Source: Elusimicrobiaceae bacterium
Lineage (GTDB): Bacteria > Elusimicrobiota > Elusimicrobia > Elusimicrobiales > Elusimicrobiaceae
Length of the DNA: 48,530 nucleotides
Assembly: GCA_017534965.1 (NCBI GenBank)
Contig: JAFXVA010000015.1
Location: 1-48,530, forward strand
Direction: 5' to 3'
Shown here: positions 1 to 48,530 of the stretch, in pieces
How the letters are laid out: each line of letters opens with the position of its first letter
Numbering within the stretch: position 1 is the stretch's first letter
The notes under the pieces: generated by a model
Told to the model about the DNA's origin: nothing
Seen by the model: only the letters and a program-made list of their open reading frames with translations
Database searches by the model: none
Position numbers and translations under genes: made by a program

Positions 1-1784
1 TAAACGATAAGAAAGGGGCTTTTAAAGAATATACAAAAGCCATAGAAGTTGCTCCTACTACTGCCAGATATTATTTTGAACGCGCAAAGAGGTATTATTT
101 AAGCCACAATATAGATGCTGCTTTAAAGGATATGAAAGCTGCCATTAAATATGACCCTGAAAGAATAAGTTATAAAGAAATATTGGCAAAATGGAGCGAA
201 GATCATAATATTTCCCCTGAAGAAATAGAAGCAGAAGAATTTTCTGATGATAATTTAAAAGAAAATCCCAAAAGTTTTAAAAATATAATGCAAGGGTTAA
301 AAGAGAAAATTTTCGGCAAGAAAAGTTCTTCATCTTTGTTTTTATCTGTTTTGCCTTTACCGCCGGTTTTAAGTCAAATTTTAATGGGTAATTTGACCTT
401 AGAGCAATTATTTAACAATACCCCTGCAATTAGAAAAGCTTTTGAAGATGCCGAAGAAGCAACTTTTGAAGAAATAAAAAGTATCTCTGAAACAAGTGAT
501 GTTTATACCTTTTTAACTCATCTTGTTAGGCAATTAAAAATAAATAATATAGATCCCCAAAAAGGCCACGAGTTGCTTGAGACTTCTAAAAAATATATGA
601 TATCGCAGTTTAGTAAAGAAGAAAGAGTTCAGGAAGCGCAAAAATTTATGGGAATGATGAACCTTCTTGTAGATCTTGGCCAAGATAAGCCGGAAATGAT
701 GATTGAAGTTTGCAATGATGCCCTTGATTGGGATGATACAAATACAGAACTTTATTTGATGCGTTTTTCCTATGAACAGGATACGGATCTTAAGCAGGCA
801 AAAAAAGATTTGGAAAAAATTATTGAATTAAATCCAAATGTTACAGAATACCGCAATTTATATGCAAAGTTTTTAAGTATGTATGGAAATTTCCTTGATT
901 TAGAAAAACCAAGTAAAAATATTTTTAAAGATTTTTTACATAATATAGATAATCTTTTGCATGCTAAAAAACCTGCCGTGGCCGAAGTTGCTATTGATGA
1001 AGAAGCCCAAGCACAGAGTATTGCTGAGGCGGCCTATCAAAAAGTATTAAAATCTTATAATGCAAGCGCCCTTGCTTATTATAATTTAGCTATTGAAAAA
1101 AATCCTAAAAAAGCAGAATATTATTATGAAAGGGCTTTAGTAAAACAGGATGCTTTCAGTGATTATGACGGCGCAACGGAAGATTTTACTACTGCTATGG
1201 AACTTGATCCGGAAAATGCCGATTTTTATATGGAACAGGCAAGCAATGCCATCAGTATTAAAAATTTAAGGCAAGAAGAAGCCCAAAAATATAAAAGCAT
1301 TATTGATTACAAAATAAACAATGGCGAATATGAAGATGCTATAAAATATTTAGATACAGCTATTGAAATAGATCCCAATAATGATGTTTTTTATAATTTA
1401 CGCGCCTTTTGTTTTTTTAATTTACAAAATATGAGGGGGGCTTTTGAAAATATAAATAAAGCTATCGAACATGATCCTACTAAAGTGGAATATCTTATTA
1501 CGCTTAGCACCATTAATATCGCAATGAATAATTTTCAAGGTGCTTTTGAAGCTTTAGATAAAGCCATATCAATCAAGAAAGATGACGGATATCTTTATTT
1601 TTCCCGCGCCCAATTAAAATATATAGCGCAAGATATCAAGGGTGCTTTTCTTGATTTAAGAGAAGCTTTAAAATATGACGATAAAAACCCTGTGGCTCAT
1701 TTCTTAATGGCGCTTGTTAAATATGAATTTGAAGATTATAAAGGGTCTTTAGCTTCGGTAGATAAAGCTATAGAACTTGACTAG
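1..1784 (+). CDS. TPR-repeat protein, 5' end outside window, ends at an in-frame amber codon
   Basis: The reading frame is already open at the left edge (first full codon at position 3), so the true start lies outside the window; the first in-frame ATG, at 132, falls inside a TPR unit and is not a credible start. The protein is mostly tetratricopeptide repeats, seen as recurring A-I-E-L/I-D-P-x-N and Y-Y-x-R-A patterns, especially after about position 1020. A central stretch at about 320-700 is non-repetitive. The opening repeats, with the Y-Y-x-R-A and K-W-S-E-D motifs, resemble the TPR segment of giant protein 1 near 31530-31915. TPRs normally mediate protein-protein contacts; no catalytic domain is visible. 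The frame stops at TAG 1782-1784 in the middle of a repeat, and the same frame then continues as TPR sequence to 2441. It is therefore either a nonsense-mutated gene or a read-through product. Confidence 0.75.
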   Translation, partial: NDKKGAFKEYTKAIEVAPTTARYYFERAKRYYLSHNIDAALKDMKAAIKYDPERISYKEILAKWSEDHNISPEEIEAEEFSDDNLKENPKSFKNIMQGLKEKIFGKKSSSSLFLSVLPLPPVLSQILMGNLTLEQLFNNTPAIRKAFEDAEEATFEEIKSISETSDVYTFLTHLVRQLKINNIDPQKGHELLETSKKYMISQFSKEERVQEAQKFMGMMNLLVDLGQDKPEMMIEVCNDALDWDDTNTELYLMRFSYEQDTDLKQAKKDLEKIIELNPNVTEYRNLYAKFLSMYGNFLDLEKPSKNIFKDFLHNIDNLLHAKKPAVAEVAIDEEAQAQSIAEAAYQKVLKSYNASALAYYNLAIEKNPKKAEYYYERALVKQDAFSDYDGATEDFTTAMELDPENADFYMEQASNAISIKNLRQEEAQKYKSIIDYKINNGEYEDAIKYLDTAIEIDPNNDVFYNLRAFCFFNLQNMRGAFENINKAIEHDPTKVEYLITLSTINIAMNNFQGAFEALDKAISIKKDDGYLYFSRAQLKYIAQDIKGAFLDLREALKYDDKNPVAHFLMALVKYEFEDYKGSLASVDKAIELD

Positions 1785-2441
1785 GAAAGCCCCGATTTAT
1801 ATACTTTTAGGGCAAAATTAAGATTCGGATTTAGAGATTATGACGGCGCTTTAGCTGATTATAATGCCGCTCTTGCCCTAGATCCGGATAATAGTTACCT
1901 TTATTATTTAAAAGCAAAATTTTATTATGAACTGGATCAATTTGAAGAGGCTTTAATATTTGTAAATAAAGGTATTGTTGAAGACCCAAGTGATGCAGAC
2001 TTATATGTTTTACAGGCAGATATTTACGATGAAATGCAAGATTATGAAGCTAGTTTAGCATCAGCCGATAAAGCAATAAGTTTAAATGAAAACCTTGATT
2101 ATGCTTACTATCAAAGAAGTGCTGCCAAAATGAATCTTGGCGATTCTAAAGGTGCTTTGGAAGATATAAATACCGCAATAAGTAAAAATTATAGTAATCC
2201 GGAATATTTTTCTGAAAGAGGTATTATTAAGATGGAATTAAATGATCTTACCGGCGCTTTGCTTGATTTTAGTTATGCAATCAGCATGAACCCCGAAAAT
2301 CCGGAATATTATTATTTAAGAGGCAGAGTTTGGGAAGAAAAGGGAAATATAGTAGAAGCCAAAAAAGATTATAGTATGGCCCATCATTTAGACCCCGAAA
2401 ATGAGGTTTATCTCGAAGCTCTTTCAAAATTATCTAACTAA
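1785..2441 (+). pseudogene. Downstream in-frame remainder of the TPR gene
   Basis: After the TAG at 1782-1784 the same frame is open for 656 bases and encodes about six more TPR units, ending at TAA 2439-2441. The first in-frame ATG is at 2034, inside a repeat, with no Shine-Dalgarno sequence before it, so this part is unlikely to be an independent gene. The break falls in the loop between repeats, where the family consensus has a proline or similar residue (A-I-E-L-D-stop-E-S-P-D). TAG ends other genes here (the SecG and prepilin genes), so amber is a real stop in this genome. The repeats after the stop are not visibly degraded, which suggests a recent mutation, a sequencing error or read-through. 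A terminator follows immediately. Confidence 0.7.
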
Positions 2442-2460
2442 AAAATCAGAAATATAATGA

Positions 2461-2495
2461 AAAATACCTCTTAGCGTGCTAGGGGGTATTTTTTT
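2461..2495 (+). terminator. Rho-independent terminator after the TPR gene
   Basis: A 14-bp stem (arms 2461-2474 and 2479-2492, two G-U pairs) closes a four-base loop and runs into a T tract at 2489-2495. It lies 20 bases after the TPR stop codon and separates that gene from the GAPDH promoter. Confidence 0.85.
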
Positions 2496-2508
2496 ATTTA
2501 AAAATCTA

Positions 2509-2537
2509 TTGCTAGCAACCTCTTAAAATGGTATCAT
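2509..2537 (+). promoter_or_regulatory. Sigma70-type promoter of the GAPDH gene
   Basis: TTGCTA (2509-2514), a 17-base spacer and TATCAT (2532-2537) fit a housekeeping promoter. The -10 and the bases after it (TATCATATAAG) are the same as at the two giant-gene promoters. The expected start near 2544 leaves a leader of about 28 bases holding AGGAGGA at 2558-2564. Confidence 0.65.
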
Positions 2538-2571
2538 ATAAGGGAAATAAAATCTCTAGGAGGATACTTAG

Positions 2572-3585
<1,014 letters not shown>

Positions 3586-3601
3586 GTTGTTTTTTAAAAG
3601 T

Positions 3602-3633
3602 CGGGGTTCTTGTTTTAAATAATGAGAACCCCG
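3602..3633 (+). promoter_or_regulatory. Intergenic hairpin between the GAPDH and PGK genes
   Basis: Perfect 9-bp arms CGGGGTTCT (3602-3610) and AGAACCCCG (3625-3633) enclose a 14-base loop. No T tract follows, so a simple terminator is unlikely. The right arm could instead pair with CGGGGT at 3664-3669, just upstream of the pgk start, so this may be an attenuating, processing or translation-control element. The function is not established. Confidence 0.5.
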
Positions 3634-3678
3634 CACAAATTTTAAATTTTAAAATAAAATATTCGGGGTGTTAAGATT

Positions 3679-4881
3679 ATGAACCTAAATGATATTGTGA
3701 AAATGCAAGATGTAAATTTGGACGGAAAAAATGTTCTTGTCCGCGTAGATTATAATGTTCCTTTAAAAGATGGCAAAGTTGATAACCCAAAACGTATCAA
3801 TGCCACACAAAAAACCATTAAATATTTACTTTCTAAAGGAGCAAGAGTTGTTTTAATTTCTCATTTAGGCAGACCTAAGGGCAAAGTAGCACCGGAATTT
3901 TCTTTAAAACCTTTAGTCGAAGAAGTTGAAAAAGCAATGGGCACCAAAGTCCATTTTGCAAATAATTGCGTCGGACCTGAAGCCGAAGCCGTTGTTGCCC
4001 AAACCAAAAAAGGCGAAATTGCCTTGCTTGAAAATTTGCGTTTCCACCCCGAAGAAGAAGCTAATGATAAAGAATTTGCAAAGCAACTTGCAAAACACGG
4101 CGAAATTTTTATTCAAGAAGCTTTTGGCACCGTTCACCGCGCCCATGCTTCCACAAGTGCTATAACTGAATTTTTACCTTCTGCAGCCGGTTATCTTATT
4201 CAAAAAGAAGTTGAATTTTTGGGCGGCGCTTTAGAAAACCCCAAAAGACCTTTTGCCGCAATTATCGGCGGTGCAAAAGTTTCAGATAAAATTATGCTTC
4301 TTAATAACTTAATTGATAAAGTCGATGTTTTAGTTATCGGTGGCGCTATGGCTTATACTTTTAATAAAGCTCTTGGCTACAATGTCGGAACATCCCTTGT
4401 TGATAATGAAAAACTTGAAGAAGCAAAACAAGTTATGGCAAAAGCCAAAGCAAAAGGGGTTGAATTATTACTTTCCCAAGATGCCGTTTGCGCAAAAGAA
4501 TTTAAAGATGGTATCGAAACAATTACCACCCAAGATCAAAATATTCCAGAAGGTTATATGGGCCTTGATATCGGACCTAAAACCATTGAATATTTTAAAG
4601 CAGCTCTTGCTAAATGCAAAACAATTTTCTGGAACGGCCCTGTGGGCGTTTTTGAAATGCAAAGCTACTGCAAAGGCAGTTTTGCTATTGCCCAGATGCT
4701 TGCTGATTTAACCGCAAAGGGTGCAATAACTATTATTGGCGGCGGTGATAGCTTAAATGTTCTTAAAAAAGCCAAAATTGCTTCCAGTGCATTCTCCCAT
4801 GCTTCAACCGGTGGCGGTGCAAGTATGGAATTTGTGGAAGGTAAAGAACTTCCCGGTATTACGGCTTTATTAAAAAAATAA
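3679..4881 (+). CDS. pgk: Phosphoglycerate kinase
   Basis: The enzyme transfers phosphate from 1,3-bisphosphoglycerate to ADP, producing ATP in glycolysis. Family signatures are the N-terminal VRVDYNVPLKDG substrate loop, HLGRPKG, the QEAFGTVHRAHAST segment, NGPVGVFE, and the C-terminal GGGDS and STGGGASMEF nucleotide-site motifs. The length of 400 aa is typical of bacterial PGK. The ATG at 3679 follows a weak G-rich ribosome site (GGGGTG, 3665-3670) that could be masked by the hairpin arm upstream. It lies 93 bases after the GAPDH gene, probably in the same transcript, and 13 bases before the secG gene. Other long frames within it are shadows of its codon bias. Confidence 0.97.
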   Translation: MNLNDIVKMQDVNLDGKNVLVRVDYNVPLKDGKVDNPKRINATQKTIKYLLSKGARVVLISHLGRPKGKVAPEFSLKPLVEEVEKAMGTKVHFANNCVGPEAEAVVAQTKKGEIALLENLRFHPEEEANDKEFAKQLAKHGEIFIQEAFGTVHRAHASTSAITEFLPSAAGYLIQKEVEFLGGALENPKRPFAAIIGGAKVSDKIMLLNNLIDKVDVLVIGGAMAYTFNKALGYNVGTSLVDNEKLEEAKQVMAKAKAKGVELLLSQDAVCAKEFKDGIETITTQDQNIPEGYMGLDIGPKTIEYFKAALAKCKTIFWNGPVGVFEMQSYCKGSFAIAQMLADLTAKGAITIIGGGDSLNVLKKAKIASSAFSHASTGGGASMEFVEGKELPGITALLKK

Positions 4882-4894
4882 GAGGAGAAAATAA

Positions 4895-5176
4895 ATGTAC
4901 ACATTAGTTTTTATAATTCACATTATTGCTTGTTTAGTTTTAGTTTGTTTAGTGTTAATGCAAAGTGGCAAAGGCTCTGCTGCGGGTATTTTTGGCAGCT
5001 CTAACAGCGATAGCGTTTTTGCCGGTCCTAGTGCAGCAACTTTTATAACTAAACTTACAGCGGGTGTAGCAGTAGTTATTGCTATTACATGTCTCTTTTT
5101 AACAATCAATGTTTCTAGACGTGGTATGTCTTCTGTTGTAGATAATGTAGAAATTCCTGTTTCACAAACAAAATAG
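4895..5176 (+). CDS. secG: Protein-export membrane protein SecG
   Basis: SecG is the small non-essential subunit of the SecYEG translocon that helps the SecA cycle at the inner membrane. The 93-residue protein has two hydrophobic segments (about residues 2-22 and 48-71). Between them is the conserved cytoplasmic loop LMQSGKGSAAGIFGSS. AGGAG at 4883-4887 sits eight bases before the ATG. The gene begins 13 bases after the PGK stop, so all three genes are probably one transcript; SecG beside glycolytic genes (gap-pgk-tpi-secG) is a familiar bacterial arrangement, here without tpiA. It ends in TAG, showing that amber works as a stop in this genome. Confidence 0.93.
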   Translation: MYTLVFIIHIIACLVLVCLVLMQSGKGSAAGIFGSSNSDSVFAGPSAATFITKLTAGVAVVIAITCLFLTINVSRRGMSSVVDNVEIPVSQTK

Positions 5177-5195
5177 TTCAAAATAATCTAAAAAT

Positions 5196-5231
5196 AAATC
5201 CTCCTATTTTTATAGAATAGGGGGATTTTTT
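5196..5231 (+). terminator. Rho-independent terminator after secG
   Basis: Thirteen-base arms (5196-5208 and 5216-5228, one G-U pair) with a seven-base loop run into a T tract ending at 5231. It closes the gap-pgk-secG transcript just before the prepilin promoter. Confidence 0.9.
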
Positions 5232-5235
5232 ACAC

Positions 5236-5264
5236 TTGTCAAAATAGGAAATAAGAGCTATACT
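5236..5264 (+). promoter_or_regulatory. Strong sigma70-type promoter of the prepilin gene
   Basis: TTGTCA (5236-5241), 17 bases, then TATACT (5259-5264): close to consensus. The leader to the ATG at 5365 is about 93 bases, AT-rich, and contains a short hairpin (GAATA 5282-5286 with TATTC 5291-5295). Confidence 0.75.
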
Positions 5265-5364
5265 ATAATATAAGATTTTGAGAATAAAAATATTCAAAAT
5301 ATTTATATATAAAATAATGCTTTGCAAAATAAGTAAAAGCTGTTTTATATAAGGGAGTTAAATT

Positions 5365-6261
5365 ATGATAAACAAAAAACATAAAAAAGGTTTTACCCTT
5401 GTAGAAGTGCTGGTAGTGGTTTTAATTATAGGCGTTTTAGCAGCAATTGCAGTGCCTAGCTATAAATGGACTGTGGGAAAAACACGGGCAACCCAAGGGA
5501 TAACTTCTCTTACGCAAATAGCAAAAGCGCAATATACTTATAATGCCAAAAGTGGTAATTTTTCTAAAAATATGCTTAATTTACCACTAGAAATGAAAGA
5601 TGACGATGGTAGTGTTGCTACAGGGGATACATTTTCCGATCAATATTTTGATTATAAAATCTTTGGGGATAGATTTTCCTCTGCAAGAGCAACTCGTAAT
5701 AATGGCGAATATGAACTTTCTGTAGATTATAGCACAGGGCAAGTTTTTTGCCGTCCAATTACTCATAAAATATGTAGGGATTTTGGTTTGCCGGAAGGCC
5801 AAAATTTTGTAGATACTTCTAATATTCAAAATTGGGTTTTGAAAGATTATATACTATATATAATGGACGAGTTATCAGATATGTGGGATAATACTTCCTG
5901 CGGTAATGATTTGCATTGTATACAAGATAAAATAGATACCCTTTGCACTGACAACGGAGAAGGAACATGCTTAAATAATCTTAAAACCAATTATGTTATA
6001 GGGGCTGATGGTTATAAATATTATTGGCAAACTTGGTATGCTTCCGGTAAGACGCAATTGGTTTTTGAAATAAACGATTATGCTGCAAGACCTTTCTTTG
6101 CTATGGTGTTTTTTAATAGTGCAGGTGTTTACCTTCAAGGAAACAGAAATCACTCTGCCGGAATATTGGAAGAGTTAGCAGCAGAATTAGGATTGGAAAA
6201 ACAATATAACGATAATGGTGATTGGGTCTATTATAGACTTAAGGGCTATAATAATAATTAG
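5365..6261 (+). CDS. Type IV prepilin / pseudopilin-like protein
   Basis: The N-terminus is a class III signal for prepilin peptidase: a short basic leader ends in KKG9, followed by FTLVEVLVV, with the conserved Glu at mature position +5 (Glu14) and a roughly 20-residue hydrophobic helix. After cleavage and N-methylation such proteins assemble into type IV pili or type II secretion pseudopili. At 298 aa it is about twice the length of a usual major pilin. The globular part has paired cysteines (in CRPITHKIC, CGNDLHC and the later segment around CTDNGEGTC), consistent with disulfides outside the cell. AGGGAG at 5352-5357 sets the start. It is monocistronic, with its own promoter, and meets the tgt gene head-on eight bases after its stop. 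Whether it is a pilus subunit or a minor pseudopilin cannot be decided from sequence. Confidence 0.85.
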   Translation: MINKKHKKGFTLVEVLVVVLIIGVLAAIAVPSYKWTVGKTRATQGITSLTQIAKAQYTYNAKSGNFSKNMLNLPLEMKDDDGSVATGDTFSDQYFDYKIFGDRFSSARATRNNGEYELSVDYSTGQVFCRPITHKICRDFGLPEGQNFVDTSNIQNWVLKDYILYIMDELSDMWDNTSCGNDLHCIQDKIDTLCTDNGEGTCLNNLKTNYVIGADGYKYYWQTWYASGKTQLVFEINDYAARPFFAMVFFNSAGVYLQGNRNHSAGILEELAAELGLEKQYNDNGDWVYYRLKGYNNN

Positions 6262-6269
6262 TAATTTTT

Positions 6270-7448
6270 TTACTTATAATTCTTTTCCATTTCGGCTTTA
6301 TATTCTAGGAAAGTGCCGTTTTCTATATGCTCTCGGACTTGTTCCATCATGTGTGTTAAAAAGCGGATATTGTGGATGCTTATTAAGCGGTGGCTTGTTA
6401 ACTCGCCAGCCCTAAATAAATGCGAAAGATAGGCCCTAGAATAGTTTTTGCACACAAAGCAATCACATTTATCATCAAGGGGCTTATCTTGGGTTCTAAA
6501 CTCGGCATTTTTGATATTTAATCTGCCTTGGCTTGTCATGGCTTGGCCGTTTCTTGCTACTCTTGTTGGCCAAACGCAATCAAACATATCAACCCCGCGC
6601 TCTATACAATCTAAAATTTCCTGCGGTGTGCCAAGCCCCATTAAATAGCGCGGTTTTTCCTCGGGTAAATGGGGGATACAATGTTCTAGGGCAAGGTTCA
6701 TTTCTGCGCGTGTTTCGCCGACGGAAAGCCCGCCGATACAAAACCCGTGAAGCGGTAAAGTTGCCATAGTTTTTGCGGCATCTTCTCTGAGTTTTGGAAA
6801 AATTGAGCCCTGAACTATACCAAATAAAAGGGAGTGCGGCACTTCAAAACTGCCGTCAGCATTTTGCTTAATGCCTTGATTTACCATAGAGTGATATTTT
6901 GTTGTCGCTCTTTTGGCCCAGCGTTTAGTAATTTCAAGGGCTTTTTTGGCTTCTCTTTCATTTGCGGTAGAGGGAATTAAAACATCAAGGCAGGTCCATA
7001 TATCAGAGCCGATTTTGCTTTCATATTCAATAACCTTTTCCGGCGTAAAAAAGTGTTTTGAGCCGTCGTGATGGCTTTTAAACCAAACACCTTCTTCGGT
7101 AATTTTTCTTAAATGCGATAAACTATGCACCTGAAAACCGCCCGAATCAGTCAAAATACTGCCGTTCCAACGCATAAAGTTATGCAGGCCGCCCATTTTT
7201 TCTAAAAGTTCGGTGCCGGGCCTTAAATAAAGGTGGTAAGTGTTTGATAAAATACACTCAACTTTAATATCTTCCAAATCTTTTTCCGTCAAGGCCTTAA
7301 CGCAGGCCTGCGTGGCAACAGGCATAAAAACCGGGGTTTTTACAAGCCCGTGTTTTGTATATAAAACGCCTGTTCTAGCGGAACATTTTTGGTCTTTTGC
7401 TTTAATTTTAAAGGGGGGAATAATTTTTATATCTTCTATATTTGTCAT
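6270..7448 (-). CDS. tgt: Queuine tRNA-ribosyltransferase
   Basis: This enzyme exchanges guanine-34 of tRNAs with GUN anticodons for the queuosine precursor preQ1. The 392-aa protein has the TIM-barrel signatures: DSGGFQ with general base Asp101, FGIVQGS, GGLSVGE and FDCVWPTR with nucleophile Asp290. The zinc site has Cys328, Cys330 and Cys333, with His359 in the expected place. Its start overlaps the queA stop by four bases (ATGA), so the two queuosine-pathway genes are translationally coupled. It is the last gene of the yebC-ruvCAB-spoIID-queA-tgt operon. No hairpin terminator is visible in the eight bases that separate it from the convergent prepilin gene. Confidence 0.97.
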   Translation of the reverse strand: MTNIEDIKIIPPFKIKAKDQKCSARTGVLYTKHGLVKTPVFMPVATQACVKALTEKDLEDIKVECILSNTYHLYLRPGTELLEKMGGLHNFMRWNGSILTDSGGFQVHSLSHLRKITEEGVWFKSHHDGSKHFFTPEKVIEYESKIGSDIWTCLDVLIPSTANEREAKKALEITKRWAKRATTKYHSMVNQGIKQNADGSFEVPHSLLFGIVQGSIFPKLREDAAKTMATLPLHGFCIGGLSVGETRAEMNLALEHCIPHLPEEKPRYLMGLGTPQEILDCIERGVDMFDCVWPTRVARNGQAMTSQGRLNIKNAEFRTQDKPLDDKCDCFVCKNYSRAYLSHLFRAGELTSHRLISIHNIRFLTHMMEQVREHIENGTFLEYKAEMEKNYK

Positions 7449-8482
7449 AGTATTAACATTGAATCTCCAAAAGAATAAAAGCGGTATTTTTGGGCCACCG
7501 CTTGAGTGTAGGCCTCGTAAATAAAATCTTCGCCGGCAAGTGCGCTAACCATACATAAAGGCGTGGAGTCGGGAAAATGGAAATTTGTAATCAGCGCGTC
7601 TATTGCCTTAAATTTATAACCTTGATAGATAAATAAATCAGTCCACTTTTTTCCGCTTGAAACTTTGCCTGTTTCATCAGCAAAACTTTCAATAGTGCGG
7701 GTGCTTGTTGTGCCGACGGAAAATAAACGCCCGCCACTAGATTTTGTTTTATTTATTAAATCAGCGGTCTTTTGGGGCATTTCGGCAAGTTCGGCAAGCA
7801 TTTTGTGTTCGGTCGGTTCTCCGCGTAATGGCTTAAAAGTGCCCCAACCCACGTGCAGTGTTACATAGCCAATATTAACACCCATATCTTTTATTTTACT
7901 TAGTAATTCTTGTGTAAAGTGAAAGCCGGCCGTCGGTGCAGCAATAGAACCCTCCACCTGTGCGTAAACGGTTTGGTATCTTTCTTTATCAGTTTCTATA
8001 CTTTTTGAAAGGCCTGCGTGCTTGCGCGCTTTTTCAATATAAGGGGGCAGGGGCATAAGGCCGTGCTTATGGGTCCAGGGCAAAATATCATCTGTATTAA
8101 ATTTTATAATGGCTTCACCAGCTTCAGTATTGCCCACAACTTCGCCTTTTAAGTTATCTTCAAAAACAAGTTTGGTGCCGGGTTTATATTCCCTAAGTAA
8201 AACAGCCCAGCAAAATTTATCTTCTAGTTGGCGGACGAGTAAAATTTCAATTTTACCGCCGGTTTCTTTATGCGCAAAAATCTTGGCGGGGAACACTTTT
8301 GATTTATTCATTATAATAGTGTCGCCCTTTTTTAAAAAACTCGGTAAATCCCTAAAAATTTTGTGTTCTATTGTGTGATTTTTCCTGTTTAGAACCATCA
8401 TCCTGCTACTATCGCGTGGGTCAGCAGGGTTTTTGGCAATAAGGTCATCAACATTAAATTTTTTAAATCTTTCAAAAGCCAT
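7445..8482 (-). CDS. queA: S-adenosylmethionine:tRNA ribosyltransferase-isomerase
   Basis: QueA converts preQ1 in tRNA to epoxyqueuosine using the ribosyl group of S-adenosylmethionine; it acts directly after Tgt. The 345-aa protein carries the family motifs NKSKVFPAKIFAHKETGGKI, VYAQVEGSIAAPTAGFHF, TLHVGWGTFKPLRGE and SVGTTSTRTIES. The ATG at 8482 lies one base after the stop of the SpoIID-like gene, with GGAG about ten bases upstream inside that gene. The TGA stop overlaps the tgt start. The rest of the queuosine pathway (preQ1 synthesis, QueG/QueH) is not in the window. Confidence 0.97.
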   Translation of the reverse strand: MAFERFKKFNVDDLIAKNPADPRDSSRMMVLNRKNHTIEHKIFRDLPSFLKKGDTIIMNKSKVFPAKIFAHKETGGKIEILLVRQLEDKFCWAVLLREYKPGTKLVFEDNLKGEVVGNTEAGEAIIKFNTDDILPWTHKHGLMPLPPYIEKARKHAGLSKSIETDKERYQTVYAQVEGSIAAPTAGFHFTQELLSKIKDMGVNIGYVTLHVGWGTFKPLRGEPTEHKMLAELAEMPQKTADLINKTKSSGGRLFSVGTTSTRTIESFADETGKVSSGKKWTDLFIYQGYKFKAIDALITNFHFPDSTPLCMVSALAGEDFIYEAYTQAVAQKYRFYSFGDSMLIL

Positions 8483-8483
8483 A

Positions 8484-9605
8484 TTAAATATTCTCCAAAT
8501 TTGCGCCGGGGTAGTAGCGTTTTAAAATTTCTTTGTAATTTTTGCCGGCCTCGGCCATACCTTTTGCGCCTTCCTGGCAAAGACCGCCGCCGTGTCCATA
8601 ACCTCTGCCGCTAAAGGTAAGGCCACTTATACCCGTTATAAAACAACTTTTAAATTTAGTTGAGCCAACGCCAACTCTAAAAGTATTACAAGGTATAACT
8701 TTAGTGGTTTTTGTTGTTTTAATTTTTAAATCTTTTGCTCTACCGCTTGAAAGTTTTGAGGCAATAGACACGCTTTTTATTGCGCCTGGTATTTTATTTT
8801 TTTTGAGAAAATTATTTACGGTATCTTTGCTTAAAGTGTGTTTCCAAGTGGCGCCTGCCCCGTGATTACAATATCCGCATTTTGAGCCGTGCAAAGGTTT
8901 TACGGCGGAAGCAAGCCAAGGTGGAGTATCTGTATGTCCGCCGCAATTTGCGTGATAATAAGTATAAAATAAATTGTTTTTATATTTTAAAACTTGACCT
9001 TGTGTTTCATCAACGGCTTTTTTAACACTATCGTAAATTTTAGCCGAACCTTTATACATTTGACTGCGAACATCACTATATAAATCAAAATTTATTTCTT
9101 GTGTGCTTTCTATACTTTTTAAGGTATAAGTGCGCGCGGCAACGGCTTGGGCTTTAAGGGCTTCAATGGGCCAGGAATAACTCATTTCATAAGGCAAAAC
9201 GCCGTAAAGGTATTCTTCCAAAGGCAAGAGTTCCACAATTTGTGTTTTTTCGGCCGGTTTTATTAAAAGTGTGCCGTTATAAGAGTTGCCATTTATGGTA
9301 AAAGTATCTTTTTTATTTTTAAGGGAAATTTCAAGCCCTTTTTTACTTTTAACTGAGCCGGCTTGAACTTCCTTTTTAGTTGTGCTTACTTTAAAAGTGC
9401 CTGCCTTGGTAACGGAATATTTTTTAAAAGTATCTAAATCTTTAATACTAATTGCGCCACTTGTTTTAACGGAAATGGGGGAAGAACTTTCGCTAATTAA
9501 AACCTTTATATCTTTATTTTGCTCGGCAGAAACCTTTTGCGCCGGCACAGCAAAAGTGCAAGCTATAAAAAATACAAGAAAGGGTATTAGGGAAGTTTTT
9601 TTCAT
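8484..9605 (-). CDS. SpoIID/LytB-domain secreted protein
   Basis: SpoIID-type domains cleave denuded glycan strands of peptidoglycan; in non-sporulating bacteria they are general wall-remodelling enzymes. The 373-aa protein has a signal peptide (basic MKKTS, hydrophobic core, cleavage near VSA). The SpoIID core follows from about residue 120: PLEEYLYGVLPYEMSYSWP, EALKAQAVAARTYTL, a Tyr/His/Cys-rich segment, and the C-terminal GRGYGHGGGLCQEGAKGMA. Two cysteines in SKCGYC suggest a disulfide or metal site. The ATG follows the ruvB stop by three bases without a clear ribosome site, so it probably relies on coupling. Nothing else here suggests sporulation, so the name reflects only the domain. 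The substrate in this organism is inferred. Confidence 0.85.
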   Translation of the reverse strand: MKKTSLIPFLVFFIACTFAVPAQKVSAEQNKDIKVLISESSSPISVKTSGAISIKDLDTFKKYSVTKAGTFKVSTTKKEVQAGSVKSKKGLEISLKNKKDTFTINGNSYNGTLLIKPAEKTQIVELLPLEEYLYGVLPYEMSYSWPIEALKAQAVAARTYTLKSIESTQEINFDLYSDVRSQMYKGSAKIYDSVKKAVDETQGQVLKYKNNLFYTYYHANCGGHTDTPPWLASAVKPLHGSKCGYCNHGAGATWKHTLSKDTVNNFLKKNKIPGAIKSVSIASKLSSGRAKDLKIKTTKTTKVIPCNTFRVGVGSTKFKSCFITGISGLTFSGRGYGHGGGLCQEGAKGMAEAGKNYKEILKRYYPGANLENI

Positions 9606-9608
9606 AGT

Positions 9609-10628
9609 TTAAAAGAGTGTATTTGGTTTTTTGTGGCCCAAGTGCTGATAGGCCTTTGCACTGGCTACACGCCCACGCGGTGTTCTTGTGATAAAACCTG
9701 CTTTAATAAGGTATGGCTCAATAACATCGCTAAGGGTGTCAACTTCCTGGCTGACGGCTATTGCAAGGTTTTCAATACCCACAGGGCCGCCGTCAAACTT
9801 TTCAATTAAGGCAGATAAAATTTTCTTATCAATAGTGTCAAGGCCTTCTTTATCAATATCAAGGGCTTCCATAGCATGTGTGGCAATTTCGGCAGTGATA
9901 ATGCCGTTGCCTTTAACTTGCGCAAAATCTCTAACGCGCCTTAAAAGGCGGTTTGCAATACGGGGCGTTCCGCGCGATCTTCTTGCAATTTCCTCAAGGC
10001 CTGCGCGCTCGGCTTCAATATTCAAAAGTCTAGCGGAGCGGGCAAGAATATCAGTAATTTCCTTAATTTCGTAAAAACCAAGATTAAAAACAATGCCAAA
10101 GCGATCTCTTAAAGGGCCTGTTAAAAGGCCACTTCTTGTTGTTGCACCGACGAGCGTAAACTTTGGCACAGATAATTTTAAAGTGGTGGAACCTGCGCCC
10201 TTACCTGTATTTATAAAGAAAGTAAAATCTTCCATAGCAGGATATAGGGCTTCTTCTACGGCGGGGTTAAGGCGGTGTATTTCGTCAATAAACAAAATAT
10301 CGCCTTCAGAAAGTTCTGTTGTAAGCATAGCAGCCAAGTCGCCCGGGCGTGCAAGAACCGGGCCTGAAGTTGTTTTGATATTTACGCCCATTTCTTTAGC
10401 CAAAATATTTGAAAGGGTTGTTTTACCAAGACCCGGGGGGGAATAAAACAAGCAATGGTCCAGGGCCTCGCCTCTATTTTTGGCGGCCTCAATAAAAATT
10501 TTTAAATTTTCTTTTAGTTTATCCTGACCGACAAATTCTTTAAGAGTTGTCGGGCGCAAAGCATACTCAAAGGAAGTTTTTTCCTGCTCGTCTGCCTGTA
10601 TATTAAGATATTCGTTTTTAGAGGTCAT
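9609..10628 (-). CDS. ruvB: Holliday junction branch-migration ATPase RuvB
   Basis: RuvB is the hexameric AAA+ motor that, with RuvA, drives branch migration of Holliday junctions. The 339-aa protein has Walker A PPGLGKT (Lys69), Walker B LFIDEIHR (Asp115-Glu116), sensor GATTRSG, and the C-terminal winged helix that contains [10 protein letters not shown] and TPRGR. Its start overlaps the ruvA stop by four bases (ATGA). The ruvC-ruvA-ruvB order within one operon is the classic resolvasome arrangement. Confidence 0.98.
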
Positions 10629-11230
10629 TTTTTAAGTATCCTTAAGGCTTGTTTAATTAAATCTTCCACATTTGTTTGGGCAGAGTTTTGCTTATAAAGT
10701 TGCTCAATAGCGCGGCGCGATTCCTGCGCACTATAACCAAGGGCACCAAGAGCATTTAAAACATCTGCCATAAAAGGTATTTCGGCTGTTTTAATTTTAA
10801 CTTCACCCTGAACGGAAATTGTATCCATTTTACCACTAAGACTATCAATAAGTTTTTGCGCTGTTTTGGCGGTAAAGCCAAAAATTGCAGTTAAAATTTT
10901 GGGGTCTTTATTTATGATAGCATTGTGGAAATCTGCCACACTTCTAAGTGCTTTATTTAAAAACTCCAAAGCTTTTTTGGAGCCGGTGTTAGGTATTTCA
11001 TTTTTGAAAAGTAAAAATAATTCTCTATCTTCTTTATTTAAAAAGCCGTAAAGAATAGTTCCATCAAATTGGGTAATAGATTCTGTTATATAAAGCCCGA
11101 TATTTTGGCCCTTTTCAACAGAAGATATACTAGACTGCGCCATATTGATTTGATAACCAATACCGCCCACAAGTAAGATTATGGAACTTTCTTCAATATC
11201 AAAAACTTCACCTGTTATGTATGCTATCAT
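10625..11230 (-). CDS. ruvA: Holliday junction DNA-binding protein RuvA
   Basis: RuvA binds four-way junctions as a tetramer and loads RuvB. The 201-aa protein has the N-terminal OB-fold start [14 protein letters not shown], helix-hairpin-helix segments in the middle ([13 protein letters not shown], diverged from the usual SGVGPK form, and [12 protein letters not shown]), and the C-terminal domain III that contacts RuvB ([21 protein letters not shown]). It starts six bases after the ruvC stop and overlaps ruvB by four. The first helix-hairpin-helix is unusually diverged, but length and order are normal. Confidence 0.95.
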
Positions 11231-11236
11231 ATAATA

Positions 11237-11812
11237 CTATTTTACTTTATTTTTGAAATTTTTTATTTGTTCTAAACGCGCTTGTTTAATTTTTTCTAAA
11301 AATGCTTTTTGCGTGTTTATTTTATTTAAAATCGGGTTCATCTTTAAATGGCAAAGGGCAATGGCGGCGGCATCGGCCACATCGTCGGGTTGCAGGACTT
11401 CTTTTAATTTTAAAATCAGTTGCACCATCCTTTGCATTTGTTTTTTATCGGCCGCGCCGTTGCCACATAAGGTGGCTTTAATTCTGCTTGGCTGATAGGA
11501 AGAAACTTCAATACCTTTTTGGTGTAAAGCAAGCAAGATAACGCCACGCGCTTGAATTGTGTGGCCCACTCTGGTTGCTTTTTTTAAAAAGAACATTTCT
11601 TCCATAGCGGCGCAAGTCGGCTGAAAAATATCTGCAAGGCGCAAAACTTCGCGGTAAGTTTCGTCAAGGCGGGCCGCAAGGGATAAATCTTTGCTTGTAT
11701 GTATAAGCCCGCAACTTTCCAAAACAGCACCGGCTGACCCGTTATCAACTAAAACGGCCCAGCCGGTCCTATCTAAACCGGGGTCTATGCCCAAGATTTT
11801 ATTTTTCTTCAA
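11237..11812 (-). CDS. ruvC: Crossover junction endodeoxyribonuclease RuvC, TTG start
   Basis: RuvC cuts Holliday junctions symmetrically after RuvAB action. The acidic catalytic set is present: Asp10 in LGIDPGLDRTGW, Glu71 in AAMEEMFF, and Asp144/Asp147 in PDDVADAAAIALCH. The start is TTG at 11812-11810, inside the end of yebC (14-base overlap). No in-frame ATG precedes the conserved ILGIDPG motif, so TTG is the best start and expression probably depends on coupling to yebC. The 191-aa length is within the family range, with a basic C-terminal tail rich in Lys. Confidence 0.95.
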   Translation of the reverse strand: MKKNKILGIDPGLDRTGWAVLVDNGSAGAVLESCGLIHTSKDLSLAARLDETYREVLRLADIFQPTCAAMEEMFFLKKATRVGHTIQARGVILLALHQKGIEVSSYQPSRIKATLCGNGAADKKQMQRMVQLILKLKEVLQPDDVADAAAIALCHLKMNPILNKINTQKAFLEKIKQARLEQIKNFKNKVK

Positions 11813-12554
11813 TTTTGGCTAAAATATCGTCGGCAATAGAGTGGTTTGCATAGACATTTTTTGTATCGTCGTGGTCATCTAAGGCCTCAATCATACGCAA
11901 AACTTTGCCGGCGGTTTCTTCGTCTTTAATTTCCACTTCGTTAGAAGGAACCATACTGATTTCAGCAGATTCAAGTTTAATTCCTTTTGCTTCCAAAGCA
12001 GATTTAACGGCTTCAAAGTTTTCCGGTGCGGTAATAACTTCAAAACCTTCTTCTTGGGTAATAATATCGTCTGCACCTGCTTCAAGGGCAATATTCATAA
12101 GGGTTTCTTCGTTGGTAGATTCTTTGCTGATTAAAATAACACCCTTTTTGCTAAACATATAAGAAACGCAACCGCTTGTGCCAATGCTTCCGCCTTTGTC
12201 GGAAAAGATTTTTCTGATTTCGGCAAAAGTTCTGTTTTTATTATCGGTTGTGCATTCAACGATAACGGCTACAGATCCTGGTCCATAACCTTCATAAGTG
12301 ATTTCTTCGTAAATTGTGCCCGGGATTTGGCCTGTACCTTTCATAATAGCGCGTTTGACGTTATCAGCAGGCATGTTTGCTGCTTTTGCATCATCAACGG
12401 CTTTTCTTAAACGGGCATTGCTTGCCAAATCTCCGCCGCCGATTTTAGCGGCAATAGTAATTTCTCTGATAAGTTTAGTAAAAACTTTACCTTTTTTTGC
12501 GTCAACGAGGGCCTTTTTGTGTTTAATACCGGCCCAGTGTGAGTGTCCACCCAT
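11799..12554 (-). CDS. yebC: YebC/PmpR/TACO1-family protein
   Basis: YebC-family proteins have been described as DNA-binding regulators and, for some members, as ribosome-associated factors that relieve stalling on proline-rich stretches. The 251-aa protein opens with the signature MGGHSHWAGIKHKKALVDAKKGKVFTKL (given in two overlapping parts here: MGGHSHWAGIKHKK, DAKKGKVFTKL) and keeps EITYEGYGPGSVAVIVE and CTTDNKNRT. A longer in-frame start at 12575 exists, but AAGGAG (complement of 12562-12567) lies seven bases before the ATG at 12554, and the family signature begins there, so 12554 is chosen. It heads the operon with ruvC, as in many bacteria. Confidence 0.95.
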   Translation of the reverse strand: MGGHSHWAGIKHKKALVDAKKGKVFTKLIREITIAAKIGGGDLASNARLRKAVDDAKAANMPADNVKRAIMKGTGQIPGTIYEEITYEGYGPGSVAVIVECTTDNKNRTFAEIRKIFSDKGGSIGTSGCVSYMFSKKGVILISKESTNEETLMNIALEAGADDIITQEEGFEVITAPENFEAVKSALEAKGIKLESAEISMVPSNEVEIKDEETAGKVLRMIEALDDHDDTKNVYANHSIADDILAKIEEK

Positions 12555-12584
12555 AGTAAAACTCCTTAATATCAAATATAAGAT

Positions 12585-12613
12585 ATTCTAGCATATTTTT
12601 TGCTTAATATTAA
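12585..12613 (-). promoter_or_regulatory. Candidate promoter of the yebC-ruvCAB-queA-tgt operon
   Basis: On the minus strand TTAATA (12613-12608), 17 bases and TAGAAT (12590-12585) precede yebC by about 30 bases, with AAGGAG between. The -35 is weak. It is placed back to back with the tRNA gene. Confidence 0.4.
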
Positions 12614-12617
12614 ATAA

Positions 12618-12623
12618 TATAAT
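12618..12623 (+). promoter_or_regulatory. Candidate -10 box of the tRNA-Arg gene
   Basis: A perfect TATAAT lies 24 bases before the tRNA. A convincing -35 is not visible (the region is T-rich). Confidence 0.35.
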
Positions 12624-12647
12624 AAAATACTTAAGTAACATTGTTAA

Positions 12648-12720
12648 GCCCCATTAGCTCAATTGGCTAGAGTATCGGTCTTCGGAACCGAGGGTTCGGG
12701 TTCAAATCCTGAATGGGGCA
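12648..12720 (+). tRNA. tRNA-Arg (anticodon UCG)
   Basis: A 73-nt cloverleaf folds by eye: acceptor GCCCCAT with ATGGGGC, D stem GCTC/GAGT, anticodon stem TCGGT/ACCGA around the loop CTTCGGA, and T stem TCGGG/CCTGA around TTCAAAT (one G-U). The anticodon is TCG at 12682-12684, which reads CGN arginine codons. The discriminator is A12720, and the CCA end is not encoded (AAAAG follows), so the tRNA needs CCA addition; a CCA-adding-family gene lies two genes downstream. Confidence 0.88.
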
Positions 12721-12755
12721 AAAGATTTTTGAGGAAAATTTTAAAGCTATAATAT

Positions 12756-13391
12756 ATGAAATCAATTAAAGGCGAGGGCAGCGTTAATTGCCCACATTGC
12801 GAAGAAAATTTTGACGCGGAATTTTGGACACTTATCCGCGGGGATGAAGATTTAGAGTTAAAGGATGCTCTTATCGGGGGGGAGCTAAACCTTGTTTCCT
12901 GCCCAAGTTGCGGACACTTTTTTTATCACGAACGCACAATAATTTATTTTGACCCCACTATTGAACTTTTGGCTTTTGTTTGGGGTGGCAGGGAAGATGA
13001 CTTTGAAAAACAAAAAGAGCAAATGCAAAAAGATTTTGAGTTATTAAAAAATAATTTAACCTCTTTAAATATTAACTATCAACCTTTTTATTTAAAAAGT
13101 CTTACCGAGTTAAAAGCGATGATAGAATATGAAGAATTTACCCGCACCCAAAGCGAAGTTGTTGCAGCCCTTGCGGCGCAAAATAATTTTAAAGTTGTTG
13201 CTTTAAAGCCAAGTGTGGCAAGAGTTTCCGGCTTTCCCTTTTATGCCCCTATTGCAGGCGAGGAATATACTTTACCCAATTTTGTAAAAGCGGCAGAAGA
13301 ACTTTTAAGGCAAAACTCCGCTTTAAATATGCTTAAAACTATGCTTGACGAAGTTAAAAAAACTTCAAAATTACCCGCGCAAGTAAAATAA
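12756..13391 (+). CDS. CpXC-domain zinc-ribbon protein
   Basis: This is a 211-aa protein whose first 65 residues match the CpXC pattern: NCPHC near residue 12, SCPSC near residue 51, then GHFFYHERTI. The two Cys-Pro-X-Cys pairs probably bind one zinc. The rest is a charged, mostly helical region without a recognised fold. The function of the family is unknown. The ATG at 12756 is the only start before the first Cys pair; it has no close ribosome site (GAGGA at 12731-12735 is about 20 bases away), and a TATAAT ends only two bases before it. It may therefore be read with the tRNA transcript. Its stop is one base before the next gene, so the two are likely coupled. Confidence 0.8.
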   Translation: MKSIKGEGSVNCPHCEENFDAEFWTLIRGDEDLELKDALIGGELNLVSCPSCGHFFYHERTIIYFDPTIELLAFVWGGREDDFEKQKEQMQKDFELLKNNLTSLNINYQPFYLKSLTELKAMIEYEEFTRTQSEVVAALAAQNNFKVVALKPSVARVSGFPFYAPIAGEEYTLPNFVKAAEELLRQNSALNMLKTMLDEVKKTSKLPAQVK

Positions 13392-13392
13392 T

Positions 13393-14496
13393 ATGGCAAG
13401 TAAAGAGATAAAAATTTTAAAAGAAATCGGCGAATTTGCCCAAACAAAAAAACTGCCCCTTTGGGCGGTGGGCGGTTTTGTGCGGGATTTTTATCTCGGT
13501 AAAAAAACTTACGATATTGATATTTGCGTAGAGGGCAAAATTGATGATTTGCTTAGTTTTTGCCGCAAAAAATACGGCGCAAAAATTACCCGTTTTGAAA
13601 CTTTCGGCACGGCAAGAGTTTCTTTAGAAAACGGCTTAAAACTTGATTTTGTCAGATGTAGAAAAGAAGTTTACCCAAAACCCGCAAGTTTACCGCAAGT
13701 TGCGCCTTCAAAATTACATGACGATTTGTTTAGGCGCGATTTTACTGCAAATGCAGGGGCTTTAAGTTTATTGCCAAGTGAATTTTTTAAAGATTATGAT
13801 TTATTTGAAGCAAAAAAAGCAATAAAAAAAGGGTATATACAAATTTTACACAGCAAAAGTTTTATTGACGACCCAACAAGAATTTTCCGCGCGATTCGCT
13901 TTGCTGCGCGCTTTAATTGGAAAATAGAAAAAACTACTCTTGCCTTGCTTAAAAAAGCAGTTAAAGAAAATTATTTATTACTTTTGTCGCGCGCGCGCTT
14001 AAACCACGAACTTGTTAAAATTTTGGAAGAAAAAAAACCGCTTGCCGCTTTAAAAATGCTTAAAAAATTTGATATTTTAAAATATTATTCGCCAACTTTA
14101 AAAGTGCCACAAAATATAGAGCGTGTGAGTGCTTTAACTTCGCGCTTAACTTTGCTTGCTTTTAATTGTAAAGAGGAAAATTTGCTTAAAAATTTAACCT
14201 TGCCACGCCAAATATTTATGCAGGCACAGGAAGATTTAAAACTATTAAAAAATCAAAAAGCAGTTAATTTTGAACTTTCCAAAGAACAAAAAAACCTGCT
14301 TAAACTTTGCTACCCAAAATTAAAACCTTGCGCTTTAAAAAAATGTTTTATTGATGGCGCTTGGCTAAAAGCACAAGGTTTAAACGGCGAAAAAATCGGT
14401 TTTTTCCTAGATATCGCTGCCAAAAACCAGTTTAAAGGGCTTTATAAAAGCAAATCCCACGCCCAAAAAGAAATCCTAAAACTAATCAAAAAGTAA
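13393..14496 (+). CDS. cca: CCA-adding / poly(A) polymerase family tRNA nucleotidyltransferase
   Basis: This class II nucleotidyltransferase adds CCA to tRNA 3' ends (or A tails to RNA). The 367-aa protein has the head motif AVGGFVRD, catalytic Asp41 and Asp43 in TYDIDICVEG, the flexible-loop region, RRDFTANA (template residues) and DDPTRIFRAIRFAARF. The C-terminal body and tail are Lys-rich. The window's tRNA-Arg has no encoded CCA, so an enzyme of this type is needed in this genome. Whether it adds CC, A, CCA or poly(A) cannot be told from motifs alone. The start follows the CpXC gene by one base with no ribosome site, implying coupling. Confidence 0.9.
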   Translation: MASKEIKILKEIGEFAQTKKLPLWAVGGFVRDFYLGKKTYDIDICVEGKIDDLLSFCRKKYGAKITRFETFGTARVSLENGLKLDFVRCRKEVYPKPASLPQVAPSKLHDDLFRRDFTANAGALSLLPSEFFKDYDLFEAKKAIKKGYIQILHSKSFIDDPTRIFRAIRFAARFNWKIEKTTLALLKKAVKENYLLLLSRARLNHELVKILEEKKPLAALKMLKKFDILKYYSPTLKVPQNIERVSALTSRLTLLAFNCKEENLLKNLTLPRQIFMQAQEDLKLLKNQKAVNFELSKEQKNLLKLCYPKLKPCALKKCFIDGAWLKAQGLNGEKIGFFLDIAAKNQFKGLYKSKSHAQKEILKLIKK

Positions 14497-14505
14497 AATG
14501 GGTCT

Positions 14506-14535
14506 AAAGTCCTATTCTACAAGTGGGGCTTTTTT
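14506..14535 (+). terminator. Probable terminator after the CCA-adding gene
   Basis: AAAGTCC (14506-14512) can pair with GGGCTTT (14526-14532; one G-U) and is followed by more T residues. The left arm lies in GGGTCTAAAGTC, a sequence also found in the hairpins before both giant genes. Confidence 0.55.
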
Positions 14536-14536
14536 C

Positions 14537-14566
14537 TTGTTGCAAGATAGGTTAAATATTTAATAT
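14537..14566 (+). promoter_or_regulatory. Candidate promoter of the PAS-array gene
   Basis: TTGTTG (14537-14542), 18 bases, TAATAT (14561-14566), placed directly after the GGGTCTAAAGTC-containing hairpin as at the giant genes. The -10 is only fair. Confidence 0.35.
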
Positions 14567-14601
14567 TCTATAAAAAATACTATATATGGGAGAAATATTT
14601 T

Positions 14602-17600
14602 ATGTCAGCAGCAAAAAGAAAAAAATCTATAGTCAGCGTTTTTAAAAATCTTGTCAATACAAATTCAGATAAAAAAGATGTTTTGGTTAGTGCCGTTAAG
14701 GTGTTTGATGCCTTAAATCAACCTTATTTTATTTTTGATAAAAAAGGCAATATCTTTTATACTAATCCTGCTTTGTTTAATTTGCTTAATTTAGAAGATA
14801 ATCCCATTAATATTTTTGACCTGACAGATAAAAAAAATGCTGAAGATTTTTTAAAAAAGACAGAAGCTGTTTTTGAAAATAAAACAAGTTTAGCTAATCC
14901 CATAGAGTTTGTCTTTGCCAAAGAAGGTTTTAGTATGATGGCAATGGTATCTTATTTGGCGGAGGAAGAAGGCAAAGAATATGCCGCCAGTGGCCTTATT
15001 ACAAACAGCCAAGACGAAAAACTTTTAAGAAGCAAAAACCTTTTACAAAGTATTTTGGATAATGCGCCAATGTCTATTTATACAAGAAATGCAGATGGGG
15101 CTTTAACTTTCTATAACAAAAAAACTTTGGAAATTTTTGAAGAAGAAGATTCAAATCTTGTTGCCGGCGCTTTGCACCAAAACCAAACTGCCGAAAATGA
15201 GGCAGAATACCGCCAAAGAGAAGCTGATATTATAAAAGAAGGCAAAGTCGTGCGCTACCCGCAGGAAGAATACACCACCAAAGAAGGTAGCAAAATTATG
15301 CTTGATTTAATAAAAGTGCCTATACCGGCAAGCACTTCTAATCCGGCTTGTGTTTTGACTATTGCGCAAGATATTACCGCGCGCTATATTCAAGATAGCG
15401 AAACTTTAAAAACAAAAAATATTCTTCAAACAATTTTTAATAATGCCCCTGTTGCTATTTATGCCCGCGATGAAAGGGGGGAAATGCTTTTCTTAAATAA
15501 TAAAACTTGGGAACTTTACGGAAACGGAAAAGAAGTTAAATTAAACGAAACACCCGAACAGCAAGAGTATTATATAAAGAGAGATGCCCAACTTTTAAAA
15601 GATAAAAAAATCTTAGATTTGCCCGAAGAAGAATATACCGGCAGTGATGGCATAAAACGCTTATTTCATATAATCAAAGTGCCTGTTTACGATACCGACG
15701 GCAAACCAATGATGGTTATAACAATTTCCCAAGATGTAACAGAAACTAAAGAAAAAGAAAAAGAAGTTATAAGCACAAAAAATTTCCTGCAGAAAGTTTT
15801 GGATAACTTACCTGTTGCTATTTATGCTAAAGATCCGGAAGGTAAATATCTTATATGGAATAAAAAATCAGAAGAGATTTTTGGTAAAAAAGCAAATGAA
15901 GTTATCGGTAAACAATATTATAATGACCAAATTACCCCCGAACAAAAGGAATTTATTGTAATGCAGGATAGAAATGTCTTTGATAAAAAGACGGAAGTTG
16001 ATTTGCCGCAAGAACTTATTTCCACACAAGATAAAGGTATAAAGGTTATGCATACCGTTAAAACGCCTTTGTTTAAAGAAGACGGCACCCCAAATTGTTT
16101 GCTTGGCGTAAGCGAAGATATTACTTCTAAAACAAAAATGGAAAGAGATGTCTATGAGTCCCGCACAAAATATTCTTTACTTGTAGAAAATTCCCGCGAA
16201 GGTATTTTGATTTTTGAAAAAGGTAAAGTTTCTTTTGCAAACAAAACAATTTTAAATGCCTTAAATACCACTTTAGAAGATATAGAAGGTAAAACTTTTA
16301 AGGAACTTGCCTCTAAAGAAAATGCCGACCTTGCAGAAGAATTTTATGAAAAAACAATAAACGGCACGGCAAGTGCCCCGTTTGAAGTTATTAAATTGCG
16401 TAATTTAAGAAACGATGATGTGGTGGAGTTTGAAGTTTCCGCTGCAGATTCAAAATATCTTGGTAAAAAGATACTTATTATGTTCTTAAGAAATATTACA
16501 GAAGAGCGCAATATAAAACACACTTCTTCTTTTACTACAGATAGACTTTATCAGGTTTTTGAAAATTCAAGTATTCCTCAAGTAGTATTGCAATATAACG
16601 GCTATATTTATGATATGAACCGCGTAGCAAGGGAACGCCTAGGTTTTACCTTACAAGAAAAACCCTTATATACAAGTTTGTATATAAAACCTTCTTTGCC
16701 TTTAAAAGCACGCAAAGCAATGAATGCTCTTGAAAGTGCAAATTTTGAAGCAGAACTTGATTTAGCAGAACAAGAAGCCCTTAAACCTTATGATAAAAAA
16801 GGTAAATTCAAATTTAATGTGCACATGTTGCCTATAAATCACAAAGAACTTGAAAGCGGTAAAAAGGTGGCAGATTTCCTTTTGGAACTTGATTTTAAAG
16901 GTTCCAGTTTGTTTGATGAAAATGATGTTAATATTTCTATGGAAACGCCTTTATCTTTTCAAGATGCTCTTATTTTGGCTACCCGTCAGGGGCTTATACT
17001 TAAAGCCAATAATCAGGCCTTACAATTATTAAATGTTTCCCTTAAAGATCTTGAAGGTAAAAACTTGGCAGATTTTGTTATCCCGGGTGAAAAATTATTA
17101 ATGCAAGCAGATATAGCGGAAGTTTACTCTCAAAACTTTATTAAGAATCGTAATTATAATTTACAAATTAATGATTCCGTTTTGCCTGTTGAAGCAAGTG
17201 CCGTATTAGCTAAGAATAATAATTTCTTGCTATCTTTAAGAAATAATACTTCCCGCAAGCAATTAATGGATAATTTAGAACAGAGAAGTTCCTATATACA
17301 GGCCATACACAATGTTATCGGTTCTGCTTTGTTTGAGTGCGATATTAAAGAAGGAAAATTTTCAAACTTTACTACCGCTAATGAGCAAGCCAGTAAATTA
17401 ACCGGTTATACTTTGCAGGAACTTATGGATAAAACTCCGGCAGATTTATTGATTGGTGAAAAGAAAACTGAAGAAAAAGTAGAGCAATATTTAACCGAAG
17501 TTTTTAACTCCATAAAAGGTGGCGCTCCGGCTAAATTTACGGCTAAGATTAAAACAAAAAAAGGTAATGCTTCTGTTGAAATGCGTGTTTCTTATTATGA

Positions 17601-18918
17601 ATTAAAATCCGCTCAAAAAGCCCTTTTCTTAATGAGAGATAATGCCAAAGAAAAAGATTTAAAAATGAAATTAACCGATACCCAAGAAGAATTAAAAGGT
17701 ATCAGAAATATCTTGCCCGGTCTTTATTTAAAAGTTGATAAAAAAGGTGTTATAAGGGAATATAAGGCAGATCTTTCTTGGACGATAGCGGTTTTCCCAA
17801 CAGATTTTGTGGGCCGAAATCCAAAAGAATTCTTAGGTGAAAATAACACAAAAAATTATCTTGAACTTTTAAAGAAAGCTGAGGAAAATAATATCCCTAT
17901 ACAGACAAATTTCTCTCTTGAACATGCAAACGGAAGAAGATTCTATGAAGCGGTAATATCTCCTATTTCAGAAGAAGAAACCTTCCAAATATTAGTTAAT
18001 AGGGTAGATCATAAAAAAGGTCTAGAAAATCGCGTGAGAGATTTATATGCGTTCTCTTCCGGCGGAGAAAGTGGCTTTGTGGAAAATATGGAAGAAATAT
18101 TAAATTTCGGTAAAGAAATTTTTAAAGCACAAATTGGCCTTATTTGCCACTTTAGCGGACGAGCACAGGAAGACATTGTTATTAACTATACAACCCCTAA
18201 TAGTGTTATACAGAAGAATACAAAAGTTTCTGTAGATGAGTGCCTTGGCCCTGTTAGAGAAGGTTTTATTAGTGCTTATGAGAAACTTTCAGAAGTTAAA
18301 TGCGATAAGAATTGTTTTCATAATAAATATGAAATTTCTTCTTTAATTGCTGCCCCGTTATTTGTTAATGGTAAAGTTGAAGGCGCAATTTGCTTTATCT
18401 CAAGAAACGGCGCTATAATAAATATCGGCCAGGAAGAACGCAATTTAGTTAGTTTCCTAGGCGGGCTTATGGGTGTTGCTTTAGAACTTAGAAAAGCAAA
18501 TAAAGCCATGGACAATACCTTTACGGCTTTACGTAAACTAGTTGCCTCTTTAGATGTGCCGGCCTTTATTACAAATGAATATCTCGCTGTAAAAAATATC
18601 AATGAGATTATGTGTAATATTTGCGGCTTATATCAATTTGAAGATATTCAAGATAAAAACATCTTTAGCGAAATTGCTCTTGATATGACAAAAACTCAAA
18701 AGAGTTTTGATGAAGCCTTAAAATCTTCTAAAGGCGGGTCTTTTGATATTATTTTTGATACTAAACTTGCAGATAATACTACGGAAGGCTTGCTTTGGCA
18801 CGTCGTAGAATTAAAAGATGGTTCTGGGGATGTAAAAGGTTTCTTGTTTGTGGGGGAAAGTGTTAAAGATTTACCTCGCTTTAGAAACTTGATTTACGGC
18901 CCGCAAAAACATACTTAA
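14602..18918 (+). CDS. Soluble multi-PAS/GAF sensory protein without output domain
   Basis: A 1438-aa protein made almost entirely of sensory domains: about ten PAS-like units starting near residues 20, 148, 276, 398, 522, 646, 781, 896, 1032 and 1303, with one GAF-like domain at about 1150-1300. Units 2-4 are clear PAS with PAC-type ends (for example VLTIAQDIT, VITISQDVTETK, GVSEDIT); units 6, 9 and 10 are degenerate. No signal peptide or membrane segment is visible. No histidine-kinase dimerisation or ATPase domain, GGDEF, EAL, HTH or chemoreceptor domain is visible; the last PAS-like unit runs to the stop. GGGAGA at 14588-14593 supports the ATG. It lies just upstream of giant gene 1. PAS domains sense redox, light, oxygen or small ligands; the ligand here is unknown. 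It could be a scaffold that signals through a partner encoded elsewhere. Confidence 0.8.
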   Translation: MSAAKRKKSIVSVFKNLVNTNSDKKDVLVSAVKVFDALNQPYFIFDKKGNIFYTNPALFNLLNLEDNPINIFDLTDKKNAEDFLKKTEAVFENKTSLANPIEFVFAKEGFSMMAMVSYLAEEEGKEYAASGLITNSQDEKLLRSKNLLQSILDNAPMSIYTRNADGALTFYNKKTLEIFEEEDSNLVAGALHQNQTAENEAEYRQREADIIKEGKVVRYPQEEYTTKEGSKIMLDLIKVPIPASTSNPACVLTIAQDITARYIQDSETLKTKNILQTIFNNAPVAIYARDERGEMLFLNNKTWELYGNGKEVKLNETPEQQEYYIKRDAQLLKDKKILDLPEEEYTGSDGIKRLFHIIKVPVYDTDGKPMMVITISQDVTETKEKEKEVISTKNFLQKVLDNLPVAIYAKDPEGKYLIWNKKSEEIFGKKANEVIGKQYYNDQITPEQKEFIVMQDRNVFDKKTEVDLPQELISTQDKGIKVMHTVKTPLFKEDGTPNCLLGVSEDITSKTKMERDVYESRTKYSLLVENSREGILIFEKGKVSFANKTILNALNTTLEDIEGKTFKELASKENADLAEEFYEKTINGTASAPFEVIKLRNLRNDDVVEFEVSAADSKYLGKKILIMFLRNITEERNIKHTSSFTTDRLYQVFENSSIPQVVLQYNGYIYDMNRVARERLGFTLQEKPLYTSLYIKPSLPLKARKAMNALESANFEAELDLAEQEALKPYDKKGKFKFNVHMLPINHKELESGKKVADFLLELDFKGSSLFDENDVNISMETPLSFQDALILATRQGLILKANNQALQLLNVSLKDLEGKNLADFVIPGEKLLMQADIAEVYSQNFIKNRNYNLQINDSVLPVEASAVLAKNNNFLLSLRNNTSRKQLMDNLEQRSSYIQAIHNVIGSALFECDIKEGKFSNFTTANEQASKLTGYTLQELMDKTPADLLIGEKKTEEKVEQYLTEVFNSIKGGAPAKFTAKIKTKKGNASVEMRVSYYELKSAQKALFLMRDNAKEKDLKMKLTDTQEELKGIRNILPGLYLKVDKKGVIREYKADLSWTIAVFPTDFVGRNPKEFLGENNTKNYLELLKKAEENNIPIQTNFSLEHANGRRFYEAVISPISEEETFQILVNRVDHKKGLENRVRDLYAFSSGGESGFVENMEEILNFGKEIFKAQIGLICHFSGRAQEDIVINYTTPNSVIQKNTKVSVDECLGPVREGFISAYEKLSEVKCDKNCFHNKYEISSLIAAPLFVNGKVEGAICFISRNGAIINIGQEERNLVSFLGGLMGVALELRKANKAMDNTFTALRKLVASLDVPAFITNEYLAVKNINEIMCNICGLYQFEDIQDKNIFSEIALDMTKTQKSFDEALKSSKGGSFDIIFDTKLADNTTEGLLWHVVELKDGSGDVKGFLFVGESVKDLPRFRNLIYGPQKHT

Positions 18919-18946
18919 ATAATTGAACTTTAAGTCAAAAATCTAT

Positions 18947-18984
18947 GGGCCTTTAGACCTAGTAAAAAGTGGGTCTAAAGGCTC
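18947..18984 (+). promoter_or_regulatory. Hairpin/palindrome before giant gene 1
   Basis: An 11-bp perfect stem (18949-18959 with 18972-18982), extendable to 13 bp with one G-U, encloses a 12-base loop and ends two bases before the -35 box. It could terminate the PAS-array transcript or act as an operator. A covarying copy lies before giant gene 2. Confidence 0.65.
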
Positions 18985-19013
18985 TTGTTATATATACATA
19001 AAATGCTTATCAT
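18985..19013 (+). promoter_or_regulatory. Sigma70-type promoter of giant gene 1
   Basis: TTGTTA (18985-18990), 17 bases, TATCAT (19008-19013). The expected start, near 19020, leaves a leader of about 11 bases with AGGGA at 19022-19026. This short leader rules out the longer in-frame start at 18923. Confidence 0.75.
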
Positions 19014-19030
19014 ATAAGTATAGGGAAACT

Positions 19031-22000
19031 ATGGCTTTCATAAACAATAAATATAAACAAAACATGAATATAATAAGCGGAAAAAATTTTTTAAAAAAGG
19101 GTGTAAATATAATTATAGCCCTTATTATGTTATTTAATTTAACTTCTCCCATACTAGCAGTTCAAAACAATATAAAACAACAAAAAGAAGAACAAATATT
19201 TAAAGAATTAAATAAAACTTTAGAAGTAGAATATAAAAAGAAAGCAGAACCTTCTACAGAAGACATAATAGATTTATGCCTAAAAAAGAATAATAAGGCA
19301 AAGTGTAGCGAATATGTAAATTTAACAGAAGCTCTTTTTTTAGAAGCTGTAGATAAATCAGAAAAAGAACAAGGCAAAGTAAATAACAAAGAAGAAGAGT
19401 TTTTGCCTATATCTAAAAAAGAATATCTCAAACAACTAGCCCAAAATACACAAGAAGAATATAAAAATAAAACAGCGGAAATAGAAGAAGAATTTAAAAA
19501 ACAAAATCAAAAAGTAGAGCAAGAATATAAAAACATAAATATTAAGTCTAAAGACTATGCCAAGTATGCTTTTAAGAAATCAGATTTAAACAATTGGAAA
19601 AAAGAAAGTTTGTCGGATTTAGCTGCTTGGAAAAAAGATATCTTATCAAACGGCCAATATTATTACGACGAATATCTAAAAGAATTTGAAAAGAAAAAAG
19701 CAGAATACGAAGCAGACAGAGAAGAAGTTTTTAATGCTTATCTAAGGGAGATGGCTACAAATCTTATAGCAATATATGATAAAAAGGCCCCTTATTCTAA
19801 ATTAAAAATGACTAATCTGTTGGTTGTTTTATTATCAACAGAAACAGAAAAATCAAAAATTTTTACAAAAGAACAAAGAAGCAAAGTTTATAGATTTTTA
19901 AAAGAGATAGTTTCACCCAATGGCTTAGAATCACGTAATCCGTGTCGTTTTCATTTAAGACAAAGAACGGAAGCAGAATTAGATGCGCATAAGGCCTATC
20001 GTGATCACTTACAAAGAATAGAAGAACAAACCCAAGGGACTCTTTCAGCACGGGATCAAATAGCAAAACAAAGCCGTCCCTTTGAACAAAGCATTTTAAA
20101 TGAAACAAAAGCTCCTATTTTAGATTTTGTAGATGAAGATGCCTGCCAAGCAGCATTTTCTGCTTTAAACGGCTTATCCTTTTTTAAAGGTTGGGATATG
20201 TCAAATGTGGCAATGTTTATGCTACAAAACAGCTCTGAACCAATAGCAGACCAAGCTTTGCTTATGGGAGCAAAAACCTTAATAGAAACAAACAGATTAG
20301 ATTATTTCTATGTGTTACAGAGTAATCTTGTAAGAGAAGCAAATAAACATGTAGAAGAAGATTTAAAATTCAAAGAAAAAATGTTCTTTAATGACAGATT
20401 TTATAGAACACCTTATATTTATTCTCGTTACACACAAGAAAATGGCGGCGGTGATGCTTGGCAAGATATAGCCAAAATGCTTTCCAAAGAAAAAACTTCT
20501 TTAAGTAAACAAGTTCAGCAACTGATATTAGACCATTCTGTTTATTTCTCAAGTAGCCCCAATTATTCAAAAACTCAAATTTATTTTAGACATAATATCC
20601 CGTTTATATATGGCCTTTTAATAAATAACCCTGGGATAATAGATAATTTTGTGCCTAATAGCGCAATTTTTGACGAAGAGGCCGCAAAAGGATATTCTTA
20701 TAAAGGACACCCAATATTTATTCAATATTTTGATGACCGGGCAGATCTCTTTATAAAAGATTCAGAGAAAGGTAATTTTTATCTTGCAGATCATCTTGAC
20801 CTATACTATGATGACGGAAGCGGCTATGCAACTATAAAAGTAGGAGCTTTACGCAAAAACATATTTGAAAACTATAAAAAACATAAAGGAACAAGTATAG
20901 CAGAATATAAAAAATATATAGCTTCAAAGAACTTAAAAGCTTCAGCCGTATATGCTCAGGCCTTTTATGAGGCAGACTTCGTAGATTTAACATTAGAAGA
21001 AAAATTGGCCCTAGATGCTGCTTTGGAAAAGAAATATCCTCATCTTAAAAAAATAAGTAAAAATCATAAAGCGAAATTAGCAAAACACAGAGATAACTTA
21101 AATTTAACAACAGGCATTGTAAATATCATAGATGTAGGTTTAACTTTGTGGTGTGTTACGGATATTTATAAAGCTTTTAGATGGGGCGCAAAAGGTATAA
21201 AGGCCTTAAGAACTTTAATTACGGCAGGGAAAACAACGGCCTCTTTTTCAACTGCCAGAAAAATGGCTTTCTTTAGAAATTTAATAACGGAAAATAAAAG
21301 AGTTTTATCAGTTCATAGAAACTTAAAGAAAATAAAAAGTATTGAAAGCAGAATTGTAAATAAATTCCCTACTTATAGAAGGATGAAAGCTCTTTCCTAT
21401 CTAGCCGAAAAGAACGGAATGAATACCATAAATTATATGGTTCATAATATGGCCTATAATGAAGGTAAAACTCTAGCCCGTAGAGGTAAGGTTTTAAAAG
21501 TAGAAGGAAGCACAGAATTTTTTAGTAATAAGCATTATGTAGCAGGAAAACATAAAGATATTTTTAGAGTAAAGAAAGATGTAAAAAGAGCCGGGGAAAT
21601 AGGCGTTAGCGAACTTGGAGAAGGGGGGCAAGTTGTAAGTTATATAGATAAAGCAAAAGTAAAGATATTTAAAGATTATACCGATGATTTTATAAAAGGA
21701 CAAGAAGGAGTTTTAAGAGAAGAAGCAAAATTACTACCTAGCACAGAAAAGAATAGGCCAAATTATAAAAATATGCTATCTTCCAGCAAAGAAACAACCT
21801 TGTTGCCAAGAGAATATTTATACGATGAAGAATACTCTAAAATATTACCTTTTGCTCAAGATAGAAACTATACTCAGGCCTTTAAGATAGGCGATGAGGC
21901 CTATGCAGGGTTAAGAAAAGAAGGGTATTATGTAATGAATACCTCAAGTGGGGAAGTGTTTAATGATTTTGCCTTCCACTTTGACGGCTATTTAAACAAA

Positions 22001-25000
22001 AATAATTTTCTTGGTGGGTTAATTGTTCCTTCTAAAAATTTTGCCGGAACTAAAACTGCCACAAAAGCCGGAGACTTTTTTGCACAAGAATCTTCTTTAT
22101 TATCGGTTTTAAACCCACAGACAAATTTATTTATTCCCGGATTAAATACTTTAAGCAGGGCCACAAATCCTTTAAAGATATTAACCCCGACAACACTTTT
22201 TACTCCTAAAATACCTAAATTATCTTTATATTTTGAGAATGTCTTCCTTGGAACAAAATTATTTAATCTCAAACTTAATAATTTAAGAAAACCAACAGAA
22301 ATTATAACTAGACCTAATACTTTAGCAAGTAAAGATAGAACTTTTATTCCAGGGGAGCCTTTTCCGGAAATAAAGGCAGAACCTAACTATAGTGAGTTTG
22401 ATGATAAAGAAATGCAGCCTGTAATTATGGCGATAAACTTAAATATCCTTCTTGAAGAACTTAGAAAATATGCTGAAAAAACTATTTTAACAGATCACGA
22501 AATTACCCTTTATAATAATATCGCAAATAATATTTATAAGGTGTTAGATAATCTGCCGGAGGCCCATAGTAAATATATGGCAGCTTTGGAAGATACAGAT
22601 TTCTTTACCGGCAATATTCCTTTAATAACTTTTGAAGGGACAAATGTCGAAACGATAAGACCTGCAACTATAGAAGGGGATGTTCTTGTTTATTCCTTAG
22701 CCGGAAAAGAGAATTATAAAAAATTTATTGCTGATAAAATAAAACATCTTTCTTCTTTTGGTAAAGAATACACTATTTATCTTTCTATGCACGGAGATAA
22801 AAATGCAAAATTGGCTATTTCTCATAATACTTATACTTCTCTAAATGAAATATTGGATATAGTAGCAAAAAATAAAGGCAAGGAAACTGTCAATATTATT
22901 ACTTCTGCCTGTCATAGCGGAGCAGCTTTAAGCACGGGTTTAGCAAGAGAGGGAATAAATGTTTTACTTCTAAGTGGGCGTAATGATCTTTGTTATACAA
23001 GTGATATGCAATTTGTAAAGATAAATGATTTGCGTTCTTCCTATGTGGAAGCCGTAAGGAACAGATATTATGGTTCTTATTTAATATATGATGGGAAATT
23101 TTTTAATACTTTAGTTGATGCTAATTCATATTTAGAAAAGGGGGATAAGAGAAAAGAAGAATTATCCTTACTTAGACAAATGTATTTTAAAGAAAATATT
23201 TTTGGCGATATTATTTATCAACTTTTAATTAATTTTCCTAATCATTTTAAAACACCCTTTTTGCCTTTTATTAAGTTATATTACTTAAATATCACGCCCA
23301 GTGTTTTCAATCCTATCTATAATATTTATGAACACTTAGATGATTATGTGCATATTTTAGACCCTATAAAACATCAGTGGGAATATGTCGTAAATAGTTA
23401 TGATAAATCGGGCGCTTTAAAAAAACAGGAATCAGTTGTTATTGAAGAAGGTAATAGCGAAATTAATAATTTTTTAACAGATATCGCTCAAAAAGAATTG
23501 AAAAATAATTTCCCTAATTGGAATTATATTGAACAAAAAATACCTTTCCAGAGGAGTTTTCCTTTATATCCACATACGGATGATGAGTTTTTACACCTAA
23601 ATAGTTTACCTAAATTAAAAAAAGATTTTCCTGTAATTCCCACGCAACATCTTAAAGAGAAAAAGGCCTTTATAATAACGAAAATAAATAAAAATATAGA
23701 AAGATTAAAAGATTTAGATTTATCTTCTTTAAGCAGTAAAAAAATAGAGGCCTATCAGGAAGTCTTTAATGCTGTAAAAGAAATTGCCAAAGCTCCTTCT
23801 AAAGCAACGATACCGCAACTACAGCATATTGAAAAAATGTCTTATTTGCTTAATATGGATAAACCGGTTTTGATTCTTAAAGGAGAAGATTTAAACATCC
23901 TTTTACCGGGGCATATCCCTTCTAATAATTTCCGTATATTAAATTTATCAAAAGAAATGAACCATAAGCAAAGAATTGGCATGGAAATAAAAGATTTTGC
24001 CAAAGTTTTTGATAAATTTACTGTTTGGGTAGATATGCATGGCTCTGTAGAAGGGTCTATACTCGTTTCTAAAATTAATGGGGTAAAATCTTATACAAGA
24101 ATTGCCGAAATTGTAAGAATAATAGAAGCTAATAAAGCGGGCAGTAAAGTTGATTTGATTTCAGCCAGTTGTCATGGCGGGGCAGGTTTTATTTCAAGAT
24201 TCAAAGATAGTGATATAAATATTTTAATTTTGAGCGGCACCAATGAGGTTTGCTATCAAACAGATAAAAGCTTTTTGGTTATAGATAATTTACCCGAAAC
24301 TTATTTGAATGCTGTAGAAGCAGGAAGATACGGCTCTTATTTGATTTATAATGGTAAGGTTTATAATCCTCTTCAAGATGCTTTAAAAAAGGCAAAAGGA
24401 AATGAAGAATTATCTTCAGAACTAGGAGTTTTGGGAGATATTTTCCTTAGAAAAGACTCTTTTGGAACAGAACTTGGTAAAAACATTTTTAAACTTTTGG
24501 TAAATTTTGAAAATTATAGACTTAATACTAAGTTTGAAAATTTTGAACTTACAAAATTTAACAAATTAGATCTCTTAAAGGATTATGAAATACCTTTTGT
24601 TTTCAATCCGATATTAAAAGAAAATACTTCCGCTTCTTCTTATTTAACTAAGAGAAACGGCAATTGGAAGTATGTTTTTAGAACTTTTGACAAAAAGAAT
24701 AATATAAGTTTAGAGAAGGGTGTTTCCTTTAATAAATTAAATAGTGAAACTGCTGATTTTATTTATGAAAGTAGCAGAAAGAGATTTCCCGGAATAAAGA
24801 AAGAAACATCTAATTTAGTAGAACCCAAAGGCCAACCTAATGATTTAATTTTAATCAAAACTCCTAAAACTATTACAAAATTGTTTAAAGATTACGGGTT
24901 AGAAGATAATTTTGCCGGCAGACTTGCCAATGTTTGTTTTGAAGGAGAAAAAGAAAAATATAATCCTGTAATTTTAGAAAAAATTAAGGAGTTTTTAGTT

Positions 25001-28000
25001 GCCGGAGTAGAGCCAAAATATATAGATAATATGATTGTTGCTCTTTCTGATAGTAATGGCTTTTCTTTAGATCTTTATAATAGGGCAATAGCTTTACATA
25101 AAAAACATAATATACCTTTACCTTTAAGTGCTTATTTTGTGAATACGGGGCTTTCTGTAACAGGATATGATCCTGAAATTTATGATGCCCTTGATAAATT
25201 ATTGGAAAACAATTTTGATTTTGCGAAAACAAAAACTTCTTGGGATGCTTTGGTGGCCTCTAAATTATATGAAAAAGAAATAACTACTTTGGGTATTGAA
25301 AAAGTGGATATTCTATCGGCCTTTTCTAAAGGCGGAAGAGATTTTGATGTGGATGCTTGGAATAATTTAATTTATATCTCTAAACAAACAGAAGGGGAAT
25401 TTAGTTCTTTTCATTATGCTATGCACTATTATCTTGGTAAGGATGAAATATTAAAACAAATGCCGGATATTATTGGTGTAGAAAATGTTGCCAAAGCTCT
25501 TAAAGAAAATTATGTTCGCTATAGTTATGTGTTTCCAAATTTACAAAAAGTAATCGGGGCAGAAAATATGCCTTTGTTAAAAGAGCAAATTGCCAATATG
25601 CCTTTAGAAAAGCAATTAGAAATAATAAATACGTTTGCAGCTATGATTAATGTCAGAGAGACAATTTTAAGCCCGGTAGAAAAGAAAAAATTAATAGAAA
25701 AAATTTCTGATCCTCAGGCCTATAAAGAACAAGTAAACCAAATCGTATTTAGAAAACTTGGCTGGGACTATAGTGATGAGTTAGGCAAAATATTTGATTT
25801 TTCTTCTAATAAATATCTTATGCATATTTTAAATTCTCAAAATAAGTTTTATGTCAATTTGAATTTGCTTTATCAAATCATAAGGGATAATCAGGGTAAA
25901 TCTGTAAGCCAAATTCTTGATGAATTACCGGAAAATAAAAAGTTTGCCGAAATGTGTGCCGAACGGGGCATAGATTATCAGGCCTGGCGCAGTTATGATC
26001 CTAAAGATTATATAACAAGAAAAGTGCTAATTAACGGCGGAAAAGAACCTATAACAAGGATGCCGATTACGGTTCGTAAAGTTAATATGGATAATATTCC
26101 GCAAGCTTTGATTACAGGTAATGAATCAAGATCTTGCAGAAGTGTAGGCCGCGGAATTTGTGGCGAGGCATCCCCTAATTTAATAAGAAACAAAATGGTT
26201 CAACAAGTTGAAATTGTAGTAGAGGGCAGGGCTGTTGGAAATGCTTTAATTTATCTTGCAGAGGTTGACGGGCAAACTTCTATAGTAGTTGGTTCTTTTG
26301 TTAAAAAACCGCCTTATTTTTCTTATGAAATAACAAGACTTGTGCTTGATTATGTTAGACATATAAGGGACTCTGTTACAAATAAAAATATACCTATTTA
26401 TTACAGCAATTTTCTTCCGATAAATAATCATTATAAATTCCCTCTTATAGAACATCAAGTTATGTTAATTGGAGATGGTTTTAATGAAATATTTAATAGT
26501 TTTACCCATCAGTTTGTTATGCCTTATACAAAGCAAGTGGATAAAGTAAAACTTTTTACTATTGATAGTCCTAAACCTTTGAAAAAAGATGATCTTTCTA
26601 AAGAAGATATACTTGCTATTTATGCTAAGAAAAATGTCTCTTCAGAAGAGGCCGGACAAGCTCTTTTAGAACTTTGTTTTGAAGGCGATCATAAAATTTT
26701 TAACCCTGATGTCTTAGAAGCAGAAAAATATTTGCTTGATATGGAAATAGACCCCCGTTTTGTAAAAGCAATAATGGAAAAACTTTCTATTAATGGTTAT
26801 TTTTCTAAAGAATTATATGATAAAACTTTAGAATTTGCTGATAAATACTCTATTAGTAAACTTACAGCTGCTGATTTAATAGGGCATTGTGTTGAAGAGG
26901 GGAAGTTTAGCCCTAAAATTTATAGTAAACTTGGTCTCTTATTTAAGGATAATACGATAACTTTTTCAAAAGTGAGTTTTTTAGAAAATTGTAAAATTAA
27001 TGGCGTTTTTAGAGAAGATTTGTTTGATAAAGGCTTAAAAGTAAGCAAAGTATTTGATAGATACACACCTCAAATAATTGCTGATTTTACAGACGCTCAG
27101 GGCAATTTTAATGAGGAATATTTTGAGGCCGTTTATGAACTTCTTATAAGAACGCAAGATCTTTTTGCGACACGCTATGATGCTATTAAAACTTATGTCC
27201 TTTCTAGTGATGTTATTCAAAATGCTTTTGATTTGTTGGGAACAGAGATGACTATAAAATATATTTCCTTAAACAAAGATCGTTACTTAAATATTTTTGG
27301 TAATATCCTTGATTCCATTGATAAAGGAAATATGGCACTTTTAAAAGAAAAACTTGCTCCTTTACCTGAAGTGGAAAAAATAAAAACTATAACTATGCTT
27401 GCCGGGACTGTAAACAAAAAGAACAGTGTTTTAGGTAAAAAGGGTATAACGGATTTAATAAATAAGGTTTCAGAGCCGGAAGTTTTTAAAGAAGAAATAA
27501 ATCGCCTTGCTTTTAAACAACTGGGCTTGGAATATTCTGAGGAAATGGCAAAAATATTTGATTTTGCCTCTAGCAAATATATTTCCCGTATTTTAGAGGG
27601 TAATGCTCCCTTTGATAACCATTTGAAGAGTTTATTTGAATCTTTAAAAGCCAATATAGATAAACCCATACACCAAAATTTTGACCTTATACCTGAAAAT
27701 CAGGCCTTTGCCAAAATCTGTGCTGAAAACGGCATAAATTATCAAGCTTGGCGCAGTTATGACCCCAATGATTTTATTGCAAGGAGTGTTTTAGTAAACG
27801 AGGGTCGCAGTCCTATAACAAGAGATAATCTTCTTGTGCGCAAAGTGGATATGGATAATGTAATAAAAGCACTTACCAGCGGTAATGAGTCGGGTGCGTG
27901 CAGAGCTGTTGGCAGAGGTGTGTGTAAAGATGCTGCCCCCGAACTGGTTAAAAATAAAATGGTTCAGCAAATTGAAATCTTGCGCGGGAATATAGTTGTG

Positions 28001-31000
28001 GGAAATGCTTTAATTTATCTTGCCAAAGTTAACGGCGAAGTTTCTATTGTTATAGGTTCTATAATAAAAAAGAGTCCGCGTTATATTTCCACGGAAATAA
28101 ATGATCTTGTGGCTGATTATGTTCGCAAAATCCGCCAAGATATTGGCAGACCCGATATTCCTATTTATATGAGCAGTTATCTTAAAGTACCAAATCCTTA
28201 TTCTCAGGATTGGGATAATGTCGTTCTTCTTGGAAGCGGCGATAAGAAAATATTTAACAGCTTTACCCATAGCTTTGATGTGCCCTCTATGAATAAAACA
28301 AACAGAGTCTTATTATATCAAGTAGATGAAGGCCTAAAAGGGCAAGGTGATTATGTTAATACGGATTATTCTTCTAAGCCGACCAAAAAAGATATGTTAG
28401 CGCAAACAGCCCAAAAAATAGAAGAAAAATCTTATCAAGATGCCGTAAGAAAGGTAAAAAATCAAATCAAAAAAGCGGGTATTAAATCTGCCGGGGCTTT
28501 GGCTATTTTGTGCTTTGAGGGGGAAGAATTAACTTTTAATCCTGCTGTTTTAGAAACAATAAAAGATCTTGCCAAAAAAGATATTGAAGGCGTTTTTATA
28601 ATTGAGATGATAAAAGCCCTTTCCCCAAATAATCATTTTGAGCCGAAACTTTATGAAAAAGCTTTAGAGTTATATAAAACTAATCACAATATGAATGAAA
28701 GTATCAAAATGATTAAGGGTTCTATGGAAAAGGGGGTTTTTAATCCTAAAATTTTAGAGAAATTTCAAGAATTGCAGGGGTATTATTTCCCGCTTTCGGA
28801 ATATGACTTTATGAAAGCCTGTTTTGTAAACGGCTTTTTTAGAGAAGATTTATATGATAAAGGAATAAGCATCGCTAAAGAATTTACCAGCAGCACGCCT
28901 GAAATTTTAAAACTTTGTAAGACTGAGGAAGGCGCTTTTGACGATAAACTTTTTGAAAATTTTGTAACTTTAGCAAAAAATACTGCCAAAAGTTTCAGTT
29001 TTGAAGATCCCTTGCTTGAATATCTTATTGCCGGTGAGGGTATTAAATTTTCCCTTGAAGTTATTGGCGTTGAAAATACGGCTAAAGCAATCAATTTAAA
29101 TAAGGCGCGCTATAAAAATGTATTTCTTAGTCTTGCTGATAATATCTATAAAGAAAACATAGCCTTGTTAAAAGCCCAACTCGAACCTTTGCCTTTAGAA
29201 GAAAAATTATCTGTTCTTAACCAGTTATCAGGTATTTTAAATAAGGAAAAAATACCTTTAACAATACAAGAAGAACGCGAGATTATTAGCCAAATTTCCG
29301 ATAAAGAAAAATTTAAAGAAACTATTAACCGCCTTTCTTTTAAATATTTTGGCTTTGATTATATGCCAAGCCTTGCAAAAATATTTGATTTTTCAGGAAA
29401 CAGATATTTGCCACTTTTATTTAAGGGAAATAATAAATTTAATCTTGATTTTAAAAGAATTTATACCGAAATTAAACAACTTCTAACAAAATCTTTAAAA
29501 CAAGGCGAGCCAAAAAATATACACCAACTTTTTGATGAAATACCGGAAAATAAGGCCTTTGCTAAAATCTGCGCAGAACGGGGTATAGATTATCAGGCGT
29601 GGCGCAGTTATGATCCAAATGATTTTATTAAAAGAGATGTTTTAATTAGAAGCAATAATGCCTCTACAACCAAAAAAGAACTTATAGCCCGTAAAGTAGA
29701 TATGGATGAGGTTATAAAAGGGCTAACAACCGGTAATGAATCAAAAGCCTGCAGAGCCGTTGCCTCAGGTGAAAATTGCGAAGCCGGCCCCGAACTTGTA
29801 AGAAATAAAATGGTTCAACAGGTGGAATTATTGGATAATAAGGAACCGGTTGGTAATGTTCTAGTTTATCTTGGCGAAGTTAACGGGCAAACTGCTATTG
29901 TAATGGGAACTATAATGAAAAAAGGGGTTTATGACACCCACGAAATTGATGAACTTTTTATAGATTATGTAAGGGCTATGCGCAGTAAAATAGGGCGTCC
30001 TGATATACCAATTTATATGAGTAGAATTTTTTCTATTGATAATGTAAAAAAATATCCCGTAAAAGACTATCAGGTTAAATTGCTTGGCTCTGGAAATAAT
30101 AGAATTTTTAATAGTTTTGCCCATGAGTTTGAAGTTCCTTCAGATAGTAAGGTTAATACCATTGAACTTTATAAAGTAGATGAAGGCCTAAAAGGGCAAA
30201 ATGATTTTGTTAATACGGCATATCCTGGAGCAAATAATATTTCTTCTAATAATTCTTTATTACCTGTAAATTTTAATTTTTTAGATAAATTAAAATTTTT
30301 GACTAGCCCTGTTTTTAAAATTAAAGTTTTTAAAGGGCCAGAAGCGCTAAGGAAAAGAGGCACAGGTTTTTATATAAAATACCGCAATTTTCCTTTTATT
30401 CTAACAGTTGGGCATTTGTTTAAAGATGCTGATTTAAACAATATCAGAGTTTATAATAATTTAGGTTTTAGCGAAAAGGCGGAATTATTAAATATCAGTG
30501 ATAAATCCGATTTGGCTGTTTTGGCCTTGCCGCAAGGCGTTTTAGACCGCTTTACTCCGTGGACTTTATCTTTAAAAGAACCAAGAGTTGGAGATGATTT
30601 GCTTTCAATCGGTTATCCTAAAGCAAAAATTAAAAAAACAAGTAAAGTGGAACTTTTAAGTAGGGATATGTATCTTACCAGCCCAGAGAGAAACGGAAGT
30701 ATTTTTTATCAGCATGAACAAGGGAAAATTTATCTTGGGGCAAGTGGCAGCCCGCTTAGTAATATAGCAACACCAAAAGAACTTGTTGGGGTTAGCTGTG
30801 CTGTTAATGAAAAGGCCCATAAAGCAATAAGCGTGCCTTTGCCTCAAATTAGAACTTTCCTTGGCGAAACTATTAAAAAAATTCTTTTTACACCTGATTT
30901 AAGCTCAAAATTTTTGCCCTTATATCCCGCTTTTGCCAAAAATTATGAAAATGTTGTAAATAAATTTATTTATCCTAGTGAACTTGCAAAAAAACCATCT

Positions 31001-34000
31001 GAAAAAGTAAAAGGAACTTTAACTAAAAAAGAACAAAGTATACGATTAAAGAGAAGGATTCCTGAATATTTTTTAACAAGTCCGGGGTATTTTAGAGGGA
31101 TGGAGCTTAATTCTTTAGAAGAATTAGAAACAATTTTAAAAGAAGGTCTGCCTGTATCTAAAACAAGTTTTGATGGTGTTTATTTTACTCCTGATATAGG
31201 ATTAGCTTTTATTTATGCTGATAATAATGGTGTTAAAGAGAGAATTTCTGTTTTATTAAAGAATATCAATTATAAGGAACTTACTCCTATTAATCCGCCG
31301 GCGGAATATGCTTCCACAAGGGATGTTTTACCTAAAGAAATAGGTGATGTTATAGTTTGGACTACTATTGACGGCAAAGAAGGTTGGTATAAGGCAATTT
31401 TAGATGAAAAGAATAAACTTACTTTAGTTTATGGTGATGAAGTCCAGACCCAAATTCCGACACAAGAACAGCAAGTAGAAACTTCTTGGTTGGCTAAATT
31501 AAAAACAAAAATAGCAGCAAAAAGAACTGCCGCCTATAATAAAAATCCAAAAAATAAAGCGGAATTTTATCTAAAAGAAGCCAAGGCGGCCTACGAAAAA
31601 GAAAACCTTGATTTAGCGGAAGATTATTATAAGCTGGCTATAGCTCAAGATCCTAATAATGCCAAATATTATCATGAACTAGGCAGATTTTATGATGATG
31701 TCTATATTGATAAGTATTATCAAAATTTAGCATTAGAAAACTATAATAAAGCAATATCCCTAGACCCTAAAAATGGTGAATATTATTATTCAAGGGCTCT
31801 TCTTAAACAATATTTATTAAAAGATACTCCCGGTGCTATAAATGATTTAGCTATGAGTATGAAATATGGAATGAAAGGATTTCACACTGAAAGTTTATTT
31901 AAAGAATGGACCGAAGATTATATAAAGAGTCAAAAATCTTTCCAAAGCCAGACTTTAAAACCTAATTTTGAGCCAACAGCAATGGAAACAGATTATATTC
32001 CGACATCTTATACCGGCGCAAAAGAAAAACCGCCACGCAATAAGGCCTCTTTATATGAAAATAGCGATGCTATAAAAGGGAAAAGTGATTTTGTTGATAC
32101 AGCATATCCTATGGAAGCTGAAGCGCTAAATAAAACTTCTTTATTTTTTGTAAATGAAGCTTCATATGCGGATGTTTTTAAATATATAAAATCTACTCCT
32201 GTAAAATGGACAGAAAAAACAGCAGAAAATTGGTTAAAAGAACAAGGTTTTTCCAAAAATGATATAAATGATGTTCTTAGAGCATGCTATAAAGGAAAAG
32301 ATTTTAATTCTGATATCTTTGAGCTATTTGTTAAAGGTTATAAAATAAAACCCGATAAATCTTTATCTATCATGGCACTTTCTTATTCTTTAGGAAACAA
32401 TTTGTTAAGTTATTTTTCAGAAATCGGTGCTTTTAATTATCAAAAATATTCAAAAATTTATACTATTGCTAAAAGAGCGCCTCAAATTAATTTTGGTGCT
32501 ATTATAGATTATCTTGATGCAACGCCGGAGCAAGTTGAAGCTTTGTGCTATGCGGCAGAGAATTTTCCGGATGTAAATCCCACTGAAATTATGGATCTTG
32601 CCACTACTGCAAGTTTGTATTTTAAAACGAATAATTTTAATTTCGGAAATTATGAAAGAATTATAAATTGGCTAAAGGAAGGAATATCTTTTGATTCTAT
32701 AAAAAAGATTTTTGAAACTTGTTTAACTAAAAACTACACTATAGATGAAAAAACTTTTAGCAAAATTGATAAAATTGCCAAGGTTGCTATTACAAAAAGA
32801 AATAATTTTTTACCTGCCAAATATCGTAACCAAATGAATGATGTAACTATCAAAAACTTTATTTATCATTTGGCTCCGGAGATACTAGAATTTTTGGAAC
32901 TTACAGATGAAGCAACTTTAATTGCAGCTATGGACTATAAGATGGATAAATTTGAAGATTTTGTTAACGCCGGAGCTATGTTGAGAGATAATTTCCGTGG
33001 AGCTTATAATTCAGAAGTAAAAGAGCAGTTCTTTGAAATTTTTTATCCTGAAAAAAGTAAAAAGGCACAAGAATTAGAGAGTAAAATTTCAGAGTTAAAA
33101 AGCCGTTTTTCTGATACTCCAGCAAGTGAACTTCAGAATTTAAAAAATGAAATTAACACCTATACAAGACAATTAAGAAATTTAATTGAACAAGGAAAAG
33201 AGTTTTCTCCTCAAGAAAAAATTGAAATGATAGCTATTATGAGTCGGTTTGATGGCTTTGAGTTAGAAGAATTGCTTGAGAGTGTAAAGCAAGTAAAAAC
33301 TGATGGAATAAAGGTGTGGAATAAAAAAATATTTGATTCGCTTGTTTCGTCTTTAGGTCCTAAATATAATATGAGAGTAGAAGAGAAATTACATCTTTTG
33401 CAAAGCCCTTATTTAAGACATTTTTTTAGATCTATTTATAACAAAGTTTCCTTCGGGGACCGATTTTATGAACTTTTACCGCTTTTATCCGGTGAAGATT
33501 TTGGCAAAGCTTTAGATACTTTACCTCATAATATAGCGACTAAAGAAATTTTTGATAAATATAATCTTGATTATCAAAAATATACAAATCCGAAAGTTTT
33601 CCCTTCCGAAACTTTTTATGAAAGCAATAATCTGGTAGAAATAAGACAAGTTGATATGAGGGATATTTCTAAAAGTTTATTCTTAGGTAATGAATCAGGG
33701 GCTTGCTGTGCTATGGGGGGAACTCATCCTGAATATGCAGTGCCTTATATTACAAATACTTTTGTCGGTGCAATAGAAGTTCTCGTCAATGGCAGATCCG
33801 TTGGTAATACTATGATTTATCCTATACTTGTTCTAGGAGACAAAGGACAAGAAATTGCCTTGTTAATTGATGATTTAAAAATTAAATCCCCTTATAATCA
33901 ACATAAATATTTACAAAAGGTTGTTGGGGTTGCTAAAGATATAGCAAAAAATATTGGTATTAAAAATGGCAAAGTTTATATTTCCGATGCTACTATTCCG

Positions 34001-34156
34001 GATTATGAAAAAAGTAAATTAGGTACAGATACAAGATTTTATTTAATAGGTGAAAGTGGTGATTCTATTTGGTTAAACGCTATTTATAATACTTCTCAGG
34101 CAGGTTCTGAGTCAACCTATAAGGTAACTTTGGTTCCTTGTGAAAAAATAAAATAA
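19031..34156 (+). CDS. Giant secreted multidomain protein 1 (caspase-like x2, trypsin-like, repeats)
   Basis: About 5041 aa. Start: ATG 19031, downstream of its promoter. Order by residue: signal peptide 1-43 (cleavage near ILA); Lys/Glu-rich helical region with conserved cysteines to about 690; hydrophobic stretch 692-715; conserved unknown block 790-990; two clan CD peptidase-like units, 1129-1505 (His1254 in MHGD, Cys1294 in ACHSG) and 1544-1926 (His1670 in MHGS, Cys1714 in SCHGG). Next come three tandem ~600-aa modules at 1940-3720, each with G-I-x-Y-Q-A-W-R-S-Y-D-P and a G-N-E-S-x-x-C-R box. Then a trypsin-like domain 3760-3950 (His3795, Asp3827, Ser3905 in GASGSP), a possible ADP-ribosyltransferase-like segment 4015-4135 (Arg4022), TPRs 4165-4296, and a C-terminal module 4370-5041 shared with giant 2. 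No LPXTG, S-layer or autotransporter signal was seen. The function is unknown; an exported proteolytic or interaction role is inferred. Confidence 0.85.
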   Translation: MAFINNKYKQNMNIISGKNFLKKGVNIIIALIMLFNLTSPILAVQNNIKQQKEEQIFKELNKTLEVEYKKKAEPSTEDIIDLCLKKNNKAKCSEYVNLTEALFLEAVDKSEKEQGKVNNKEEEFLPISKKEYLKQLAQNTQEEYKNKTAEIEEEFKKQNQKVEQEYKNINIKSKDYAKYAFKKSDLNNWKKESLSDLAAWKKDILSNGQYYYDEYLKEFEKKKAEYEADREEVFNAYLREMATNLIAIYDKKAPYSKLKMTNLLVVLLSTETEKSKIFTKEQRSKVYRFLKEIVSPNGLESRNPCRFHLRQRTEAELDAHKAYRDHLQRIEEQTQGTLSARDQIAKQSRPFEQSILNETKAPILDFVDEDACQAAFSALNGLSFFKGWDMSNVAMFMLQNSSEPIADQALLMGAKTLIETNRLDYFYVLQSNLVREANKHVEEDLKFKEKMFFNDRFYRTPYIYSRYTQENGGGDAWQDIAKMLSKEKTSLSKQVQQLILDHSVYFSSSPNYSKTQIYFRHNIPFIYGLLINNPGIIDNFVPNSAIFDEEAAKGYSYKGHPIFIQYFDDRADLFIKDSEKGNFYLADHLDLYYDDGSGYATIKVGALRKNIFENYKKHKGTSIAEYKKYIASKNLKASAVYAQAFYEADFVDLTLEEKLALDAALEKKYPHLKKISKNHKAKLAKHRDNLNLTTGIVNIIDVGLTLWCVTDIYKAFRWGAKGIKALRTLITAGKTTASFSTARKMAFFRNLITENKRVLSVHRNLKKIKSIESRIVNKFPTYRRMKALSYLAEKNGMNTINYMVHNMAYNEGKTLARRGKVLKVEGSTEFFSNKHYVAGKHKDIFRVKKDVKRAGEIGVSELGEGGQVVSYIDKAKVKIFKDYTDDFIKGQEGVLREEAKLLPSTEKNRPNYKNMLSSSKETTLLPREYLYDEEYSKILPFAQDRNYTQAFKIGDEAYAGLRKEGYYVMNTSSGEVFNDFAFHFDGYLNKNNFLGGLIVPSKNFAGTKTATKAGDFFAQESSLLSVLNPQTNLFIPGLNTLSRATNPLKILTPTTLFTPKIPKLSLYFENVFLGTKLFNLKLNNLRKPTEIITRPNTLASKDRTFIPGEPFPEIKAEPNYSEFDDKEMQPVIMAINLNILLEELRKYAEKTILTDHEITLYNNIANNIYKVLDNLPEAHSKYMAALEDTDFFTGNIPLITFEGTNVETIRPATIEGDVLVYSLAGKENYKKFIADKIKHLSSFGKEYTIYLSMHGDKNAKLAISHNTYTSLNEILDIVAKNKGKETVNIITSACHSGAALSTGLAREGINVLLLSGRNDLCYTSDMQFVKINDLRSSYVEAVRNRYYGSYLIYDGKFFNTLVDANSYLEKGDKRKEELSLLRQMYFKENIFGDIIYQLLINFPNHFKTPFLPFIKLYYLNITPSVFNPIYNIYEHLDDYVHILDPIKHQWEYVVNSYDKSGALKKQESVVIEEGNSEINNFLTDIAQKELKNNFPNWNYIEQKIPFQRSFPLYPHTDDEFLHLNSLPKLKKDFPVIPTQHLKEKKAFIITKINKNIERLKDLDLSSLSSKKIEAYQEVFNAVKEIAKAPSKATIPQLQHIEKMSYLLNMDKPVLILKGEDLNILLPGHIPSNNFRILNLSKEMNHKQRIGMEIKDFAKVFDKFTVWVDMHGSVEGSILVSKINGVKSYTRIAEIVRIIEANKAGSKVDLISASCHGGAGFISRFKDSDINILILSGTNEVCYQTDKSFLVIDNLPETYLNAVEAGRYGSYLIYNGKVYNPLQDALKKAKGNEELSSELGVLGDIFLRKDSFGTELGKNIFKLLVNFENYRLNTKFENFELTKFNKLDLLKDYEIPFVFNPILKENTSASSYLTKRNGNWKYVFRTFDKKNNISLEKGVSFNKLNSETADFIYESSRKRFPGIKKETSNLVEPKGQPNDLILIKTPKTITKLFKDYGLEDNFAGRLANVCFEGEKEKYNPVILEKIKEFLVAGVEPKYIDNMIVALSDSNGFSLDLYNRAIALHKKHNIPLPLSAYFVNTGLSVTGYDPEIYDALDKLLENNFDFAKTKTSWDALVASKLYEKEITTLGIEKVDILSAFSKGGRDFDVDAWNNLIYISKQTEGEFSSFHYAMHYYLGKDEILKQMPDIIGVENVAKALKENYVRYSYVFPNLQKVIGAENMPLLKEQIANMPLEKQLEIINTFAAMINVRETILSPVEKKKLIEKISDPQAYKEQVNQIVFRKLGWDYSDELGKIFDFSSNKYLMHILNSQNKFYVNLNLLYQIIRDNQGKSVSQILDELPENKKFAEMCAERGIDYQAWRSYDPKDYITRKVLINGGKEPITRMPITVRKVNMDNIPQALITGNESRSCRSVGRGICGEASPNLIRNKMVQQVEIVVEGRAVGNALIYLAEVDGQTSIVVGSFVKKPPYFSYEITRLVLDYVRHIRDSVTNKNIPIYYSNFLPINNHYKFPLIEHQVMLIGDGFNEIFNSFTHQFVMPYTKQVDKVKLFTIDSPKPLKKDDLSKEDILAIYAKKNVSSEEAGQALLELCFEGDHKIFNPDVLEAEKYLLDMEIDPRFVKAIMEKLSINGYFSKELYDKTLEFADKYSISKLTAADLIGHCVEEGKFSPKIYSKLGLLFKDNTITFSKVSFLENCKINGVFREDLFDKGLKVSKVFDRYTPQIIADFTDAQGNFNEEYFEAVYELLIRTQDLFATRYDAIKTYVLSSDVIQNAFDLLGTEMTIKYISLNKDRYLNIFGNILDSIDKGNMALLKEKLAPLPEVEKIKTITMLAGTVNKKNSVLGKKGITDLINKVSEPEVFKEEINRLAFKQLGLEYSEEMAKIFDFASSKYISRILEGNAPFDNHLKSLFESLKANIDKPIHQNFDLIPENQAFAKICAENGINYQAWRSYDPNDFIARSVLVNEGRSPITRDNLLVRKVDMDNVIKALTSGNESGACRAVGRGVCKDAAPELVKNKMVQQIEILRGNIVVGNALIYLAKVNGEVSIVIGSIIKKSPRYISTEINDLVADYVRKIRQDIGRPDIPIYMSSYLKVPNPYSQDWDNVVLLGSGDKKIFNSFTHSFDVPSMNKTNRVLLYQVDEGLKGQGDYVNTDYSSKPTKKDMLAQTAQKIEEKSYQDAVRKVKNQIKKAGIKSAGALAILCFEGEELTFNPAVLETIKDLAKKDIEGVFIIEMIKALSPNNHFEPKLYEKALELYKTNHNMNESIKMIKGSMEKGVFNPKILEKFQELQGYYFPLSEYDFMKACFVNGFFREDLYDKGISIAKEFTSSTPEILKLCKTEEGAFDDKLFENFVTLAKNTAKSFSFEDPLLEYLIAGEGIKFSLEVIGVENTAKAINLNKARYKNVFLSLADNIYKENIALLKAQLEPLPLEEKLSVLNQLSGILNKEKIPLTIQEEREIISQISDKEKFKETINRLSFKYFGFDYMPSLAKIFDFSGNRYLPLLFKGNNKFNLDFKRIYTEIKQLLTKSLKQGEPKNIHQLFDEIPENKAFAKICAERGIDYQAWRSYDPNDFIKRDVLIRSNNASTTKKELIARKVDMDEVIKGLTTGNESKACRAVASGENCEAGPELVRNKMVQQVELLDNKEPVGNVLVYLGEVNGQTAIVMGTIMKKGVYDTHEIDELFIDYVRAMRSKIGRPDIPIYMSRIFSIDNVKKYPVKDYQVKLLGSGNNRIFNSFAHEFEVPSDSKVNTIELYKVDEGLKGQNDFVNTAYPGANNISSNNSLLPVNFNFLDKLKFLTSPVFKIKVFKGPEALRKRGTGFYIKYRNFPFILTVGHLFKDADLNNIRVYNNLGFSEKAELLNISDKSDLAVLALPQGVLDRFTPWTLSLKEPRVGDDLLSIGYPKAKIKKTSKVELLSRDMYLTSPERNGSIFYQHEQGKIYLGASGSPLSNIATPKELVGVSCAVNEKAHKAISVPLPQIRTFLGETIKKILFTPDLSSKFLPLYPAFAKNYENVVNKFIYPSELAKKPSEKVKGTLTKKEQSIRLKRRIPEYFLTSPGYFRGMELNSLEELETILKEGLPVSKTSFDGVYFTPDIGLAFIYADNNGVKERISVLLKNINYKELTPINPPAEYASTRDVLPKEIGDVIVWTTIDGKEGWYKAILDEKNKLTLVYGDEVQTQIPTQEQQVETSWLAKLKTKIAAKRTAAYNKNPKNKAEFYLKEAKAAYEKENLDLAEDYYKLAIAQDPNNAKYYHELGRFYDDVYIDKYYQNLALENYNKAISLDPKNGEYYYSRALLKQYLLKDTPGAINDLAMSMKYGMKGFHTESLFKEWTEDYIKSQKSFQSQTLKPNFEPTAMETDYIPTSYTGAKEKPPRNKASLYENSDAIKGKSDFVDTAYPMEAEALNKTSLFFVNEASYADVFKYIKSTPVKWTEKTAENWLKEQGFSKNDINDVLRACYKGKDFNSDIFELFVKGYKIKPDKSLSIMALSYSLGNNLLSYFSEIGAFNYQKYSKIYTIAKRAPQINFGAIIDYLDATPEQVEALCYAAENFPDVNPTEIMDLATTASLYFKTNNFNFGNYERIINWLKEGISFDSIKKIFETCLTKNYTIDEKTFSKIDKIAKVAITKRNNFLPAKYRNQMNDVTIKNFIYHLAPEILEFLELTDEATLIAAMDYKMDKFEDFVNAGAMLRDNFRGAYNSEVKEQFFEIFYPEKSKKAQELESKISELKSRFSDTPASELQNLKNEINTYTRQLRNLIEQGKEFSPQEKIEMIAIMSRFDGFELEELLESVKQVKTDGIKVWNKKIFDSLVSSLGPKYNMRVEEKLHLLQSPYLRHFFRSIYNKVSFGDRFYELLPLLSGEDFGKALDTLPHNIATKEIFDKYNLDYQKYTNPKVFPSETFYESNNLVEIRQVDMRDISKSLFLGNESGACCAMGGTHPEYAVPYITNTFVGAIEVLVNGRSVGNTMIYPILVLGDKGQEIALLIDDLKIKSPYNQHKYLQKVVGVAKDIAKNIGIKNGKVYISDATIPDYEKSKLGTDTRFYLIGESGDSIWLNAIYNTSQAGSESTYKVTLVPCEKIK
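22415..23545 (+). repeat. Clan CD peptidase-like unit A of giant 1
   Basis: Residues 1129-1505. A helical lead-in is followed by the His-Gly strand (YTIYLSMHGD, His1254), then NIITSACHSG (Cys1294), then LLLSGRNDLCY and YGSYLIYDGK. His-to-Cys spacing is 40. Together with the next unit it forms a tandem pair; limits are approximate. Confidence 0.7.
23660..24808 (+). repeat. Clan CD peptidase-like unit B of giant 1
   Basis: Residues 1544-1926. Same layout as unit A: VWVDMHGS (His1670), DLISASCHGG (Cys1714, spacing 44), LILSGTNEVCY, YGSYLIYNGK. The catalytic pair is kept though the sequence has diverged clearly from unit A. Limits are approximate. Confidence 0.7.
28322..28345 (+). repeat. 24-bp direct repeat, copy 1 (linker motif DNA)
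   Basis: Identical over 24 bases to 30176-30199. It encodes V-D-E-G-L-K-G-Q at the end of module 2 of giant 1. Such identity in otherwise diverged modules marks a recent exchange or strong constraint. Confidence 0.8.
30176..30199 (+). repeat. 24-bp direct repeat, copy 2 (linker motif DNA)
   Basis: Second copy of the 24-base repeat, at the end of module 3 and directly before the trypsin-like cassette. A third, diverged copy of the linker motif (K-G-K-S-D-F-V-D-T-A-Y-P) is at about 32077-32112, after the cassette. Confidence 0.8.
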
Positions 34157-34166
34157 TTTATTCATC

Positions 34167-34195
34167 TTATCAAACCTCTCTAATATTGCTATAAT
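34167..34195 (+). promoter_or_regulatory. Promoter of the oppD-like operon, probably giving a leaderless mRNA
   Basis: TTATCA (34167-34172), 17 bases, TATAAT (34190-34195). The GTG start at 34202 is seven bases after the -10, where transcription should begin. No ribosome site is present. Confidence 0.6.
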
Positions 34196-34201
34196 TAAAG
34201 T

Positions 34202-35158
34202 GTGTTAGAGGTTAATAATTTAAGAGTTTCTTTTAAAATAGAGGCAAAAGATATTGCCGTTTTAAAAAACCTTTCTTACGAGTTAGAAGAGGGCGATGTT
34301 TTGGCGCTTGTAGGGGAATCGGGCAGCGGCAAATCTGTCCACGCGCTTGCTATTTGCTCTTTGCTTGCGGATAATGCCAAAGTGGAAGGCTCCGTTAAAC
34401 TTGAAGGTAAAGAATTATTAAAACTATCTCCCAAAGAAATGCGCAAAGTTCTTGGCAGAAAAATTGCTATGGTCTTCCAAGACCCTATGAGTTCTTTAAA
34501 CCCCGTTTTAACTATTCAAAGCCATTTTGTGGAAACTCTTAAAACCCATTTTAAAATCACCAAAAAAACCGCTTTACAAAGAGCAAAAGAAGCCCTTAAA
34601 TCAGTAGAAATTGACGAAAGTTGCTTAAAAAAATATCCGCACCAACTTTCCGGCGGTATGCGCCAGCGTGTTATGATAGCGCTTGCCCTTTGCCTAAAAC
34701 CACAAATTTTAATTGCCGACGAGCCGACAACCGCCCTTGATGTGAGCGTGCAAAAACAAATTTTAGATTTAATAAAAAACTTACAAAAGGAAACAAACAC
34801 CGCTGTTCTTTTTATTACCCATAATTTGGCAATAGTTCAAGATTTGGCAAAACGCGTTTTGGTGCTTTATGCAGGTGAAAAAATGGAAGAAGCACCAAAA
34901 GAAGAATTTTTTAAAAATCCAAAACACCCTTATAGCAGGGCTCTTTTAAATTGTTTAATTTCTATTGATAAAAAACCTAAAAAATTAAACGCTATTGAAG
35001 GCAACCCGCCACAAAGCGGGCAAGTGTTTAGCGGTTGCCCTTTTGAGCCGCGCTGCCCAAACAAAAAAGCAATTTGCGCTACTAAAAAACCTGTTTTAAA
35101 AGAAGTTTCCAAAAAACATTTTGTTGCCTGCCATCTTTACAAGGAGGCAGAAAAATGA
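34202..35158 (+). CDS. Oligopeptide-type ABC transporter ATP-binding protein (OppD/DppD-like), GTG start
   Basis: The 318-aa protein powers import of peptides (or a related substrate) through a membrane permease pair. It has Walker A GESGSGKS (38-45), Q-loop FQDPMSSLNP, signature LSGGMRQR (149-156), and Walker B ILIADEPTTALD. The C-terminal region has the oligopeptide/dipeptide-transporter extension with three cysteines in CPFEPRCPNKKAIC. The start codon is GTG, seven bases after a TATAAT, so the mRNA is predicted to be leaderless. The frame cannot begin much later without losing the first strand of the nucleotide domain. It overlaps the next ATPase gene by four bases. No permease or binding-protein gene is nearby, so the partners must be encoded elsewhere. 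Confidence 0.93.
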   Translation: MLEVNNLRVSFKIEAKDIAVLKNLSYELEEGDVLALVGESGSGKSVHALAICSLLADNAKVEGSVKLEGKELLKLSPKEMRKVLGRKIAMVFQDPMSSLNPVLTIQSHFVETLKTHFKITKKTALQRAKEALKSVEIDESCLKKYPHQLSGGMRQRVMIALALCLKPQILIADEPTTALDVSVQKQILDLIKNLQKETNTAVLFITHNLAIVQDLAKRVLVLYAGEKMEEAPKEEFFKNPKHPYSRALLNCLISIDKKPKKLNAIEGNPPQSGQVFSGCPFEPRCPNKKAICATKKPVLKEVSKKHFVACHLYKEAEK

Positions 35159-35937
35159 AGGAACTTGTCCGTATAGAAAATCTTTGTAAAATCTATAAAC
35201 CGGCTTCTTTATTCGGCGGGGAAAATAAGGAAGTTTTAAAAAATATAAATTTAACTATTTATGAGGGGCAAAACCTTGGTTTGCTTGGCCCAAGCGGTTG
35301 CGGAAAGACTACTCTTGCCAAAATTATTTTAGGGCTTGAAAAAGAAACAAGCGGTAAAATTTTTATTTTGGGTAAAGATATTTCCACCTTAAACAAAAGA
35401 GATTTTAAAAAAGTGCGCTCTCAAGTGCAAGTTGTTTTCCAAGACCCTTATAGTTCGCTTGACCCAAGAATGACAATAGAGCAAAGTTTAAAAGAACCTT
35501 TTATTATTCACGATATAAAAGTGCAGGAAAAAGATTTAAAAAAACTTGTCAGCTCGGTCGGCATAAGTTATAACGATATTAAAAAATACCCACACGAGTT
35601 TTCAGGCGGACAAAGACAAAGAATTTGTATTGCCCGCGCCCTTGCCTTAAAACCAAAACTAATTGTGCTAGACGAGCCTGTTTCTTCTTTAGATGTTTCC
35701 GTTCAGGCGCAGATTTTAAATTTACTTTTAGAAGTTAAAAAAGAATATAATTTAACCCTTTTGCTTATTTCGCACGATTTTGCCGTATGTAATTTTATTT
35801 GCGATAATATTGCTATAATGTCTAAAGGGAGTATTGAAGAATTTGGTGAAGTCAGTAAAATCTTAAAAAATCCACAAGGGGAGCAAACAAAAAAATTACT
35901 TGCTTGTTTGCCTAGATTACAAAAGGAGAAAGTATGA
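35155..35937 (+). CDS. Oligopeptide-type ABC transporter ATP-binding protein (OppF/DppF-like)
   Basis: This is the second ATPase of the pair; OppD and OppF normally form a heterodimer on the cytoplasmic face of the permease. The 260-aa protein has Walker A GPSGCGKT (45-52), FQDPYSSLDPRMT, signature FSGGQRQR and Walker B LIVLDEPVSSLD. It is shorter than typical OppF and lacks the Cys-containing C-terminal extension found in its neighbour. AAGGAGG at 35141-35147 lies seven bases before the ATG, inside the first ATPase gene. It overlaps the peptidase gene by four bases. Confidence 0.92.
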   Translation: MKELVRIENLCKIYKPASLFGGENKEVLKNINLTIYEGQNLGLLGPSGCGKTTLAKIILGLEKETSGKIFILGKDISTLNKRDFKKVRSQVQVVFQDPYSSLDPRMTIEQSLKEPFIIHDIKVQEKDLKKLVSSVGISYNDIKKYPHEFSGGQRQRICIARALALKPKLIVLDEPVSSLDVSVQAQILNLLLEVKKEYNLTLLLISHDFAVCNFICDNIAIMSKGSIEEFGEVSKILKNPQGEQTKKLLACLPRLQKEKV

Positions 35938-37079
35938 AAGTAAATCATCAAAGAATGTTAAAAAATTTTTTGGAAATAACAAAAATTTATGCACCTTCAG
36001 GCGAAGAAAAGGGCATGCTTGATTATGCCAAAAAAGAATTAACAAAACTTGGCTGCAAAGTTTATATTGATAAAGCAGGCAAAACTTTTGGCTCTACGGC
36101 ACAAGGCAATTTAACGGCAAATTTTAAAGGAAATATTAAATCTGCTCCGTTTATTTTAGGCGGGCATTTAGATACGGTTAGACCTTGTAAAAATATAAAA
36201 CCTATTATTAAAAACGGCAAGGTTATTACAGACGGAAAAACAATTTTAGGTGCTGATGATAGAGCAGGCCTTGCCATTATTTTTGAAATTATAAGAACAC
36301 TTAAAGAAAATAAAGTTAAACATCCGCCGGTAGATATTATTTTGACTCTTTGCGAAGAAGGGGGGATGTTTGGCTCAAAAGCCCTTGATACAAAGATAAT
36401 TAAAGGCAAAGAAGGTATGCTTCTTGATAGCGAAAGTAATGAAGAACTTGTTGTAAACGCACCGAAAGCAGTTTTGTTTTACGCTACAATTAAGGGGGTG
36501 GCTTCCCACGCGGGGGTGGCACCGGAAAAGGGTATAAATGCAATGCAAGTGGCTTCAAAAGCAATTTCTATGATGCGTCTTGGCCGTATTGACCCGATGA
36601 CAATTTCTAATATTGGTATTGTTAACGGCGGGCAAAGCACCAATGTTGTTATGCCGGAATTAACTATTCAAGGCGAAGCCAGAAGCCGCATTAAAGGCCA
36701 CCTTGAAAAAGAACTTAAACATATTGAAGATTGCTTTAAAAAAGCAGCAAAAATGTTTGTTAAAAAAGTTGACGGCAAAACAATTAAGCCGGAAATTATT
36801 TGGAAAACCGAATTAAAATATCCGCTTTTAAATATTGAGCCAAAATCTGCCTTAATCAGTCATATTAAAAAATGTGGCAAAAAATTTGGCCTTAATATTC
36901 AAACTGCCAGTAGCGGTGGCGGTTTTGATGCCAATGTTTTAGCCGGCAAGGGCCTTTCTATGCCGATTATCGGCGTTGGCTATGCTGATGAACATACAAC
37001 AAAGGAATCTTTAGATATTGAAACATTCTTTCAAACAGCTGACCTTGTTTTAGATATCGTTTTAAACTATAAAAAATAA
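35934..37079 (+). CDS. M20-family metallopeptidase, PepT-like
   Basis: The 381-aa cytoplasmic di-zinc peptidase probably trims tri- or small peptides. Metal and catalytic motifs are GGHLDTV (His78, Asp80), GADDRAGLAII (Asp108), CEEGG (Glu141, Glu142), LLDSES (Asp165) and a C-terminal GYADEHTT histidine. The lid domain between about 175 and 290 fits dimeric M20 enzymes. AAGGAG at 35923-35928 sets the ATG. It overlaps the OppF-like gene by four bases, which ties it functionally to peptide uptake: imported peptides would be hydrolysed inside. Other M20 members hydrolyse acylated amino acids, so peptide specificity is inference from the operon and from the PepT-like motif spacing. Confidence 0.85.
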   Translation: MKVNHQRMLKNFLEITKIYAPSGEEKGMLDYAKKELTKLGCKVYIDKAGKTFGSTAQGNLTANFKGNIKSAPFILGGHLDTVRPCKNIKPIIKNGKVITDGKTILGADDRAGLAIIFEIIRTLKENKVKHPPVDIILTLCEEGGMFGSKALDTKIIKGKEGMLLDSESNEELVVNAPKAVLFYATIKGVASHAGVAPEKGINAMQVASKAISMMRLGRIDPMTISNIGIVNGGQSTNVVMPELTIQGEARSRIKGHLEKELKHIEDCFKKAAKMFVKKVDGKTIKPEIIWKTELKYPLLNIEPKSALISHIKKCGKKFGLNIQTASSGGGFDANVLAGKGLSMPIIGVGYADEHTTKESLDIETFFQTADLVLDIVLNYKK

Positions 37080-37102
37080 CAAAAATTCTATAAAAAAACT
37101 AT

Positions 37103-37140
37103 GGGACTTTAGGCCTAGAAAAAGGTGGGTCTAAAGTCTC
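37103..37140 (+). promoter_or_regulatory. Hairpin/palindrome before giant gene 2
   Basis: Arms 37105-37115 and 37128-37138 (11 bp, one G-U; 13 bp if extended) enclose a 12-base loop and end two bases before the -35 box. Arm differences from the copy at 18947-18984 are compensated on the other strand, so pairing is conserved. Confidence 0.65.
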
Positions 37141-37169
37141 TTGTTATTTCAGACGAAAAACCCTATCAT
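37141..37169 (+). promoter_or_regulatory. Sigma70-type promoter of giant gene 2
   Basis: TTGTTA (37141-37146), 17 bases, TATCAT (37164-37169), the same layout as giant gene 1. The expected transcription start coincides with the ATG at 37176, so a leaderless mRNA is predicted. Confidence 0.75.
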
Positions 37170-37175
37170 ATAAGT

Positions 37176-40100
37176 ATGGGGAAACTCTTATTAAAAATAT
37201 CTAAAAAAATAACAGCACTTGGGCTTGTGCTGATATTATTATTTAATATTAGTAGCGAGGCCTTTGCCGCTTTAACTCTGCCCCAAAATGAAGAGCTAGC
37301 CCAAGAAATAAAATCTGTCTTACAGGAAACTTTTGCCGCGCAAGAAACAAGTAATTATAAAGAGTGCGTAAACAATAATTCTGTATCCGCTTGTCAAAAT
37401 TATCTAAGAGATCTTAAAGCCCAATTTTCCAAAAGTGTAACTAATGCACAAAAGAATAATACAACTATTGAAAGTAAAAAAAGTTATAAAGAATACGAAA
37501 AAGAATATAAACAGGCAATAGAAAAAGAATATCAAAGAGCTACTGAAGAAATAGAAAAAGAAATAAGACAGGCCTTGTGGTATAGCGATTTAAGCTTTGA
37601 TACTGCCAATCATTTAAACTATCTTGAAAAGCAAAGCAAAGAAGAGTTAAAAGCTTGGAAAGAAACAGAAGAAAAGAATATAAAATCCAGCTATGTTAAA
37701 TATGAAAAAGATTATCAAACTTGGCAAGCAAAAGAAGCTAAACTGCAAGAAGAGGCCGGTAAAAAATATTTAAAAGCAGAAGCAAAAAAAATAATAGCCG
37801 CCTATGAAGCAACTGATAATGTAAAAGTTAAAAGATTTGCCAGAGAATTATTAGTAGTTTTATTAAACAGCGAAGAAAAACCCGGCGAAATAATAGAAGA
37901 GCGTGCCAAAGTAGAACAAATACTACTTGCTGCTTTAGAAAATAGACCTTGTGCTACTACAATGGGCGGTAAAACCCTTACAAAAGAGGGGGCAGATAAA
38001 TATATCGGCTATGATAAACCGGGAGTCTATCCGAGTTTGACTAGAGAAGATTGGAACATAATAGAAGCCGGCTATAAAGATGTTGAGGCCTGCCAAAATG
38101 CTTTTATTGCTCTTGAAGGTTTAGGATATTTACAGGGCACCTCTCAGGCCGTATCAAAAGTAGAAAAATTTATAGAAGAAAATAGCAAAGATATTGCCGC
38201 AGGGGATAGTTTAATAAACGGCAGCGCAGTTTTGCTTAAATGGAAATCCTATCAAACTCTAAAAAAATATATAGCAAAACAATTTAGCCAAGAAAAAAAT
38301 AATGAAGGAAAGGGCGTTGGCGGCTTTGGCGGTATATCCGAAAAAGTGGCCTATAATGGCAATTATCTTGGTAATGTTTCTATTTGGACCCAAAGAGAAG
38401 ATGGCAGTAATGCTTGGGAAGATTTGGCAGATTTACTTGCTAGCGAAGGTAGCGCGCAAAGTAAAGAAATTTTAAAGAGTGCTGTAAGCAGTTGTAAAGT
38501 AGTAAAAGAAGTTTTAGGCAAAGATAAGCTGGAATGCCAAACGATAATGCCGTTTTTATATGGGGCTTTATTACATGCTCCAAAAGTAATGAATGAGGCA
38601 AAACCTTATCAGGAACCTATACCCCAATATAAAGAATATCTAGACGCGCAAGGCAAAGCAAGACAAGTAACCCAATCAGAAATAGACGGGATAAAACGTC
38701 GTAATGCTTATATAGAGAAAACCTTTAATGAAAAAATAAAAAGTTATGGGGCAAATATATCAAGTGGGCTGGCAGGCTTTTTATATAATTTAAAATTCAA
38801 TGATATGCCTGTAGATAAAAAGATGGCACTTGATAATAAACTTGCTAAAGTTTATAGCAATATTGCGCCATATACTAAAGGCAGTGCAAGATACACCAAG
38901 TTAAAAACAAACAGAGCCGTTGTTTCAATTTTTAAATATGTAGGTATAGCAATAGATGTCGTTCTTACCTTTACATTGGTGGGAGATATTGCCAAAGGGG
39001 CACTAGGAGCAAGTGCGCTGGTTCGTGCAAAGAATTTATTGAAAGGGAAAAATGCTTTAAGTATAGCCCAAAGAGCAAATATCTTGCGCCAAGTGGCCTT
39101 TATAAGGGAAGGTTTTAAATTAAGAAGATTCGGGCGTAATTTTACCGCAGGTATAGTAAATAGTGCTAATATCGGCAGAAAAATCAATGCAAGTGCGTAT
39201 TTAGCCCAAAAGAACGGGATGAATCCGATAAACTATATGCTACACAATATAGCATATCAGCGTGGTAAAAATATTGTTCTTAGAAATAATATTTTAAGAG
39301 TGGAAGGAAGCAGAAATTTCTTTAACAGCAACCATTATATACCCGAAGTTCACGGCGATATCTTTAGAATAACCAGAGATGTTAAAAGAGCAAGTAAGAT
39401 AGGGGTAAAAGAACTTGGAGAAGGCGGGCAAGTTTTAAGTTATATAGATAAAGCAAAAATAAATATTTTTAGAGATTATACAAGAGATTATATAAAAGGG
39501 CAGGAAGCAGTATTAGGCAGTGCTCAAGCAAGCAAAGCGGAAGTAATGAGCGGGCAAACAAAGTTACTGTCAAGAGAATATTTATATAGCAGAAAATATA
39601 AAGATATTTTACCCTTTGCCCAAGACGGACAATTTAGCGGAACTTTTAAGGCCGGAGATAAAATCTATGAAGGGTTAAGAAAAGAAGGGCTTTATGTTAT
39701 AAATAAAGAAACAGGGGAAGTATATAACGATTTTAGATTTAATTTTGATGGTTATTTAAATAAACATAATTTGCTTATCGGCAGAGAACTTGGCATAAGA
39801 AAGCCAAAAAATCTTGTCTTAAGCAAAGTAATAAATTCGGGAGAAAAAGCTAATTTTGCGCAAAATATTAGTTTGATTAAAGAGCCAAGTTCTTTAATAG
39901 TTCCTTCTTTTGTTAATAATAATACGACGCTTGCTTTAACTGTGGGAACACCTTTTATCCCGAGTATTTCCACTTTATTAAGCCCTTTTTATGCCTTGAA
40001 TATTAAAAATAATTTTTCCTGGTTAAATACAAAAATATTAGGTAAAGATGCTTTGACGGAATATGTGGGGGAAACTTTTAAAGCTGAATCTTTAAAACCT

Positions 40101-43100
40101 ATTCCTACGCAAGATAATGCTCCCAATCACGTTTTGATAGAGACTTTAAATGATATGCTTGATCGTCTTAATGATTTTGCCACGGGTAAAGAATTAACAG
40201 CTAAAAAACTTGCTTTCTACGATAAATTAAGTAAAGAAATTTATGCCTTATCTGAAACCTCTGAAAAAGTCACTTGGGAAAAACTAAATAAAGTTTCCGA
40301 AAAAATTGATATTTTGAGTTCAGAAAAACCGCTATTTGTTTTTTATGGTTATAATCTTGATAATATTCTTAGACCGCAAACTCTACCGGAAGAAGAATTT
40401 TTTGTATTTGATTTAACTGAATCTTTAGACTATAAAAAAGATTTTGCAGAAAAAATAAATTTATTATCTTCAATATTTGATGAATACACGATATATACTA
40501 TAATTCATGGCTCCAAAAATGGATATTTGGCTTTGAATAAAGATAAACAAATATATATTGATGATATAGCCGATCTAATAGATAAAGCTAAAGGCAATTC
40601 TATAGTTAATTGGGTTTCCGGCTCTTGTCATAGTGGAGCAGGGGTTACCAGAAAGATAATTAAATCAGGGTTAAATATTCTTTTGCTTAGCGGGGTTAAT
40701 GATACTTGTTTCAATAGTGATGCAAAATACGTTAGAATAAATGATTTGATTTCTTCTTATTATGATGCGGTTAGAGATAATCGCTATGGCTCTATTTTAA
40801 TCTATGACGGAAAAGTTTTTAATAGTATAAAAGATGCGAAAAAGGTTGCTTTAAAAGAAGAATCTTTACCTGAGAAATTAAATTATCTAGATGACATATT
40901 CTTTAGCAGAAAACCCTTAGGAATAAATCTCTTTAATTTCTTAAAGACTTTTCCTAAATGGGAAATAAAAGGCGATTTTATACCTACAATAAACTTTGAG
41001 AATTCACCTGCTTTCCCATTTGTTTTGGCTTCCAATAATGTTTTTACTTATATTGCCCCCGATTCTGATAAAGGGGGAGCTTTTGCTTATATGTTAGACG
41101 GAGATGTCTTTAATTCCGGAAAACAAATTAAGTTAAAATATACCATATCTGAAGAAGGCAATGAAACAAATAATATAATTGCGAGAATAACAAGAGAATT
41201 TTTGGAGAAAAATTTTCCTAAATGGAAATACGAGCCAAACTCTCCTGTAAATTCTTTTCTTTCTCCTGTGAAATTAAAGGAAGTTTATGTATCTGAGCCA
41301 CTTAACAACTCCGCAGGCACTCTAAGAATAAACGGGAATATATTGCCTCAGCTTGATATAGATTATGGTTTTGAAGGTAAATATTTAAAACCAATCCCGA
41401 CTGAAAATATCGCCCCTAATAAAGTTTATGATATAGTAATTCTTAACGATATGTTAAAGGCGTTAAATGAAATTTCCGCTGGTAAAAAATTATCTGCTAA
41501 AAAACTTAATTTTTATAATAATTTGAGTAAAGAAATTTATGCTTTAGCTAACAATCCTGATAGATTAAGTATGAGTGAAACGGCGGAGCTTTATCAGAAA
41601 GTTGATATGTTAAAGGCAGAAAAACCCTTATTTGTTTTCCACGGATATGATTTTGATTATGACGATGTTTTAATACCTGAAAATGTTAATCCTAAAGAAA
41701 TGTTTGTTTTTGATTTGACCAAGACATTTGATTATAATAAATATCTTGGTGAAAAAATAAAGTTAATATCTTCTGTATTTGATGAATACACGATTTATAC
41801 TTTAATACACGGCTCCCAAAAAGGTTATTTGCGTTTAAATACAGATAAAAAGGCAACAATTGCCGGCTTTGCCGATATTATAGATAGAAACAAAGGCAAT
41901 TCGGTAGTTAATTGGGTTTCCGGCTCTTGTTATAGCGGTGCGGAGATGACACCTAGTATTGTAAAACCAGGACTAAATATTCTTTTAATCAGCGGGGCTA
42001 ATGATGTTTGCTTTGATAGTGATATAGAATTTGTAAGAGTTAATGATTTGATTTCCACCTATTATGATGTTGTTGATGCAAAAAGATATGGCTCCGTTTT
42101 GATATATGATGGACAGATATTTAATAGTATAAAGGATGCTAAGAAAAAAGCTATCGGAGAAGAAACTGATGAGCTAAATGCTTTAAATGAAATATTTTTT
42201 AACAGAAACAAACTCGGAGAGAGTATTTTTTACCTTTTAAAACATTTTCCTAAATGGCATATGTCCAAATTCTCCTTACAGAAATTAAAAAGCATTGAAG
42301 GTATTCCTTTTGTTTTTAATCCCAAAAGCAATATTTTTAATTTCCGCACTTATATCACACCGCCTAATATGGAAGATGGTCATTGGATTTATGAAATTGA
42401 AAAGCATAATGATTATGGTCAAATCATATCTAATAAACAATATTCTTTAATTGAAACAGGCAGTAAAACCCACAATCTTTTACGGGATATTACCAAAGAA
42501 ACTTTAGAAAAAAGATTTCCTAAATGGAAATATGCACCCTTATCATCTTTAAATACTAAATTGCCGATAAAACTTAAAGATTCTCCTTTAGAAACAAATA
42601 TAGAACCTTTTGAGGAAGAATATAATATGGCTTTACAAAAGGCCTTAGAAAACTCAAATAAGATTGGTTGGTCCCCTGATAAAATAAGAGAATTGTTTGA
42701 AGTCCAAAAAGATAGCATAAAGACAACAATAGAAGTAATTGGCTTAAATGCTTTATTGTATTCGTATCAGGGAAAAATACCTGAAATACTTAATGTTATT
42801 CTTCTTTCAAATTTGGTTAAATTTAGATTTTCTCCAAATTCTTATGAACTTTTACTTCAGAAAATTAATCCAAAACAAAGTCAAAAATATAAAGAACTTA
42901 CCGAAGAAATGAATCGGCTTAGAGAAAAAGCAAAAAATGATCCTTCCTTTAGAGAAGAAAGAGACAGAATAACTTCTTTACAAAGAAAAACGGCTAAAGG
43001 AGAAGAATTATTAGTTCAAGATGCTTTGGAAAAATTTAAATTAATCGCGGGTATTGCAAAAAATGATACCAAAGTGGCAGAAGGTTTAGTTGAATATATT

Positions 43101-46100
43101 AAGCCAAAAACAGAAAGCTATGAGAATATTTGGAAGATAAAAACTAAAAATGCAATTTTTAAACAAATGAAAGTTTCTTTGTCGGATGATCTGCTTGTAA
43201 AATTAAATATGGATGATTATTCTAATTTTTCGTCTTTATTACTTACTAAAAAAGAAACCCAAGAAAATTTAAGAGAAATATTTAATTTGATTAATATAAA
43301 TAAAAATAAAGAGGTGTCCGCTATTTTAGAAAATTTATCCTGGAATAGAAAAACAAGAAAAATGTTTACTGATTTAGGGATAAATTGGAATGCTTGGACA
43401 AAAGCTGATCCTAATAATTATGTCCAAGAAACAATAAGAATAGATATTCTCCAAGAGAAAAAAGAATTTATTGAAGAAGTTAATAAATATGCAACAATGT
43501 TGTTAGAAGATTATGAAGAAGTAAAATTTAAAGCAATAGGCAGTAAAATCAAAATAGAAGACGGCGCCCTTCTTTTTGAAGGCCAAAAGGTGGAAACTTT
43601 TCCGCAAGCTGTAAAAGTTGTTTCTGCTTTAAGAAAAATTATAGTTTCTTCCGAAAATCAAAAACAATATGCCTCTACGCTTGTTTCTGAATTTATAGAA
43701 ACCTTGCCCCATATGGCAGATGTTTTATCTACTATTGCAAAAGAAAATCAAATTATAAAAATTCGTCTGGCGGATACTAATAATATCGGCAATATGCTTG
43801 CTTTAGGCGGAAAATCGGCCTGTTGTAGAGCACTAGGGAGTATTCATGAAGAAGCCGCGATATCTTTAATTACAAATAAAATGTCAACGGCTTTTGAAAT
43901 ATTGGCCGATGATAAAATTGTTGGTAGTGTAATGGTATATTTGACAGCTGTTAATGGTGACCTCGCTTTAGTTCTTGGCACTTTAGAAACAAGGTCTGTA
44001 TATTCTAAAAACGAAGCTATCAGTAAAGCTGTAGTAAATTTTGCAAGGAAATTTGCTGTTTCTATAGACAAACCTAATATCCCTATTTATATGGCTACTA
44101 CAGGACAGGAGAAAACGATGCAGTTTTTTGCCAATCCTCAAGATATGCCGCCTGCTACAGCACAATTTTTTAATAATGCAGATGATTCTAACGCCTATAA
44201 CATAAAACCTTTAGGTAAAATAGGCAAATATCCTATCTATTTAAGTTATAGTCTTGCTTCTAAGACAAAATGGGATAATTTGAATACAAATAATTATTTA
44301 TATCATTTGAATTATCCGTTTGAAGAAAGAGAAAACGTAAAATCAATTTTATATAATAGGCCTCTTTCTTTTATTACAGGATATTTTAAATCTTTATTTG
44401 TGCCGTCTTTAGGTGTAGTTTCCGCTCCTTTGGCTTTTATCATGACTGAGATGAAAAAATTTAAAGCCACCCCTAAATTATGGGCTACAAAAACAGCTGA
44501 AATGTATTTAAGAGAGCATGCTTTTTCCCAAACAGATATAGCTTATGTTATTAAGAATTGTTATGTGAATGGGAAGTTTAATTCTAATTTCTTTGATCTT
44601 TTTGTTAAAGGATATGAGATAAAAAAAGATGTTAATTTTGCTATGGTAGCTTTTAATTCTTCTGTAGTAGGGGAGGGGGTTTTTGACTATCAAAGATATG
44701 CAACAATTTATAGTATTGCAAAAAGAGTGCCACAAATGACTTATGAAGAAATTTCCAGTTATGCTTTAGCTTCTCAAAAAGAACTTGAAGCTTTGTTCTA
44801 TGTGGCAGATAATTTCCCAACAATAATACCTTTTGAAATTATGAATCTTGCAAGCAATAGAGTTACTTTTAAACCGGGGACTTTAAACTTTAATAATTAT
44901 GAAAAAATTATTGGTTTATTAAAGAAAGGTTTCTCATTTGATACTGTAAAGAAGATTTATACGAGTTGTTTAGATTCAAACAATACTTGGGATGAAGCAA
45001 TGTTTACCAAAATTGATAATGTTGCCAAGGCCGCTATTAAAAGAAAAGATATCTTTTTATCTGCCAAAAATAAGCAATTTACTGATAAAGATGTTAAAGA
45101 GTTTATTTATGGCTTATCTTCAGAAATAAAGGCAGCTTTTGATGTCTGCGACGAATCAACTTTAATTGCGGCCATGGGTTATAAAATGGTTAAATTTGAA
45201 AATTTTGTTAAAGCGGCCGCTCGGTTAAGATTTAATCTTGATTTTGCAAAATCAAAAGAGCAATTTTTAGAAATTTTTTACCCCGGTAAAACTGCAAAAG
45301 TTAGAAGATTAGAAAATAAAATTATAAAACTTAAAAGCAAATTCTCTGATACACCGAAAAGTGAATTACAAGATTTAAAAAATGAAATTAACACTTTTAC
45401 AAAGCAATTAAGAACTTTGCTTGAACAAGAGAAGACCTTTTCTCCTCAAGAAAAAATTGAAATGATTAATATTATGAGTAATTTTAATGAAGCTAAAGAG
45501 TTAAAAGATTTGCTTAAAACGGCTAAACAAGTAAAAACAAAGGGTATGGAAGTTTGGAATAAAAAAATATTTGAATTGCTTTCTTCGTATTTAGGTAAAA
45601 CTTATAATATAAAAGTAGAGGATAAATTACACCTTCTTACAAGCCCATACTTAATGAGAGTCTTTAAATCTGTTATAGGCGAAGATTTTAATACGAAATT
45701 CCAAGAGCTTTTGGTGCTTTTATCGCGGGAAGATTTTGGCAAATCTTTAGATAAACTACATCATAATATTGCAACTAAAAAAGATTTTGAATCTTTGGGG
45801 CTTAATTATGAAAAATATACAAATCCTAATACTGCTTTATCCAGAAGTTTCTACGACGGCAATAATTTGGTGGAAATAAAACCGGTTAATATGAGAGATG
45901 TTTCAAAAAGTTTATTTTTGGGTAATGAGTTCAGTTCTTGTACTGCTATGGGGAGTTTTTACGATCATTATGCGATACCTTATATTATGAATACATTTGT
46001 CGGGGCGATAGAAGTTGTTGTAAATGGCAAACCTGTTGGAAACACTATGATTTACCCTATAATTAATGAAAACTTTATTTTTGATGCTGAAAATAATTAT

Positions 46101-46421
46101 ACAGGCCAATTTAATAATGAAATTGCTCTTTTGATAGATGACTTGAAAATTGTTGCCCCTTATAATAAGGGAAAATATTTGCAGGAAGTTGCCCGCTTGG
46201 CCGAAGATATTGCAAAAGATATTGGCATTAAAGAGGGCAAAGTATATATTTCCGATTCCAATATTATTGGTTATGATAAACTAGATATGGGGTCAACAGC
46301 AAAATTTTATTTAATTGGTAAAAATTTAGATCCTATTTGGTTAAATGCCACTTATACCGATGCAAAAGCCGGTTTTACGGAATATGTCGGAACATTTGTT
46401 TCCTCAGATAAAATTAAATAA
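37176..46421 (+). CDS. Giant secreted multidomain protein 2 (caspase-like x2, repeats)
   Basis: About 3081 aa, a paralogue of giant 1. Start: ATG 37176, where a clean signal peptide begins (MGKLLLKISKK, hydrophobic core, cleavage near EAFA at residue 31). A GTG start at 37125 lies upstream of the promoter and is rejected. Order by residue: signal peptide; Lys/Glu-rich helical region with cysteines matching giant 1; hydrophobic stretch near 587-613; conserved unknown block 675-860; tandem clan CD peptidase-like units 982-1370 (His1111, Cys1151) and 1407-1803 (His1545, Cys1585). One helical/Cys-box module follows (G-I-N-W-N-A-W-T near 2068, Cys2216-Cys2217), then the C-terminal module shared with giant 1 (Gly2916, Cys2922) to the stop. 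It lacks the trypsin-like, ART-like and TPR segments of giant 1. The function is unknown; extracellular proteolysis or contact is inferred. Confidence 0.85.
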   Translation: MGKLLLKISKKITALGLVLILLFNISSEAFAALTLPQNEELAQEIKSVLQETFAAQETSNYKECVNNNSVSACQNYLRDLKAQFSKSVTNAQKNNTTIESKKSYKEYEKEYKQAIEKEYQRATEEIEKEIRQALWYSDLSFDTANHLNYLEKQSKEELKAWKETEEKNIKSSYVKYEKDYQTWQAKEAKLQEEAGKKYLKAEAKKIIAAYEATDNVKVKRFARELLVVLLNSEEKPGEIIEERAKVEQILLAALENRPCATTMGGKTLTKEGADKYIGYDKPGVYPSLTREDWNIIEAGYKDVEACQNAFIALEGLGYLQGTSQAVSKVEKFIEENSKDIAAGDSLINGSAVLLKWKSYQTLKKYIAKQFSQEKNNEGKGVGGFGGISEKVAYNGNYLGNVSIWTQREDGSNAWEDLADLLASEGSAQSKEILKSAVSSCKVVKEVLGKDKLECQTIMPFLYGALLHAPKVMNEAKPYQEPIPQYKEYLDAQGKARQVTQSEIDGIKRRNAYIEKTFNEKIKSYGANISSGLAGFLYNLKFNDMPVDKKMALDNKLAKVYSNIAPYTKGSARYTKLKTNRAVVSIFKYVGIAIDVVLTFTLVGDIAKGALGASALVRAKNLLKGKNALSIAQRANILRQVAFIREGFKLRRFGRNFTAGIVNSANIGRKINASAYLAQKNGMNPINYMLHNIAYQRGKNIVLRNNILRVEGSRNFFNSNHYIPEVHGDIFRITRDVKRASKIGVKELGEGGQVLSYIDKAKINIFRDYTRDYIKGQEAVLGSAQASKAEVMSGQTKLLSREYLYSRKYKDILPFAQDGQFSGTFKAGDKIYEGLRKEGLYVINKETGEVYNDFRFNFDGYLNKHNLLIGRELGIRKPKNLVLSKVINSGEKANFAQNISLIKEPSSLIVPSFVNNNTTLALTVGTPFIPSISTLLSPFYALNIKNNFSWLNTKILGKDALTEYVGETFKAESLKPIPTQDNAPNHVLIETLNDMLDRLNDFATGKELTAKKLAFYDKLSKEIYALSETSEKVTWEKLNKVSEKIDILSSEKPLFVFYGYNLDNILRPQTLPEEEFFVFDLTESLDYKKDFAEKINLLSSIFDEYTIYTIIHGSKNGYLALNKDKQIYIDDIADLIDKAKGNSIVNWVSGSCHSGAGVTRKIIKSGLNILLLSGVNDTCFNSDAKYVRINDLISSYYDAVRDNRYGSILIYDGKVFNSIKDAKKVALKEESLPEKLNYLDDIFFSRKPLGINLFNFLKTFPKWEIKGDFIPTINFENSPAFPFVLASNNVFTYIAPDSDKGGAFAYMLDGDVFNSGKQIKLKYTISEEGNETNNIIARITREFLEKNFPKWKYEPNSPVNSFLSPVKLKEVYVSEPLNNSAGTLRINGNILPQLDIDYGFEGKYLKPIPTENIAPNKVYDIVILNDMLKALNEISAGKKLSAKKLNFYNNLSKEIYALANNPDRLSMSETAELYQKVDMLKAEKPLFVFHGYDFDYDDVLIPENVNPKEMFVFDLTKTFDYNKYLGEKIKLISSVFDEYTIYTLIHGSQKGYLRLNTDKKATIAGFADIIDRNKGNSVVNWVSGSCYSGAEMTPSIVKPGLNILLISGANDVCFDSDIEFVRVNDLISTYYDVVDAKRYGSVLIYDGQIFNSIKDAKKKAIGEETDELNALNEIFFNRNKLGESIFYLLKHFPKWHMSKFSLQKLKSIEGIPFVFNPKSNIFNFRTYITPPNMEDGHWIYEIEKHNDYGQIISNKQYSLIETGSKTHNLLRDITKETLEKRFPKWKYAPLSSLNTKLPIKLKDSPLETNIEPFEEEYNMALQKALENSNKIGWSPDKIRELFEVQKDSIKTTIEVIGLNALLYSYQGKIPEILNVILLSNLVKFRFSPNSYELLLQKINPKQSQKYKELTEEMNRLREKAKNDPSFREERDRITSLQRKTAKGEELLVQDALEKFKLIAGIAKNDTKVAEGLVEYIKPKTESYENIWKIKTKNAIFKQMKVSLSDDLLVKLNMDDYSNFSSLLLTKKETQENLREIFNLININKNKEVSAILENLSWNRKTRKMFTDLGINWNAWTKADPNNYVQETIRIDILQEKKEFIEEVNKYATMLLEDYEEVKFKAIGSKIKIEDGALLFEGQKVETFPQAVKVVSALRKIIVSSENQKQYASTLVSEFIETLPHMADVLSTIAKENQIIKIRLADTNNIGNMLALGGKSACCRALGSIHEEAAISLITNKMSTAFEILADDKIVGSVMVYLTAVNGDLALVLGTLETRSVYSKNEAISKAVVNFARKFAVSIDKPNIPIYMATTGQEKTMQFFANPQDMPPATAQFFNNADDSNAYNIKPLGKIGKYPIYLSYSLASKTKWDNLNTNNYLYHLNYPFEERENVKSILYNRPLSFITGYFKSLFVPSLGVVSAPLAFIMTEMKKFKATPKLWATKTAEMYLREHAFSQTDIAYVIKNCYVNGKFNSNFFDLFVKGYEIKKDVNFAMVAFNSSVVGEGVFDYQRYATIYSIAKRVPQMTYEEISSYALASQKELEALFYVADNFPTIIPFEIMNLASNRVTFKPGTLNFNNYEKIIGLLKKGFSFDTVKKIYTSCLDSNNTWDEAMFTKIDNVAKAAIKRKDIFLSAKNKQFTDKDVKEFIYGLSSEIKAAFDVCDESTLIAAMGYKMVKFENFVKAAARLRFNLDFAKSKEQFLEIFYPGKTAKVRRLENKIIKLKSKFSDTPKSELQDLKNEINTFTKQLRTLLEQEKTFSPQEKIEMINIMSNFNEAKELKDLLKTAKQVKTKGMEVWNKKIFELLSSYLGKTYNIKVEDKLHLLTSPYLMRVFKSVIGEDFNTKFQELLVLLSREDFGKSLDKLHHNIATKKDFESLGLNYEKYTNPNTALSRSFYDGNNLVEIKPVNMRDVSKSLFLGNEFSSCTAMGSFYDHYAIPYIMNTFVGAIEVVVNGKPVGNTMIYPIINENFIFDAENNYTGQFNNEIALLIDDLKIVAPYNKGKYLQEVARLAEDIAKDIGIKEGKVYISDSNIIGYDKLDMGSTAKFYLIGKNLDPIWLNATYTDAKAGFTEYVGTFVSSDKIK
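40120..41290 (+). repeat. Tandem clan CD peptidase-like unit A of giant 2
   Basis: Residues 982-1370. Contains YTIIHGSKNG (His1111) and NWVSGSCHSGAG (Cys1151), spaced 40, and ends in FPKWKY. It pairs with the adjacent copy; the similarity is high enough to see in the DNA. Confidence 0.75.
41395..42585 (+). repeat. Tandem clan CD peptidase-like unit B of giant 2
   Basis: Residues 1407-1803. Contains YTLIHGSQKG (His1545) and NWVSGSCYSGAE (Cys1585), also spaced 40, and ends in FPKWKY. The residue after the catalytic Cys is Tyr rather than His. More similar to unit A of the same protein than to the units of giant 1, pointing to a within-gene duplication. Confidence 0.75.
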
Positions 46422-46450
46422 AAAAACGCCTAATTTCTTAGGCGTTTTTT
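46421..46450. terminator. Bidirectional terminator between giant gene 2 and the ADH-like gene
   Basis: A perfect 13-bp stem (46421-46433 with 46438-46450) and a TTTC loop, with A residues on one side and T residues on the other. It can stop both convergent transcripts. Confidence 0.93.
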
Positions 46451-46469
46451 AAATTCTGTTTGGAAAGAA

Positions 46470-47645
46470 TTAACCTTCAAAAGCTTCAAGTAAAATTTCT
46501 TTTATTTGTTCTTTTGTAGGTCTTATTGCAGCGTGGGTGCTTTGTTCTTCGGTTAAATCAAGGCACAAATCTTCTAAATGTTCATTAAAATCTTTAGAAG
46601 ATAGACCACATTCCTTTAAATTTTTGGCTATTCCTACAGATTTTTTTAATTCGTCTATAGATAAAAGAAGTTGTTTTATTTTTTCTTCATTAGGCAAAGT
46701 TGCTTTATCTTTAAAGGCATAATCAAAGATATAGCAGGCCTTTCTATAAACCTTTTCATCCTTAAGATTAAATTTAACAACCGGTTTTAAAAGTTGTGCG
46801 CAAGCAATACCTATAGGCAATTTAAAAGCATTATTTAAGCGCCAGGCCAAATCATAAGTTAAACCGAGCGAAGAGTTTGATAATGCCATACCGGATAAAG
46901 TTGCGCTATAGTGCATTTTTTCACGGGCAACAACATGATTGGCATCTTGATAAGATAGGTGTAAATATTTAAAAATTAAACGGACTGCTTCAATTGCAAA
47001 ACCATTACTAAACTGGCTTGCTTTAGGTGATAAAAAGGCCGCAAGGGCATTTGCAAGAGCATTAAATCCGCCTTGGGCAACTAAAGCAGGGGGGAGAGAG
47101 TAAGTCCACTCCGGATCAATAATTACCATATCGGGCATAAAAGCATGATGGCAAAGAGTAATTTTTTTATTTTCGGCTGTCTTTACAACAATATTATCTG
47201 TTGCTTCGCAACCGGTGCCGGAAGTTGTGGGCATGGCAATTAAATAGACTTTTTTCTTATATTCTGTATTTTTATCAAGTTTTGCTAAATTGGCTTTTGG
47301 GTTAGCGTAAAGAAAAGCTAGAGCTTTTGCGCTATCTATAACAGTGCCACCGCCAAAAGCAAGAATAATCTGAGGTGTAAAGCTCTGTGCCATACCTAAC
47401 ATAATTTCTAAACTTTCTAAAGAAGGTTCTTCTTTTATTGCCCCATAGACTTTTACATTAAGTCCAATATCTTCAAGTGCTTCTTGCACTTCTAAACTAT
47501 AACCAAGATTTTCAATAGTTTTGTCGGTTAATATCAAAGCTGATTTATATTCTTTTAAATCAGTTATAGCAACTTCAAAAGCCCCGCGTTTAAAATAAAT
47601 CTTGGGAGCCAAACGATAGGAAAAAATTTCATTATTTGTATTCAT
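46470..47645 (-). CDS. Iron-type alcohol dehydrogenase homologue lacking all metal ligands
   Basis: The 391-aa protein is closest in layout to the C-terminal dehydrogenase half of AdhE and to group III alcohol dehydrogenases. The NAD-binding parts are intact: FGGGTVIDSAKAL (97-109) and MPTTSGTGCEATD (138-150). At the metal site, however, the usual G-x-D-A-x-x-H is GGFNALANA, with Asn195 and Asn199 replacing Asp and His. The usual H-x-x-x-H segment is YDLAW (Tyr264, Trp268), and the PHG histidine is Ile278 in LPIGIA. By family knowledge Fe2+ or Zn2+ could not bind as usual, so ordinary alcohol/aldehyde activity is unlikely. It may be a regulatory or moonlighting pseudoenzyme. The gene is otherwise full length and not decayed. 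The start is ATG 47645, with no clear ribosome site. Confidence 0.85.
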   Translation of the reverse strand: MNTNNEIFSYRLAPKIYFKRGAFEVAITDLKEYKSALILTDKTIENLGYSLEVQEALEDIGLNVKVYGAIKEEPSLESLEIMLGMAQSFTPQIILAFGGGTVIDSAKALAFLYANPKANLAKLDKNTEYKKKVYLIAMPTTSGTGCEATDNIVVKTAENKKITLCHHAFMPDMVIIDPEWTYSLPPALVAQGGFNALANALAAFLSPKASQFSNGFAIEAVRLIFKYLHLSYQDANHVVAREKMHYSATLSGMALSNSSLGLTYDLAWRLNNAFKLPIGIACAQLLKPVVKFNLKDEKVYRKACYIFDYAFKDKATLPNEEKIKQLLLSIDELKKSVGIAKNLKECGLSSKDFNEHLEDLCLDLTEEQSTHAAIRPTKEQIKEILLEAFEG

Positions 47646-47691
47646 ATATATTAAATTTTATATTATAAAGTTTTTTTACGCAAGATTTTAG

Positions 47692-47697
47692 TATAAT
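47692..47697 (+). promoter_or_regulatory. -10 box of the last membrane-protein gene, probably leaderless
   Basis: TATAAT ends eight bases before the ATG at 47706, so transcription should start at or next to the start codon. The -35 is not clear. The intergenic region (60 bases) also holds a TATAAT on the other strand (47667-47662) for the divergent ADH-like gene. Confidence 0.5.
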
Positions 47698-47705
47698 TAG
47701 TTTAT

Positions 47706-48530
47706 ATGAAGTTAGATATTTTGCGGGTAAAAAAACTTACTTTTAAAGATACATTCATTTATATGAAAGAAGTATTCCTTAACAATTTTGTTAATTTTTC
47801 TAAAATGTTAGGAATATGGATAGCATTTTGTATTTTTTTATTTATTGTTGTAGAGTTTTTGCCCGATTTTGCCGTCGCAATTTTATCTGTTTTTGCATAT
47901 ATCATTTTTTACTTATTTTATTTGGCTTTTATTGCTCAAAGCCGCGCTACAATTGATACAAAAAGAATAGGGGTAATGGCTTCCTTAAAAGAAGTCTATG
48001 AAGATTTTATGACAAGAAAAGCTTTTGATTTATTAGAAATTATTCCTATTGCCCTAGTTCTTTTTTTAATAATATTCTTTCCTTCAAGTATATTTGCTAT
48101 ACCCATAGCTTTTATTATGGCTTTGGCAACTATAATTTTTCTTTGTTATACCGTGCTTGCCCAACCGGTTATGGTTATTAAAAAAACTCCAATGTTCACA
48201 GCAATAAAAAAGAGTATTAATTTGATAACAGGATATTTTACTTTTGTTTTTGGTTTAATGATGGCTTTTATTTTATGTTCTTTAATAATATATTTACTTT
48301 TTAGCTATATAAAGGTATCTGCTTTTGCTCATCATGTTTTAACTTCTTCTGTGATTGGGGTGGAAATAATGTTTTTTGCTATTATGTTAGCAGTTATTTA
48401 TACTAATTTAGAGGTTGCTTGGTCCACAGGTTTTAAAACCTATGAACAAGGCAGTGTGCTATCTAACGAATTAGAAGAAACTAATCATGAGTTTACAGAG
48501 TATTTTAATAAAATTCCCGAAGTTGAAATA
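47706..48530 (+). CDS. Multi-pass membrane protein, 3' end outside window
   Basis: The frame is open from ATG 47706 to the window end (275 codons, no stop). Residues about 36-80, 112-160 and 180-240 contain long Phe/Ile/Leu/Val runs consistent with around six membrane helices. The last visible part (from about residue 250) is charged and soluble, with several Glu. No family motif could be recognised; the layout is reminiscent of uncharacterised membrane domains in lipid-related proteins, but this is only an impression. It is divergent from the ADH-like gene. No ribosome site is seen, and the -10 box eight bases upstream suggests a leaderless message. Confidence 0.75.
   Translation, partial: MKLDILRVKKLTFKDTFIYMKEVFLNNFVNFSKMLGIWIAFCIFLFIVVEFLPDFAVAILSVFAYIIFYLFYLAFIAQSRATIDTKRIGVMASLKEVYEDFMTRKAFDLLEIIPIALVLFLIIFFPSSIFAIPIAFIMALATIIFLCYTVLAQPVMVIKKTPMFTAIKKSINLITGYFTFVFGLMMAFILCSLIIYLLFSYIKVSAFAHHVLTSSVIGVEIMFFAIMLAVIYTNLEVAWSTGFKTYEQGSVLSNELEETNHEFTEYFNKIPEVEI

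What the first reader, a model, noticed from the sequence alone, without database searches (positions are those of the whole stretch)
19031..46421. Paralogous pair of giant secreted multidomain proteins with no obvious described family
Two genes encode about 5041 and 3081 residues with the same order of signal peptide, cysteine-containing helical region, unknown conserved block, two caspase-like units, helical/Cys-box module(s) and a shared C-terminal module. They differ in module copy number and in one extra cassette. The signal peptides and cysteines are seen directly; export is inferred. Size and architecture match no single named family known to me, so this is the best candidate for an undescribed system.
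Basis: partly seen in the sequence, partly recalled or inferred. Interest (0 to 1): 0.88.

Follow-up and report, generated by a model that had tools for sequence, protein, structure and literature searches.

The report
Giant exported modular protease-fold proteins
Two enormous, export-tagged bacterial proteins are strung together from predicted protein-cutting domains and other parts, belong to a larger family in one group of Elusimicrobia, and carry the same promoter element as many other exported proteins of that group; what they act on is not known.

Summary
Window 19031-34156 (5041 aa, P1) and 37176-46421 (3081 aa, P2) are two intact frames with signal-peptide-like starts and shared architecture. 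Above curated cut-offs Pfam recognises only an HtrA-like protease in P1, NCBIfam nothing. The "caspase-like" units are supported: His and Cys are invariant in 9 of 9 copies (4 here, 5 in genome G006), and the model of one resembles legumain/caspases. The "Cys-box" has a predicted GNAT-type fold with an invariant Cys. The extra cassette is HtrA-like protease, unassigned RGM domain and TPR. The pair is not isolated: its helical N-block occurs in 47 of 340 genomes of the phylum, all in one family, with varying C-termini. A G013 relative is 95% identical to P1 over 321 aa, then ends in unrelated sequence. Both genes carry a dyad-promoter element that precedes 29 of 41 N-block genes of the genus; 55 of 57 elements precede a signal-peptide-like start. 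I read them as exported, modular, probably proteolytic effectors in a dedicated regulon. Folds are predicted; export, activity and target are inferred. New variant of the known giant-protein kind.

The parts
18940..19021 (+). dyad plus promoter element upstream of P1 (GG-rich inverted repeat, 8-nt centre, CTTG, then -10-like TATCAT)
19031..34156 (+). P1, 5041-aa giant protein
19031..19162 (+). P1 signal-peptide-like N-terminus (end approximate)
   Evidence: seen directly, hydrophobic stretch ending ILA|VQ
19760..21319 (+). P1 N-block core, helical, two Cys columns invariant in the alignment of 19
21398..22105 (+). P1 domain X, shared with P2 and L046, fold unknown
22487..23629 (+). P1 caspase-type unit 1 (invariant His and Cys)
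23726..24913 (+). P1 caspase-type unit 2
26039..26440 (+). P1 Cys-box 1, after a helical stretch
27803..28210 (+). P1 Cys-box 2
29654..30058 (+). P1 Cys-box 3
30284..30967 (+). P1 HtrA/chymotrypsin-like serine protease domain, His-Asp-Ser conserved in 5 of 5
31043..31522 (+). P1 RGM domain (unassigned)
31559..31804 (+). P1 TPR repeats (below Pfam cut-offs)
32177..34153 (+). P1 C-terminal helical module ending in Cys-box 4 (33614-34153)
34202..35158 (+). oligopeptide-type ABC transporter ATPase
35155..35937 (+). second ABC transporter ATPase
35934..37079 (+). M20-type peptidase
37096..37177 (+). dyad plus promoter element upstream of P2
37176..46421 (+). P2, 3081-aa giant protein
37788..39128 (+). 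P2 N-block core, structure predicted
39195..39899 (+). P2 domain X
40188..41384 (+). P2 caspase-type unit 1
41484..42674 (+). P2 caspase-type unit 2, structure predicted
43725..44270 (+). P2 Cys-box 1, GNAT-type fold, structure predicted
44451..46418 (+). P2 C-terminal module ending in Cys-box 2 (45822-46418)

Best explanation
P1 and P2 are exported, modular, protease-type effector proteins, one branch of an Elusimicrobia family of N-block giants. Proposed mechanism: a regulator acting at the dyad next to the -35 box switches on a set of exported proteins together. The Sec pathway exports each giant. The helical, possibly disulfide-bonded N-block anchors or presents it. The paired caspase-fold units and, in P1, the HtrA-like domain cut substrates or process the chain. 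The repeated GNAT-fold Cys-box modules towards the C-terminus bind or modify the target, and the C-terminal tip can be exchanged between species. Shown by computation: frames, layout, predicted folds, conserved catalytic-type residues, the shared promoter element and one swapped tip. Inferred: export, enzyme activity, disulfides, the regulator and the target (neighbouring microbes or host material).
For: Caspase units: His and Cys invariant in 9 of 9; in the model of P2 unit 2 most of the caspase part is above pLDDT 80; Foldseek prob 1.00 to legumain and caspases among the top 50; VIA Z 9-10 over about 150-170 residues, mostly 3.3-3.8 A, the tied top row being Raptor's caspase-like domain at 5.9 A. 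HtrA-like domain: Pfam E 7e-11, profile E 6e-11 to HtrA, triad in 5 of 5. N-block with varying C-termini: HtrA plus RGM, MFS-like, caspase-like by motif, receiver-like. Swapped tip: 95% identity over 321 aa, then unrelated sequence in G013. The G013 giant beside the PAS gene has a P2-like (51%) rather than P1-like (24%) N-terminus. Element: upstream of 29 of 41 N-block genes, downstream of 0 of 41. Next start is signal-peptide-like in 55 of 57, control 80 of 215 (Fisher p 1.1e-17). Of ten regulon proteins scanned, four have ankyrin repeats.
Against: No secretion machinery, target or activity was tested. No immunity-like gene follows either giant (gaps to the next gene are 45-48 bp). The Cys-boxes show no acetyl-CoA loop motif by eye (motif recalled), so a catalytic role is a guess. 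Foldseek E-values for the top 50 were 0.003-0.02, none below 0.001, and pTM of the model was 0.50. ARM/HEAT-like matches of the N-block may be generic. The signal-peptide test is a simple hydrophobicity rule, not a trained predictor. The neighbouring peptide-transporter genes fit a feeding role equally well. The element model was not run on genomes outside the family.
Confidence: 0.42

Rival explanations
1. Extracellular digestion system. The giants are surface-bound proteases that cut host or feed protein; the peptides enter through the neighbouring oligopeptide transporter and are finished by the M20 peptidase.
For: Between P1 and P2 lie two oligopeptide-type ABC ATPases and an M20 peptidase. 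G013 keeps the order on one contig, from a P1-like tail to a P2 start; G006 has the same three genes by eye, followed by an 1817-aa protein instead of a P2. Two proteins that look by eye like dipeptide permeases (not scanned) lie on the contig of another G006 giant. Protease folds as above.
Against: Much of each protein is not protease. By eye, many N-block relatives have other neighbours. Exported ankyrin proteins in the regulon and a swapped C-terminal tip are not expected of a digestive enzyme.
Confidence: 0.27
2. Envelope scaffold or quality-control proteins: periplasmic giants in which the protease units mainly process the giant itself, with a structural or stress role.
For: Signal-peptide-like start and no other long hydrophobic stretch in P1; closest solved relatives of the P1 serine protease are HtrA/Deg proteins; 16 proteins of the compared set carry an MFS-like part.
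Against: Uneven distribution within the genus: N-block matches in 13 of 18 genomes (the other five are 64-88% complete), from none to at least five frames. Fast change of architecture is odd for housekeeping.
Confidence: 0.2
3. Polymorphic toxin in the strict sense, with C-terminal toxin tip and immunity partner.
For: One swapped tip after a sharp junction.
Against: No room for an immunity gene next to P1, P2 or the G013 tip: the next genes, ABC ATPase or Fe-alcohol dehydrogenase, start 45-70 bp on. No known trafficking domain in Pfam.
Confidence: 0.08

Closest known systems
Huge proteins of Elusimicrobiota and giant ORFs of Omnitrophota (PMC11573180, PMC10066038; passages read)
   Same: Very long, poorly annotated proteins from host-associated or symbiotic lineages; the Omnitrophota ones are proposed to work outside the cell.
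   Different: The Omnitrophota example read has 42 predicted transmembrane helices, and the paper does not use the word caspase. P1 shows one strongly hydrophobic stretch, its signal peptide. The passages read do not give the domain make-up of the Elusimicrobiota proteins.
Clan CD cysteine peptidases (legumain, caspases; also SAVED-CHAT)
   Same: Predicted fold; invariant His-Gly and Cys.
   Different: No meaningful sequence-profile hit in the PDB and none above cut-off in Pfam; placed in tandem inside giants with signal-peptide-like starts.
HtrA/Deg serine proteases
   Same: Chymotrypsin-type domain with His-Asp-Ser.
   Different: One cassette inside a 5041-aa chain, followed by an RGM domain; no PDZ match.
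GNAT acyltransferase fold (NatD, AAC)
   Same: Predicted fold, VIA Z about 10 over 142-154 residues.
   Different: Invariant Cys; no Q/R-x-x-G-x-G/A loop visible (motif recalled).
Polymorphic toxin systems (PMC3482391, search listing only; features recalled)
   Same: Conserved body, exchangeable C-terminal tip.
   Different: No immunity gene or known trafficking module seen.

Membership tests
Clan CD (caspase/legumain) peptidases | caspase-hemoglobinase fold | tested here: met
   prediction of one unit only: (Z 9-10, about 150-170 aa, mostly 3.3-3.8 A); experiment not done
Clan CD (caspase/legumain) peptidases | His-Gly and Cys catalytic dyad | tested here: met
   invariant in 9 of 9 units
Clan CD (caspase/legumain) peptidases | peptidase activity | not testable with these tools
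   needs assay
HtrA-like S1 proteases | sequence match and His-Asp-Ser triad | tested here: met
   Pfam Trypsin_2 43.4 bits against cut-off 27.6; HtrA E 6e-11; triad in 5 of 5
HtrA-like S1 proteases | PDZ domain after the protease | tested here: not met
   no PDZ among the Pfam matches of the region at E <= 1
GNAT acyltransferases | GNAT fold | tested here: met
   prediction of one box only: Foldseek prob 1.00, TMt up to 0.60; NatD Z 10.1, 142 aa, 4.1 A
GNAT acyltransferases | acetyl-CoA loop Q/R-x-x-G-x-G/A (recalled) | tested here: not met
   not seen by eye in the six window copies
Polymorphic toxins | exchangeable C-terminal tip | tested here: met
   one case
Polymorphic toxins | immunity gene downstream (recalled) | tested here: not met
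   next gene starts 45-70 bp on
Omnitrophota-type giant membrane proteins | many transmembrane helices | tested here: not met
   hydropathy scan: one stretch in P1, four in P2
N-block giant family defined here | N-block profile A1 | tested here: met
   E 5e-111 (P1) and 5e-127 (P2); both are rows of the profile

The most novel reading that the evidence does not exclude
A whole bacterial family uses one dedicated promoter architecture, a fixed-geometry dyad abutting the -35 box whose arms tend to stay complementary while their sequence changes, to co-express a set of lineage-specific exported proteins. At its head stand polymorphic giants that combine paired caspase-fold and HtrA-fold proteases with a Cys-bearing GNAT-fold module of unknown chemistry. 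Together this would be an undescribed exported-effector regulon of Elusimicrobia.
Probability: 0.35. Interest if true: 0.8.

Novelty: new variant of a known kind. Interest (0 to 1): 0.62.

Why it matters
Elusimicrobiota are reported to be rich in proteins above 5000 aa that received no functional category (PMC11573180, passages read). This gives one such family a domain map, candidate catalytic residues that can be tested one by one, and a promoter element that lists its likely co-regulated partners. If the element is a real regulon, it turns the question of what the giants do into a transcription and secretome experiment.

Tried and rejected
Sequence-profile searches of the PDB gave nothing usable for the N-block, Cys-box, caspase unit or RGM domain; only the serine protease was recognised. 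I first suspected an ADP-ribosyltransferase for the RGM domain from memory of motifs; no search supports it, so it stays unassigned. I also recalled PcfJ proteins for the Cys-box; a PcfJ-annotated Listeria phage protein appears weakly (prob 0.28) in the viral structure search, too weak to use. In the 50 VIA rows shown, the box matched only N-acetyltransferases (NatD, HAT1), which excludes nothing. PHROGs and PADLOC were not searched.

A viral link was tested with the C-terminal module only: 91 stretches in viral contigs matched a pattern, none encoded a relative. Rfam at E <= 1 finds only the tRNA in the window.

The dyad was considered as (a) an RNA hairpin: unlikely, because it lies upstream of an apparent -35/-10 pair and its spacing is nearly fixed; (b) two tandem palindromes: not favoured, within-site complementarity is below shuffled; (c) a recombinase site: the 8-nt centre differs between loci, so not favoured. 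A protein-binding dyad is the simplest reading. Arm complementarity beat all 2000 shuffles in 50 distinct elements, but related elements can produce this without structure. Half-site pattern with up to 2 mismatches: 10 matches in the own genome against 3 for the reversed control. The strict full pattern matches only 2 of 25 genomes, so the wide spread rests on the covariance model.

Counting notes. One search scored at most five candidates per genome and one search printed 150 matches with more not listed, so counts are lower bounds. One search used those 150 (141 after removing overlaps) and 41 N-block matches of the genus, after dropping second pieces of the same frame. Seven of the 29 positives were in the training alignment. 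One search used 60 of the 91 rows: 26 were duplicates or opposite-strand copies, and 5 were left out (L099, L166, L141, L173 minus, L101 minus). Looked at later, two of those five (L099, L101) precede signal-peptide-like starts and three have no ORF found. Three of the 60 had no ORF found. Of the two misses among 57, one (L167) is cut by a contig end and the other (L155) seems to start upstream of the ORF chosen. Eleven of the 60 trained the model; without them the count is 45 of 46. The 37% control rate includes membrane proteins and possibly other giants.

Full report
What is there. The window is contig C33 of a 1.32-Mb genome, 96.5% complete. Two long frames, P1 (19031-34156, 5041 aa) and P2 (37176-46421, 3081 aa), are open and coding-like. 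P2's first 727 codons against sister genome G013 give dN/dS 0.147; a 321-codon piece of P1 gives 0.38 at dS 0.067. Both begin with a basic stretch, a hydrophobic stretch and an A-x-A-like end. Pfam at E <= 1 gives only Trypsin_2 above its cut-off, in P1; NCBIfam gives nothing above cut-off.

Architecture. blastp shows P1 58-1959 against P2 27-1802 at 30% and the C-terminal modules at 54%. In order: signal peptide, helical N-block, domain X, two caspase-type units, helical region with Cys-box (three copies in P1, one in P2), then in P1 only the cassette HtrA-like protease, RGM domain and TPR, then the shared C-terminal helical module that ends in another Cys-box.

Folds. A model of P2 1437-2345 with 19 aligned rows has mean pLDDT 77 and pTM 0.50; most of its caspase part is above 80 and most of its Cys-box above 75. 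Foldseek against the PDB lists GNAT acetyltransferases and legumain/caspases with probability mostly 1.00 but E-values of 0.003-0.02 in the top 50, none below 0.001. VIA gives Z 9-10: legumains and caspases over about 150-170 residues, mostly 3.3-3.8 A; Raptor tied at the top; NatD over 142 residues at 4.1 A. The other units were not modelled. His and Cys of the caspase units are invariant in 9 of 9 copies, four in the window and five in G006. The Cys of the box is invariant in the six window copies and aligned in three more distant sequences, two of them close to each other. The N-block model has mean pLDDT 65; fragment residues 291-570 are mostly above 75 apart from 361-380. Its matches are ARM/HEAT-like (VIA Z about 10 at 5 A), which can be generic for helical repeats. 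Domain X is not modelled with confidence.

Family. The N-block profile A1 matches 47 of 340 genomes of the phylum, all in the window's own family, three genera. At least four genomes of the genus hold five separate frames (one search list). C-terminal parts differ: MFS-like (16 proteins of the compared set, four of them rows of that profile; Pfam MFS matches are below cut-off), HtrA plus RGM (L046, L101), and caspase-like motifs, with a receiver-like end in L054 (not modelled). The caspase unit A4 is found in 3 of 90 family genomes (G000, G006, G008), including a further 4512-aa frame in G006. The Cys-box A3 is found in 5 of 340: G000, G006 and three genomes of other families, two of them inside frames of 9927 and 10906 aa. 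No relative of the C-terminal module was found in viral contigs.

Exchange of parts. G013's fragment of P1 is 95% identical over 321 aa and then switches to unrelated sequence with its own stop. Third-position divergence there is 4.7%, against 14.5-15.4% in the adjoining ABC genes and 28-36% in M20, PAS, polymerase and P2, which suggests recent transfer or conversion. The G013 giant next to the PAS gene is P2-like at its start, 51% against 24%. Contig ends in G006 and G013 fall inside giants, so these are fragments.

Promoter element. Upstream of both giants lies a dyad of nearly fixed length, GG-N-C-WWW-R-G-N-CC-Y-A, 8 nt, T-R-GG-N-C ... C-Y-CTTG, followed by a -10-like box; for P1 and P2 TATCAT lies 17 nt after TTGTTA (read by eye). 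A model trained on 11 copies matches in 17 of 18 genomes of the genus at E <= 0.05 and 56 of 60 genomes drawn from the family at E <= 0.001; weaker hits in other genera may include unrelated hairpins, and no genome outside the family was searched with it. Of 41 N-block matches in the genus, 29 have it within 2.5 kb upstream on the same strand (7 of these trained the model) and 0 have it downstream. Of 57 elements with an ORF found 55-180 bp on, 55 have a signal-peptide-like start, against 80 of 215 control ORFs (p 1.1e-17). Of ten regulon proteins scanned, out of fifteen read, four are ankyrin-repeat proteins and six have no Pfam match above cut-off. Arms are complementary more often than in any of 2000 shuffles (50 distinct elements). 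One literature search bears on such an element in this phylum: 439 papers held at least three of four terms, and none of the six listed (best matches first) mentions Elusimicrobi*.

Interpretation. The predicted folds, catalytic-type residues, modular exchange and the promoter shared with other exported proteins fit exported effector-like proteases best. A protein-feeding role is the main rival, because oligopeptide transporter ATPases and an M20 peptidase sit between the two genes here and in G013, and the same genes (by eye) follow the P1-like giant in G006. Export, activity, disulfide bonding, regulator and target are all inferred.

Known context. Elusimicrobiota are reported among the bacterial phyla most prone to proteins above 5000 aa, without assigned function (PMC11573180, passages read). 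Omnitrophota giants are described as few-domain proteins, many with transmembrane helices (PMC10066038, passages read), and another report mentions an extracellular giant with toxin-like structures in a related superphylum (PMC12057145, passages read). Searches for giants (4 papers), caspases (10 of 14 listed) and secreted proteins (7 papers) in this group listed no paper whose title or abstract start describes this family; bioRxiv and most subscription papers are not held. So the kind is known and this family is, as far as searched, a new variant.

Noticed in passing
L040, L041, L047-L053, L056, L098, L105-L108 (C-terminal parts): Sixteen proteins of the compared set, most with an N-block, end in a region weakly resembling an MFS transporter, with unusually few strongly hydrophobic stretches.
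   Followed up: partly
L054:875-7366 (-) and relatives L055, L057-L059: N-block proteins with caspase-like motifs; L054 ends in a response-regulator-receiver-like region (Pfam E 2e-4, below cut-off) despite a signal-peptide-like start.
   Followed up: partly
window 12756-19031; L049; L053: A CpXC protein and a poly(A) polymerase gene lie near an N-block giant here and, by similar-looking neighbours (not scanned), in another genus.
   Followed up: no
L079, L081 (genomes G127, G126): Cys-box inside frames of 10906 and 9927 aa, followed by a damage-control phosphatase domain (PF01937, E 2e-20, scanned in L079).
   Followed up: partly
window 14602-18918: A 1438-aa protein with many PAS domains and weak GAF matches but no kinase or DNA-binding Pfam match, directly upstream of P1.
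   Followed up: no
L042:307-5757 (-): An 1817-aa protein with a signal-peptide-like start, after the M20 gene in G006, has the promoter element but no blastp similarity to the giants compared.
   Followed up: partly
P1 residues 3140, 3758, 4386 (window about 28340, 30194, 32078): A short repeat (LKGQxDFVNTAYP-like) occurs three times at module ends of P1 and in no other protein of the set.
   Followed up: partly
L155:7091-7993 (-): A regulon protein with a HELGHT motif, possibly an exported metalloprotease; no Pfam match.
   Followed up: no
L042 and L043 contig starts: Both G006 giants cut by a contig end begin in the same sequence (QKEGVFAHKVNEVA), so the assembly probably broke at a repeat shared by giants.
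   Followed up: no

What the first reader, a model, noticed from the sequence alone, without database searches (positions are those of the whole stretch)
24848..30228. Threefold ~600-residue repeat with a conserved Cys-box alpha/beta domain of unknown function
Giant 1 has three successive copies, giant 2 one, and both C-termini carry a diverged one. The core is G-N-E-S-x-x-C-R/C, then N-K-M-V-Q-Q or N-T-F-V-G-A, V-G-N-x-x-I-Y and I-P-I-Y-M-S. Spacing of strands and helices is faintly reminiscent of a GNAT fold, but no acetyl-CoA motif is clear. The invariant Cys and Asn-Glu-Ser suggest a binding or catalytic site.
Basis: partly seen in the sequence, partly recalled or inferred. Interest (0 to 1): 0.65.

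Follow-up and report, generated by a model that had tools for sequence, protein, structure and literature searches.

The report
CoA-less acetyltransferase-like repeat in giant proteins
Two giant, probably exported proteins of an Elusimicrobiota bacterium carry six copies of a module built like an acetyltransferase that has lost the usual coenzyme-A loop and kept one invariant cysteine, an undescribed domain family that recurs in other giant proteins of the phylum.

Summary
Giant 1 (18923-34156, 5077 aa) has three successive ~600-aa repeats plus a diverged C-terminal copy; giant 2 (37125-46421, 3098 aa) has one plus a diverged C-terminal one. The box is less strict than stated: G and C are invariant, Asn-Glu-Ser is not. 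AlphaFold2 models (pLDDT 82 and 85) give a long helical scaffold and a C-terminal GNAT-fold domain. For the isolated domain all 50 listed PDB matches are GNAT-superfamily proteins (best NatD, Z 9.2). A profile comparison with real GNATs agrees in register (P=0.004; 0 of 150 shuffles). Relatives exist in four other Elusimicrobiota genomes, in open frames of 1,151 to 10,906 aa. Across the 15 copies G, C and a beta-2 Glu are invariant, Arg and Tyr nearly so; no second Cys is constant. An upstream Asn...Gly-Ile-Asp-x-x-x-Trp motif precedes every box scanned. No Pfam, NCBIfam or PHROG family covers it. Best reading: an exported, CoA-independent GNAT-fold module with a cysteine-centred site in giant, toxin-like or predation-like proteins that also carry caspase-like and trypsin-like domains. 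Catalysis is not shown.

The parts
18923..34156 (+). Giant 1, 5077-aa open frame (likely true start ATG at about 19064, giving a signal-peptide-like N-terminus)
37125..46421 (+). Giant 2, 3098-aa open frame, paralogue of giant 1, signal-peptide-like N-terminus from about 37176
24815..26557 (+). Giant 1 repeat copy 1: helical scaffold + latch + Cys-box GNAT-fold domain (latch from about 25934; Cys codon 26135)
26588..28357 (+). Giant 1 repeat copy 2 (latch from about 27698; Cys codon 27899); AlphaFold2 model m5e5a4769a00a, pLDDT 82
28415..30217 (+). Giant 1 repeat copy 3 (latch from about 29549; Cys codon 29750)
32177..34153 (+). Giant 1 C-terminal diverged copy (latch from about 33530; Cys codon 33704); domain model mf390868f0073, pLDDT 85
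42612..44249 (+). Giant 2 internal copy (latch from about 43344; Cys codon 43824)
44451..46418 (+). Giant 2 C-terminal diverged copy (latch from about 45765; Cys codon 45939)
22511..23350 (+). Caspase-like (HG ... CHSG) domain 1 of giant 1
23771..24610 (+). Caspase-like domain 2 of giant 1, directly before repeat copy 1
40230..41069 (+). Caspase-like domain 1 of giant 2
41532..42371 (+). Caspase-like domain 2 of giant 2 (Cys in CYSG)
30359..30793 (+). Trypsin-like peptidase domain (Pfam Trypsin_2, E 7e-11) directly after repeat copy 3
31559..31804 (+). TPR repeats (weak Pfam matches, just below cut-off)

Best explanation
The repeat is a two-part module. A long alpha-helical scaffold ends in a conserved latch (N-x9-[GN]-[IL]-[DN]-x-x-x-[WY]), and after it comes a GNAT-fold alpha/beta domain. 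That domain has lost the acetyl-CoA pyrophosphate loop and instead keeps an invariant Gly-x5-Cys box in the alpha1-alpha2 loop, an invariant Glu in beta-2, and nearly invariant Arg (beta-1) and Tyr (beta-3). It sits in giant proteins with export signals, outside the CoA pool. I think it most likely works as a CoA-independent, protein- or peptide-handling domain whose cysteine lies at the acceptor-substrate side of the old GNAT cleft: as nucleophile or acyl acceptor in a transfer or hydrolysis reaction, or failing that as a substrate-holding thiol. The caspase-like and trypsin-like domains of the same chain would process the giant or act on the same target. Shown: repeat, fold (by model), conservation pattern, loss of the CoA loop, occurrence in giants. 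Inferred: export, site location, and the kind of chemistry.
For: Fold: the model of copy 2 has pLDDT 82.4; the model of the copy-4 domain has pLDDT 85.3, pTM 0.86, with strands and helices in GNAT order. All 50 listed PDB entries for the domain are GNAT-superfamily proteins, best NatD Z 9.2 over 157 residues; 49 of 50 for the whole repeat; Foldseek best E 1e-4, probability 1.00. Sequence-only profile comparison with 15 GNATs of related genomes: P 0.004, in GNAT register, 0 of 150 block shuffles as high, against P 0.19-0.37 for unrelated profiles. No R/Q-x-x-G-x-G/A between beta-4 and alpha-3 in any of 15 copies. C is the most informative column, with G and E also 15/15, R and Y 14/15; Cys is only 0.4-0.7% of these giants and no second Cys is constant. 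The latch precedes all 14 boxes scanned, with one stray match in about 29,900 aa. Signal-peptide-like starts in both window giants and in two distant relatives. Caspase-like neighbours, Trypsin_2.
Against: Z values of 8-9 are only a little above what unmatched models reach, and the profile P value is modest. The Cys loop is the least certain part of the domain model (residues 48-51 below pLDDT 50). No coordinates were available, so the distances between Cys, Glu, Arg and Tyr are unknown; a simple strand-pairing argument even allows Glu and Tyr to face opposite sides of the sheet. No His or Asp partner for a Cys nucleophile is invariant. Export rests on hydropathy of the N-termini only. No activity has been tested.
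Confidence: 0.45

Rival explanations
1. Non-catalytic GNAT-fold binding or scaffold module: the fold was kept as a peptide- or surface-binding repeat, and the Cys is structural, a metal ligand or an inter-module disulfide.
For: Tandem repetition within one chain on a helical scaffold is typical of adhesive or scaffolding repeats (background knowledge); there is no CoA loop and no invariant His/Asp partner. Giant proteins of a related phylum have been proposed as adhesins (PMC10066038).
Against: G, C and E invariant in 15 copies that are otherwise only 12-62% identical to copy 2 look like a site rather than packing; no constant second Cys in the domain for a disulfide.
Confidence: 0.3
2. True acyl- or acetyltransferase that uses an acyl donor in an unrecognised way (acyl-CoA, acyl-ACP, aminoacyl-tRNA), perhaps after delivery into a target cell.
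For: Fold neighbours are mostly GNAT enzymes; GNAT-fold enzymes with other donors exist (FemABX, LuxI, NMT; background knowledge, NMT also among the structure matches).
Against: The R/QxxGxG/A loop is absent from the beta-4/alpha-3 junction in all 15 copies; the R-x-x-G-x-[GA] strings found in five copies lie directly after the Cys or at other wrong positions. Export signals would put the protein away from cytosolic CoA, ACP and tRNA.
Confidence: 0.12
3. Distant relative of the PcfJ C-terminal domain (PF14284) rather than of classical GNATs.
For: A full-length BFVD match of the whole repeat was Brochothrix phage A9 gp163 (E 1.9e-3), a PcfJ protein. PcfJ has an E-G-x5-C box with the same Gly-to-Cys spacing ahead of its strands.
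Against: Profile comparison is at chance (P 0.23-0.43); gp163 is not among the 50 best for the isolated domain; no Pfam PcfJ match in any member.
Confidence: 0.08

Closest known systems
GNAT superfamily (GCN5-related N-acetyltransferases; nearest fold match NatD/NAA40, also RimI-like and aminoglycoside acetyltransferases)
   Same: Strand and helix order, coverage of nearly the whole domain, in-register profile match
   Different: No CoA pyrophosphate loop, invariant Gly-x5-Cys box in the alpha1-alpha2 loop, repeated on helical scaffolds inside giant proteins with export signals
PcfJ-like proteins (PF14284)
   Same: Gly-x5-Cys spacing at a similar topological place; weak full-length structure match
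   Different: Sequence profiles do not match; short domain; phage and plasmid proteins
Giant ORFs of Omnitrophota and Elusimicrobia (PMC10066038, PMC12057145)
   Same: Very long genes in the same part of the bacterial tree, few annotated domains, proposed surface or predation role
   Different: Those are described with adhesion, transmembrane or carbohydrate domains; this module is not mentioned in the passages I read
Actinobacterial giant toxin-like proteins (Zhang et al. 2012, PMC3482391)
   Same: One chain combining caspase domains with several repeated effector-like domains
   Different: Those carry ART and lethal-factor-like metallopeptidase domains; here the repeated domain is the Cys-box GNAT fold

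Membership tests
GNAT superfamily | Order b1-a1-a2-b2-b3-b4-a3-b5 with further strands | tested here: met
   DSSP of two models; structure matches
GNAT superfamily | Detectable sequence-profile relation to GNATs | tested here: met
   hhalign P 0.004 in register, 0 of 150 shuffles; weak, and no Pfam GNAT model hits
GNAT superfamily, CoA-dependent enzymes | R/Q-x-x-G-x-G/A pyrophosphate loop between beta-4 and alpha-3 | tested here: not met
   Absent there in all 15 copies; the strict motif (G/A/S at the end) is present in 8 of 15 real GNAT controls
GNAT superfamily, CoA-dependent enzymes | Binds acetyl-CoA and transfers an acyl group | not testable with these tools
   Needs protein
PcfJ (PF14284) | Match to the Pfam model | tested here: not met
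   No PcfJ hit in 15 members at E up to 10
PcfJ (PF14284) | G-x5-C box | tested here: met
   Same spacing in both; a short motif, weak alone
PcfJ (PF14284) | Profile-profile relation | tested here: inconclusive
   P 0.23-0.43
Peptidase C14 / caspase-like (neighbouring domains) | His-Gly and Cys dyad at conserved strand ends | tested here: met
   H, G, C invariant in 8 of 8; profile P 3e-4 with both residues in register, 0 of 80 shuffles

The most novel reading that the evidence does not exclude
A new class of GNAT-fold enzyme that has given up coenzyme A for a cysteine nucleophile (for example a transamidase, transacylase or peptidase) and is used as a repeated warhead in exported giant proteins.
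Probability: 0.2. Interest if true: 0.75.

Novelty: new variant of a known kind. Interest (0 to 1): 0.5.

Why it matters
Giant proteins of Elusimicrobiota and Omnitrophota have few recognisable domains, so their function is open. This gives one recurrent, foldable, alignable module with a defined putative site, small enough to express alone, and shows that the chain also carries caspase-like and trypsin-like domains. It makes the question of what these giants do testable on a 200-residue fragment.

Tried and rejected
Pfam, NCBIfam, PHROGs and PADLOC scans gave only chance-level matches for the domain; Biotin_carb_N at E 2e-5 is below its cut-off with no significant stretch and is rejected. Condensation-domain (NRPS) idea: no match in the genome. 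Viral contigs, phages and plasmids hold no detectable relative. Sequence search of PDB found nothing credible for the domain or the caspase-like domain. PcfJ was tested because of a BFVD hit and is not supported by profiles. The first caspase profile test had too few templates and was repeated properly. Literature searches for a CoA-less, Cys-containing GNAT or for PcfJ gave nothing useful.

Full report
Observation. The window holds two very long open frames, giant 1 (18923-34156, 5077 aa) and giant 2 (37125-46421, 3098 aa). The three tandem repeats start 588 and 617 residues apart and fill 24815-30217. Full-repeat alignment of eleven copies shows that the helical part is shared too, most weakly with giant 2's internal copy. 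The claimed motif needs correcting: only G and C are invariant in the box, and Asn-Glu-Ser fails in both giant 2 copies.

Source and spread. The window lies in a 1.32 Mb, 47-contig genome. The nearest named relative is the MAG Elusimicrobia bacterium UBA1174, whose contigs carry orthologues of both giants; giant 1's orthologue is followed by the same ABC-transporter pair and peptidase-like gene, giant 2's by the same dehydrogenase-like gene (gene names by eye). Of 59 other related genomes one has the domain; a phylum-wide search of 341 genomes adds four distant ones, in open frames of 10,906, 9,927, about 3,285 and 1,151 aa. So the domain is rare, patchy and found mostly in giant frames. The tree of 15 copies pairs most window copy types with their UBA1174 counterparts, so most of the duplication is older than the split; copies 2 and 3 of giant 1 and copy 2 of UBA1174 are unresolved.

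Fold. AlphaFold2 gave confident models for repeat copy 2 (590 aa, pLDDT 82.4) and for the C-terminal domain of giant 1 alone (201 aa, pLDDT 85.3, pTM 0.86). The first 390 residues of the repeat are almost all helical; the rest is an alpha/beta domain in GNAT order. Against the PDB every one of the 50 listed entries for the isolated domain is a GNAT-superfamily protein, headed by NatD at Z 9.2; Foldseek gives E 1e-4 and probability 1.00 to aminoglycoside acetyltransferases and similar values to a RimI-like protein. Because moderate Z values can mislead, I tested it by sequence alone: the 15-row profile against 15 ordinary GNATs from related genomes gives P 0.004 in the correct register, above all of 150 block-shuffled controls, while caspase and PcfJ profiles stay at chance.

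What is missing and what is kept. In GNAT enzymes the pyrophosphate of acetyl-CoA is held by R/Q-x-x-G-x-G/A between beta-4 and alpha-3 (background knowledge). At this place the 15 copies read for example KSPYNQHKYLQ, PPYFSYEITR, NSEYEKQSQHL, NPNFVNYNREI: an aromatic residue is kept but the loop is gone. R-x-x-G-x-[GA] strings do occur in five copies, in each of them directly after the Cys, which is a trap, since that is the alpha1-alpha2 region. The most informative column of the alignment is the Cys (15/15), followed by Arg in beta-1 (14/15), Glu in beta-2 (15/15), Tyr in beta-3 (14/15) and the Gly of the box (15/15). Cys makes up 0.4-0.7% of these giants and no other Cys in the domain is constant, so an intradomain disulfide cannot explain it. 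A second conserved element, N-x9-[GN]-[IL]-[DN]-[YWV]-x-x-[WY], lies 58-205 residues upstream of every Cys box scanned and has one stray match in about 29,900 residues (the pattern was written from these sequences, so its specificity, not its presence, is the evidence).

Company. Both giants have two caspase-like domains before the repeats, with His-Gly and Cys in register with Peptidase_C14 (P 3e-4), and giant 1 has a trypsin-like domain after repeat 3 (Trypsin_2, E 7e-11) and TPR-like repeats. Signal-peptide-like N-termini are present in both giants and in two distant relatives (hydropathy only). A comparable one-chain collection of caspase and repeated effector domains was reported for actinobacterial giants (PMC3482391), and giant genes are known to be common in Omnitrophota and Elusimicrobia (PMC12057145; PMC10066038).

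Interpretation. Fold and loss of the CoA loop I hold as well supported (about 0.9 and 0.8). That the Cys marks a functional site is likely (about 0.65); that it is catalytic is a guess (about 0.4). The most likely picture is an exported GNAT-fold module retooled for CoA-independent work on proteins or peptides, repeated for avidity or multiplicity and delivered with protease domains.

Noticed in passing
window 22511-23350, 23771-24610, 40230-41069, 41532-42371: Repeated caspase-like domains (HG ... SCHSG) not found by Pfam but in register with Peptidase_C14 by profile comparison (P 3e-4).
   Followed up: yes
window about 31250-31500 (giant 1): By eye an ADP-ribosyltransferase-like stretch (YFRGM ... 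GVYFTPD ... AFIYAD); not tested.
   Followed up: no
L001:1-60 and L002:1-60: Two UBA1174 contigs begin inside their giant genes with the same coding sequence (QKEGVFAHKVNEVA...), suggesting near-identical repeats between paralogous giants that broke the assembly.
   Followed up: no
L050 and L051 (10,906-aa ORF): A distant relative of the domain sits in a 10,906-aa protein that also carries two ARMT1-like damage-control phosphatase domains.
   Followed up: partly
L052:3-9857: The roughly 3,285-aa relative carries several HExxH-like stretches (HEIGEYEYL, HEISHSAQE, HESIHLLL), suggesting metallopeptidase-like domains; Pfam finds none.
   Followed up: no
G006:C9:5736-6500: A further 4,512-aa open frame with a caspase-like domain in the UBA1174-like genome.
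   Followed up: no
window 14602-18918: A 1438-aa protein that looks by eye like a chain of PAS sensor domains, just upstream of giant 1.
   Followed up: no
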